Shown one piece after another: positions 1-40,266 of a stretch of DNA of 40,266 nucleotides. The notes below the pieces were generated by a model. The model had not been told where the DNA came from, searched no databases, and saw nothing but the letters and a program-made list of their open reading frames with translations. Both the position numbers and the translations under genes were made by a program. Position 1 is the first letter of the stretch; the number at the start of each line of letters is the position of its first letter. This stretch comes from a virus: positions 1 to 40,266 of IMG/VR virus record IMGVR_UViG_3300025626_001335; one strand, written 5' to 3'.

Positions 1-2
1 GT

Positions 3-3000
3 ACTGTAAATACAAAACTTGTAATTTATCGTGCAGTAGGTGATCAGTTCCAAGTAGATCAAATAATAACCGCACCTGACAATGTTACAGCATGGGCAGA
101 TAAAGTTGCACTAAATCCTGCAGGAACACAGATTGCAATTAGTTCAATGTTAGTAGATACTAATAAAATTAATCAAGGTGTTGTGTACATTTATACTCAA
201 CAAGCAGATGGAAAATTTGGATTGTTGGATACTGACGGTATAACTAGAATTGCTAATCAAACACTAACACCGCCACAAAATGAGGAAAGTGAAGGATTTG
301 GATTTGGATTAGACTTTGGCACTGATAATTTAGTAGTATCGAGTTTAAATGGCGATCAAATTATTCCAACTACATTCGATGTAAGTGTATATGCTGAAAC
401 AGAAGATACAGTAACTACATTTGACAGAGATTTTACAAACTTTAGAAATGTTAAGTTAGACAAAGGTGTTGTTTATGTATACGAAGAAGTTAACGAAAGT
501 CTAATCTATTCAGAGCAGTTTGTATATCCACTAACACAAACTACATTCGGCGAAAACATTTATGCTAATAGCAATCACGTTTATATTGGAATGCCAGATC
601 AGTTCAACGATAGTACTAAGGGACAGTTACTAGACTTTAGAAAAAACAAAGGAGTGTTTGGTTGGAACATTCTTAAAGAAGGCATTACACCTGTAGATGT
701 TGATAATATCCAAGGCGCCTTTTTATACAACAAGCGCGAAAATAGAATTGTAAGTTATATAGATTACATTGATCCAGTACAGGGTAAGATTGCAGGACCA
801 GCTGATCAAGAAATTACATTCAAAACTCCGTTTGATCCAGCAGTATATAATACAGGTAATACATCGGATAGTTCAGTTGATCCTAACAGAGCATGGACTG
901 ATAAACACGTTGGGCAAGTATGGTGGAATATTGGTACTGCTAAATTTACACACGCTTATCAAGGTTCAACTACTTTCCAAAAAAATAATTGGAATAAACT
1001 AACACCTGGCGCAAGAATTGATGTATATGAGTGGGTAGAAAGTAACCTTATACCGAGCATTAGAGATGGCATTGCTGATACTCCTAATGGTATAGCTAAC
1101 GGAATTAGTGGCACAAGTTTATTTGGTGACGCTAGGTATTCAACTAAAATAACTTATGATGAGTTTAGTAAAACTTTTAATAACAAATATTATTTCTGGA
1201 TAGTCAATAGTGTTGTAGTTCCGGTGTTAGAGAATAGAAGATTAAGTATTCGCGACATTGCAGCTCTTATAGAAAATCCTAGAATACAGGCTTATCCATT
1301 CTTAAGCTTGCTTTCTAATAATAAATTTGTACTTAATAACTTTGACACATTTGTTGACAACGACGATCTAGTGTTGAATATTAAATATTCAACTGGACCT
1401 AAAAAATTACAAAACATACACAGTCAGTATAAACTAATATCAGACGGATTAGACACAAGTAAGCCTGATCCTGATATTGAACGTAAATGGTTTGACAGCT
1501 TAATTGGGTTTGATGACAATAATAGAATTGTACCTGATCCAACTATTACTGTTAAAAATCGTTACGGCGTACAAAACCGTCCAAGACAAAGTATGTTTGT
1601 CAATAGATTTGAAGCACTGAAACAAACTATTGAGAGAATAAATCTAAAACTTTCTGAAAATCTTATAGTAGACGAATATGATATTTCTTCACTAACACAG
1701 AAAGATACCTTGCCAACGCTAATATCAAAAGAATATGATCTAGCTATTGACACTTTTGCAGATCTTAAATTTGTAAGCACAAATAAAATTACTCCTGCGG
1801 TATTGACTCCTGTAATTACTAATGGTAGAATTTCGAGAATAAACATTACAGATTCAGGACGTGGTTATAAAGTTGCTCCTAGCTTTAAGATTAATGGAGA
1901 AGGCGTAGATGCAGATTTTGATATTATTATTAATAGCTTAGGTCAGATTACTGATGTTAATATTACTAATACAGGATCGGGTTATAATTCGTCTACAACA
2001 ATTACAATTAGACCGTTTACTGTATTAATTAATGCAGACGAATCTGTACAAGATAAATGGGCATTGTATTCGTGGAACGGTACTGAATGGTATAGAAGAA
2101 AAATACAAAGTTATAATGTTGAGTTATACTGGAATTATATAGATTGGTACGCAGAAGGCTATAATCAATTTACAAATATTAATGATACAGTTCTAGGAGC
2201 ATACCAAATTCCATCACTAAGTAACAACATTGGAGATATTACAAAAATTGAAAATGTAGGATCTGGTGGTTGGTTATTACTTCGTAAAATTGATAATCAA
2301 GATAGTGAAGATTATACTATAAATTATGAAACAATTGGCCGTCAAAACGGCACAATACAATTTAAAGATACACTATATGATTATTCAAAAAACGCTGTAG
2401 GATATAGTAACCGCAGTTTTGATAGTAATTTCTTTGATAATAATCCGAGTGTTGAATTAAGAATTATACTCGAAACTATTAGAGATAAACTATTTACAAA
2501 TGCTTTAGAAATTGAATACAATCAACTGTTTATGGCAGCGTTACGATATGTAATGTCAGAACAGCAATCAGTTGACTGGATGTTTAAAACTAGTTTTGTA
2601 AAAGCAAAACATAATAGAGAATCTTTAAGTCAGCAAGATATAACATTTAATAACGATAATTTACAAAGCTATCAAGATTTTGTTGAAGAATTTAAACCGT
2701 ATTCGACAAAAATTAGAGAGTTTGTTAGTGAATATACTGCTATTGATCCTACAAATAGTAGCATAAGTGATTTTGATCTACCACCTTTCTATAATAAACT
2801 TATAAAATCAATAGAATCAAGTAATGCAATTATTGTTGATAATGAAATACAAAAAGAAAATCTAGATATATCTGTTTATCCACGTAAAAATTGGAAAGAT
2901 AATCTCGGATACCAAATAACAGAAATCCAATTAGGCAGTAGTGGCTCAGGATTTACATTTGAGCCTACTGTTACACTTGTAGGCGGAGGCGGCTCAGGCG

Positions 3001-6000
3001 CAACTGCAAAGGCATACTTAGGTTATGGCAAAATTACTAGCATCAAAATAACTAACCCAGGTAATGGATATACTAGTGCGCCTTCTGTTGTTATATCTGG
3101 CTCACAAGTAGAAACAGGTACTCCTGCGAGAGCAACAGCAGTACTGGGTAACGGTGTTGTAAGAACGCCGAGTATTAAAATTAAGTTTGACAGAACTAGC
3201 GGAACATTCACTTTTGATACATTAGCTAAAACAGAAACTTTTACAGGAACAGGATTTGAAAATAGATTCTTCCTTGAATGGCCAATGGATCTTGACATTA
3301 AAAAAGTTAATGTTTACGTAGATAATATTTTACAATTGCGTAGCAAATATACATTTGAGAATATTAAAAACACAGATAAATCTTATGTAAGAGAACAAGG
3401 TAAAATATTATTTGCAACGCCTCCTAAGCTTAACTCTGTAATACGTGTTGAGTACAATATTCCGTTAAGCATGTTAAATGCAGAAGACAGAATTAAATTT
3501 GCTTACAATCCGATTGCAGGAATGTACGGCAACGACTTGGCACAGTTAATGACTGGTGTAGATTACGGCGGTGTTGAAGTACGCAGTTTTGACTTCTCGA
3601 GTCCAAGTGGGTTTGATAGTCAGCCATGGTACACAGATAACTGGGACGAGTTCGACGACACATTTGAAGACGAGGTATTTACAGCAGACGGCTCGACTAT
3701 TGCAGTACAATTAAGTGCTCCTTTAGAAGATGGTGTTGTGTATAACTTGTACAAAAACGGTGTAAGAATTGACGCAACTGATTTTGTAGCTGGAACACCA
3801 GCAGTACCGGGTGTTCCAGCAGTACCTGGTGTGCCGGCAGATGCAGAATACAACAATGGTGCATTAATTACTGAGAACAATGGTACAGTGTTTGACAGAG
3901 CCTTAACTGTAAACGGATTGAAACTAGTTGTTGCAGGAGCAGTAGGCGGACAACTTGCAGTACCAGATGAATGGGCAAAGAAAACTGCAAGAACATTTGA
4001 ATTAATAACTGATCCTAACGGTGCTGGCATTAACACCACACATCAACGTAACTTTATTAAAACACTACGTGGTGACGCAGGAACATATCACGCAGGAATA
4101 CCTGCAATACAAAGAGTTGCATATAACGGTGGTAGTACATATACACCTAACTGGTTAGAAGATGTTAACGTGGCAAGTTATGCAGGACTACAAGCATTTA
4201 ATGATAGTGTTGCTCAAAAGGATATGGTATGGTATAAAAATATCAACGGAAATAATCCTCCAACACAGCGTAGAGATATTGAAGAAATATTCGAACACGT
4301 ATTCCACACTATACACGCATTTGGTATTCCAGGTGCAGTGCCTGGTAGTATAGATGCAGTGGAAATGAATCCAGATATTAGAATTTCTATGGAACCAAGT
4401 TTCGATTGGCAAAACACAGCATTACATCTTGCTATGAAAGAAGCAATTGACGCAGGGTTATATGATCCAAGTGGCTATGCTACTGATTGGAATACAGACC
4501 CAGAAGCGGCGGCAGTGGCATACACAGAATACACTTACTTGGTAAACTGGTCAATGTGGGATATGAGTGTATACTGGGACAACGGCACTCTTTCTCCTGA
4601 ATGGGATGATAGTCTAAAAACTCCAGCAGGTATGTTAGCAAACAACCCATTAGGTTATGCGTTGTTCAATACATACTTTGCCCCAGTGTTGAGCAAACCA
4701 GATTTTGCTACAATAGAAAGTATTTTTGGTGAAAATGATACAGGCGTGTCAGGATATGTTGTTGATGAATTAGTAGGCGGAACTCCGGAAGTAGCAGCTA
4801 TTCCGGAAGTTCCGGGATTATCCGCTACAAACGTAAATGCTATTACAAACAGCATTACAGGTGACGGCGTTACAGACATTGTTTATGTGCAGGATTTGGG
4901 AATAGAATTATTAGACAATGATGTATTTGTTGTAAGAAAAACAACAAGTGACGGTAGCGTTCTTCCTGATGCAGAAAGTTATGATACTGCGCTAACAGGC
5001 GGCGACTTAGCATATACAACAGCACGTGGTATAGCAGCAGAAGAAATTATTGTTGACGGTGACGGATTTGTTACTCCAACTACAAGCGCCGGTCCTGAAG
5101 AAGTTGTTCCTGGACAAGTCCTTGATACACTAGATATTAAAGTGTACACAAGAGATAGCCAAGGACAAGGAGTGATTAACAGCCAAAGTTATATTATGGA
5201 CAGTACTGTAACTTATGATTTAGGTGTTACACCAAATAGTAGTGATGCAGTTATTGTAAAAGTTAATAATATTATACTTCCACAAACTGAGTACACTATT
5301 AATTGGAGTGCAAATACTGTAACACTTGATACAGCAGTTGTAGGCGCCGAGCTTAATATTGTAACAGTTTCCCAAGGTATACAAAATATATTAGACTTTG
5401 GACAACTTGTTGGTGATGGTTCAACTACAGAGTTTGAAACAACAGTTGACTGGGAAGAAAATGCAAGCGTGTATGCAAGCATTAATGGAGTACAACAAAC
5501 AGTTGTAGCATTTAAATCAGACACTACATCTAAAACTGTTATTAGATTTGAGGAAGTAGTATTAAACGGTGCTGTAATTAATTATACTGTATTTTCAGCA
5601 GATGAACAAATTAATTATAGTCAAATTACCAAAGACGTATTTACAGGAGACGGATCTACTAGAGAGTTTACACTTGCAAGTGCGCCACTTTATGCGATTC
5701 CGAGTGAGCATAATATAATAGTTAAAGTTGACAATAAAATATTAAATGCAGGATATAATATTCAGTATACAATACCTGAAAACAATCAAAGAGAGTATCC
5801 ATTAGAAATATTCCAAATGCCGCAAGGTAGTTTAGATGTTGCAGATGTTAAAATTTTCTTAAATGGAGAAGAGAAATTTACTCCTTTAGATTGGCGATTT
5901 GAAATAGCTAATAGTAGTATAACTCTTACTGACGATGTTGGTATTCCGGGTAATTTAATTGAAATGTATGTAATTACTGACGGCGATTATAGAATCAATG

Positions 6001-7088
6001 GTAAAAGTATTACTTTAGATACTGCTCCTATCAACGGTGCAGTAGTAGAAATAATACAATTTGCAAATCACGACTTATTAGGGATTGAACGTATTAATTA
6101 CGATGTTGTATCGAGAACAACACTAATACCTGAAGATGTTGATTATATTACCTATAACAGATTAACAGTTGGCGAAGTTACATTACGTAAACCAGCAGTT
6201 GATGCACAGTATGTATGGGTAAGTGTAAACGGTGAACTATTAACACCTAGCGTAGACTATTCTGTAACTGACGACAAGTTAAAAGTACAACTAGTTAGAC
6301 AGCCGGCAGCAAATGATGTTATTGATATTATACATTTTACAGCACCAGTTAGCAAGCCTAAATTTTCTTATAGACAATTTAAAGACATGCTTAATAGAAC
6401 ACATTTCAAACGTCTTGATAAATCTGCTGCTAAATTAGCACAATCATTAAATTATTATGATTTAAGAATTGAACTAGACGATGCAAGTGAATTATCAGAA
6501 CCAAACAAAGGTCAAAACTTACCTGGTGTGATCTTTATTGAAGGCGAGCGTATTGAATACTTTGTAAAAGAAGAAAACACGCTACGTCAACTACGCAGAG
6601 GTACATTAGGTACTGGTGTTAAAGATACATATGCAACAGATACAAAAGTGTTTGATCAAAACATAAGTAAAACTGTTCCGTATAAAGATCAAATTTTATC
6701 TTATAATGCATCTTATGTAGAGGATGGAACTAAAAAAATAGGAGCAGACGGTTTTACAGCAACGTTTGAGATTGGTTACCCAGTAGCATCGATTAATGAG
6801 ATTGAAGTGTTTGTAGGCGGTGTGCGTATGCGTAAGACGGCACTAGATGTGTTTAACTATGCAACAGCATTAGATAGTCCAGAAGGTGATACTACAGTTG
6901 CAGCAGACTTTACATTTAACGCAGATACAAATGAAATTACATTACTTACTACTCCTGCAAAAGATACACGAGTAACAGTTGTTAAGAAAGTAGGACAAAG
7001 TTGGACAATACTAGGTACAGCACTAGGTGATACAGAAAATTCAATTGCAAGATTCGTACGTGCCGGAACATCCGAGCTACCTGAATAA
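3..7088 (+). CDS. Giant virion structural protein (baseplate/fibre type), 5' partial
   Basis: The reading frame is open from base 3, so the ATG at 147 is internal and the gene begins upstream of the window. Residues are numbered from that Met. The first ~190 residues have FG-GAP/beta-propeller-like character (GVVYIY, VYIGMPD). Gly-rich GxGY motifs, as in phage structural proteins, occur near 565-620 and 925-1010. From ~1030 to 2010 there are repeated beta-sandwich-like units opening with GDGST-type turns (about 1755 and 1832). Near 2127 is the segment GVIFIEGERIEYF, common in marine T4-like phage structural proteins. A ~330-residue block (about 1214-1557) is bordered on both sides by P-V-P-G linkers and looks inserted; it carries three histidines (H1384, H1387, H1390). 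No catalytic role is assigned. It probably forms part of the baseplate or a fibre. The virion role is confident; the exact part is not. Confidence 0.75.
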   Translation, partial: TVNTKLVIYRAVGDQFQVDQIITAPDNVTAWADKVALNPAGTQIAISSMLVDTNKINQGVVYIYTQQADGKFGLLDTDGITRIANQTLTPPQNEESEGFGFGLDFGTDNLVVSSLNGDQIIPTTFDVSVYAETEDTVTTFDRDFTNFRNVKLDKGVVYVYEEVNESLIYSEQFVYPLTQTTFGENIYANSNHVYIGMPDQFNDSTKGQLLDFRKNKGVFGWNILKEGITPVDVDNIQGAFLYNKRENRIVSYIDYIDPVQGKIAGPADQEITFKTPFDPAVYNTGNTSDSSVDPNRAWTDKHVGQVWWNIGTAKFTHAYQGSTTFQKNNWNKLTPGARIDVYEWVESNLIPSIRDGIADTPNGIANGISGTSLFGDARYSTKITYDEFSKTFNNKYYFWIVNSVVVPVLENRRLSIRDIAALIENPRIQAYPFLSLLSNNKFVLNNFDTFVDNDDLVLNIKYSTGPKKLQNIHSQYKLISDGLDTSKPDPDIERKWFDSLIGFDDNNRIVPDPTITVKNRYGVQNRPRQSMFVNRFEALKQTIERINLKLSENLIVDEYDISSLTQKDTLPTLISKEYDLAIDTFADLKFVSTNKITPAVLTPVITNGRISRINITDSGRGYKVAPSFKINGEGVDADFDIIINSLGQITDVNITNTGSGYNSSTTITIRPFTVLINADESVQDKWALYSWNGTEWYRRKIQSYNVELYWNYIDWYAEGYNQFTNINDTVLGAYQIPSLSNNIGDITKIENVGSGGWLLLRKIDNQDSEDYTINYETIGRQNGTIQFKDTLYDYSKNAVGYSNRSFDSNFFDNNPSVELRIILETIRDKLFTNALEIEYNQLFMAALRYVMSEQQSVDWMFKTSFVKAKHNRESLSQQDITFNNDNLQSYQDFVEEFKPYSTKIREFVSEYTAIDPTNSSISDFDLPPFYNKLIKSIESSNAIIVDNEIQKENLDISVYPRKNWKDNLGYQITEIQLGSSGSGFTFEPTVTLVGGGGSGATAKAYLGYGKITSIKITNPGNGYTSAPSVVISGSQVETGTPARATAVLGNGVVRTPSIKIKFDRTSGTFTFDTLAKTETFTGTGFENRFFLEWPMDLDIKKVNVYVDNILQLRSKYTFENIKNTDKSYVREQGKILFATPPKLNSVIRVEYNIPLSMLNAEDRIKFAYNPIAGMYGNDLAQLMTGVDYGGVEVRSFDFSSPSGFDSQPWYTDNWDEFDDTFEDEVFTADGSTIAVQLSAPLEDGVVYNLYKNGVRIDATDFVAGTPAVPGVPAVPGVPADAEYNNGALITENNGTVFDRALTVNGLKLVVAGAVGGQLAVPDEWAKKTARTFELITDPNGAGINTTHQRNFIKTLRGDAGTYHAGIPAIQRVAYNGGSTYTPNWLEDVNVASYAGLQAFNDSVAQKDMVWYKNINGNNPPTQRRDIEEIFEHVFHTIHAFGIPGAVPGSIDAVEMNPDIRISMEPSFDWQNTALHLAMKEAIDAGLYDPSGYATDWNTDPEAAAVAYTEYTYLVNWSMWDMSVYWDNGTLSPEWDDSLKTPAGMLANNPLGYALFNTYFAPVLSKPDFATIESIFGENDTGVSGYVVDELVGGTPEVAAIPEVPGLSATNVNAITNSITGDGVTDIVYVQDLGIELLDNDVFVVRKTTSDGSVLPDAESYDTALTGGDLAYTTARGIAAEEIIVDGDGFVTPTTSAGPEEVVPGQVLDTLDIKVYTRDSQGQGVINSQSYIMDSTVTYDLGVTPNSSDAVIVKVNNIILPQTEYTINWSANTVTLDTAVVGAELNIVTVSQGIQNILDFGQLVGDGSTTEFETTVDWEENASVYASINGVQQTVVAFKSDTTSKTVIRFEEVVLNGAVINYTVFSADEQINYSQITKDVFTGDGSTREFTLASAPLYAIPSEHNIIVKVDNKILNAGYNIQYTIPENNQREYPLEIFQMPQGSLDVADVKIFLNGEEKFTPLDWRFEIANSSITLTDDVGIPGNLIEMYVITDGDYRINGKSITLDTAPINGAVVEIIQFANHDLLGIERINYDVVSRTTLIPEDVDYITYNRLTVGEVTLRKPAVDAQYVWVSVNGELLTPSVDYSVTDDKLKVQLVRQPAANDVIDIIHFTAPVSKPKFSYRQFKDMLNRTHFKRLDKSAAKLAQSLNYYDLRIELDDASELSEPNKGQNLPGVIFIEGERIEYFVKEENTLRQLRRGTLGTGVKDTYATDTKVFDQNISKTVPYKDQILSYNASYVEDGTKKIGADGFTATFEIGYPVASINEIEVFVGGVRMRKTALDVFNYATALDSPEGDTTVAADFTFNADTNEITLLTTPAKDTRVTVVKKVGQSWTILGTALGDTENSIARFVRAGTSELPE

Positions 7089-7091
7089 ATA
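7084..7091 (+). promoter_or_regulatory. Candidate T4-type late promoter AATAAATA
   Basis: AATAAATA overlaps the stop codon of the giant structural gene and lies 19 bases before the next ATG. T4-like late promoters are essentially a TATAAATA -10 element with no -35. The same NATAAATA octamer recurs in two other short gaps of the virion block. The motif is easy to meet by chance in AT-rich DNA. Confidence 0.35.
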
Positions 7092-7110
7092 CAGTATAGG
7101 AAACAAATAA

Positions 7111-7713
7111 ATGAGCGATAACATGCAAGACACAAACGGAGTATTAGTTCAGGGACATATTAAGATATTCGACCCTGAATCACAAAAAGTTTATATTAAT
7201 AAGCGTAATGCAATTCATTATGAAAATATGAGTATTGCATTAGCAGAAAGTTTGTCAAATGCTGGGCAAGGCTTTATATATGAAATGTCATTTGGCAACG
7301 GCGGCACAAGTGTCGATCCAACCGGTATTATTACATATCTAACGCCAAACAGTACTGGCACAAATGCAAGTCTATATAACCAAACCTATACTAAGGTTGT
7401 TGATGACAGAAGTGTAAATAATACAGATCCTGTACGTAATAAACTAGAAACAAGACATGTTAGCGGAACAAACTATACTGATATTGTAGTAAGTTGCTTG
7501 TTAGACTACGGCGAACCAAACGGCCAAGATGCATTTGATACAGCTAGTGCAACAGATAGTCCGTATGTGTTTGATGAATTAGGTTTAAGAAGTTATAGTA
7601 CAAGCGGTACTGGCAAATTAATTACTCATGTTATTTTCCATCCTGTACAAAAGTCACTTAATAGATTAATTCAAATCGACTACACAGTGCGTGTACAAAG
7701 TTTAGCAGGGTAA
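7111..7713 (+). CDS. Small virion structural protein, T4-like marine phage type
   Basis: A 200-aa protein with no signal peptide or membrane segment. Its middle is rich in Gly, Ser, Thr and Asn and predicted mostly beta. The N-terminal half contains VLVQGHIKIFDPES followed by YINKRNAIHYENM, a pattern I associate with small conserved tail or baseplate proteins next to fibre genes in marine T4-like phages. The start is supported by AGGAAA about 10 bases upstream. It sits between the giant structural gene and the first fibre gene, 10 bases before the latter. A virion role is inferred from context and composition; no precise function can be given. Confidence 0.65.
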   Translation: MSDNMQDTNGVLVQGHIKIFDPESQKVYINKRNAIHYENMSIALAESLSNAGQGFIYEMSFGNGGTSVDPTGIITYLTPNSTGTNASLYNQTYTKVVDDRSVNNTDPVRNKLETRHVSGTNYTDIVVSCLLDYGEPNGQDAFDTASATDSPYVFDELGLRSYSTSGTGKLITHVIFHPVQKSLNRLIQIDYTVRVQSLAG

Positions 7714-7723
7714 GGAGTAAATT

Positions 7724-9778
7724 ATGCCATATACAATAAGTTACACTGACACTGTTAATAAAGGCACAATAACAGTTGTTGACAATACACTTAATAGCGA
7801 AACAAGTTTAAATTTTCCAGGACGAGGCACTACAGCGTATGGTCAAGCAGTAAACGAAAACTTCTTACACTTACTAGAAAATTTTGCAAATACAACACCT
7901 CCTCTTCGTCCAGTAGAAGGACAACTTTGGTATGATTCTACACAAGGTGTAGATCAATTAAAAGTATACGACGGTACAAACTGGGTAGCGAGCGGCGGCC
8001 TTAAAAAGGCTAGTGCTGCACCGGCTGTTGCAAATTCAAGTGCAGGCGACTTGTGGGTCAACACAGAAAGTCAGCAGCTATATTTATTTACAGGCAGTTC
8101 ATGGGTACTAGTTGGTCCAGATTTTAGTGATGGACTATTAACTGGTGCACAAGCACAAGCAATTGTAGGCACTGATGATATAACATACAACGTGCTAGCA
8201 ATTAAAGTTGAAGATCAGCCAGTAATTATTATTAGTAGTCAAAGTTTTATACCAAAAGTATCAATTAAAGGATTTAGAAAAGGTATTAATCCTGGCATGA
8301 ACATTGCAGATGAAGCAATTGTTGGATTACAGGCACTAAAGTATTACGGAACAGCTGAAAAAGCAGAAGCATTAGTAGTTGGCAATACTGCAATTCCTGC
8401 AAGTAACTTTTTAAGAGGAAATGCAGCAAGCAGTACAAATTTCCAATTAAGTGTTAAAAGTAATGACGGTGTTAAAATAGGTACCGGAGGCCAGTTAAGT
8501 TTAGGTATTGATGGTGAAACTGGTATAATACAACACAATACTAGTGGATCAAGTATTGATGTTAGAATGCGTAACGGAAATTTAACTCCGACTATTATAA
8601 GTATTAACAGTGATGGTAATGTAGGATTTAATAATAATGCGCCTGAAGAAACAGTTGACGTAAAAGGTAACATTAAAATTTCTCCAAAAGTTGGCGAAGC
8701 CGAAACAGGTGTGCTACAGCTTACAAGTACAATTAACTCTACTTCGATCGGCACAGGCAGTATTACAACAACTGGCGGACTTGGCGTTGCGTTAAATGCA
8801 TACATTGGCGGCGACGTTGATGTTGGCGGTGTACTACAAACAGGTAATATATCTCCTGATAGTAATAGTGTAAGAAATATTGGTACGTCGATTAACAAGT
8901 ATGATCAAGTTTATGCAACAACATTCTTTGGTAATCTACAAGGTAACGTAAGTGGTACAGTAAGTGGCAGGGCCGGCTCGGCAGACAGATTAGCAAGTGC
9001 TACTACTTTTGCATTAAGCGGTGATGTAGAACCAAACAGCTTTGAATTTGACGGACAAACAGGCGGTAGTACAAAAACATTTGCAGTAAATATTGCAAAC
9101 AGTTTTATTAGTAACAAAGAAGTTACATATGATGCAGGAAATGCAGATGAATTATTATTAAATGTAACAACAGGTACAACTGGTGTATATAGGATTACAA
9201 AGCGTAATTTCCTAAAAACAATACCATTAGTGCCAGCAGGAGCAATGATGCCATTTGGTGGCGAAGAAGCACCAGCCGGATGGTTACTATGTGACGGTCA
9301 AGAAGTTAATAAGTCTGATTATAATGAACTTTGGATTGCAATACAACATAACTTTAAAGATCCTTCATTAGTATCAGATAATGGTGTAAATAAATTTACA
9401 TTACCAGACTTTAGAGGAAGATTTGCATTAGGTCTTGACAATATGGGAGGCCCGAGTGCAAATAGAGTAACAGACATTGCTGCTGATGCTATTGGCGGAA
9501 ACGCTGGCAATGAAACAACAACAATAGGAACTAATAATTTACCAGAACACGAACATGATCTAGAAGGCGATAGCGGAACACAATTTTATGGTGTTAGAGT
9601 TGGAGCAGGCGAACCTGTTGATGATAATGCAATTACAATGCCTATTGAGCCAGGATTAGGCGGAACACAAGGAATTGCATCCAGCGGCGGCATCAAAACT
9701 GAATCTGCATTAGGAACGCCATTAGGTGTTATGAATCCTTACTTAGCAGTTAATTACATAATTTATACGGGGCAATAA
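7724..9778 (+). CDS. Tail fibre protein with C-terminal phage tail-collar domain
   Basis: A 684-aa fibre protein. Residues 1-130 form a module shared with the two following genes (YGQAVNENFLHLLENFAN, then GQLWYD, LKVYDGTNW and GDLWV), probably the attachment end. The middle (about 230-500) is low-complexity beta repeat rich in Gly/Ser/Thr with SDGNVGFNNNAPEETVDVKG, typical of fibre shafts. From about 504 to the end it matches the phage tail-collar family: PAGAMMPFGGEEAPAGWLLC, then FTLPDFRGRFALG and NNLPEHEHDLEG. Collar domains form trimeric fibre ends and often precede receptor-binding tips. The start is supported by AAGGAG seven bases upstream. The stop is 3 bases before the next start, so expression is probably coupled. 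Confidence 0.9.
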   Translation: MPYTISYTDTVNKGTITVVDNTLNSETSLNFPGRGTTAYGQAVNENFLHLLENFANTTPPLRPVEGQLWYDSTQGVDQLKVYDGTNWVASGGLKKASAAPAVANSSAGDLWVNTESQQLYLFTGSSWVLVGPDFSDGLLTGAQAQAIVGTDDITYNVLAIKVEDQPVIIISSQSFIPKVSIKGFRKGINPGMNIADEAIVGLQALKYYGTAEKAEALVVGNTAIPASNFLRGNAASSTNFQLSVKSNDGVKIGTGGQLSLGIDGETGIIQHNTSGSSIDVRMRNGNLTPTIISINSDGNVGFNNNAPEETVDVKGNIKISPKVGEAETGVLQLTSTINSTSIGTGSITTTGGLGVALNAYIGGDVDVGGVLQTGNISPDSNSVRNIGTSINKYDQVYATTFFGNLQGNVSGTVSGRAGSADRLASATTFALSGDVEPNSFEFDGQTGGSTKTFAVNIANSFISNKEVTYDAGNADELLLNVTTGTTGVYRITKRNFLKTIPLVPAGAMMPFGGEEAPAGWLLCDGQEVNKSDYNELWIAIQHNFKDPSLVSDNGVNKFTLPDFRGRFALGLDNMGGPSANRVTDIAADAIGGNAGNETTTIGTNNLPEHEHDLEGDSGTQFYGVRVGAGEPVDDNAITMPIEPGLGGTQGIASSGGIKTESALGTPLGVMNPYLAVNYIIYTGQ

Positions 9779-9781
9779 TAG

Positions 9782-11692
9782 ATGAGTTATCAACTAAACA
9801 AAACAGACGGCACTCTGCTACTAGACTTAATCGATGGACAGATTGATACAGCTAGTACTAATCTTACATTAGTTGGTAGAAACTATACAGGATACGGAGA
9901 ATACTTTAACGAAAACTTTATTCGTTTACTAGAAAATTTTAGTAATACTGCTGCGCCAAGTAATCCGTTAACAGGACAAACGTGGTGGGATAATGCAGAT
10001 CAGCGTTTAAAAGTTTATGACGGAACAGTATGGAAAGCTAGCGGAGGCCCGATTGTACAAAATACTCGTCCACAAATGGTTGCAGGCGACATGTGGATTG
10101 ATAATCTAAACAATCAAGTTTATGCGTTTGACGGCACTGACTTAATGCTGATGGGTCCGCAATATACAGTAACTCAAGGCAAGAGCGGATTTGAAGTCGG
10201 CAGTATACTTGATCAACAAAGTAGATCGAGAACAGTGGTGTACTTATATACCGGCGGGACTCTTTCTGCGGTAATTAGTAGCATCGAATTTACTCCAATT
10301 TATGCACAACGAGTTTTAGGATTAGTTACAGCAGATAATCCAAATGGAATTATTCGTGTAGGATACAACATAATTGATACTGCTAATTTTAAATTTAGAG
10401 GAATTGCAAATTCTGCAAATGCTCTTGTAACTACTACTGGCATTGTTAGAACTGCTGACAGTTTCCTACCATCGACTGCAAACGGTATTACGACTGGTAC
10501 ACTAACAATTCAAAACTCAGGCGGTTTAACAATTGGACTATCTCAGAACAACGTACAAAAAGTTGTTGGTCCACGTTTTTATATTGAAAACCAACTTACT
10601 GACCACGATTTAAGTTTACGTGTTAAATCGACGTCTTTTGGATCTATTTCTGTTGATGCAATTTATGTAGATGCAAGCACAGCACGAGTTGGTATATTTA
10701 CTACTAACAGATTACCAGAATATACATTAGATGTCGAAGGTGATTTAAGAGTTACAGGTGACTTAATTGTCGAAGGCGACAGAGTTGCATTAGATATACA
10801 AACACTAAGAGTAGAAGATAAGATTATTGAAATTGGCGTACTTAATGACAGTACAGAACTAACAGATGTACAGGCAGACAGTTCAGGCATACAAGTTAAT
10901 AGTAGTGCAGGAAGTAAAGATATACTTTGGAAAAATGTAACAAATGCATTTACTTCAAACGTAAATTTTGACTTATTAAATAATACTTCAAGTTACAAAA
11001 TCGGCGGCGTTGATAAACTAACAAATGATACATTAGTAAATGTTACTAAGGCATTAGACTTGAATCAAATTGGTACACTTTTATCATTACAAATTGATGA
11101 AGTTAATATTGATGGTAAAACAATTACATCTACTAATGATATGGCAATTACATCTACTAATGGTATTGCAATTACAGCTGGTAATGATATTAACATTACA
11201 GATAACCAGAAAATTACAGGTGTAGCCAAAGCAGTTAGCGCAAGACAAGCTGCATTGTTATCTGTAACAGAATCAGTAAATAATACAGTTGCAACAAAAG
11301 AGTACGTCGACCAAGAAATTGCTACAGATCCAGTAGTATTTAGTATGGATATTACTGGTTTAGGAACAGGTATTACATTACAATCAGCAGTTGCAGCTTA
11401 CTTAAATGATTTATATCCGGCTGTAACACTAAACACTAATAAAACTGCACGTATACACACAACGTCTTATGCTGGAGCAACAGTTGAAGGCGTGGATGTA
11501 GAAGGTGCAAAAAATGTAAGCTACATTGCAGTAGATTCAAACGGAACACAGAATGAATCAGTAGTGCAAGATATTGCATTTGCTGCTGAAGGAGCTAGTG
11601 GTAACGTTATCCTTACACCAGGAAGAACTTTAATGACATACCAGTCAAACGGAACAAGTTGGGATTTCGTAGGAACTACTGCGTATCCATAA
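9782..11692 (+). CDS. Tail fibre paralogue, long shaft
   Basis: A 636-aa protein. Residues 1-130 repeat the module of the preceding fibre gene (YGEYFNENFIRLLENFSN, then GQTWWD, LKVYDGTVW and GDMWID). The central part is fibre-like; around 315-350 it has EYTLDVEGDLRVTGDLIVEG, a motif frequent before the distal parts of cyanophage fibres, followed by VEDKIIEIG. The C-terminus (about 520-636) is a beta-rich block ending TPGRTLMTYQSNGTSWDFVG, with no collar domain. The three paralogues thus share one attachment module but differ distally, consistent with several fibre types per virion or parts of one composite fibre. The start follows the previous stop by 3 bases, and its Shine-Dalgarno is weak (CGGGGC). 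Confidence 0.85.
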   Translation: MSYQLNKTDGTLLLDLIDGQIDTASTNLTLVGRNYTGYGEYFNENFIRLLENFSNTAAPSNPLTGQTWWDNADQRLKVYDGTVWKASGGPIVQNTRPQMVAGDMWIDNLNNQVYAFDGTDLMLMGPQYTVTQGKSGFEVGSILDQQSRSRTVVYLYTGGTLSAVISSIEFTPIYAQRVLGLVTADNPNGIIRVGYNIIDTANFKFRGIANSANALVTTTGIVRTADSFLPSTANGITTGTLTIQNSGGLTIGLSQNNVQKVVGPRFYIENQLTDHDLSLRVKSTSFGSISVDAIYVDASTARVGIFTTNRLPEYTLDVEGDLRVTGDLIVEGDRVALDIQTLRVEDKIIEIGVLNDSTELTDVQADSSGIQVNSSAGSKDILWKNVTNAFTSNVNFDLLNNTSSYKIGGVDKLTNDTLVNVTKALDLNQIGTLLSLQIDEVNIDGKTITSTNDMAITSTNGIAITAGNDINITDNQKITGVAKAVSARQAALLSVTESVNNTVATKEYVDQEIATDPVVFSMDITGLGTGITLQSAVAAYLNDLYPAVTLNTNKTARIHTTSYAGATVEGVDVEGAKNVSYIAVDSNGTQNESVVQDIAFAAEGASGNVILTPGRTLMTYQSNGTSWDFVGTTAYP

Positions 11693-11696
11693 AAAC

Positions 11697-11704
11697 GATA
11701 AATA
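11697..11704 (+). promoter_or_regulatory. Candidate T4-type late promoter GATAAATA
   Basis: GATAAATA lies in the 42-base gap before the third fibre gene, 30 bases ahead of its ATG. It fits the T4-like late -10 octamer except at the first base. It is one of three such motifs in virion-block gaps. Support is modest because the DNA is AT-rich. Confidence 0.35.
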
Positions 11705-11734
11705 ATATAATAGCATTAGGGGTTACATAAGAAC

Positions 11735-13222
11735 ATGGCTTATTCAATAGACAGATATAATAACACACTGCTAACCACAGTGGAAGATGGAACAGTTGAT
11801 CAAACAACTGACCTAAAATTCATCGGTAAAAACTACGCAGGGTACGGTGAAATACAAAACGAAAACTTCTTGTTTTTGTTAGAAAACTTTAGCGGAGCAA
11901 ATCAGCCAGCAAGGCCAATTAGTGGTCAAGTATGGTTTGATAGCGGAACAAGTAAATTAAAATTTTACGATGGCACACAGTGGCGCACAACAGGCGGCGC
12001 AGAAATCGGAGCAGCAGAGCCAACCGGTTTAGCCAATGGCGACTTTTGGTGGGACAGTGGCAACGATCAATTATATGTATACAACGGTACAAACTTTGTA
12101 CTTATAGGACCACAGAACGCAGGCGAAGGTGTAACCCAAATGCAAAGCCTAGAAGTTCTTGATACTACAAGTACAACAAGAGGAATAATTGCTGCTGTTA
12201 TTGAGGACGAAACAACTTATGTTGTAAGTCTTTCTACGTTTGATTTAAATGCTAGTGAGTCGTCACTTATATCACAAGGCTTTGATAGAATTAATAAAGG
12301 CATTACCCTAAGAAATACTAAACTAGCCACAGCTGGCGTCACAAGTACAACTGATAGATTCCACGGAACTGCTACTAATGCTGAAAAGCTAGGTGGAGTT
12401 GCAGCAGCAAACTTTGTACAAACAGGCGTAGGCAACACTATATTTACAAGTGCAATTGAAACCCAAACAGATGACGGAGTACTAATAGGTGCCTCAAATG
12501 ATCTACAAATAAAGATTGATGACAACGGTTTTGACGGTGTTATACAAAATATTACTAATAATGGCACTATTAAACTAAAAGTTACTAGCGGTGCAGGCGT
12601 ACTAACACATGTTGGCACAGTTACATCAACTGGAGTTGTACCAGCAGTAGACAACACATTTACATTAGGTAGTGCTAGTCTAGGATGGTCAAATGTTTAT
12701 GCTGCTAACTTTACAGGCGAAGCGTCTAAAGCTTCTACACTAAGAGTAGGTAGTGATTTCCGTAGTGCAAGTGCTAGTGCAACTAATAATACAGTTGCAG
12801 TTAGAGATGCAACTGGATCAATTGCTGCAAACTTGTTCCAAGGTACAGCAACACAAGCACGTTATGCTGACTTAGCAGAAAAGTATTCTACAGCAGAAGA
12901 ACTAGCACCTGGAACAGTAGTTACAGTGTGCGCACACGAAGATCACGAAGTTGAAGCAGCAAGTTTAGGTACAATTGCAATTGGTGTTGTATCAACTGAT
13001 CCTGCTGTGATGATGAACAGTGAAGCAGAAGGTCAATACATTGGTCTTAAAGGGCGTTTACCAGTTCGTGTTATAGGTGCAGTTAAAAAAGGGCAAGAAG
13101 TTTATGTTAATGATAACGGTTGTGCAAGCACAGCAATTAACGGAGGAAGTTTAGTCGGTGTTGCACTCGAAAGCAATAGTGATGAGGGCGAAAAACTAGT
13201 AGAATGTGTACTAAAAGTTTAA
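11735..13222 (+). CDS. Tail fibre paralogue with conserved C-terminal domain
   Basis: A 495-aa protein. Residues 1-130 are the third copy of the shared module (YGEIQNENFLFLLENFSG, then GQVWFD, LKFYDGTQW and GDFWWD). A shorter shaft follows, with TLGSASLGWSNVYAANFTGEA near 308-328, a linker also seen in the collar-type paralogue. The last ~120 residues (from ARYADLAEKY at about 375) are a compact domain with GTVVTV, GYxGL-like turns and RVIGAVKKGQEVYV. This domain terminates many cyanophage fibre or virion proteins and resembles the self-cleaving tailspike-chaperone type of C-terminus, though I cannot assign autoproteolysis. The gap upstream holds a late-promoter-like octamer. Confidence 0.85.
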   Translation: MAYSIDRYNNTLLTTVEDGTVDQTTDLKFIGKNYAGYGEIQNENFLFLLENFSGANQPARPISGQVWFDSGTSKLKFYDGTQWRTTGGAEIGAAEPTGLANGDFWWDSGNDQLYVYNGTNFVLIGPQNAGEGVTQMQSLEVLDTTSTTRGIIAAVIEDETTYVVSLSTFDLNASESSLISQGFDRINKGITLRNTKLATAGVTSTTDRFHGTATNAEKLGGVAAANFVQTGVGNTIFTSAIETQTDDGVLIGASNDLQIKIDDNGFDGVIQNITNNGTIKLKVTSGAGVLTHVGTVTSTGVVPAVDNTFTLGSASLGWSNVYAANFTGEASKASTLRVGSDFRSASASATNNTVAVRDATGSIAANLFQGTATQARYADLAEKYSTAEELAPGTVVTVCAHEDHEVEAASLGTIAIGVVSTDPAVMMNSEAEGQYIGLKGRLPVRVIGAVKKGQEVYVNDNGCASTAINGGSLVGVALESNSDEGEKLVECVLKV

Positions 13223-13231
13223 GGAATCATC

Positions 13232-14155
13232 ATGGCAGATATCACAGCAGCACGAATTAATAACTTACAATCTAGTATTGCACTAATACTAGGAACTGGG
13301 TCTGGACAAAACGGATATGGACAAATAGTTTCTAGTTTACCAGTTAATAATACTGATGATATTATAACTGCTGAAGATATAAATCTTATCTATGCCGACA
13401 TACTTAAAGCAAGAGTGCATCAAGTAGGTGTAACTGACATAGGAATTGCTGAAGTTATACAAAATCTTAATACTGTTGCAGAAGACACAAGTACTTTTGT
13501 AGACAATAATGGCGTAACTTCAATAGACCCAGACGGATTTAAAAAGGGAATAATAGACTTTGAAACGTTAATGTCTCAAGTACAAACCGATAAGGCAACT
13601 ATGCATCCTAGTCAATCTGCTCTAGAACCTGCTATATCTAGTGCAAGAACTAGTTCTTGGAACGGATTAATTTATCACGAAGTAACTGCTACATTTAGTT
13701 CAGCTGACGCCAAACGCTTTTTCTTTAATACAGGCGGCGAGATACGAATTAGTGCAAACAACACCGGATCTTCAACACCTAAAGGATTAGATTGGAGTCA
13801 ATTATGTTCGCAAGTAGGAACAATTAAATTTAGTGCAGAAACAACAGTTTCAACTACTGGCGGCGGCTCGTCGATTGGTAATTATGATTTAACAAGTGCA
13901 TATCAAGACATATACACAAAAGTTGGCAGCGGCACATATAGTGCAGTATATGCTGGCAATATTTATACTGTTAAAGCACGTTCAGATATTGATACACGTA
14001 TCATTTTTAGAATTGAATTCAATGATGTAGTTGTTGATAATAATGTTGACAACAACGTTGATGGCAGATTAGAAAGTACAATTCAACATTATCGTGCAAA
14101 CGGTGACGTAGTAGTATCAGCACCGTCTTACTATAATACACAAACGTTAGCATAA
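13232..14155 (+). CDS. Virion protein, member of a tandem paralogue pair (copy 1)
   Basis: A 307-aa protein with no recognised catalytic domain. It aligns along its length with the next gene. Shared elements are an N-terminal helix (ITAARINNLQSSIALILG), a YGYGQ-type turn, a helical LIYADILKARVHQVG segment near 60-75, W-N-G-x-I-x-H near 145, the H/R-F-F-N-T/A-G motif near 165, KxxDW near 185, SIGNYDLTSAYQ near 215 and a closing strand with YTVKARSD. Marine T4-like phages carry such proteins beside the fibre genes, so it is probably a fibre-associated or neck protein. It starts 9 bases after the last fibre gene with an AAGGA site. Confidence 0.65.
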   Translation: MADITAARINNLQSSIALILGTGSGQNGYGQIVSSLPVNNTDDIITAEDINLIYADILKARVHQVGVTDIGIAEVIQNLNTVAEDTSTFVDNNGVTSIDPDGFKKGIIDFETLMSQVQTDKATMHPSQSALEPAISSARTSSWNGLIYHEVTATFSSADAKRFFFNTGGEIRISANNTGSSTPKGLDWSQLCSQVGTIKFSAETTVSTTGGGSSIGNYDLTSAYQDIYTKVGSGTYSAVYAGNIYTVKARSDIDTRIIFRIEFNDVVVDNNVDNNVDGRLESTIQHYRANGDVVVSAPSYYNTQTLA

Positions 14156-14184
14156 TCACACTCCTCTGTGTTGATAATATTTTT
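14155..14184 (+). terminator. Possible weak intrinsic terminator
   Basis: Just after the stop of the 13232 gene, ATCACAC and GTGTTGAT can pair with one bulge around the loop TCCTCT. AATATTTTT follows. The stem is short and AT-rich with a broken U-run, so it could be chance. Confidence 0.3.
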
Positions 14185-14185
14185 A

Positions 14186-14193
14186 AATAAATA
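14186..14193 (+). promoter_or_regulatory. Candidate T4-type late promoter AATAAATA
   Basis: AATAAATA follows the possible terminator and lies 23 bases before the ATG at 14217. It matches the octamer seen at 7084 exactly. The arrangement of hairpin then late-type -10 is what a new transcription unit would show. Confidence 0.4.
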
Positions 14194-14216
14194 CTTAGTA
14201 ATAAAAGAGATGATAA

Positions 14217-15203
14217 ATGCCAACAACTATTCTAGCCAGTAGATATAACGAACTTAGAGACCAAGTAAACTTAGTCTTAGGTGATTCTTCATCTGCAACT
14301 CCTACATACGGTTACGGTCAATCATTTAGTACAAACAGTGTTGTAGGTTCTCGTGCAGCAAATGACATTGCTAATGCTGACAAAGTTTCCGCACAAGATT
14401 ATGAAGATCTTTATATAGACTTGATGCGTCTACGTTCGCATCAAGTTGGTACATCTGTTGCAATTGATGAATTTGTAATTGGTGATTATGAAGCTAATAC
14501 TGCTACTGCTGATAAAATTGAAGAAGCATATATACAAGGTTTAGAATCTTTAGCATCGTCGATTACTACTGATAAATTTATTGTTGATCCTGCTAATCTA
14601 ACTATTACAAACTTACCAAGCGTTAATAGCAGTCGTCCGAGTTCAAATGGTGCATGGAATGGAACAATTAGTCATATATTTGTGATAATATTTAACACCG
14701 CGGTTGAACGTAGACACTTTTTTAATGCAGGTTCTCAAATAAGGTTAAGTGCATCAGTAGATTATACTGGAAGTCAAGCTAAAACAGTAGACTGGCAACA
14801 AATTTTAAATTCTATAGGATCGACTAGTTTTAAAGCAGAAGAAACAGTTAATAATGCTGGCATAGGATCAGGCTCCAATATAGGAAATTATGATCTTTCT
14901 TCTAGTTATCAGCAAGTATACTCTAGAGACGGCGGCGCCGTATATTCTCGCAATGAATATAGAGTTTTTGCAAGAGAATATGCAACGGGAAACGCCACTT
15001 CTGGAATTCAAATTAAAATAGATTTTGTAGACGGTCGCCCAAATGATGTTACTTATGGTATAGATGAAAGTGTAAATGGAACATTTAATAGTAATGTGCA
15101 ACTAGCAATACCTAGTAGTCAGATTGATATTAATGGCACTATACATGACTCGGTAATAATCTCTACTGTGCCCACCGCTAGTTTGATTCGAAACCTTTCG
15201 TAA
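14217..15203 (+). CDS. Virion protein, member of a tandem paralogue pair (copy 2)
   Basis: A 328-aa protein paralogous to the gene at 13232, with the same order of motifs: N-terminal helix ASRYNELRDQVNLVLG, YGYGQ turn, LYIDLMRLRSHQVGT, W-N-G-T-I-S-H near 143, RRHFFNAGSQIRLSA near 160, VDWQQ, NIGNYDLSSSYQQVYSR and EYRVFAREY. Divergence is high, so the duplication is old or the copies came separately. It is the last gene of the virion block; the next gap carries a sigma70-type promoter instead of a late-type motif. The start is preceded by AAAGAGA. Exact role unknown. Confidence 0.65.
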   Translation: MPTTILASRYNELRDQVNLVLGDSSSATPTYGYGQSFSTNSVVGSRAANDIANADKVSAQDYEDLYIDLMRLRSHQVGTSVAIDEFVIGDYEANTATADKIEEAYIQGLESLASSITTDKFIVDPANLTITNLPSVNSSRPSSNGAWNGTISHIFVIIFNTAVERRHFFNAGSQIRLSASVDYTGSQAKTVDWQQILNSIGSTSFKAEETVNNAGIGSGSNIGNYDLSSSYQQVYSRDGGAVYSRNEYRVFAREYATGNATSGIQIKIDFVDGRPNDVTYGIDESVNGTFNSNVQLAIPSSQIDINGTIHDSVIISTVPTASLIRNLS

Positions 15204-15214
15204 TCAATCTCCGC

Positions 15215-15243
15215 TTGACAAATCCTTAAATCCAATATATACT
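15215..15243 (+). promoter_or_regulatory. Strong sigma70-type promoter (TTGACA, 17, TATACT)
   Basis: TTGACA at 15215-15220 is the perfect -35 consensus. A 17-base spacer leads to TATACT at 15238-15243, one mismatch from TATAAT. It lies in the 68-base gap before the 15272 gene, leaving a leader of roughly 20 bases with AGGAG at 15260-15264. T4-like phages use host sigma70-like promoters for early genes, so this may start the modification cluster early. Confidence 0.75.
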
Positions 15244-15271
15244 AGTAGTAACATAAACTAGGAGTTTAACT

Positions 15272-15622
15272 ATGGATGAACGTTTAGAGAAAGCACTAGA
15301 CTTTTCTAATTACATGCTAACGCTTAACAATCAAAAACGTTTGCTAGCAGAAAAATACCAAGAATCATTAATACACTTTTATGATGGATCACAGTTTACA
15401 ATCACTCGTGAATTGATTACATTTGTAAGTGTGATGGTATCAGCTGATCAAGACGAAGTAGTAATTACAGACGATAATAATATTCCGTGCATGGTAGAAG
15501 ATTTAGAAAAGTTTTATAGTGAAATTATAAACAAATATACTATTGCATCTAATGACTATCATTCATTATACTTAAAATTAAAAACAAATAGAAGCGTAGA
15601 GAAATTGGTAGACTATGAGTAA
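15272..15622 (+). CDS. Small protein of unknown function
   Basis: A 116-aa acidic, mostly helical protein that I do not recognise. It has helices at the N-terminus (RLEKALDFSNYML, NQKRLLAEKYQ), a central beta segment with GSQFTITRELITFVSVM, then DDNNIPCMVEDLEKFYSEI. It has no signal peptide, no membrane segment, a single Cys and no leader/core layout, so I see no reason to call it a RiPP precursor. It is first after the strong promoter and has a perfect AGGAG site seven bases before ATG, so it may be made at high level. It overlaps the next gene by 8 bases. Confidence 0.7.
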   Translation: MDERLEKALDFSNYMLTLNNQKRLLAEKYQESLIHFYDGSQFTITRELITFVSVMVSADQDEVVITDDNNIPCMVEDLEKFYSEIINKYTIASNDYHSLYLKLKTNRSVEKLVDYE

Positions 15623-16466
15623 AGGCGTATTTTTAATTGCTCGAAATAATGGCTATATTGATTATGTAAAACAAGCAGTATTCCTAGCAAGAAGAATAAA
15701 GCAATATTTAGGAGTACCAGTCACTGTTGCTACAGACAGTGTAGACTATCTAATAGATGTATTTGGCACAGATGATTTTGATAAGATTATTAATTTAGAG
15801 TATACTGCTGAAAGTAATATGCGTTACTTCTTCGATGGCACCTTGTCTAAAAAATCAGCTAGTTTTAAAAATAATAATCGCGCAAGTGTATATGATCTTA
15901 CTCCGTATGACGAAACGTTACTAATGGATACAGATTATATTATTTCAAATGATTTGCTAAAAAATTGTTTTAGTACAAAGTCTGACTTTATGATGTATAA
16001 AAAGTCTAATGACATTGCAAAAGTACGCGACGAATTAGAGTTTGATACTATTAGTAATACTAGTGTAGATTTTTATTGGGCTACCGTTGTATACTTTAAA
16101 CGTACTAAAACAAACGAAATATTCTTTAATCTAGTTAAACATATTGAACAAGAATGGAATCATTACAGGCGAGTTTATCAAATAACTTCAACATTATTTA
16201 GAAATGACTTTGCATTTAGTATTGCAACTCACATAATGAACGGCTTCTCGACAGGTGATTTTGTACAACAATTGCCGGGTAGTATGATGTATACTACTGA
16301 TAAAGATGTTCTATGGCAAATGGACGATGATAAAATGGTGTTTCTAGTAGAAAAGAAAGATTATTTAGGCGAATATACTGCAATAAAAACATTAGGACAA
16401 ACAATTCATGTAATGAATAAAAGCAGTCTTAACAGAATAATTGATCAGGAGTTTGCAAATGACTAA
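15615..16466 (+). CDS. Glycosyltransferase-like protein (GT-A fold, DXD)
   Basis: A 283-aa protein. The N-terminus (KGVFLIARNNGYIDYVKQAV) is followed by VPVTVATDS, a Rossmann-like nucleotide-sugar start. The central segment YDETLLMDTDYI places a DXD motif at D105-T-D107, the metal/sugar-nucleotide site of GT-A enzymes. Layout and length resemble GT8-like or related nucleotide-diphospho-sugar transferases. The next gene is a paralogue with the same YDET-x2-MDTD core. It probably acts in the cytoplasm on an unknown acceptor. Overlap with both neighbours suggests translational coupling. Fold and motif are good evidence; donor and acceptor are unknown. Confidence 0.7.
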   Translation: MSKGVFLIARNNGYIDYVKQAVFLARRIKQYLGVPVTVATDSVDYLIDVFGTDDFDKIINLEYTAESNMRYFFDGTLSKKSASFKNNNRASVYDLTPYDETLLMDTDYIISNDLLKNCFSTKSDFMMYKKSNDIAKVRDELEFDTISNTSVDFYWATVVYFKRTKTNEIFFNLVKHIEQEWNHYRRVYQITSTLFRNDFAFSIATHIMNGFSTGDFVQQLPGSMMYTTDKDVLWQMDDDKMVFLVEKKDYLGEYTAIKTLGQTIHVMNKSSLNRIIDQEFAND

Positions 16467-17301
16467 AGGAATTGTAGTTCTTGCACAAAACAATGCAACT
16501 GACGATTATGTAGAGCAATCTGCACTACTAGCAATGAGTTTGCGTTATTATAACGATGTACCTATCAGTATAATTACAGATGACAAAGTACCAGAAGAAT
16601 ACATTAGTTTGTTTGATAAGATTATTCCTATTCCGTTTGGTGACAGTGCTGAAGATAGTGAGTGGAAAGTAGAAAACCGTTGGAAGATTTATCACGCTAG
16701 TCCGTACGATGAAACTATTGTAATGGACACTGACATGTTAGTGTTACAAAACATTGATACATGGTGGAACTTTTTATCTAATTACAAAGTATTTTATACT
16801 AGCAACGTGTTAACATACAGAGGCGAAACTGCAAATACTAGTTACTACAGAAAAACATTTATTGATAATAATTTGCCTAATTTGTTCTGCGGATTACACT
16901 ACTTTAAAAAATGTGAAGTTGCACAACAGTTTTATACTTGGTTAGAGCTAGTAGTTAATAACTGGGAAACATTTTACGAACAACAACTAGCAGCATCATC
17001 TCGCCCTAAACATGTAAGCATGGATGTGTGTACTGCTATTGTAACAAAACTATTAGATTGCGAATCTGACATAACAAACAAAGTTACTAAATTTCCTAGC
17101 TTTACTCACATGAAACCTTATTGCCAGGGATGGAATACTGTACAAAAAAGTTGGCAAGATCAAATAGGTGTTTATATTAGTAAAGATGGTAGCACTAAAC
17201 TGGGTAATTATGCTCAAACAGGAATACTACATTATACTGAAAAAGACTTTGTAGAAAAGTCACCAGCACTAGAAAGATACAGGAATTTATTAAATGTCTG
17301 A
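16459..17301 (+). CDS. Glycosyltransferase-like protein (GT-A fold, DXD), paralogue
   Basis: A 280-aa protein. I chose the ATG at 16459 over an in-frame TTG 18 bases upstream because AGGAG lies seven bases before it and the paralogue begins at the same place (TKGIVVLAQNNATDDYVEQS). YDETIVMDTDML gives DXD at D90-T-D92, in the same context as the 15615 gene. Further on are LFCGLHYFKKCEVAQQFYTW and SMDVCTAIV, which fit the acceptor-side half of GT8-like enzymes. It overlaps the upstream gene by 8 bases and the downstream gene by 8 bases. Two adjacent paralogues could add consecutive sugars. Confidence 0.7.
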   Translation: MTKGIVVLAQNNATDDYVEQSALLAMSLRYYNDVPISIITDDKVPEEYISLFDKIIPIPFGDSAEDSEWKVENRWKIYHASPYDETIVMDTDMLVLQNIDTWWNFLSNYKVFYTSNVLTYRGETANTSYYRKTFIDNNLPNLFCGLHYFKKCEVAQQFYTWLELVVNNWETFYEQQLAASSRPKHVSMDVCTAIVTKLLDCESDITNKVTKFPSFTHMKPYCQGWNTVQKSWQDQIGVYISKDGSTKLGNYAQTGILHYTEKDFVEKSPALERYRNLLNV

Positions 17302-18655
17302 TTTACAATCTTTACTTAAAAAACTTAGTGTTACTACTGTAGCAACACAATCTTATGTTTATTATGAAAAAGAAACTGGAAAAATAAACAAAGTTAGTTC
17401 AAGAAACACCTTTGAAGAAGGGTTTGAAATTTTTAATATTGACACTGAAGAAGTAAAACATATTCTTACTGGCGAACGCAGAACTGAAGAATTTATAGTA
17501 ACATATGATGTTAGTTTAAAGCACATGCGTATTAAAGAAATTGCATACGACGATTCTTACAATACAGCAGATACAATGACATATAAATTGCCAGTTATCA
17601 GGCAAGTACACGATGCTCATTTTACCTTGAATAGAATTTACGAAGATGTAGACATATATATTTGGGATTCTAGTAAAGGTTATAATGTAAACGATTATGT
17701 ATTTTACAAAAATATCATTTACAGAATAAAGGAAGACTTAATTCCTAATAAAAAGTTTAATACACGTAAGCATCAAAAAATTGTTGGAGAAGTTAAATTA
17801 ACAACTATTCCTACACAATCACATACTATTGAACAGCCTGTGTTTACTCAACAATATAACGGAATAAAGGTTGATGTTTGGTACAATAATCTTAATCATC
17901 TAGCAGGGCAGCATGTATGGTACAATAATTGTGTATATAAACTTTTAAAAGACCAAGATGCTGACACAACATTTAGTTTAGATAACACTGAAATACTAAT
18001 TAGTAATGTAAAATTGTTTGATGACAAAAATGAGCATTTGCCCTTTGACACTAAGCTCTATTTAGGTGATCTTGTATTAAAAAATAATAGTTTGTATAGT
18101 ATTTCATTTGAAAAAGTAAACATTGAAAAAGATAAAAGTTTAATATATTTTTATAATGCAAAAAATACAAAAATAGTTTTTAATCCTAACGAAAATTCTT
18201 GTACTGAATATGATCTTAATAAAAACACTAATGTAAACATAGAAAATAATATTGTATTAGATGTAAAAAGATTTGAAAGATTTAACACAAAAGACAACGG
18301 AAAACTAGTTCTTTGTGGACGCTACTTATACCAAATTGAAGTATCGAGAGATTATGATATTATTATTCAACAGAATACAATTTTCAAGCATTGGAATATA
18401 CAAATTAACCCTTATACTAAAAAGTTTTTAAGGACTAGTGGATATAAACCAAATGATAATTTATATTTTAGTCTTACTACAAAACATGATCCTAATCTAT
18501 TAATCAGAAGTTTACAATTTAAAATTAGTGATTTATTAGAACATGATGATCAAAATCCTATTATTCCTTTCATATATGAGTCAGAGTCTGAAGCTAATGC
18601 GGTAAGTATATTTACTGCAAAATATTTTGACAGTTACGCACACGAGGTAATTTAA
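17294..18655 (+). CDS. Unknown protein with carbohydrate-binding-module-like repeats
   Basis: A 453-aa protein I do not recognise as a whole. It has an N-terminal ~110-residue domain and then several short units of the kind W/Y...x-G/N-D-x-V-x-Y-x-N-x-x-Y: near 118-150 (YIWDSSKGYNVNDYVFYKNI), 193-228 (DVWYNNLNHLAGQHVWYNNC), 253-275 (YLGDLVLKNNSLYSI) and 335-350 (GKLVLCGRYLYQI). These resemble CBM5/12 chitin-binding units, common in phage tail proteins. That makes a virion or sugar-binding role plausible. Its position between glycosyltransferase-like genes could also mean it binds their product. No signal peptide is seen. It overlaps both neighbours by a few bases. Confidence 0.55.
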   Translation: MSDLQSLLKKLSVTTVATQSYVYYEKETGKINKVSSRNTFEEGFEIFNIDTEEVKHILTGERRTEEFIVTYDVSLKHMRIKEIAYDDSYNTADTMTYKLPVIRQVHDAHFTLNRIYEDVDIYIWDSSKGYNVNDYVFYKNIIYRIKEDLIPNKKFNTRKHQKIVGEVKLTTIPTQSHTIEQPVFTQQYNGIKVDVWYNNLNHLAGQHVWYNNCVYKLLKDQDADTTFSLDNTEILISNVKLFDDKNEHLPFDTKLYLGDLVLKNNSLYSISFEKVNIEKDKSLIYFYNAKNTKIVFNPNENSCTEYDLNKNTNVNIENNIVLDVKRFERFNTKDNGKLVLCGRYLYQIEVSRDYDIIIQQNTIFKHWNIQINPYTKKFLRTSGYKPNDNLYFSLTTKHDPNLLIRSLQFKISDLLEHDDQNPIIPFIYESESEANAVSIFTAKYFDSYAHEVI

Positions 18656-19578
18656 TGACAAAATTTAAACCAATAGATTATGATATAATCTATTTGTCCT
18701 ATGACGAACCAAATGCAGAAAAAAACTATGCAGACTTATGTAAGAAAGTGCCGTGGGCAAAACGTGTACACGGAGTTGAAGGTAGTGATGCCGCACACAA
18801 AGCATGTGCAAGATTGAGCGAAACAGATAGGTTTATTACAGTAGACGGTGACAATAGAATCCGCGAAGATTTCTTAAATCAAGTAATTGACTTTGATGAG
18901 CATGCCGATCTTAAAAATACAGTAATAAGCTGGTGCGGCAGAAACGAAATAAACGGATTAATGTATGGTAATGGCGGACTAAAGTGTTGGCCTAAAGATT
19001 ATGTACTGAATATGCGTACACATGAAAATGCTGATCCTAACAACGCACATGCACAAGTAGACTTTTGCTGGGATGCAAAATATATACAAATGAATAGTTG
19101 TTATTCGGACGTATATAATAATGAAACCGCAGCGCAAGCATGGCGAGCTGGATTTAGAGAAGGTGTAAAACTTGCTACAGATCGCGGAGTAAGAATTGAG
19201 AAAGAAGAATTTAAAAATAATCATTGGCGTTGTTTGCATTGGCTGTATATCTGGAGTATGATTGGCGCCGACGTTGAAAACGGGCTATGGGCAATATACG
19301 GAGCAAGAGAAGGGTTGTATAAAACTATGTGTACAGACTGGGACTATGTGCAAGTAAGAGACTTTAAATATCTCAACAGTCTTTGGAATGACACTTATAG
19401 TAAAATTACTGAAGAAATGTTACCTTATGAAATTATGGGATTGGGAGCGTCTCTTGTAAATGACCTAGATATTCCGATTGCAGAAAATCCTTTAAATGCA
19501 CAACAGAGTAAGTTTTTTAAAGCAGTATATCAACATCCTTCAAGAACTGATCATCAAAGGTTTATAGAAAAACTATGA
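18655..19578 (+). CDS. Glycosyltransferase-like protein, phage DIIYLSY family
   Basis: A 307-aa protein. The start YDIIYLSYDEPNAEKNYADL, then KRVHGVEG, then FITVDGDNRI with a DXD-like D64-G-D66, suggests a nucleotide-sugar-type transferase. The gene at 31712 is a shorter paralogue sharing the opening, KRVHGIKG, the DxD element and a YGxGGxK segment. A third, broken copy lies at 26226. I associate this family with marine T4-like phages, where it is annotated as glycosyltransferase. The C-terminal ~90 residues are extra compared with the 31712 copy. It ends in an ATGA overlap with the radical SAM gene at 19575; all three copies of the family directly precede a radical SAM gene. Confidence 0.65.
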   Translation: MTKFKPIDYDIIYLSYDEPNAEKNYADLCKKVPWAKRVHGVEGSDAAHKACARLSETDRFITVDGDNRIREDFLNQVIDFDEHADLKNTVISWCGRNEINGLMYGNGGLKCWPKDYVLNMRTHENADPNNAHAQVDFCWDAKYIQMNSCYSDVYNNETAAQAWRAGFREGVKLATDRGVRIEKEEFKNNHWRCLHWLYIWSMIGADVENGLWAIYGAREGLYKTMCTDWDYVQVRDFKYLNSLWNDTYSKITEEMLPYEIMGLGASLVNDLDIPIAENPLNAQQSKFFKAVYQHPSRTDHQRFIEKL

Positions 19579-20993
19579 ATGAAAAATTAAAAGGCGATGT
19601 AGTAAAACTGTTTAAGGGAAAGTATAAAAGTCAATATTTTGAAGATGCCCAAGATTTACTTAAAGGCCTCAACAAAATTAGTCCTAGTTTTTGTCTAGCT
19701 AAATGGTATAGTGTAAGCTTACACTTGCCTACCGGAAAAACACACAGTTGCTATCATCCACCGGCCCACGGTATTCCGTTAGAAGAGCTTGCAAAAAGTC
19801 CTGATGCACTACATAATACTGAGTATAAGAAAGAACAACGAAAGAAGATGCTCGCAGGCGAACGTCCAAAAGAGTGTGAATTTTGCTGGGCATTAGAGGA
19901 TCAAGGTAATATTAGCGATCGTGCGTACCGTAGTAAAGATGTGTATGAAGATGGCCTTATAGAAGCAGCACAAGTTGAAGAAAATCCTAAACCTAGGTAT
20001 TTAGAAGTTAATTTTAATCAGGCATGTAATTTAAAATGTGCATATTGTAGTCCGCACTTGTCTACTGAATGGCATAAAGAAGTTAAAAAACACGGTGCTT
20101 ATCAATTAGTAGGCGTCGGCCACAATGATCCAGGATGGGTAGAAAGTTTAGGAATTAATAATTCTCCTGATAGCCCGTATGTGCAATCATTCTGGGAATG
20201 GTTTCCTGACGTATATCCTACACTAAAAACATTTCGTATGACTGGCGGCGAGCCTTTAATGGACAAAAATACCTTTAAAGTATTTGATTATGTAAAGAAA
20301 ACGCCAAACAACGCTTTACAATTAAGTATTACTAGTAATTGTTGTCCTCCTGGCAATCAATGGCAAAAGTTTATAGACGATTTAAAAGAAATAACGGACA
20401 AAGATGCAGTGGATCATTTTATGTTATTTTGTAGTTTAGATAGTTGGGGCGAACAAGCCGAATACATTCGAAATGGTTTAGACTTTGACGTACTATATAA
20501 AAATATAACACAATATCTTAGAGAAAGTAATAAACATAGTCTTACATTTATTATTACAGCAAATCTATTAAGTTTACCTGGCTGGACAACTTATATTAAA
20601 AATATTCTTAAACTAAGAAATGAGTTTAATACGGATAGGCAATTGGTATGGTTTGATACCCCGATGCTACATGATCCTAAATGGCTAAGTATGAAGTTAG
20701 CAACTCCTGAAATGTTACAACCTTTACTAGATAGTATAGAATTTATGAAAAGTCATCCTGAAACTGCTCTTAATAGATTTAAAGGATTTAAAGATTTTGA
20801 AGTTGACAAAGTCAAACGACTATACGAATGGGCTAGAGAACCGTTAAATACACAGGAACAAGAAGTAGCTATGAGAAATTTTAATCTTTTCTTCAAACAG
20901 CATGACATGAGACGAAACACTAATATTAATAAAGTATTTCCTGAATTACACGAATTTATAGACAACTGCGAGGCACTAAATGCAAGACATTAA
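19575..20993 (+). CDS. Radical SAM protein with N-terminal twitch-like domain (SCYHP subfamily, copy 1)
   Basis: A 472-aa protein. The radical SAM core has C151-NLK-C155-AY-C158 for the [4Fe-4S] cluster and GGEP at 224-227 for SAM binding. The N-terminal domain carries C40, C59 (SCYHP), C101 and C104 (CEFC), followed by ED-x-GN-x-SDR. This matches the layout of families described as twitch domain-containing radical SAM proteins, where the auxiliary-cluster domain precedes the core. The C-terminus has NKVFPELHEF, a motif shared by all six proteins of this architecture here. The next gene is a close paralogue. It overlaps the upstream transferase by 4 bases and the downstream gene by 14. It should catalyse a radical reaction on an unknown substrate. 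Confidence 0.88.
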   Translation: MNEKLKGDVVKLFKGKYKSQYFEDAQDLLKGLNKISPSFCLAKWYSVSLHLPTGKTHSCYHPPAHGIPLEELAKSPDALHNTEYKKEQRKKMLAGERPKECEFCWALEDQGNISDRAYRSKDVYEDGLIEAAQVEENPKPRYLEVNFNQACNLKCAYCSPHLSTEWHKEVKKHGAYQLVGVGHNDPGWVESLGINNSPDSPYVQSFWEWFPDVYPTLKTFRMTGGEPLMDKNTFKVFDYVKKTPNNALQLSITSNCCPPGNQWQKFIDDLKEITDKDAVDHFMLFCSLDSWGEQAEYIRNGLDFDVLYKNITQYLRESNKHSLTFIITANLLSLPGWTTYIKNILKLRNEFNTDRQLVWFDTPMLHDPKWLSMKLATPEMLQPLLDSIEFMKSHPETALNRFKGFKDFEVDKVKRLYEWAREPLNTQEQEVAMRNFNLFFKQHDMRRNTNINKVFPELHEFIDNCEALNARH

Positions 20994-22341
20994 ACACATT
21001 AAAAAAACAAGAGATCAACTAAATGCTGTAGGGCCTGGAATGTGTGCAATGAAATGGCTACATCAGACGTTATACTTACACACTGGCGATAATCATAGTT
21101 GTTATCATCCACGTCCTCATCATATTCCCCTTCATGAAATCGAAGCAGATCCTAGCGCATTGCATAATACTAAGTTTAAAAAAGAACAGCGTAAAACCAT
21201 GCTAGAAGGCGGTCGCCCGGACGAATGTTATTATTGTTGGAATATTGAAGATTTAGAAGGTGACCATATAAGTGATAGAATGGTTCATAGCTCAAGTGAT
21301 TTTGCTGTAAACGAAATTGAAAAATTAGCTAAACTTCCTTGGGATGCTCCTATTAACCCTCGATACTTAGAAGTAAGTTTTGGCAATGGCTGTAACTATC
21401 GTTGCGGCTATTGTTCGCCACAAGCAAGTACACTATGGATGGATGAAATTAAAAAACACGGCAATTATGATCTAACTTATAATCAATACGGTATTGACTT
21501 CTTAGAAAACGGTACATATTACGGACCTAAAGATGATAACCCGTATGTAGAAGCGTTTTGGAAGTGGTGGCCTAGTCTACGTAACGATTTGCATACATTG
21601 CGTATTACTGGCGGAGAGCCATTAATGAATCCAGGTGCTATGCAATTTTTTGATCTGCTGGAAAAGGAGCCAGCGCCGCAATTAGAAATTAGTATTAATA
21701 GTAACTTAGGAGTTACTACTGCAAAAATGGATAAAATGTACGATAGAATACAAAGTTTATTAGATCAAAAGAAGATTCGTAAATTTAGCTTGTTTACTAG
21801 TATTGAAGGGTGGGGTGCGCAGGCAGAATATATGCGTACTGGATTAAAATGTGATCACTGGGGAAGAAATTTTGAAGAAGCAATCAAGCGTGGATTCAAA
21901 GTTAATATCATGTGTACATTTAACATATTGTGTGTTGCAACATTTGATAATTTTTTAAGTAAAGTAATTGAATGGCGCAAAAAACACGGTAAACAAGCAT
22001 TAGGGTTTGATACACCATATTTAAAAGAACCACCTCATTGGATGATAAATATTTTACCTAAAGATTTCTTAATGCAACACATGGATGCAAATTTAAAATT
22101 TATTGAAGATAATAAAGAATATTTTACAGATGTTGAATACGAAAAAATGAAACGTGTACGTGATTATGCAGATCAACATCATGTGTCTGAAGAAAAAATA
22201 CATCAAGGCCGCAGAGACTTTTATAGTTTTTTTAACGAAACTGATAAAAGAACTGTTGGATTAAATATGTTAGAAGTATTTCCTATGTATGAAGAATTTT
22301 ACAATCAGTGTAAAGAGGTATATGAAAATTATGGAAAATAG
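20980..22341 (+). CDS. Radical SAM protein with N-terminal twitch-like domain (SCYHP subfamily, copy 2)
   Basis: A 453-aa close paralogue of the preceding gene. The core has C138-NYR-C142-GY-C145 and GGEP at 211-214. The N-terminal auxiliary domain has C22, C41 (SCYHP), C83 and C86 (CYYC). In both copies LHNTxxKKEQRK precedes the CxxC pair. Both have W-G-A/E-Q-A-E-Y near 275-290, a substrate-side segment unique to this pair in the window. The C-terminus has LEVFPMYEEF. The start ATG lies inside the end of the upstream gene (14-base overlap), so the two are probably translated together and may work as a pair on related substrates. Product unknown. Confidence 0.87.
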   Translation: MQDIKHIKKTRDQLNAVGPGMCAMKWLHQTLYLHTGDNHSCYHPRPHHIPLHEIEADPSALHNTKFKKEQRKTMLEGGRPDECYYCWNIEDLEGDHISDRMVHSSSDFAVNEIEKLAKLPWDAPINPRYLEVSFGNGCNYRCGYCSPQASTLWMDEIKKHGNYDLTYNQYGIDFLENGTYYGPKDDNPYVEAFWKWWPSLRNDLHTLRITGGEPLMNPGAMQFFDLLEKEPAPQLEISINSNLGVTTAKMDKMYDRIQSLLDQKKIRKFSLFTSIEGWGAQAEYMRTGLKCDHWGRNFEEAIKRGFKVNIMCTFNILCVATFDNFLSKVIEWRKKHGKQALGFDTPYLKEPPHWMINILPKDFLMQHMDANLKFIEDNKEYFTDVEYEKMKRVRDYADQHHVSEEKIHQGRRDFYSFFNETDKRTVGLNMLEVFPMYEEFYNQCKEVYENYGK

Positions 22342-23101
22342 AAGATTTTTTGCTTATGGTTGTAGCTATACTGAGTATCCGTGGCCGACTTGGGCAGATA
22401 TCTTAGGTCGTAATTATGACAAATACTATAATTACGGAAGACCTGGTTCAGGAAACATGTATATGTTTAATTCTATTATGGAAACTGATCAGTATCACAA
22501 ATTGACCAAAGACGATTTAGTAATAGTACAATGGTCATCAGCATTGCGAGAAGACAGGTACAAAGATACAAATTGGGTAACCATGGGTGGTCTTTATAAT
22601 ATATACTCTCGTAGAGAGGTTAAAAAATTCTTTGATTTTAGAGGATTTCTAATACGTGATTTAGCTGCAATAAAAGCAATAAAAGTTTTTTTAGATAGCA
22701 TTGGATGTGAATATTATTTCATAGGAATGGTTCCTCTTCTTCAAAGTATCGAATATCCTGATGCTCAGGATGTTGATATTAGTGATATTCATAGAGTTTA
22801 TGCAGACGTATTAAAAGTTATTAAACCTACATACGATGAAATTATACAAACTGCTAAAACACGACCAAAATTATTTTATACTAGAACAATTAGCGACACT
22901 CATCCTGTTCCTTCTGAGCATTATGAATATTTAGAAGCAGTGCTTCCGCACTTACTAAAAGAACCTAAGTCTATTGCGATTGATATGGATAGAAAACTAG
23001 CAGGAATTTGGAAAGGTGATCTAAATTATTCTTGGGAACCGGAAGTTTGGCCAGACAAAATACACAGCCTATTTAATGACGATAAACGGATAAAACTATG
23101 A
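22322..23101 (+). CDS. SGNH-hydrolase-like protein 1
   Basis: About 259 aa. The N-terminus RRFFAYGCSYTEYPWPTWAD fits block I of SGNH/GDSL hydrolases, with G-C-S in place of the usual G-D-S; the Ser nucleophile is kept. Near the C-terminus DTHPVPSEHYEYL matches block V (D-x-x-H). The family includes carbohydrate O-acetyl esterases and acyltransferases. The two similar genes at 27460 and 28125 keep G-D-S. The start is uncertain: ATG at 22322 or 22331, both after AAGAGG, rather than the ATG at 22289 deep inside the upstream gene. It overlaps the radical SAM gene before it by about 20 bases and the one after it by 4. It may remove or add acyl groups on a glycan. Confidence 0.6.
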   Translation: MKIMENRRFFAYGCSYTEYPWPTWADILGRNYDKYYNYGRPGSGNMYMFNSIMETDQYHKLTKDDLVIVQWSSALREDRYKDTNWVTMGGLYNIYSRREVKKFFDFRGFLIRDLAAIKAIKVFLDSIGCEYYFIGMVPLLQSIEYPDAQDVDISDIHRVYADVLKVIKPTYDEIIQTAKTRPKLFYTRTISDTHPVPSEHYEYLEAVLPHLLKEPKSIAIDMDRKLAGIWKGDLNYSWEPEVWPDKIHSLFNDDKRIKL

Positions 23102-24312
23102 TAAATGAAAAAAATAAACAAAGCTGGTGTGTAAATGCCGAACATGCGATGAGTGGTGATAATACCGGACACACAAAAATTTGTTGTATGACAAGATTTA
23201 TGGATAGAAAAATATCTCTAGGTGAACAAACGATTAAAGAAAATTTTAATCAGCCCGATTTTGTTGAAGTAAGAGAAGCACTTGCCAAAGGTATACGACA
23301 CGAAGTGTGTAGACTTTGTTGGACAGAAGAAGATTCTGGTAGACAGAGTAAGAGGTTACGAGATAATGAAAAATATTTAGGAATGGTCAAAGACGGCGGC
23401 ACACCATTCAAAGGACTAGCTAAGTTAGAACTTAATTTAGGCAATCAATGTAATCTTAAATGTAGAACATGCGGACCTCATTCCAGTAGTACCTGGTTAA
23501 AAGAAAAGTTCGACATGCAAGAAAAAAAATATTACAAAAATTTTAAAGATTATGCTGCATCAATGCGTAAATATAGTAAGCAATATGAGCCTACTAGTCC
23601 ATTTTGGGATGATTTTGATAATAATTTAGAAAACATTAATCAGATTGATTTTTACGGTGGCGAACCATTTATGAGTGAAAAAATGTGGGGAACATTAAAA
23701 AAAGCAGTTGAGTTTGATTATGCAAAAAACATAGAGCTACATTATGCTACAAATTGCACTCATTGGCCAGACGATGTTGAAATTTTTAGAGAGTTTAGAC
23801 ATTTAAATCTAAACTTTAGTATTGACGGCGTTGGTCCTGGATTTAATTACATGAGATATCCAGGAGAATGGAGCGAAGCAGAAGTAACTTTAAAGAAGGC
23901 GAGAGAATTTGCAAAAACTCATAAAAACATACACATGAGTTGGATTGTTACTTTAAGTTCAATTAATATTCATAGTTTACCTGAAATTATTGCAGAGTAT
24001 GAAGAAAACTATAGTGATTTTGGAATATACTTAAATTTAGTTCATGATCCTGATCATTATAATATGAAGATAATACCATCTAGTATTAGAGAAACAATAA
24101 TTAACAGATTAGAATTAATCCCAAAAGATGCAAACTGTTGGCAGAACTATTTACCTGGCATAATCCAATTTTTAAAAGACGGCAATCCTGATATTGCTTT
24201 ATGGAATAAAGCAATGAACGAAATTAAATGGCAAGATGCTTATAGAAACCAATCCTTCCAAGCGGTATATCCAGAGTATTATCAATTAATTCAGGATACA
24301 AGTTATGAATAA
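23098..24312 (+). CDS. Radical SAM protein with N-terminal twitch-like domain
   Basis: A 404-aa protein. The core has C118-NLK-C122-RT-C125 and GGEP at 187-190. The N-terminal domain has C11, C29-C30 (ICCMTR), C71 and C74 (CRLCW), then EEDSGRQSKR. This C...CC...CxxC...E-x-x-G-x-x-S-x-R order is shared with the 26324, 35927 and 38765 proteins. FSIDGVG lies at ~240, a strand of the core barrel. The C-terminus has QAVYPEYYQLI, the FPE-type ending. ATGA overlap with the SGNH-like gene upstream and 8-base overlap with the next radical SAM gene indicate one operon. Substrate unknown. Confidence 0.87.
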   Translation: MINEKNKQSWCVNAEHAMSGDNTGHTKICCMTRFMDRKISLGEQTIKENFNQPDFVEVREALAKGIRHEVCRLCWTEEDSGRQSKRLRDNEKYLGMVKDGGTPFKGLAKLELNLGNQCNLKCRTCGPHSSSTWLKEKFDMQEKKYYKNFKDYAASMRKYSKQYEPTSPFWDDFDNNLENINQIDFYGGEPFMSEKMWGTLKKAVEFDYAKNIELHYATNCTHWPDDVEIFREFRHLNLNFSIDGVGPGFNYMRYPGEWSEAEVTLKKAREFAKTHKNIHMSWIVTLSSINIHSLPEIIAEYEENYSDFGIYLNLVHDPDHYNMKIIPSSIRETIINRLELIPKDANCWQNYLPGIIQFLKDGNPDIALWNKAMNEIKWQDAYRNQSFQAVYPEYYQLIQDTSYE

Positions 24313-25564
24313 ATTTTTTACTTGGGAAAAGCTGTCTCAAATGCATATCGAACTAACAAATTCGTGCAATGCTGCTTGTCCAATGTGTACTCGATTTTTT
24401 GGCAACAGTCCCTTAATACGACCTGATCTTGAATTAGGACAGATTACTTTAGATAAATTTAAAAAATACTTTCCTAAAGAAGTTCTAGACAAAATGGAAG
24501 TAATATTGTTTTGTGGAGTACATGGAGACCCGTGTGTTGCAAAAGACGTTTACGAAATATGTGAATATATTGCTGAAACAAATCCTGAAACCTGTGTAAG
24601 AATGAATACCAATGGCGGAATGCGTAATCCAGAATTTTGGAGTAAAATGGGAAAACTTTTTGCAAGTAAAGAAAAGGGTCCTTGGTCTTGGAGAATTACT
24701 TTTAGTATAGATGGACTTGAAGATACCAATCACTTGTATAGACGAAACGTTGTATGGGATAAATTATATGCAAATGTAAAGGCATATTTAGAAACAGGTG
24801 CGCAAGCTGAATGGGATTTTTTAATATTCAAACATAACGAACATCAACTACAAGAAGCAAAAGAGTTGTCAGCAGAATTAGGTTTTTATGCATTTGTGCC
24901 TAAGAAAGCACTTGGAGTAGACGACAACGGTTCGTTACGTAGAATGCCGGCTGTGTCAAGAGAAGGAGAGCTAGAATATTACATTGATGCTCCAGTAGAC
25001 CCAAACAATAGAAATATTGAAAATCCAATTGGTGAAGAACAAACAGGTTATTGGAAGTTCAATCCTGAAGAATATAAGCGTTTAAGAAAAAATAGACAGA
25101 CTCCGCACAACTATCAAGATATGATAGATAATGCATATGCACAGCTTGCTAAAGAAGATAACACACAATTAGATACTGCTGATATTAATTGTAAAGCAAG
25201 GACTCGAGAATCAGGTATTGAAATCTTTGTTGACAATTTTGGAAGAGTTATGCCTTGTTGTTACGCAGGTACTCATTTAGTTGGAACACACGGTGACGGT
25301 CAAAGTTTACAGTTGCATCATGAAACACAAAAATACGGATGGGAAAAATTTGATCTTGAATTGCATTCTTTAAAAGACATAATGTTACAAGGTCATTTAG
25401 ATAGGTTATACACTGACTCGTGGTCAAAACCTAGTTGCGGCGATGGTAAAATGGCATACTGTGCAAATATCTGCGGCACATATAGTAGAGTAGATAGAAT
25501 TTGGACTCACGAAGATATGACAGACAAGTCTCGTAATTGGAGAAAACCTTCTACCCATGAATAG
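24305..25564 (+). CDS. Radical SAM/SPASM protein (GDP variant), copy 1
   Basis: A 419-aa protein. C21-NAA-C25-PM-C28 begins almost at the N-terminus, so there is no N-terminal auxiliary domain. The usual GGEP is replaced by H-G-D-P within CGVHGDPC, a known type of variation in SPASM proteins. The C-terminal SPASM-like domain shows C296, C318-C319 (MPCCYAG), C378, C386 and C390, enough for one or two auxiliary clusters. FSIDGLEDTNHLYRR is shared with the paralogue at 33352, as is the H-N-x-H-Q segment. The last residues MTDKSRNWRK recur in the debris at 26284. SPASM enzymes often modify peptides or proteins, but the family is broad. It overlaps its upstream neighbour by 8 bases. Confidence 0.87.
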   Translation: MNKFFTWEKLSQMHIELTNSCNAACPMCTRFFGNSPLIRPDLELGQITLDKFKKYFPKEVLDKMEVILFCGVHGDPCVAKDVYEICEYIAETNPETCVRMNTNGGMRNPEFWSKMGKLFASKEKGPWSWRITFSIDGLEDTNHLYRRNVVWDKLYANVKAYLETGAQAEWDFLIFKHNEHQLQEAKELSAELGFYAFVPKKALGVDDNGSLRRMPAVSREGELEYYIDAPVDPNNRNIENPIGEEQTGYWKFNPEEYKRLRKNRQTPHNYQDMIDNAYAQLAKEDNTQLDTADINCKARTRESGIEIFVDNFGRVMPCCYAGTHLVGTHGDGQSLQLHHETQKYGWEKFDLELHSLKDIMLQGHLDRLYTDSWSKPSCGDGKMAYCANICGTYSRVDRIWTHEDMTDKSRNWRKPSTHE

Positions 25565-25607
25565 AGATATCTGGCCTAGTTTATATAAAGGATTAATAAA
25601 ATGTTAA
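25557..25607 (+). pseudogene. Possible remnant of a radical SAM gene C-terminus
   Basis: A 16-codon frame crossing the end of the 24305 gene and the start of the methyltransferase reads NRDIWPSLYKGL before a stop. The FPE-type C-termini of the N-twitch radical SAM proteins, especially SDIWPAEWELL at the end of the 26324 gene, look similar. GATATcTGGCCT here differs from GATATtTGGCCT there at one base. The match is short, so this is only a suggestion of leftover coding sequence in the gap. Confidence 0.3.
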
Positions 25608-26233
25608 CAAAAGAATTTACTAAAATGCTTCTAGATGATCCTGTATCGCTACTTGATACTAAAATAGATGTTATAATCGATTTGTGTAAAAAACATCAAG
25701 TTACAAATTTATTAGAAATTGGCAGCTTTGCAGGCGGATCCGCTTACAAAATAGCAAAAGCATTGAGTAATGTAAAAATAACAAGCATTGATATTAACGA
25801 ATTTGATGGTTATTTTAATGACCCCGGAAATGTACATATATTAGAAATGTTATACGAACGATATAAACCTAATATAATTTATCCTGATACTATGTTAGAA
25901 ATACAAGATCTTTATAATAAAAGCATAAGCAATCTAAAAATTAAACAATGTGAATTATACCACCTTGATATTACACCGTTTGACTTAATTATTGTTGATG
26001 GAGATCATAGAGGTGAGATTGTGGAACAAGAATTAGAATTTATTTTCAATAATAAAAATGAATGTATAATTATTATAGATGATATCGGATATCCACCGTT
26101 TTCGATAAAGAAATCTGTTGAAAATTTTTGTAGTAAGTATAACTTGGAAGTTAATTATACATACCCTAGGTATGAATCATCAACTAGTCAAATAGAAAAT
26201 GATATAGCGATAATAGTATATAGTAATGTATGA
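25601..26233 (+). CDS. Class I SAM-dependent methyltransferase
   Basis: A 210-aa protein. Motif I is E39-I-G-S-F-A-G-G-S, the SAM-binding glycine loop. KITSIDINEF near 64-73 is the acidic end of strand 2, and DLIIVDGDHRGE from D128 is the strand 4 region typical of Methyltransf_24-type enzymes, which include sugar and small-molecule O-methyltransferases. IIIIDDIGYPPF follows. AAAGGA lies ahead of the ATG. It sits between a SPASM gene and debris leading into another radical SAM gene. Its target is unknown; methylation of a sugar would fit the cluster. Confidence 0.78.
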   Translation: MLTKEFTKMLLDDPVSLLDTKIDVIIDLCKKHQVTNLLEIGSFAGGSAYKIAKALSNVKITSIDINEFDGYFNDPGNVHILEMLYERYKPNIIYPDTMLEIQDLYNKSISNLKIKQCELYHLDITPFDLIIVDGDHRGEIVEQELEFIFNNKNECIIIIDDIGYPPFSIKKSVENFCSKYNLEVNYTYPRYESSTSQIENDIAIIVYSNV

Positions 26234-26331
26234 TATTGTATTTATAAGTTACAAAGATGTTTTGGATTGTAGACGGCGATGCTATGACAGACAAGTCGCG
26301 CAATTGGAGGAAAACTAAACAAAATGAGTAA
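26226..26331 (+). pseudogene. Mosaic gene debris: transferase start, transferase DxD segment, radical SAM C-terminus
   Basis: Three pieces are joined here. First, 26226-26252 reads MYDIVFISY, identical in protein to the start of the 31712 transferase, with only synonymous base changes. Second, in another frame, 26257-26283 reads MFWIVDGDA, matching MCWIVDADA of that gene; relative to it about 122 bases are missing, which breaks the frame. Third, 26284-26313 reads MTDKSRNWRK, identical to residues 405-414 of the 24305 SPASM protein, again with only synonymous differences. Stops end both frames, at 26318 and 26331. No functional protein is expected. Confidence 0.8.
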
Positions 26332-27463
26332 AAAACATTTTCATCAAAATACATTTTGTTCATTGCCATTTACAGAAATATTTTTATATCCTAACGGAGA
26401 TATTAAGCCGTGTTGTTCGGCCTCACTGCCACTCGGCAATTTAAACGACAACACTATAGAAACCATATTACAATCTAAAACTGCTAAAGATGTTAGACAA
26501 TATATACTTGATGGTAAATGGCATCCTCTATGCAGTCAATGTAAACGGCAAGAAACCCAAGGTGCCAGATCAGAAAGACAATCTGAATACAGTAACGTTC
26601 TCAAAGACTTAGAATTAACAGCTTCAACCTTTAAATTAGAAAGAATAGATTTAAGATGGAGTAATACTTGTAATTTAAGTTGCGTTTATTGTTATGAAGG
26701 ATTTAGTAGTAAGTGGGCAAGTATTAAAGGTATTGCTTTCAACGATGTCAAAAAAACTGGTGAAGAAAGTTTATTAAATTTTATTAAAGAAAACATTGAG
26801 TCTGTTGATATAGTTATGTTATTAGGCGGCGAACCTCTACTACAAAAACAAAACTTGACTCTAATTGATATACTGTCTACAGTTGGTTTTTATTGTTTAA
26901 CTAATTTGTCAGTGCCAATGAAAACCAACAAAATTGCACAGAAATTACTTACTAGAGAAGCTGCTACTAAGTTTGGTGTTAGTATAGAAACAATAGGAGA
27001 TAAATTTGAATATGTAAGGCGCAACGCTTCCTGGGAGTTGCTTGTTGATAATGTAAAATATTTTAATGAGATGCAGCGTCCTCTAGAAGCACATTCTCTT
27101 TATTCTATATATTCTGCTTTTAACCTAGTTGAATTTTATGATTTTATACTGGAACATAATTTTGAAAATATATTTTGGAATCTTTTAGAAAATACAGGAG
27201 AAAATTGTAACGCAAGTGTATTTAGATTGCCTAGGGCACTTAGAGAAAAAGCAATACAAGAAATTGATCGTTGTGTTGAAAAATACAAAGGAGAAATAGG
27301 CATAGACCAATTAGAAATTTATAAAAATAATTTAATTAATGTAACATTGCCCCCTGCAACAAAATACTTTCTAGATGAAATTAAAAGTCTTGAATTATTA
27401 CAACCCTATAATAAAACTTTTTCTGATATTTGGCCTGCTGAGTGGGAGTTATTAAATCAATGA
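26324..27463 (+). CDS. Radical SAM protein with N-terminal twitch-like domain
   Basis: A 379-aa protein. The N-terminal domain has C12 (FCSLPFTE), PNGD, C30-C31 (KPCCSA), C70 and C73 (CSQC), then ETQGARSER. The core has C116-NLS-C120-VY-C123 and GGEP at 168-171. VSIETIGDKFEYVRR near 225-240 is the equivalent of the F-S-x-D segment of the others. The C-terminus SDIWPAEWELL is the FPE-type ending. The start lies within the mosaic debris, so the 5' flank was probably replaced by recombination; GGAGGAAA ahead of the ATG still serves as ribosome site. ATGA overlap with the SGNH-like gene at 27460. Confidence 0.86.
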   Translation: MSKKHFHQNTFCSLPFTEIFLYPNGDIKPCCSASLPLGNLNDNTIETILQSKTAKDVRQYILDGKWHPLCSQCKRQETQGARSERQSEYSNVLKDLELTASTFKLERIDLRWSNTCNLSCVYCYEGFSSKWASIKGIAFNDVKKTGEESLLNFIKENIESVDIVMLLGGEPLLQKQNLTLIDILSTVGFYCLTNLSVPMKTNKIAQKLLTREAATKFGVSIETIGDKFEYVRRNASWELLVDNVKYFNEMQRPLEAHSLYSIYSAFNLVEFYDFILEHNFENIFWNLLENTGENCNASVFRLPRALREKAIQEIDRCVEKYKGEIGIDQLEIYKNNLINVTLPPATKYFLDEIKSLELLQPYNKTFSDIWPAEWELLNQ

Positions 27464-28128
27464 AAATACTAGTCTGCGGAGACAGCTATGCAACCAATCA
27501 TGAGCATTATAGTTGGTTAAAATTAGTTGAAAATTATTTTAATTGTAGAGCTACTACTACTAATTTTGCAAGAGCTGCGAGCAGTGTAAACTACTCTTAT
27601 AAAAGATTAAAACACTCATTAGATACTGACGGATATGACGTAGTAATATTTGTATTAACATCTGCAGATAGGCAATATCACAGAGATATGATGATTCACG
27701 GAGGATTTCCCCAAAACAATGATGGAACGCCAGTTTCAAACAAACTTAAAGAAGCAATAAAGTCTTACTACTTGCATCTTTATGATAGCGAAAACACATC
27801 ATTATGGCATAGTATGGCATGTCATGCCCTTGCTCAAATAAGTTTAGAATTTCCTAATACTAAGTTCATTTTTATACCAGCATTTAAAGATTTTGAAAAC
27901 ATAACGAAAGGTAATTGTGTGATAACTAGTAATGAATTAAGTTATTATACTCAATTAGATAAAAAAAGTTACGCAATGGAACTCCGAGGAGAACCTTGTG
28001 ATGTCAGAGCAAATCATTTAAGTTCTCGTCAAAATGAAACTTTATCAAATTATGTAATTAATTTTATTGATAATTACGAATTTGGAGTTGTAAATTATAA
28101 ATCTTTAGATAAATTAAAGACACTATGA
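27460..28128 (+). CDS. SGNH-hydrolase-like protein 2
   Basis: A 222-aa protein. ATG at 27460 forms an ATGA overlap with the upstream stop and begins MKILVCGDSYATN, putting the block I G-D-S motif at residues 7-9; the upstream GTG alternative only adds residues inside the neighbour. VVIFVLTSADRQYH near 60-70 resembles the region before block III. A likely block V is ANHLSSRQNETLSNYV near 180-195, with His but without the usual preceding Asp. It is followed by a related gene in ATGA overlap. Members of this fold cut or move acyl esters on sugars and other substrates. The role here is inferred. Confidence 0.6.
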   Translation: MKILVCGDSYATNHEHYSWLKLVENYFNCRATTTNFARAASSVNYSYKRLKHSLDTDGYDVVIFVLTSADRQYHRDMMIHGGFPQNNDGTPVSNKLKEAIKSYYLHLYDSENTSLWHSMACHALAQISLEFPNTKFIFIPAFKDFENITKGNCVITSNELSYYTQLDKKSYAMELRGEPCDVRANHLSSRQNETLSNYVINFIDNYEFGVVNYKSLDKLKTL

Positions 28129-28862
28129 TAAAAATATGGGCATACGGTGACAGTTTTGTAGCAGGCGATCAAGATGATCCTAAGCGTATTGACGCTATAC
28201 CTGAGATAATGGAATACAACAGATATAATTTTAGTTTTGCTGCTCACTTAGCTAAAAATTTAGGCATAGATATAATTAACAGAGCAATTAGTGGTTGTAG
28301 TAATTTTGTACAGCTAGATAAGTTGTTTAAAGATGCTGCATCTATTGCACAAGATGATATTGTAATTTTTGGAATAAGTTCTCCACTAAGAGATAGATTT
28401 CAAATACCATTTAACTATCCAGAATTTGTAAAAGATACTAGAGGACCAACACTGGGCGATAGAGATTTATTCAGCAAGAAAAATATACATTGTGTGCCTA
28501 CGGTAGATATGTTTTATCTATTGAGCAGTATAGAAAAAATAGAAAAACTCTATAATATTAAAATTATAAAAATAAATGCATTCCATAACTTTATGGAAGA
28601 TTGTCCTCTAGAAGAAACCCATAAATTTCAATTTGCAAATTACTTAGGGTTAAACAAACCTAACAATACTTTGTTAGATGTGCTAATAGATAATTGGTTA
28701 GGAACAAAAAAGTTAGCAACTAAAGATCATAATAAATGGACTCCTCCTGAAGAATATAAAATATATTTTACTAGAAAGAGTCATCCTAGTGTCGAAGGAC
28801 ATAAAAAAATAGCAATATGGATGTATGAAAGATTAAAAAATGATTATAACTATCCCATATAA
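28125..28862 (+). CDS. SGNH-hydrolase-like protein 3
   Basis: A 245-aa protein. MIKIWAYGDSFVAGDQDD gives G-D-S at residues 8-10 (block I). NRAISGCSNFVQLDKLF near 55-70 fits block II (G and following small residues), and DIVIFGISSPLRDRF near 85-100 the strand before block III. KSHPSVEGHKKIAIWMYERL at the C-terminus is a good block V with His. It is the clearest SGNH-like of the three. ATGA overlap with 27460 and a 23-base overlap with 28840 tie it to its neighbours. Adjacent esterase-like genes could be acyltransferases acting on the same glycan. Confidence 0.68.
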   Translation: MIKIWAYGDSFVAGDQDDPKRIDAIPEIMEYNRYNFSFAAHLAKNLGIDIINRAISGCSNFVQLDKLFKDAASIAQDDIVIFGISSPLRDRFQIPFNYPEFVKDTRGPTLGDRDLFSKKNIHCVPTVDMFYLLSSIEKIEKLYNIKIIKINAFHNFMEDCPLEETHKFQFANYLGLNKPNNTLLDVLIDNWLGTKKLATKDHNKWTPPEEYKIYFTRKSHPSVEGHKKIAIWMYERLKNDYNYPI

Positions 28863-29649
28863 ATGGTGTAAAGGACTAGGCACACAAATTTGCACTATTA
28901 GTGCCATTGCCGATTCTCAATATGATACAGTTAAGTTTCTCGAAAATACATCAGAATACAATAATTTTAAATTTTTTGTAGATTATTACAATCTTGATTT
29001 AAATATTATACTTGGCCAACCAGAAATAATAGATAACAAAATATGGTTTGACGATTTTACAAAAATATGTTCTCCTTATATTAAAAAAGATATTAAATAT
29101 AAAGATAACAAGTATATCTGCCTTAGTATGTACCAAGATTTGCCACAGTATCTAGTAGATGATACAGCAAACAATTACCCATTTAATAAAATATATACTT
29201 TAGATCAATACTCAGAAATTTTTAAATTATCAAGAAAATTTGGTTATGATATAGTTACTATGGATTCTATGCACACTACAATACAAGAAAAACTTGATCT
29301 ATTATCAAAATGTCGTGCAGTTATTGGATACGAAGGCGGAATTTTACACCTAGCACATACATTGGGAATACCGTGTATAATGCTTCCTTGGCGTAATAAA
29401 AGTATAACTCCGACTAATCTAACTGAACTATTACATTTAGATTTAAAAACATATTTTTTAAGAGATATTAACGAATTACTTAGCATGAATAAGACAGAAT
29501 TCCATAGGATACTGCACTTGCTTGATGTTAATAAAGGCAATAATTCTGTTGTACATACGAAATTCCGAAAAAAAATGCTCAGGGGTTTAAATATTTCTAA
29601 ACAAGAATTGCAATTGTTACCAGAACATAAACAATTCGGTGGCTTTTAA
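28840..29649 (+). CDS. GT9-like glycosyltransferase (GT-B, heptosyltransferase-type C-terminus)
   Basis: A 269-aa protein. Residues ~157-185 hold RAVIGYEGGILHLAHTLGIP followed by CIMLPWRN, the G-G-x-x-H-L-A-x-x-x-G pattern that binds the sugar nucleotide in ADP-heptose:LPS heptosyltransferases and other GT9 proteins. The N-terminal half (ITIPYKWCKGLGTQICTISA) has the G-L-G-T loop seen in GT-B N-domains. It is short for GT9 (often 320-360 aa). The ATG lies 23 bases inside the upstream gene. A transferase of this class points to a surface polysaccharide or LPS-like acceptor, though phages use GT-B enzymes for other targets too. Confidence 0.62.
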   Translation: MIITIPYKWCKGLGTQICTISAIADSQYDTVKFLENTSEYNNFKFFVDYYNLDLNIILGQPEIIDNKIWFDDFTKICSPYIKKDIKYKDNKYICLSMYQDLPQYLVDDTANNYPFNKIYTLDQYSEIFKLSRKFGYDIVTMDSMHTTIQEKLDLLSKCRAVIGYEGGILHLAHTLGIPCIMLPWRNKSITPTNLTELLHLDLKTYFLRDINELLSMNKTEFHRILHLLDVNKGNNSVVHTKFRKKMLRGLNISKQELQLLPEHKQFGGF

Positions 29650-29675
29650 AATACATACTATATAGGAGAACTTAC

Positions 29676-31673
29676 TTGGATAGTGAAATTGGAGATTTTG
29701 ACGATAAGCATATGGCTGTAATGGAAGCAATCCTGCCTTATGCTAAATCTAAACCTCAAAAAAATCTAGAAGAATTACAAATAGAAAATATAACAAGAGA
29801 CACTTCGATTCGATTTTTCTTGTTGCCTGAATGGGCACCTAATTTTCCTCCTTATAATTTAGCAAGATTAGTTTCTGTATGTAAAAATGCAGGATATAAA
29901 TCTGATGCTGTTGATTTAAATATTAAAGCATACCGCGAATCAAAAAAATGGAATCTAGAGTTTGATCCCTGGCACGGAAGTCAAGAATGGAGATGGACAG
30001 GACAATCTTATCACAATTCGATTCACAAACATTTAGCATTAATGTTAGAAGATTATATTACAGCAATCGAAGAAGATAAAATTGATGTAGTAGGATTTAC
30101 TTTATATTACTGTAACCAAGAACCTACACAATGGATGGCTGAACAAATAAAAATAAGATATCCACATATTAAAATACTTGTAGGTGGTCCTCAATGTCAT
30201 ACGTTTCCGCCCGGAAAAGAACAATGGTATTATGATTATGTAGTATCAGGAGAAGGTGAGCAACTGTTATTGGGAATTCTAAGTCAAATTGAAGAAAATA
30301 ATATTACCAAGACACAACAGGTATTGACTCAACCTCCTGGAATGAGACTTAATTTAGATACTATGCCGATGCCTGATTATAGTTCGTTTGATATAAGCGA
30401 ATATAATATGCCAAACGGAGTTAATACTGAATTTAGTAGAGGATGTGTAGCTAAATGTGTATTCTGTAGTGAAACACATTTTTGGAAATTTAGAGGACGA
30501 TCGTCAAGCAGCCTGTTAAACGAAGTTCTTACACTCAATGAACGATATGGTATAGATTTTATTTGGTTTCTTGATAGTTTAGTAAATGGTAATATTAAAG
30601 AACTAAGGGCGTTTTGTAAAGGAATTATTGCTAGTGGCATACATTTTGGATGGACAGGATATGCTAGATGTCACAAGGCAATGGACGAAGAATATTTCGA
30701 TGATCTAGCAGCAAGCGGCTGCAAACATCTTAGTTATGGTATTGAGTCTGGATCTGACAAAGTTCTTGAAGACATGGACAAAAAAATTACTGTAGATATT
30801 ATTGAACGTAATTTAGAACTCGGCCATAAAGTTGGTATACAAGCGCATACTAATTGGATAGTAGGATTTCCTACGGAAAAACTGCAAGATATATACGAAT
30901 CATTAACACTATGTCATCGTAATAGTGATTATTTACAAGCAGTTGCAACTGGACACGGTTTTACTGAACCACCTGACACTATTGTATCACAAAATTCAAC
31001 AAAATATGGTATGCTTAAATCTTATTATTTAGATAACTGGATTAGTTCAGATTTTACTAGTTCTAAACTACATAGAATGCTTAGGCTTATATATTTTAAT
31101 ATTTTGTTAGAAAATACTACAAGTTTTGATAAGAAAAACACTTTACAAAATTTTGATACTACTAGATTTTGTTCAATAGATTTTAAAACAAACAAAAATA
31201 TATCAGTTGAATATGAAAAATTTAATTTTGATATAATTGATAACGGCCCTACAACCTTTGCAAATAGTTTAATGAACGAAGTATGGCCTTTAATGAGATT
31301 ACTTTGGAGGTCTCGCGGCGCATTTGATGCAACTTTTAATATTAATCCAAGTGATACTTATCAAGTATTCGGTGACAGACTTGCTGGAGATGTAATTATG
31401 TCCGGGACGTTTAATATTGACAGATTCGGAAATTTTACAGCAAACTTTAATTATTCATTTAAACAGCCAGACAACGCCTGGAGATATGTTGATTATTCCA
31501 ACGAAACTTCAATAGCTGCCCAAAATGCACGTATACAATCAATACCTGGAAACAAAGGTGAAATTATTTCTAACTTCGAAGAATCTAGGAATCAATTTTT
31601 AAAGGATTTAGACGAACATCGAAAAATTGATTTTACATTTAATAAACAGATATCGATAAAAGGTCGATGGTAG
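29676..31673 (+). CDS. Cobalamin-binding-type radical SAM protein
   Basis: A 665-aa protein and the only one of this architecture here. The start is TTG, chosen because AGGAG (29664-29668) lies exactly seven bases before it; the next ATG (29711) lacks a site. Residues ~45-215 resemble the B12-binding Rossmann domain of B12-radical SAM enzymes (PYNLARLVSVCKNAGYK, DVVGFTLYYCNQE, KILVGGPQCHTFPP, YVVSGEGE). It lacks a clear DxHxxG, as many such proteins do. The core has C257-VAK-C261-VF-C264, then FLDSLVNG and GIESGSDKVLEDM. The last ~200 residues are unassigned. Relatives include methylases of unactivated carbons and others. It ends 3 bases before the perfect promoter at 31677. Confidence 0.82.
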   Translation: MDSEIGDFDDKHMAVMEAILPYAKSKPQKNLEELQIENITRDTSIRFFLLPEWAPNFPPYNLARLVSVCKNAGYKSDAVDLNIKAYRESKKWNLEFDPWHGSQEWRWTGQSYHNSIHKHLALMLEDYITAIEEDKIDVVGFTLYYCNQEPTQWMAEQIKIRYPHIKILVGGPQCHTFPPGKEQWYYDYVVSGEGEQLLLGILSQIEENNITKTQQVLTQPPGMRLNLDTMPMPDYSSFDISEYNMPNGVNTEFSRGCVAKCVFCSETHFWKFRGRSSSSLLNEVLTLNERYGIDFIWFLDSLVNGNIKELRAFCKGIIASGIHFGWTGYARCHKAMDEEYFDDLAASGCKHLSYGIESGSDKVLEDMDKKITVDIIERNLELGHKVGIQAHTNWIVGFPTEKLQDIYESLTLCHRNSDYLQAVATGHGFTEPPDTIVSQNSTKYGMLKSYYLDNWISSDFTSSKLHRMLRLIYFNILLENTTSFDKKNTLQNFDTTRFCSIDFKTNKNISVEYEKFNFDIIDNGPTTFANSLMNEVWPLMRLLWRSRGAFDATFNINPSDTYQVFGDRLAGDVIMSGTFNIDRFGNFTANFNYSFKQPDNAWRYVDYSNETSIAAQNARIQSIPGNKGEIISNFEESRNQFLKDLDEHRKIDFTFNKQISIKGRW

Positions 31674-31676
31674 ATC

Positions 31677-31705
31677 TTGACAAGTTATTGGAAATGTAGT
31701 ATAAT
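31677..31705 (+). promoter_or_regulatory. Perfect sigma70 consensus promoter (TTGACA, 17, TATAAT)
   Basis: Both hexamers match the bacterial consensus exactly with the ideal 17-base spacer. The -10 ends only 6 bases before the ATG at 31712, so transcription should start at or within a base or two of that ATG. That predicts a leaderless mRNA, and no Shine-Dalgarno is seen. It lies just after the B12-type radical SAM gene and would drive the second half of the cluster. Confidence 0.82.
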
Positions 31706-31711
31706 TATAAA

Positions 31712-32386
31712 ATGTATGATATTGTATTCATAAGTTATCAAGAACCTAGTGCAGATGCGAACTACGCTGCACTTAAGGCTAGGTTTCCTATGACCAAACG
31801 AGTACATGGCATTAAAGGAATACATCAAGCACACATTAAAGCTGCAAAGAAATGCTTTACTAAAATGTGTTGGATTGTAGATGCCGATGCAATAATACTG
31901 AACAACTTTAACTTTGATTATATTGTTCCTGAACATCAATTAGATCATGTACACGTATGGCGTAGCCAAAATCCTATCAATGACTTAGTTTATGGTTATG
32001 GTGGTGTAAAACTATTTCCACGTAACCTTACAATTAATATGGATTTAACAAAACCTGATATGACTACAAGTATTAGTCCACATTTTATTGCTGTAGATGA
32101 AGTTGCAAACATCACAGCTTTTAATACTGATCCGTTTAACACTTGGAAAAGTGCATTTAGAGAATGTGCAAAATTAAGTAGCAAAGTAATCTCGAGGCAA
32201 AACAATGAAGAAACAGAACAAAGACTCGACGCTTGGTGTACAAAAGGCATTGAGAGACAGTATGGCGACTACGCTATTGCTGGCGCTAATGCTGGCAGGG
32301 AGTTTGGGATTTCTAATAGGAGCGATATTATCCTTATAAACAATTTTGAGTGGTTACATGAACAATTTTCAAAACATACCATTTGA
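31712..32386 (+). CDS. Glycosyltransferase-like protein, phage DIIYLSY family (short copy)
   Basis: A 224-aa paralogue of the 18655 protein. It shares MYDIVFISYQEPSADANYAA, KRVHGIKGIHQAH, WIVDADAI (DxD at D57 and D59) and the segment NPINDLVYGYGGVKLFPRN. It lacks the ~80 C-terminal residues of the longer copy. There is no ribosome site, and the promoter predicts translation from a leaderless message. It overlaps the following radical SAM gene by 29 bases, so coupling is likely. A broken third copy with the same start lies at 26226. Activity is inferred from the DxD element and common annotation of the family; donor unknown. Confidence 0.63.
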   Translation: MYDIVFISYQEPSADANYAALKARFPMTKRVHGIKGIHQAHIKAAKKCFTKMCWIVDADAIILNNFNFDYIVPEHQLDHVHVWRSQNPINDLVYGYGGVKLFPRNLTINMDLTKPDMTTSISPHFIAVDEVANITAFNTDPFNTWKSAFRECAKLSSKVISRQNNEETEQRLDAWCTKGIERQYGDYAIAGANAGREFGISNRSDIILINNFEWLHEQFSKHTI

Positions 32387-33359
32387 GGACATAACAAAGT
32401 TCGGACAAAAAACTTTGTTGGATACCGGCTTGTTTACAGTGTCTTGGATTCTTGCGAGGTTCTGTAATTATAATTGTTCATACTGCTGGCCCTATGCTAG
32501 AAGCAGCACACCTGACCATCAAGATTTAGAAGTTTACACTCGCACAATAGACGAAATAAAACGTCAAGCTCGTGCAAACGGATTTACTGACTTTCATTTT
32601 AGCTTCTCAGGCGGCGAACCTACTGCATATAAATACTTTGGGAAGGTTATAGACCATTATTGCAGTGATGCAACACCCGAGTACCAAAGCATACACATGA
32701 CTACAAACCTAAGTCCTGGTAGCAAATGGTGGAACAAATGGATAGGCTCTACTAGCACTTTGCAACGTAGAAGTATTACAGCAAGCTATCATTCAGAGTT
32801 TGCTAATGAACAAGAGTTTGGAGACAAATGTCTCCAGTTAATGAAAGCAGGTGTATATGTTACAATCAATCAAGTTATGGTTCCAGAAATGTTTGACGAA
32901 CTATACGAACGTCTTGAACGATTTGCCTCCAGAGGTATTAATGTCACTCTCAAACCCCAATCCGATCCTACTGCCTCCTACGTTGTACACGGATACACAG
33001 ACGAACAAGTCCATAAAATGCAAACAGGATTTCCACAGCGAATCCCATACGAATTTAAAAAAATAGTACCTTTATTGCAAGTAGAATTGCAAGACAGTGT
33101 TGGTAACAAGTATTACATAGATCAGGCAGAACGATTTAATGCGTTTGGATTCAATAAGTTCAAAGGGTGGAATTGTAATGCAGGGTATCAAGGATGCGTT
33201 ATAAGAGAGAACGAAGTTAAACGCAGCTATAGTTGCCATGATGAACCCTTAGGCACGTTAGACGGCGGATTTGAGCTCTTTAAGACACCACGTAAGTGCA
33301 TTACTCCAAGTTGTGTTAGTAGTGCTGATAGCAAAATACCAAAGGTTAAACATGTATAA
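32358..33359 (+). CDS. Radical SAM protein with C-terminal GWxC cysteine domain, copy 1
   Basis: A 333-aa protein. I take the ATG at 32358 over the upstream TTG; both lie within the preceding gene. SWILARFCNYNCSYCWPYAR gives C36, C40 and C43, and GGEP is at 85-88. The C-terminal domain opens at GWNC, then SYSC, then CITPSC, the same layout as the 34924 and 37877 proteins and unlike classical SPASM spacing. This suggests one auxiliary cluster. Part of the coding sequence near 32930-33000 is richer in C (CTC, CCC, TCC, GCC codons) than its neighbours, hinting at a different recent source. It overlaps the next gene by 8 bases. Confidence 0.85.
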   Translation: MNNFQNIPFEDITKFGQKTLLDTGLFTVSWILARFCNYNCSYCWPYARSSTPDHQDLEVYTRTIDEIKRQARANGFTDFHFSFSGGEPTAYKYFGKVIDHYCSDATPEYQSIHMTTNLSPGSKWWNKWIGSTSTLQRRSITASYHSEFANEQEFGDKCLQLMKAGVYVTINQVMVPEMFDELYERLERFASRGINVTLKPQSDPTASYVVHGYTDEQVHKMQTGFPQRIPYEFKKIVPLLQVELQDSVGNKYYIDQAERFNAFGFNKFKGWNCNAGYQGCVIRENEVKRSYSCHDEPLGTLDGGFELFKTPRKCITPSCVSSADSKIPKVKHV

Positions 33360-34338
33360 TATTGAAAATATTAAAAGCATTCATTTAGAAGTTACTAGTA
33401 AATGTCAAGCTAAATGTCCTATGTGTCCTAGAAGAATGCAAGGCGGCATATTGATGCCTTGGATAGATTTAACAGAAATTACAATTGATCAATTTAAGAA
33501 ATGGTTTCCAATTAATTTTATAAAACAGCTAAACAAATTAAATATGTGCGGAAATCTTGGAGATCCAATAATTGCAAAAGATACTGTGCTAATTTACAAA
33601 TATTTAAGAGAAAATAATGCTACAATGGATTTGCAAATGCATACTAACGGCAGTGCAAGAGATAATCAGTTTTGGAAAAATTTAGCAGCATTAAATGTTA
33701 AGGTAGTTTTTGGGATAGACGGTTTAGAAGATACACATAGCAAATATAGAATTGGAACTGATTTTAACAAGATTATCGAAAATGCAAAAACTTTTATAAA
33801 TGCTGGCGGAGAAGCACGTTGGGACATGCTAGTATTTCAACATAATCAACATCAAACAGATGAATGTGAAAAATTGGCAAACGATTTAGGCTTTGTATTC
33901 TTCCAAAAGAAAAACTCAAGTAGATTTAAAGATGGAAAGTATAATGTTCTAAACGAAAGTGGTAAAACTATAGACATTCTTTATCCAACTAAAAAAAGTA
34001 AAAGCTTTGTAGACAAAATTAAACAGTCAAAATATGATATACAACCTGTTATTAACTGCAAGGCAAAACAACATAATGAAATATATGTAGCAGCAAACGG
34101 AAATGTTAGTCCGTGTTGTTGGTTAGATGCAGAATGGCTCCCTCCGGTTAGTGATGCAAGAATAGACTATATGGATAAAATTGAAATTTATCCTAACCTA
34201 AATAAAAACACATTAGATGAAATATTTAATTCTACATATTTTACAGATGTAGAAAATACATGGAGTTGTGATCCTTTAAAAGAGTGTGCAAAACAATGCG
34301 GAAAGTTTGATAAGTTAGGAGCGCAATTTGAGAGTTGA
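33352..34338 (+). CDS. Radical SAM/SPASM protein (GDP variant), copy 2
   Basis: A 328-aa protein. The ATG at 33352 with AAAGG upstream is chosen over a frame extension into the previous gene. C18-QAK-C22-PM-C25 begins the core. The GGEP position reads L-G-D-P in MCGNLGDPI, parallel to CGVHGDP in the 24305 protein. Both also share GIDGLEDTHSKYR/FSIDGLEDTNHLYRR and a W-D-x-L/M-x-F segment. The C-terminal SPASM-like domain has INCKAK, SPCCWLDAEW, then WSCDPLKECAKQCG. It is some 90 residues shorter than copy 1, mainly in the stretch before the SPASM domain. Ends overlapping the methyltransferase-like gene by 11 bases. Confidence 0.86.
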   Translation: MYNIENIKSIHLEVTSKCQAKCPMCPRRMQGGILMPWIDLTEITIDQFKKWFPINFIKQLNKLNMCGNLGDPIIAKDTVLIYKYLRENNATMDLQMHTNGSARDNQFWKNLAALNVKVVFGIDGLEDTHSKYRIGTDFNKIIENAKTFINAGGEARWDMLVFQHNQHQTDECEKLANDLGFVFFQKKNSSRFKDGKYNVLNESGKTIDILYPTKKSKSFVDKIKQSKYDIQPVINCKAKQHNEIYVAANGNVSPCCWLDAEWLPPVSDARIDYMDKIEIYPNLNKNTLDEIFNSTYFTDVENTWSCDPLKECAKQCGKFDKLGAQFES

Positions 34339-34927
34339 TATACAAGACGTACTATTTTGGATGGATGCTATTCGCAACAGCGATAACAAATATCGTACAC
34401 TTGAAAGTTTTTGGAAAGGACAAGTCAACAGCAAAGTATGGCTTGCTGATGCATTACGTATAAACTATGCAGATGACGATGCTCGCATTGTAATCTACGG
34501 TGGATGGAATGGTGTTCTTGCAAGTATACTGTTTAACAGCAGTCTTAGTATAGAACATATCACAAGCGTAGACATTGACGAAGACTGTCAAGAAACTGCA
34601 TACACAGTTAATAAAAACTATGAAATAGCAGGAAGGTTTGATGCAGTTACCGCAGACATGTGCGAATACACAGAACCTGCTGACATTGTAATTAACACAA
34701 GTTGCGAACACATTACACAAGAACAATATGAGCAGTGGTTAGACATCCAGCCAGACGATGCATTATTTGTTGTACAAAGCAATAACTACTTTGAGTTAGA
34801 CGAACATATTAGATGTTCTGTAGATATCAACGATTTTACTCATATGAGTAAAATTAAACCTTATTTAAGAGATACATTATCGTTGCCAAAATACGATAGA
34901 TATATGATTATAGGTAGAAAAAAGTGA
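34328..34927 (+). CDS. Class I methyltransferase-like protein
   Basis: A 199-aa protein. The TTG at 34328 is supported by AGGAG (34317-34321) six bases upstream; the first ATG (34361) has none. ARIVIYGGWNGVLASILF (52-69) is a SAM-binding-type loop with G-G-W-N-G in place of the usual G-x-G-x-G. ITSVDIDEDCQ near 78-88 gives the acidic residue after strand 2, and FDAVTADMCEY near 104-114 fits strand 3. DIVINTSCEHI near 120 is the strand 4 region. Similar proteins occur in T4-like cyanophages. It overlaps both neighbours (11 and 4 bases). Substrate unknown; an altered glycine loop leaves some doubt on activity. Confidence 0.62.
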   Translation: MRVDIQDVLFWMDAIRNSDNKYRTLESFWKGQVNSKVWLADALRINYADDDARIVIYGGWNGVLASILFNSSLSIEHITSVDIDEDCQETAYTVNKNYEIAGRFDAVTADMCEYTEPADIVINTSCEHITQEQYEQWLDIQPDDALFVVQSNNYFELDEHIRCSVDINDFTHMSKIKPYLRDTLSLPKYDRYMIIGRKK

Positions 34928-35934
34928 AGCCAATTTCAATAGTAAACGAAATAACTCCTGAAGAGATTTATGTTGAAATTATTATGGGATCAACTTGCAA
35001 TTTTAATTGCAGTTATTGTTTTCCTGGATGTAATGATGGCAAATATCGATGGCCTATCGGAAAACAGCAAGACATTTTTTATAAAAATTTAATTTATATA
35101 TTTGATGTGTTTAAAGAATATGGTAAGAAAAATTTCATCATAAATGTAACTGGTGGAGAGCCAACGTTATGGCCGGGGCTAGGAAACTTTGCAAAATTCT
35201 TTAAAGAGACATACGGCGCAAGAGTTATAATGTCGTCAAACGGCTCTAGAACATTGCGTTGGTGGGAAAAAAATGCAAAGTATTTTAGCGGTATAAACAT
35301 AAGTGTACACAACGAAGAAGTAGATGTAGATCACACCATACAGGTTTTAGATTGGATATATCTTAATACAGATACGTCAGTACGTGCATCAGTCTTAATG
35401 GATATTAAAAATTGGGACAAATGCAAGAATATAGTAGATAAGTTGCAGGCTCACGACGTGCCATGGCTATTAAACGCTGGAGCAGTGATGGTGGGAGATG
35501 ATATGATTGATTATTCTAAAGAACAATTAGAATATTTACAGCCAAGGAGTAAAAAAATCCCCCCAAAAGAATACATAGAAAAAATGAAAGAAAAAAACAA
35601 TATAGTTATTAGAGATAATAAGATTTTCACAGTATATGAGGACGGATCTAGAGAACAATTTTCCTCCGTCAAATGGTATGCAAATAATTGGCATCGCCTT
35701 GAGGGCTGGGAGTGTAATTTAGGAGTAGAAAGATTTTATATATGGATGGATGGAGATATTAAAGGAGGCTGCGGCGCAACTAATCTTTTTAATCGAACTG
35801 TGCCATTAAACATTTATGATGAATCTTTACCTAATAAGTTTTTTCTTAAAGACATTCTGCCGTTAATATGCAAATATAAAGCGTGTGTTTGTTCTTCAGA
35901 ACTACAAGTAAATAAAAGAAAAGTAAATGACTGA
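34924..35934 (+). CDS. Radical SAM protein with C-terminal GWxC cysteine domain, copy 2
   Basis: A 336-aa protein starting at GTG, which overlaps the upstream stop as GTGA. The core has C25-NFN-C29-SY-C32 and TGGEPTLWPG near 78. SSNGSRTLRWWEKN near 105 and NISVHNEE near 125 follow the usual strand order. The C-terminal domain shows GWEC, then GGCG, then CKYKACVC, the same order as the 32358 and 37877 proteins. Its Cys positions imply an auxiliary Fe-S cluster. The end overlaps the next radical SAM gene by 8 bases. Substrate unknown. Confidence 0.85.
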   Translation: MKPISIVNEITPEEIYVEIIMGSTCNFNCSYCFPGCNDGKYRWPIGKQQDIFYKNLIYIFDVFKEYGKKNFIINVTGGEPTLWPGLGNFAKFFKETYGARVIMSSNGSRTLRWWEKNAKYFSGINISVHNEEVDVDHTIQVLDWIYLNTDTSVRASVLMDIKNWDKCKNIVDKLQAHDVPWLLNAGAVMVGDDMIDYSKEQLEYLQPRSKKIPPKEYIEKMKEKNNIVIRDNKIFTVYEDGSREQFSSVKWYANNWHRLEGWECNLGVERFYIWMDGDIKGGCGATNLFNRTVPLNIYDESLPNKFFLKDILPLICKYKACVCSSELQVNKRKVND

Positions 35935-37237
35935 TACATTTTGCCCCTTACCGTGGATACATTTAGCGACTCGTCCTAACGGTGATGTTCGTGTATGTTG
36001 CACAGCTAATGCTAGTGGCGCAGGCGTAACTGATGATAAAGAGGCTGGACTTGTAAAGCAAGATGGTATTAACATGAACTTGCGTGAGCATTCTGTAGAA
36101 GAAGTATGGAATAGCGAACATATGCGCAACACTAGATTGCAAATGTTAAACAATATAGTTCCGTCGAGTTGTCGTAAATGTTTTGAAGAAGAATCAAAAG
36201 GCATTAAAAGTAAACGCTATTGGGAAACTGAAGTTTGGAAGGAGCGTTTAGACATTGATGGTATTGTAGCCCAAACACAAGCATCCGGCAGTTTGCCAGT
36301 AAACATTCCTTACTTTGATTTACGACTAGGTAACATGTGTAATTTAAAATGTGTTATGTGTAGCCCGCACGATTCGAGTAGTTGGATTAAAGATTGGAAA
36401 CTTCAGTATCCGCAATATACAAACGAACAACTAAAGCAAGATCAAAACTGGAATCCTAACTTTGACTATACTTGGTATAAGAAAGGTACGTTCATTGAAA
36501 GCATGAAAAGTCAAGCACAATATATTAAAGAATTATACTTTGCAGGCGGCGAACCGTTAATGATTCCAGAACACTTTGCAATACTAGAGTTTATGGTTAC
36601 TGAAGGATTTGCTAAAGATTGCATTATTAGATATAATTCAAATGGTACAATAATTGATCAACGTACATTAGACTTGTGGAGCAAGTTTAAACAGGTTAAA
36701 TTTAACTTTAGTTTAGATGCTGTTAATGAGCGCAATGATTATATAAGATATCCTAGTAAGTTTAAAGAAATTGAAACAAACTTGCAAATGTTAGATAATA
36801 CTCCTGATAACATTGTAGTTAATATTGCATGTGCAGTACAAGCATTAAATGTCTACCATATTGTAGACTTAGCAGAATGGAAACTTGCACAGAATTTTAA
36901 AAAAATTAATCAAGCACCTTATGGAGCCGGACTAATAGGATTGCATCTAGTCTACTTGCCTAGTCATATGAATGTTAGGGTATTACCCGAAAAAATCAAG
37001 CAACAGGTGTCAGAAAAGATAATTAATTTTGCAACTAGTTCTGATCGTAGCATTGAATTTAATACAAATTCCTACGGTAAGGAGCGATGGTTAGGACTTG
37101 TCGATTATATGAATGCTGAAGATTGGAGTCATAAACTTCCAGCATTGCAGCAATACTTAAAAATAAATGATAAAACACGAAAACAAGACTTTATTAAAAT
37201 ATTCCCAGAATTGGAGTTAGTATATGGAACAACATGA
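35927..37237 (+). CDS. Radical SAM protein with N-terminal twitch-like domain
   Basis: A 436-aa protein and the most canonical of its architecture. The N-terminal domain has C6 (FCPLPWIHLATRPNGD), C24-C25 (VCCTAN), C82 and C85 (CRKC), then EEESKGIKSKR. The core has C138-NLK-C142-VM-C145 and GGEP at 207-210. NFSLDAVNERNDYIRYPSKF lies near 265-285, the substrate-facing strand and loop. The C-terminus has IKIFPELELVYG, the FPE-type ending. It overlaps the oxygenase-like gene by 14 bases. NCBI has a family for such N-terminal twitch proteins (from memory); their function is not established. Confidence 0.9.
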   Translation: MTDTFCPLPWIHLATRPNGDVRVCCTANASGAGVTDDKEAGLVKQDGINMNLREHSVEEVWNSEHMRNTRLQMLNNIVPSSCRKCFEEESKGIKSKRYWETEVWKERLDIDGIVAQTQASGSLPVNIPYFDLRLGNMCNLKCVMCSPHDSSSWIKDWKLQYPQYTNEQLKQDQNWNPNFDYTWYKKGTFIESMKSQAQYIKELYFAGGEPLMIPEHFAILEFMVTEGFAKDCIIRYNSNGTIIDQRTLDLWSKFKQVKFNFSLDAVNERNDYIRYPSKFKEIETNLQMLDNTPDNIVVNIACAVQALNVYHIVDLAEWKLAQNFKKINQAPYGAGLIGLHLVYLPSHMNVRVLPEKIKQQVSEKIINFATSSDRSIEFNTNSYGKERWLGLVDYMNAEDWSHKLPALQQYLKINDKTRKQDFIKIFPELELVYGTT

Positions 37238-37880
37238 AATAGAGCGAGCATTACGTTGGCAAAGTTTAGTTAACTTAGGTAACCAAGTTAAACTAAAATG
37301 GAAAATTGACCACTATGCCGTTGAGCAACAATTAGAGCAGTTTAATGATAATTGGTGCCCGTATAATGCTAAGAAGGATACACACAATAATCGTTGGGGA
37401 TTGCCTGTAACAAGCCATACTGGTGATGTTATGGACAATTATCATTTGAACAGTTTTGGTCACATGCAAAAATATCATGATGTAGAAATGAAGGAAGAAA
37501 ACTTTAATACACCTACAGAAGTTTATCATGCTATTCCTGAACTTAAAAGACTAGTAGATGTGTTTGCTCCTGATCTTGGCAGAGTACATTTACTACGTGT
37601 AGACCAAGGAGGCTTTTTCCCTCCACATAGAGATTTTCACGGAACTAGCCCAGAGTACTTTAGATTACTAACTGTATTTGGTCGTTGTAGTCCAGAAAAC
37701 TATGTGCAGATGGTTGACGGTAAACCGTTGTATCCTGAAGCAGGATACGTGTATTTTACAAACTTTCAATTGGATCACAGTGTGTTTAGTTTCAGTGACA
37801 ACTTATATAGTCTTATTTTAACAGTAAAATTAAATGAACGTACACAAAATTTAGTACTAAACAATACGATGGCAGAATGA
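37224..37880 (+). CDS. Putative Fe(II)/2-oxoglutarate-type oxygenase (aspartyl hydroxylase-like)
   Basis: A 218-aa protein. GGFFPPHRDFHG gives H135-x-D137 and the distal His may be H185 in FQLDHSVFSFSDNLY, the HxD...H triad of double-stranded beta-helix dioxygenases. Spacing and the surrounding strands (VHLLRVDQG, FRLLTVFGR, AGYVYFTN) resemble aspartyl/asparaginyl beta-hydroxylase and related phage oxygenases. The Arg that usually follows the distal His by about 10 residues and binds 2-oxoglutarate is not obvious; R147 or R154 may substitute, or the enzyme may be atypical. It sits between two radical SAM genes with overlaps of 14 and 4 bases. Hydroxylation of a protein or sugar residue is a guess. 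Confidence 0.6.
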   Translation: MEQHEIERALRWQSLVNLGNQVKLKWKIDHYAVEQQLEQFNDNWCPYNAKKDTHNNRWGLPVTSHTGDVMDNYHLNSFGHMQKYHDVEMKEENFNTPTEVYHAIPELKRLVDVFAPDLGRVHLLRVDQGGFFPPHRDFHGTSPEYFRLLTVFGRCSPENYVQMVDGKPLYPEAGYVYFTNFQLDHSVFSFSDNLYSLILTVKLNERTQNLVLNNTMAE

Positions 37881-38785
37881 AACTAACATACGAAGATAGC
37901 ACAAAAGAAAATTGGTTCCTTGTTAGTTGGGTATTATCAAACAAGTGTAATTATAGATGTTCATATTGTCCTAGTCATTTACATAGCGGAACTACAGGTC
38001 AACCTAAGTGGGACGTAGTGTCTACATTTATTAAAAACTTTAAAGTGCCAAACAAACAAATTTGTTTTAGAGTTAGCGGCGGCGAGCCAACACATTGGAA
38101 ATATTTTTCTAAAATGGCTGCTCTTATTAAAGAACAAGGTCATATTTTTAGTTTTATGTCTAACGGAAGTCAACCTATAGAATATTATAAAAATATTTCT
38201 AAATACACTGACGGACTAATTTTAAGTTATCATCCAGAAAAGTCGTCTGTTGATCACTTTATTAAAATTGCTAACAACGTAACTTGTCCTATTGCTGTAA
38301 ATCTGATGCTTATGCCTGAGAATTTTGATGATATAGTAGAGATTGCTAAGTTATTGTATAACGGGACTAATAATATGCTAATTTGTCCTAAGGTTATTTT
38401 AGACAAAAGTGCTGCTGATGGATACATTACAAATGAAGTAAGTTATTATACTCCGGAACAACAAGAGTTAATCAATAATTGGCCGTATTCGAGAAAGATT
38501 GATGATAGCAAGCTACATAGAGGTAACATGTTGTTAAACGGTAAAAAGATAACAGCTAACGACCTAATTCTTAACGGACTTAACGCACACGACGGGTGGA
38601 AATGCTGGGCAGGAATAGACGGAGTAAATATTGATATGTGGGGAAAACTATACAGAGCCGACTGTCAATACGGCGGTCTGATTGGTGACTTAACAAGCTA
38701 TACATTGCCTTCTGAACCTATCATTTGCGGCAAAGATATATGCGGATGTTTAAGCGATATCTATTTAAGAAAAGAGACTACTTAA
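37877..38785 (+). CDS. Radical SAM protein with C-terminal GWxC cysteine domain, copy 3
   Basis: A 302-aa protein. ATGA overlap with the oxygenase-like gene. SWVLSNKCNYRCSYCPSHLH gives C24, C28 and C31, and the SAM motif is SGGEPTHWKYF near 73. LSYHPEKSSVDHFIKIA near 115-130 resembles ASYHSEF of the 32358 protein, and LMLMPENFDD resembles QVMVPEMFDE there, so these two are the closest pair. The C-terminal domain has GWKCWAG, RADCQYG, then CGKDICGC. Its last 21 bases overlap the convergent minus-strand gene, and there is no terminator between them. Confidence 0.85.
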   Translation: MKLTYEDSTKENWFLVSWVLSNKCNYRCSYCPSHLHSGTTGQPKWDVVSTFIKNFKVPNKQICFRVSGGEPTHWKYFSKMAALIKEQGHIFSFMSNGSQPIEYYKNISKYTDGLILSYHPEKSSVDHFIKIANNVTCPIAVNLMLMPENFDDIVEIAKLLYNGTNNMLICPKVILDKSAADGYITNEVSYYTPEQQELINNWPYSRKIDDSKLHRGNMLLNGKKITANDLILNGLNAHDGWKCWAGIDGVNIDMWGKLYRADCQYGGLIGDLTSYTLPSEPIICGKDICGCLSDIYLRKETT

Positions 38786-39886
38786 TTCAGGACATACTTG
38801 ATGTATACTAGTGTTGCGTAACTTATCTAACTCTTGCGTATATAAAATAAAATTCTTTAATTCTTTAGTATTTTCTTTATGTGATATAGGAGTGTCTTTT
38901 AAAATGCTTTCCGGCAATATAGCTGGATTTAAATAGGCTGGTGTAGTAACAACGTTATTTAAAAATAATTCGTAGTTCAGCTGTTTGATTCCTTCGTACC
39001 AGCTTTCAATGTTAGCTAAATGACAAATATTGTATGTCATTATAGTGCCTGCAAAGATTACTCTACTAAATTTATTAAAGTTTTGTAAATTATTTTCAAA
39101 CTGTTCAAACGAGAAATTGTCACCACCTCTAATATATTCGTAAAGCTTACCTGTTCCTTCTAAACTAATATGCCATTTAGTTTCTTTAAACTGTAATGCT
39201 AGTTCGTCGAACTCGTGATCGATAACAGTGCCGTTGGTACTAATGTCGAGTGTTATGTTTTTTGCTAAGTTTAAGTTAATTAACTTTTCTAAAATCTTTT
39301 TATTTGCAGGCTCTAAATATGGTTCTCCGCCTTTGATATTTAAGTATTGAAGGTTTTTAAATAATTCCGGAAATTCAAATAATTTATCAACTACAGTTAA
39401 CGATATATTTTGATATCCGAAGTTATTGTGTTCAACAGGCCTACTAAGACAACTATGTTTACTTAATGCAATATCATCCTTGATCCATGCTGTCGAACTA
39501 ACTCCGCTACACATTCTACATTTAAGATTACAGACATTGCTCATATTAATTTCAAGGAATCTTATATCGTATGATGATTGATGATAGTTACACTTGCTAT
39601 TATGCACTAACGGCGTAAGAACATTATTAAAAAACTTGCGTCTGCTATGTCCGATCGTTTCTTCTTTTCTAGTACATTGAACACATTGTACCGGTAACAC
39701 ATCTTGTTGTATAGAAGTTTTTAACTGACTAACTGCATCAGATTTAAGTATTTCAGGCAACGGGGTCTCTAATATATTTCCGTATTTGCCTACGTAAACA
39801 CAGTCAGGAGCAATGTCGCCATTAAATCTTACCTGTAAAGAATGCCACGGTGCGAGGCACTTTATAGAGCTGCAATTGTGTTGCAT
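38765..39886 (-). CDS. Radical SAM protein with N-terminal twitch-like domain, minus strand
   Basis: A 373-aa protein, the only complete minus-strand gene in the window. The N-terminal domain has C10 (KCLAPWHSLQVRFNGD), C29 (PDCVYVG; a single Cys where relatives have CC), C68 and C71 (CVQC), then KEETIGHSRR. The core has C119-NLK-C123-RM-C126 and GGEP in LNIKGGEPYLEP near 195. ISLEGTGKLYEYIRGG is the F-S-x-D equivalent. The C-terminus has HQVCPELSSLF, with Cys in place of Phe in the FPE motif. Its start lies inside the end of the truncated gene upstream (25-base overlap), so the two form a leftward unit. Confidence 0.86.
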   Translation of the reverse strand: MQHNCSSIKCLAPWHSLQVRFNGDIAPDCVYVGKYGNILETPLPEILKSDAVSQLKTSIQQDVLPVQCVQCTRKEETIGHSRRKFFNNVLTPLVHNSKCNYHQSSYDIRFLEINMSNVCNLKCRMCSGVSSTAWIKDDIALSKHSCLSRPVEHNNFGYQNISLTVVDKLFEFPELFKNLQYLNIKGGEPYLEPANKKILEKLINLNLAKNITLDISTNGTVIDHEFDELALQFKETKWHISLEGTGKLYEYIRGGDNFSFEQFENNLQNFNKFSRVIFAGTIMTYNICHLANIESWYEGIKQLNYELFLNNVVTTPAYLNPAILPESILKDTPISHKENTKELKNFILYTQELDKLRNTSIHQVCPELSSLFS

Positions 39887-40266
39887 GTTAAGTCCTTGTT
39901 AAATTTATAAACAGTACTAATTTTAGTAGTTATGTCGTAACCTATTACATGTACGGCATTATTATATAGTATAGGCCGACCAAACATTGTATCTTCGTAA
40001 AACTTTTTTTCGATTGTACCGTCTTCGTATACTTTAATTATAGGGCATGACGGAGTGCCTGTTGGAAAAAAGAGTCCGTAGTTATCTACGCTAATTCCGG
40101 ATCGATAACGATACTTTCCTCCGAAGTTTAATCCTATATCAAGTGAAATGCTTTGTTTAGTAATTAAATTAAAAATAACTCCGTAGTTACTGTTGTCATC
40201 ATCCTCGTCTCCGTACGGTAATCCTATAATAGAATTACCTACAACGATTTGTGTATTAAATTTTTT
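39862..40266 (-). CDS. Unknown protein, 5' partial (C-terminal 134 aa)
   Basis: An open frame runs from the window edge to a TAA at 39862-39864. The visible 134 residues are beta-rich with repeated strands and turns: QIVVGNSIIGLPYGDEDDDN, ISVDNYGLFFPTGTPSCPII, KVYEDGTIEKKF, GRPILYNNAVHVIGYD. This looks like blades of a beta-propeller or a similar beta repeat, possibly a sugar-binding or sensor protein. I do not recognise a family. It overlaps the minus-strand radical SAM gene by 25 bases. The start lies outside the window. Confidence 0.6.
   Translation of the reverse strand, partial: KKFNTQIVVGNSIIGLPYGDEDDDNSNYGVIFNLITKQSISLDIGLNFGGKYRYRSGISVDNYGLFFPTGTPSCPIIKVYEDGTIEKKFYEDTMFGRPILYNNAVHVIGYDITTKISTVYKFNKDLTCNTIAAL

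Follow-up and report, generated by a model that had tools for sequence, protein, structure and literature searches.

Phages that carry many radical SAM genes have already been published. The Campylobacter phages CP220 and CPt10 have 11 and 12 such genes, and an interchangeable module of five radical SAM genes was described in Campylobacter phages in 2010; the same account raised as a puzzle the reason for the phages' many radical SAM genes, together with their iron cost (PMC2853527). In the literature searched, no answer to this puzzle was found. A 183 kb T4-like genome from the ocean, TARA_ERS488813_N000010, is described as encoding 12 radical SAM enzymes along with an Fe-S carrier (PMC5332604). 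Pelagimyophages have a host recognition cluster in which tail fibres, glycosyltransferases and radical SAM cassettes occupy a hypervariable region located between VrlC and the neck gene gp14. In HTVC008M, Mosig EXVC030M and MAVG3/MAVG16 the fibres and glycosyltransferases are accompanied by radical SAM and Asp_Arg_Hydrox proteins, the latter as annotated in Mosig (PMC7029224).

Comparison with related phages

The window, i.e. the whole stretch of DNA analysed, is 40,266 bp long and covers positions 1 to 40,266 of the IMG/VR record IMGVR_UViG_3300025626_001335. This is a virus record without end repeats, a class that is often fragmentary. The window is likened to the TARA genome by its radical SAM gene count, and to CP220, CPt10 and CP21 (Firehammervirus) as T4-related phages with about a dozen of these genes. 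Each of the three Campylobacter phages has 11 matches to PF04055, and three of those in CP21 are interrupted by a stop. In CP220, however, the genes are dispersed, six within 70–85 kb and five elsewhere. The window gene g25 matches CP21 at only 23%, and searches with g29 and g14 found no Campylobacter phage. An earlier note on this DNA placed the density of radical SAM genes far above one or two auxiliary genes. It is unusual, but in view of the counts in CP220, CPt10 and the ocean genome it is not unprecedented, and four other IMG/VR records carry 15 to 18 radical SAM genes, two of them with the same gene order.

The arrangement of fibres, glycosyltransferases, radical SAM and hydroxylase genes resembles the pelagimyophage cluster, but Mosig has 2 PF04055 matches. 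The first window gene, g1, did not match Mosig VrlC, and the window ends before any neck gene. A sister genome (G220) shows few matches to the ~90 kb of Mosig compared, and its capsid protein is nearest to those of Phosso, 2.275.O and PA5oct. The sister genome belongs to the T4 superfamily, and the window itself probably does also. The literature searched contained neither the two modules described below, nor their exchange next to conserved fibres, nor the chromosomal counterpart.

Gene content of the window

The genes are listed by position and strand; NF033640 (N_Twi_rSAM) has a cut-off of 170 bits.

g1–g7, 147..15203, +, virion structural protein, tail fibres and paralogous pair g6/g7; conserved neighbours of the island
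g8–g11, 15272..18655, +, small protein (g8), glycosyltransferase-like paralogues (g9, g10), unknown (g11)
g12, 18655..19578, +, protein of predicted GT-A fold; last gene inherited with the fibres
g13, 19575..20993, +, N-twitch radical SAM, module A; NF033640 324 bits
g14, 20980..22341, +, N-twitch radical SAM, module A; NF033640 302 bits; 64 viral loci
g15, 22289..23101, +, SGNH-like by motif; listed start probably too early
g16, 23098..24312, +, N-twitch radical SAM, module A; NF033640 286 bits
g17, 24305..25564, +, radical SAM with SPASM-type cysteines; GVHGDP replaces GGEP; PF04055 27.5 bits
g18, 25601..26233, +, methyltransferase; PF13578 31.1 bits (cut-off 26.3)
g19, 26324..27463, +, N-twitch radical SAM, module A; NF033640 220 bits
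g20, 27442..28128, +, SGNH-like by motif only
g21, 28125..28862, +, GDSL/SGNH-like; PF13472 22.1 bits (under cut-off 32.9)
g22, 28840..29649, +, glycosyltransferase family 9-like; PF01075 23.4 bits (cut-off 22)
g23, 29676..31673, +, B12-binding radical SAM, module A; PF02310 33.6 bits (cut-off 32.1), PF04055 62.1 bits
g24, 31712..32386, +, g12-like, opens module B; Pfam matches weak and under cut-off
g25, 32346..33359, +, GWxC radical SAM, module B; ATG probably near 32358
g26, 33271..34338, +, radical SAM with SPASM-type cysteines and GNLGDP, module B; PF04055 38.1 bits
g27, 34328..34927, +, methyltransferase-like, module B; PF01564 weak, under cut-off
g28, 34924..35934, +, GWxC radical SAM, optional in module B; PF04055 42.9 bits
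g29, 35927..37237, +, N-twitch radical SAM, module B; NF033640 408 bits; 38 viral loci
g30, 37224..37880, +, Asp/Asn beta-hydroxylase-like oxygenase, module B
g31, 37877..38785, +, GWxC radical SAM, module B; PF04055 44.6 bits
g32, 38765..39886, −, N-twitch radical SAM, convergent unit; NF033640 237 bits
g33, 39862..40266, −, truncated at the window end (380 aa in contig L018); propeller-like by eye, no Pfam match

Neighbouring gene ends from g12 to g32 overlap or are at most 90 bp apart, as the earlier note had described. The start listed for g26 is too early, and its ATG is probably near 33352.

PHROGs matches to tail or virion proteins were obtained for g1, g3, g4 and g5, and g3 carries the Phage Tail Collar domain (PF07484); g6 and g7 have no family match. 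Profile searches gave no informative family match for g8–g11. The paralogous g9 and g10 share a DxD-like motif (MDTD), which suggests that they are glycosyltransferase-like. The other enzymes proposed to accompany the radical SAM proteins fared unevenly. A possible oxygenase is supported by the 33% identity over 93% (E 7e-28) between g30 and a Mosig protein annotated Asp_Arg_Hydrox, with no Pfam match. The methyltransferase match of g18 is over cut-off and that of g27 is weak, and sugar transferases are probably represented by g22 and, at the level of fold, by g12. The SGNH assignments are weak, with g21 under the cut-off and g15 and g20 having no Pfam match; g15 homologues are found at the same position in two other loci (L185, L186).

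The AlphaFold model of g12 (pLDDT 91.5) predicts a GT-A-type fold. By VIA the model comes closest to glycosyltransferases (Z up to 10.5, for 6p61), with matches mostly over ~140 residues, and Foldseek gives E 1e-4 with a TM of about 0.3. No PDB sequence match was found for g12 or g24, and g12 has no Pfam match. The two proteins are 29% identical over 233 residues; D66 is invariant, and D64 and N67 are almost invariant. The top Foldseek matches of g12 include 2p6w, a glycosyltransferase of the same fold class encoded by the virus PBCV-1, whose capsid is glycosylated, but this is a weak fold similarity (TM 0.30) that shows no function. The PBCV-1 capsid glycosylation pathway is not known to use radical SAM enzymes.

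Twelve radical SAM genes of four architectures

The region 19575–39886 holds 12 separate radical SAM genes, in agreement with the earlier count. PF04055 matches all of them at E<1e-6 (1.4e-19 to 2.9e-7), ten over the Pfam cut-off of 29.5 bits and two, g17 and g13 (25.3 bits), slightly under it. CxxxCxxC is present in 12/12 proteins, and by motif and domain all are assigned to the radical SAM superfamily.

Profiles and cysteine motifs reproduce the four architectures originally proposed. Six proteins (g13, g14, g16, g19, g29 and g32) pass the NF033640 cut-off, g13 by 154 bits, and the remaining six are below it or unmatched. Within g32, PF13186 (SPASM) is over its cut-off at residues 10–72. In g17 and g26, C-terminal SPASM-type cysteines and a GDP motif were read from the sequence; g17 also has sub-cut-off matches to NF033640 (2e-14) and heme b synthase (2e-10). 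A C-terminal GWxC domain with four cysteines characterizes g25, g28 and g31. By domain content g23 is assigned to the B12-dependent radical SAM type, its PF02310 and PF04055 matches both being over cut-off, and specific B12 radical SAM subfamily profiles are all below cut-off.

Structure prediction for g25, the single GWxC member modelled (pLDDT 85.5), agrees with the fold assignment. Residues 20–330 match radical SAM structures (BlsE, Z 16.3; SkfB, 15.6), and the model aligns through residue 330 to SPASM/twitch-type enzymes. The four C-terminal cysteines are invariant in an alignment of 33 sequences of the g25 family, and the extra cysteines of g25, g28 and g31 could hold a predicted auxiliary cluster.

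Two recurring modules

Module A consists of g13-g14-g15-g16-g17-g19-g23 and module B of g24-g25-g26/g27-g29-g30-g31. Both recur in order, whole or partial, in tens of other viral contigs; homologues of g27 are found in 31/38 loci. The radical SAM genes form two modules that are inherited as sets and exchanged between related viruses. The idea of a biosynthetic or modification cluster of co-conserved genes is supported, and the genes are not scattered in relatives. That of one multi-step pathway holds in part: the genes are co-conserved, but they do not move together as a single block. With two modules, and replacement junctions between and inside them, the twelve genes need not share one product. 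In place of a gene count there are now two modules that can be tested as units and whose products can be looked for.

Some neighbour correlations are strong (g16–g17, 0.95; g29–g26, 0.77). Other within-module Mantel r values are modest (g13–g14, 0.49; g25–g26, 0.52) and not above those across the g12 boundary (g12–g14, 0.46; g9–g14, 0.54).

Cassette exchange beside the fibre operon

Module A directly follows the tail-fibre/glycosyltransferase-like operon, in the same direction. In 80 loci selected by g3, the order of tail fibres and g8–g12 is colinear in all 80, as judged on the genes that each locus holds. Of the 23 loci that extend to the open reading frame following g12, 19 have a radical SAM-like gene there and four a different gene. 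Co-variation of g9 with g12 is strong (Mantel r 0.82), and that of either with g14 is weaker. Among 29 contig pairs, not mutually independent, whose g10 proteins are 75–85% alike, the first radical SAM protein is less than 60% alike in 16, and the median for g12 is 87%.

Replacement junctions are seen directly. Three loci (L225, L284, L244) have 74–81% DNA identity to the window up to the end of g12 (19575–19578), and beyond it only pieces at 63–70% align, plus one 99-base piece at 79%. Two others (L217, L216) are 87–99% identical over module A and g24-g25, apart from the loss of g20 or a shuffling of genes (g18 is relocated in L216); past the end of g25 only g27 and one 149-base piece align. 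The reverse is found in L213, where fibres g3–g5 are 34–41% identical and the six radical SAM genes 73–90%, and in L185 and L186, which have module A without g3–g5 homologues. Fibres and cassettes change independently, so the enzymes do not depend on any one fibre sequence.

The island is prolonged past the window end by a contig that overlaps it for 7,129 bp at 99.99% identity. After g33 in L018/L047 come genes for a kelch-like protein and an APH-like kinase, the 13th radical SAM gene (G010:9764-10279, over cut-off), genes for five Asp_Arg_Hydrox-like proteins and for a halogenase, an AMP-binding piece, and a tail-fibre gene with Mtd_N; the kelch, APH and one of the hydroxylase matches are under the Pfam cut-off. 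This second tail-fibre gene bounds the far side of the island, as it does in the sister genome.

A chromosomal counterpart in Bdellovibrionia

Part of module B is resident in Bdellovibrionia chromosomes, where g24/g12-, g25-, g26-, g27- and g29-like genes are clustered; the module has a core of about five genes. The g25-like gene (50–58% identity) occurs in 15/143 genomes of the class, and homologues of g24 and g29 are 37–46% and 44–49% identical, respectively. These loci differ from the phage module in that g30- and g31-like genes are seldom present or match only weakly. None of them showed tail genes, L082 being set aside as phage-like. GT2 genes lie within 5 kb of the chromosomal module in 12/28 loci, or 10/22 without near-identical copies, an enrichment that is biased because its queries came from the near region.

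Possible functions

We tentatively propose that the twelve genes are part of a tailoring island, open to exchange, in the region of a T4-superfamily phage that serves host recognition, and that its soluble enzymes build and diversify a glycoconjugate where phage and host meet, probably on the adsorption fibres. The first steps, starting a glycan or attaching it, would fall to the fibre-inherited g9, g10 and g12. Its elaboration and variation through C-H chemistry would fall to cassettes A and B, together with the methyltransferases and the SGNH-like, GT9-like and hydroxylase proteins. The twitch/SPASM enzymes may carry out dehydrogenation, epimerisation or cross-linking, and g23 probably C-methylation. 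The work would take place in the cytoplasm late in infection, the product being borne on the fibres, and a cassette swap could give a new decoration on the same fibre. If so, phages would alter their contact with receptors through exchanged chemistry as well as through protein sequence. In favour of a glycoconjugate are the glycan-type enzymes of the island and related loci (g12, g22, a carbamoyltransferase in L171 and the GT2 genes near chromosomal module B), but the more usual substrates of SPASM/twitch enzymes, Asp/Asn hydroxylases and halogenases are peptides or small molecules. The families searched revealed no gene for nucleotide-sugar synthesis. An extended form of the proposal, in which fibres and initiating glycosyltransferases are kept together and radical-enzyme cassettes exchanged, so that the adsorption apparatus is decorated in a combinatorial and chemically exotic way, and a related three-radical-SAM pathway is maintained in predatory Bdellovibrionia, is unlikely as a whole.

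The same glycan-type enzymes could also serve to remodel the host surface polysaccharide during infection, for superinfection exclusion or to keep progeny off debris, which we regard as somewhat doubtful. Soluble enzymes could act on host lipid-linked glycans too, the cassette turnover resembles that of surface antigens, and the presence of module A with unlike fibres fits a host-surface or a free product equally. Host-surface remodelling has been proposed for glycosyltransferases of the pelagimyophage cluster (PMC7029224). However, the genes run after the tail operon in the same direction, and of the 48 proteins of the window and its extension, hydropathy predicts a membrane helix in g26 alone, as a result of the early start; unlike in an O-antigen or capsule synthesis cluster, no flippase, polymerase, lipid-carrier transferase or transporter is predicted among them. 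In the control, the E. coli O16 rfb cluster, 6 and 9 helices were predicted in the polymerase and flippase. One protein with one or two predicted helices was found in five of nine sister loci tested (L218, L185, L015, L019, L046).

Radical SAM enzymes of the twitch/SPASM and B12 types commonly belong to RiPP and other natural-product pathways, and the modules might make a modified peptide or diffusible small molecule. The best NCBIfam match of g23 is the RiPP enzyme ApyD (far below cut-off), the structural neighbours of g25 include peptide maturases, and module B is a small unit in bacterial chromosomes. Nevertheless this is improbable: no membrane exporter is predicted, and the short gaps from g12 to g32 leave little room for a separate, non-overlapping precursor gene adjacent to the enzymes. 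On either the fibre or the alternative readings, the modules supply radical SAM enzymes that are still uncharacterised but whose partner genes are known.

Independent auxiliary enzymes that accumulated in a hypervariable region, with individual roles and no shared pathway, would explain the sharp junctions, the shuffling of genes such as g18 and the modest g13–g14 correlation, but the ordered recurrence of both modules and the strong correlations of g16–g17 and g29–g26 make it quite improbable.

A search for TET/JBP enzymes matched 0/17 records and no control either, and so shows nothing; thymidylate-synthase-type enzymes, with ordinary and specialised types not told apart, are present in 2/17. 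Phage DNA hypermodification can employ glycosyl- and carbamoyltransferases, but with the island adjoining the tail operon it is a very improbable role for these enzymes.

The radical SAM genes of the island

The 40,266-bp virus record is probably a fragment. The window has no recognisable core replication or capsid gene, and a near-identity DNA search with it found no similarity to named phages. The twelve radical SAM genes that the earlier note had placed at 19575–39886 are all found by the radical SAM domain profile PF04055, ten of them above its curated cut-off, and CxxxCxxC is present in 12 of 12 proteins. The division into four architectures also stands: six proteins are of the N-terminal-twitch type and exceed the NF033640 cut-off, two have C-terminal SPASM-type cysteines, one is of the B12-binding type and three (g25, g28 and g31, genes being numbered g1–g33 along the window) end in a four-cysteine GWxC domain.

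Radical SAM structures match the predicted model of g25 (pLDDT 85.5) over residues 20 to 330. The top match is BlsE (Z 16.3, rmsd 3.7 over 266 residues), and the next closest are SkfB, viperin-like enzymes, MoaA and anSME. The four C-terminal cysteines are invariant in an alignment of 33 sequences of the g25 family, picked by hand as were the 35 rows of the g12/g24 alignment. Together, these data suggest that the GWxC domain, as modelled in g25 alone, is probably a variant twitch/SPASM domain rather than a new architecture, and that it might bind a cluster.

Phage-encoded IscU-like Fe–S scaffold proteins were found in two of 32 records, many of which are fragments: G220, the sister genome (18080–18460, E 3e-56), and G012 (57569–57961, E 3e-41). 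An A-type carrier was found in none of these 32 partly fragmentary records. The IscU finding is in line with Nishimura et al. (2017; PMC5332604), who tie viral Fe–S assembly genes to radical SAM enzymes.

Two gene modules

A scan seeded with g29 yielded 38 viral loci with the usual order g24-g25-g26/g27-(g28)-g29-g30-g31, the convergent g32 and g33 often being next. Of the 38, 16 have the full set of seven core genes of this module B at no less than 40% identity, and many of the remaining loci are short contigs. Several core genes fall below the threshold in L037–L044 and L046 (g29 at 44–47%) and in L045.

Module A (g13-g14-g15-g16-g17-g19-g23) was followed with a g14 seed, which gave 64 loci, many of them short. 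A g14-labelled gene is found in 63, and g13 lies no more than two genes upstream in 61 of these, the other two loci starting at g14. Among the 63, g12 is upstream in 47, and g16 and g17 are downstream in 38 each (both in 33); g19 is present in just 10 and g23 in just 7, many loci being short. The longest agreement is seen in L185, L186 and L213/L218 (one record), which have g13-g14-(g15)-g16-g17-g19 with g23, g21 and g22 at 33–90%. The protein comparison of module A loci excluded L214, and the later recount and the DNA comparison included it. As only one viral relative of g16 and five of g23 were found, most of the evidence for module A past g14 comes from the g14-seeded loci.

Divergence is correlated within the modules (g16–g17 0.95, g29–g26 0.77, g14–g16 0.70, g25–g29 0.62, g25–g26 0.52, g13–g14 0.49), within the tail part (g9–g12 0.82) and across the g12 boundary (g9–g14 0.54, g12–g14 0.46). 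Every one of these values exceeds all 2,000 permutations, which take no account of shared ancestry, and the ranges overlap; the correlations therefore support co-inheritance of some gene pairs, with no clean wall at the boundary.

Exchange of cassettes and fibres

The tail-fibre gene g3 was chosen as a seed that avoids selection on radical SAM genes, and 80 of 314 loci were kept. Those genes of g1–g12 that a locus contains are colinear in all 80. Where there is an open reading frame after g12, it is radical SAM-like in 19 of 23 loci (including L221, which is cut before the motif) and of another type in L257, L258, L264 and L295. Whole records were counted for 40 of the 80 loci, mostly the longer ones, and 22 have radical SAM genes; 17 of the other 18 stop at, near or before g12, and G215 has about 4 kb past g10. 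Match spans of 3 kb hinted that g3 is shortened relative to its kin, an idea rejected because complete g3 proteins are 684–691 aa in 75 loci. Within g1, which encodes a large virion protein, about 1 kb (window 3800–4820) has no DNA match in L221, L266, L284 and L244, and both flanks align.

Cassettes and fibres are exchanged independently of each other. Three contigs (L225, L284 and L244) align with the window at 74–81% up to 19575–19578, the end of g12, and past it just in pieces at 63–70% and one of 99 bases at 79%. L221 was dropped as an example of this junction, having only 361 bp past g12. A second junction is at 33349–33354, the end of g25, up to which L217 and L216 align at 87–99%; g20 is unaligned in both, and g18 is displaced in L216 and missing in L217. 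Past g25, g27 alone aligns, plus one 149-base piece in L217. L213 shows the converse: g12 through most of module A aligns at 74–82%, and the tail part in just two pieces (64–71%). At the protein level, its fibres g3–g5 are 34–41% identical and six radical SAM genes 73–90%.

A pairwise test covered 62 contigs, g14-seeded ones included, each with g10, g12 and a radical SAM gene within three genes. There are 29 pairs, not independent of one another, with g10 75–85% alike; the first radical SAM gene is less than 60% alike in 16, and the median for g12 is 87%. None of the 28 pairs with g10 more than 85% alike shows such a replacement.

The island beyond the window end

IMGVR_UViG_3300009496_002242 (L018, record G010) matches window positions 33138–40266 at 99.99% over 7,129 bp. 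This contig and L047 extend the island as follows.

Features of the island extension
L018: g33, complete
L018, past g33: kelch-like protein (Pfam match below cut-off)
L018, past g33: APH/RIO-like kinase (Pfam match below cut-off)
L018: thirteenth radical SAM gene
After g33: five Asp_Arg_Hydrox-like hydroxylases (four above the Pfam cut-off, one below)
Island extension: weakly phosphatase-like protein
L047:4503–5717, downstream part: tryptophan-halogenase family protein (E 3e-89)
L047:6235–6903, downstream part: AMP-binding piece of 222 aa, part of the domain only
Island extension, far side: tail-fibre gene with an Mtd_N domain

The sister genome G220 is 156 kb long and has 13 radical SAM genes, all in 62.7–84.5 kb; on the far side of its island are relatives of the Mtd_N fibre, of a hydroxylase and of a 495-aa protein. 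A pelagimyophage origin for G220 is unsupported, since few of its proteins match the part of the Mosig genome compared (about 90 kb) and its capsid protein is nearest to those of Phosso, Vibrio 2.275.O and PA5oct. Records G034, G035 (172 kb), G036 and G038, which hold L042, L043, L044 and L046, have 17, 18, 17 and 15 PF04055 matches, and G035 and G036 keep the same gene order (L043, L044).

A bacterial chromosomal counterpart

A genome scan with the g29 alignment, in which 80 of 146 loci were kept, gave best matches mostly on Bdellovibrionia MAG contigs (44–49%), as well as on a planctomycete-labelled contig (46%) and on phage-like contigs in other MAGs (40–44%). Bdellovibrionia-type loci have g12/g24-, g25- and g26-like genes near g29, and a g27-like gene at 28–38%. 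By eye, the flanks of four loci resemble ordinary chromosomal genes. Six contigs in bacterial MAGs (L073, L077–L080, L082) look by eye like binned phage contigs with an island of the same type, and were excluded from the chromosome count. Of 143 genomes of the class Bdellovibrionia, 27 give a g25 match of any strength and 15 give one at 50–58% identity. In the g25 tree most viruses are separate from most Bdellovibrionia sequences and label changes are few, three for each group; 15 of the 32 inner branches are unsettled, and the tree gives no direction of transfer.

GT2-type genes lie within 5 kb of the chromosomal module in 12 of 28 loci, or 10 of 22 once six near-identical pairs are reduced. 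Their density is 0.065 per kb near the module vs 0.027 farther out, a comparison biased because the queries were drawn from the near region. CxxxCxxC in L061, L063 and L066 had hinted at GT2 proteins fused to a radical SAM domain; this was dropped for L061 and L063, where Pfam finds glycosyltransferase domains only. Close to module B genes, three Bdellovibrionales proteins (L063:10823–13368, L066:12135–14060 and L071:4723–5562) have many tandem repeats, each about 26 residues long (WLPNE/WLPGK-type). The repeats follow a GT2-like part in L063 and L066, confirmed by Pfam in L066, and L071 has repeats only.

What the island might make

By sequence comparison g12 and g24 form one family. The g12 model (pLDDT 91.5) has weak Foldseek matches (E 1e-4, TM about 0.3); a second structure comparison gave 50 rows, nearly all glycosyltransferases and nucleotidyltransferases (Z 8.4–10.5, mostly about 140 residues). 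With the GT9-like g22, a carbamoyltransferase in the sister island L171 and the bacterial GT2 neighbours, these matches make a glycan or glycoconjugate the most economical product class. The Asp/Asn hydroxylases and the halogenase belong to families that point to protein or small-molecule chemistry too, and a peptide or small molecule as product is a long shot. In 17 records a TET/JBP search gave no hit, and none in its controls either; thymidylate-synthase-type enzymes, perhaps ordinary ones, were found in two of the 17.

Membrane helices were predicted in none of 48 window and extension proteins except a mis-started g26, with a positive O16 control; no such helix is predicted in four of nine sister loci, and in each of the other five a single protein has one or two. 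The enzymes are thus probably soluble, and they would probably act on a cytoplasmic acceptor, e.g. a virion protein. Perhaps the product decorates the phage fibres, a tentative reading with somewhat less than an even chance. It should be pointed out that the independent exchange argues against enzymes recognising one fibre sequence, and so counts against fibre decoration. A host lipid-linked glycan is a possible acceptor, and remodelling of the host surface is an alternative somewhat less likely than fibre decoration and more likely than a peptide or small molecule. As to when fibre decoration would take place, TATAAATA, the T4 late promoter consensus, has three matches in the window vs a mean of 9.9 in shuffles (at least three in 99 of 100), so the timing of expression is still inferred.

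Relation to known phages

Phages with many radical SAM genes are already known. Timms et al. (2010; PMC2853527) give 11 and 12 radical SAM proteins for CP220 and CPt10, with an interchangeable block of five; PF04055 matches number 11 each in CP220, CPt10 and CP21, six in Vibrio phage K566, four in Phosso, two in Mosig, one in CBB and none in 2.275.O or PA5oct. Other papers describe a T4-like ocean genome with 12 radical SAM genes (Nishimura et al., 2017; PMC5332604), radical SAM cassettes in the pelagimyophage host-recognition region (Zaragoza-Solas et al., 2020; PMC7029224) and more such genes in Tasman Sea viral samples (PMC7150976). In the part of the literature searched, preprints aside, no description was found of the modular anatomy, of two-module exchange, of exchange beside conserved fibres or of the Bdellovibrionia counterpart. 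The Vibrio phage K566 genome has a radical SAM cluster (L317, 155349–180239) distantly like that of the island (22–33%), some of whose genes are annotated as hypothetical only.
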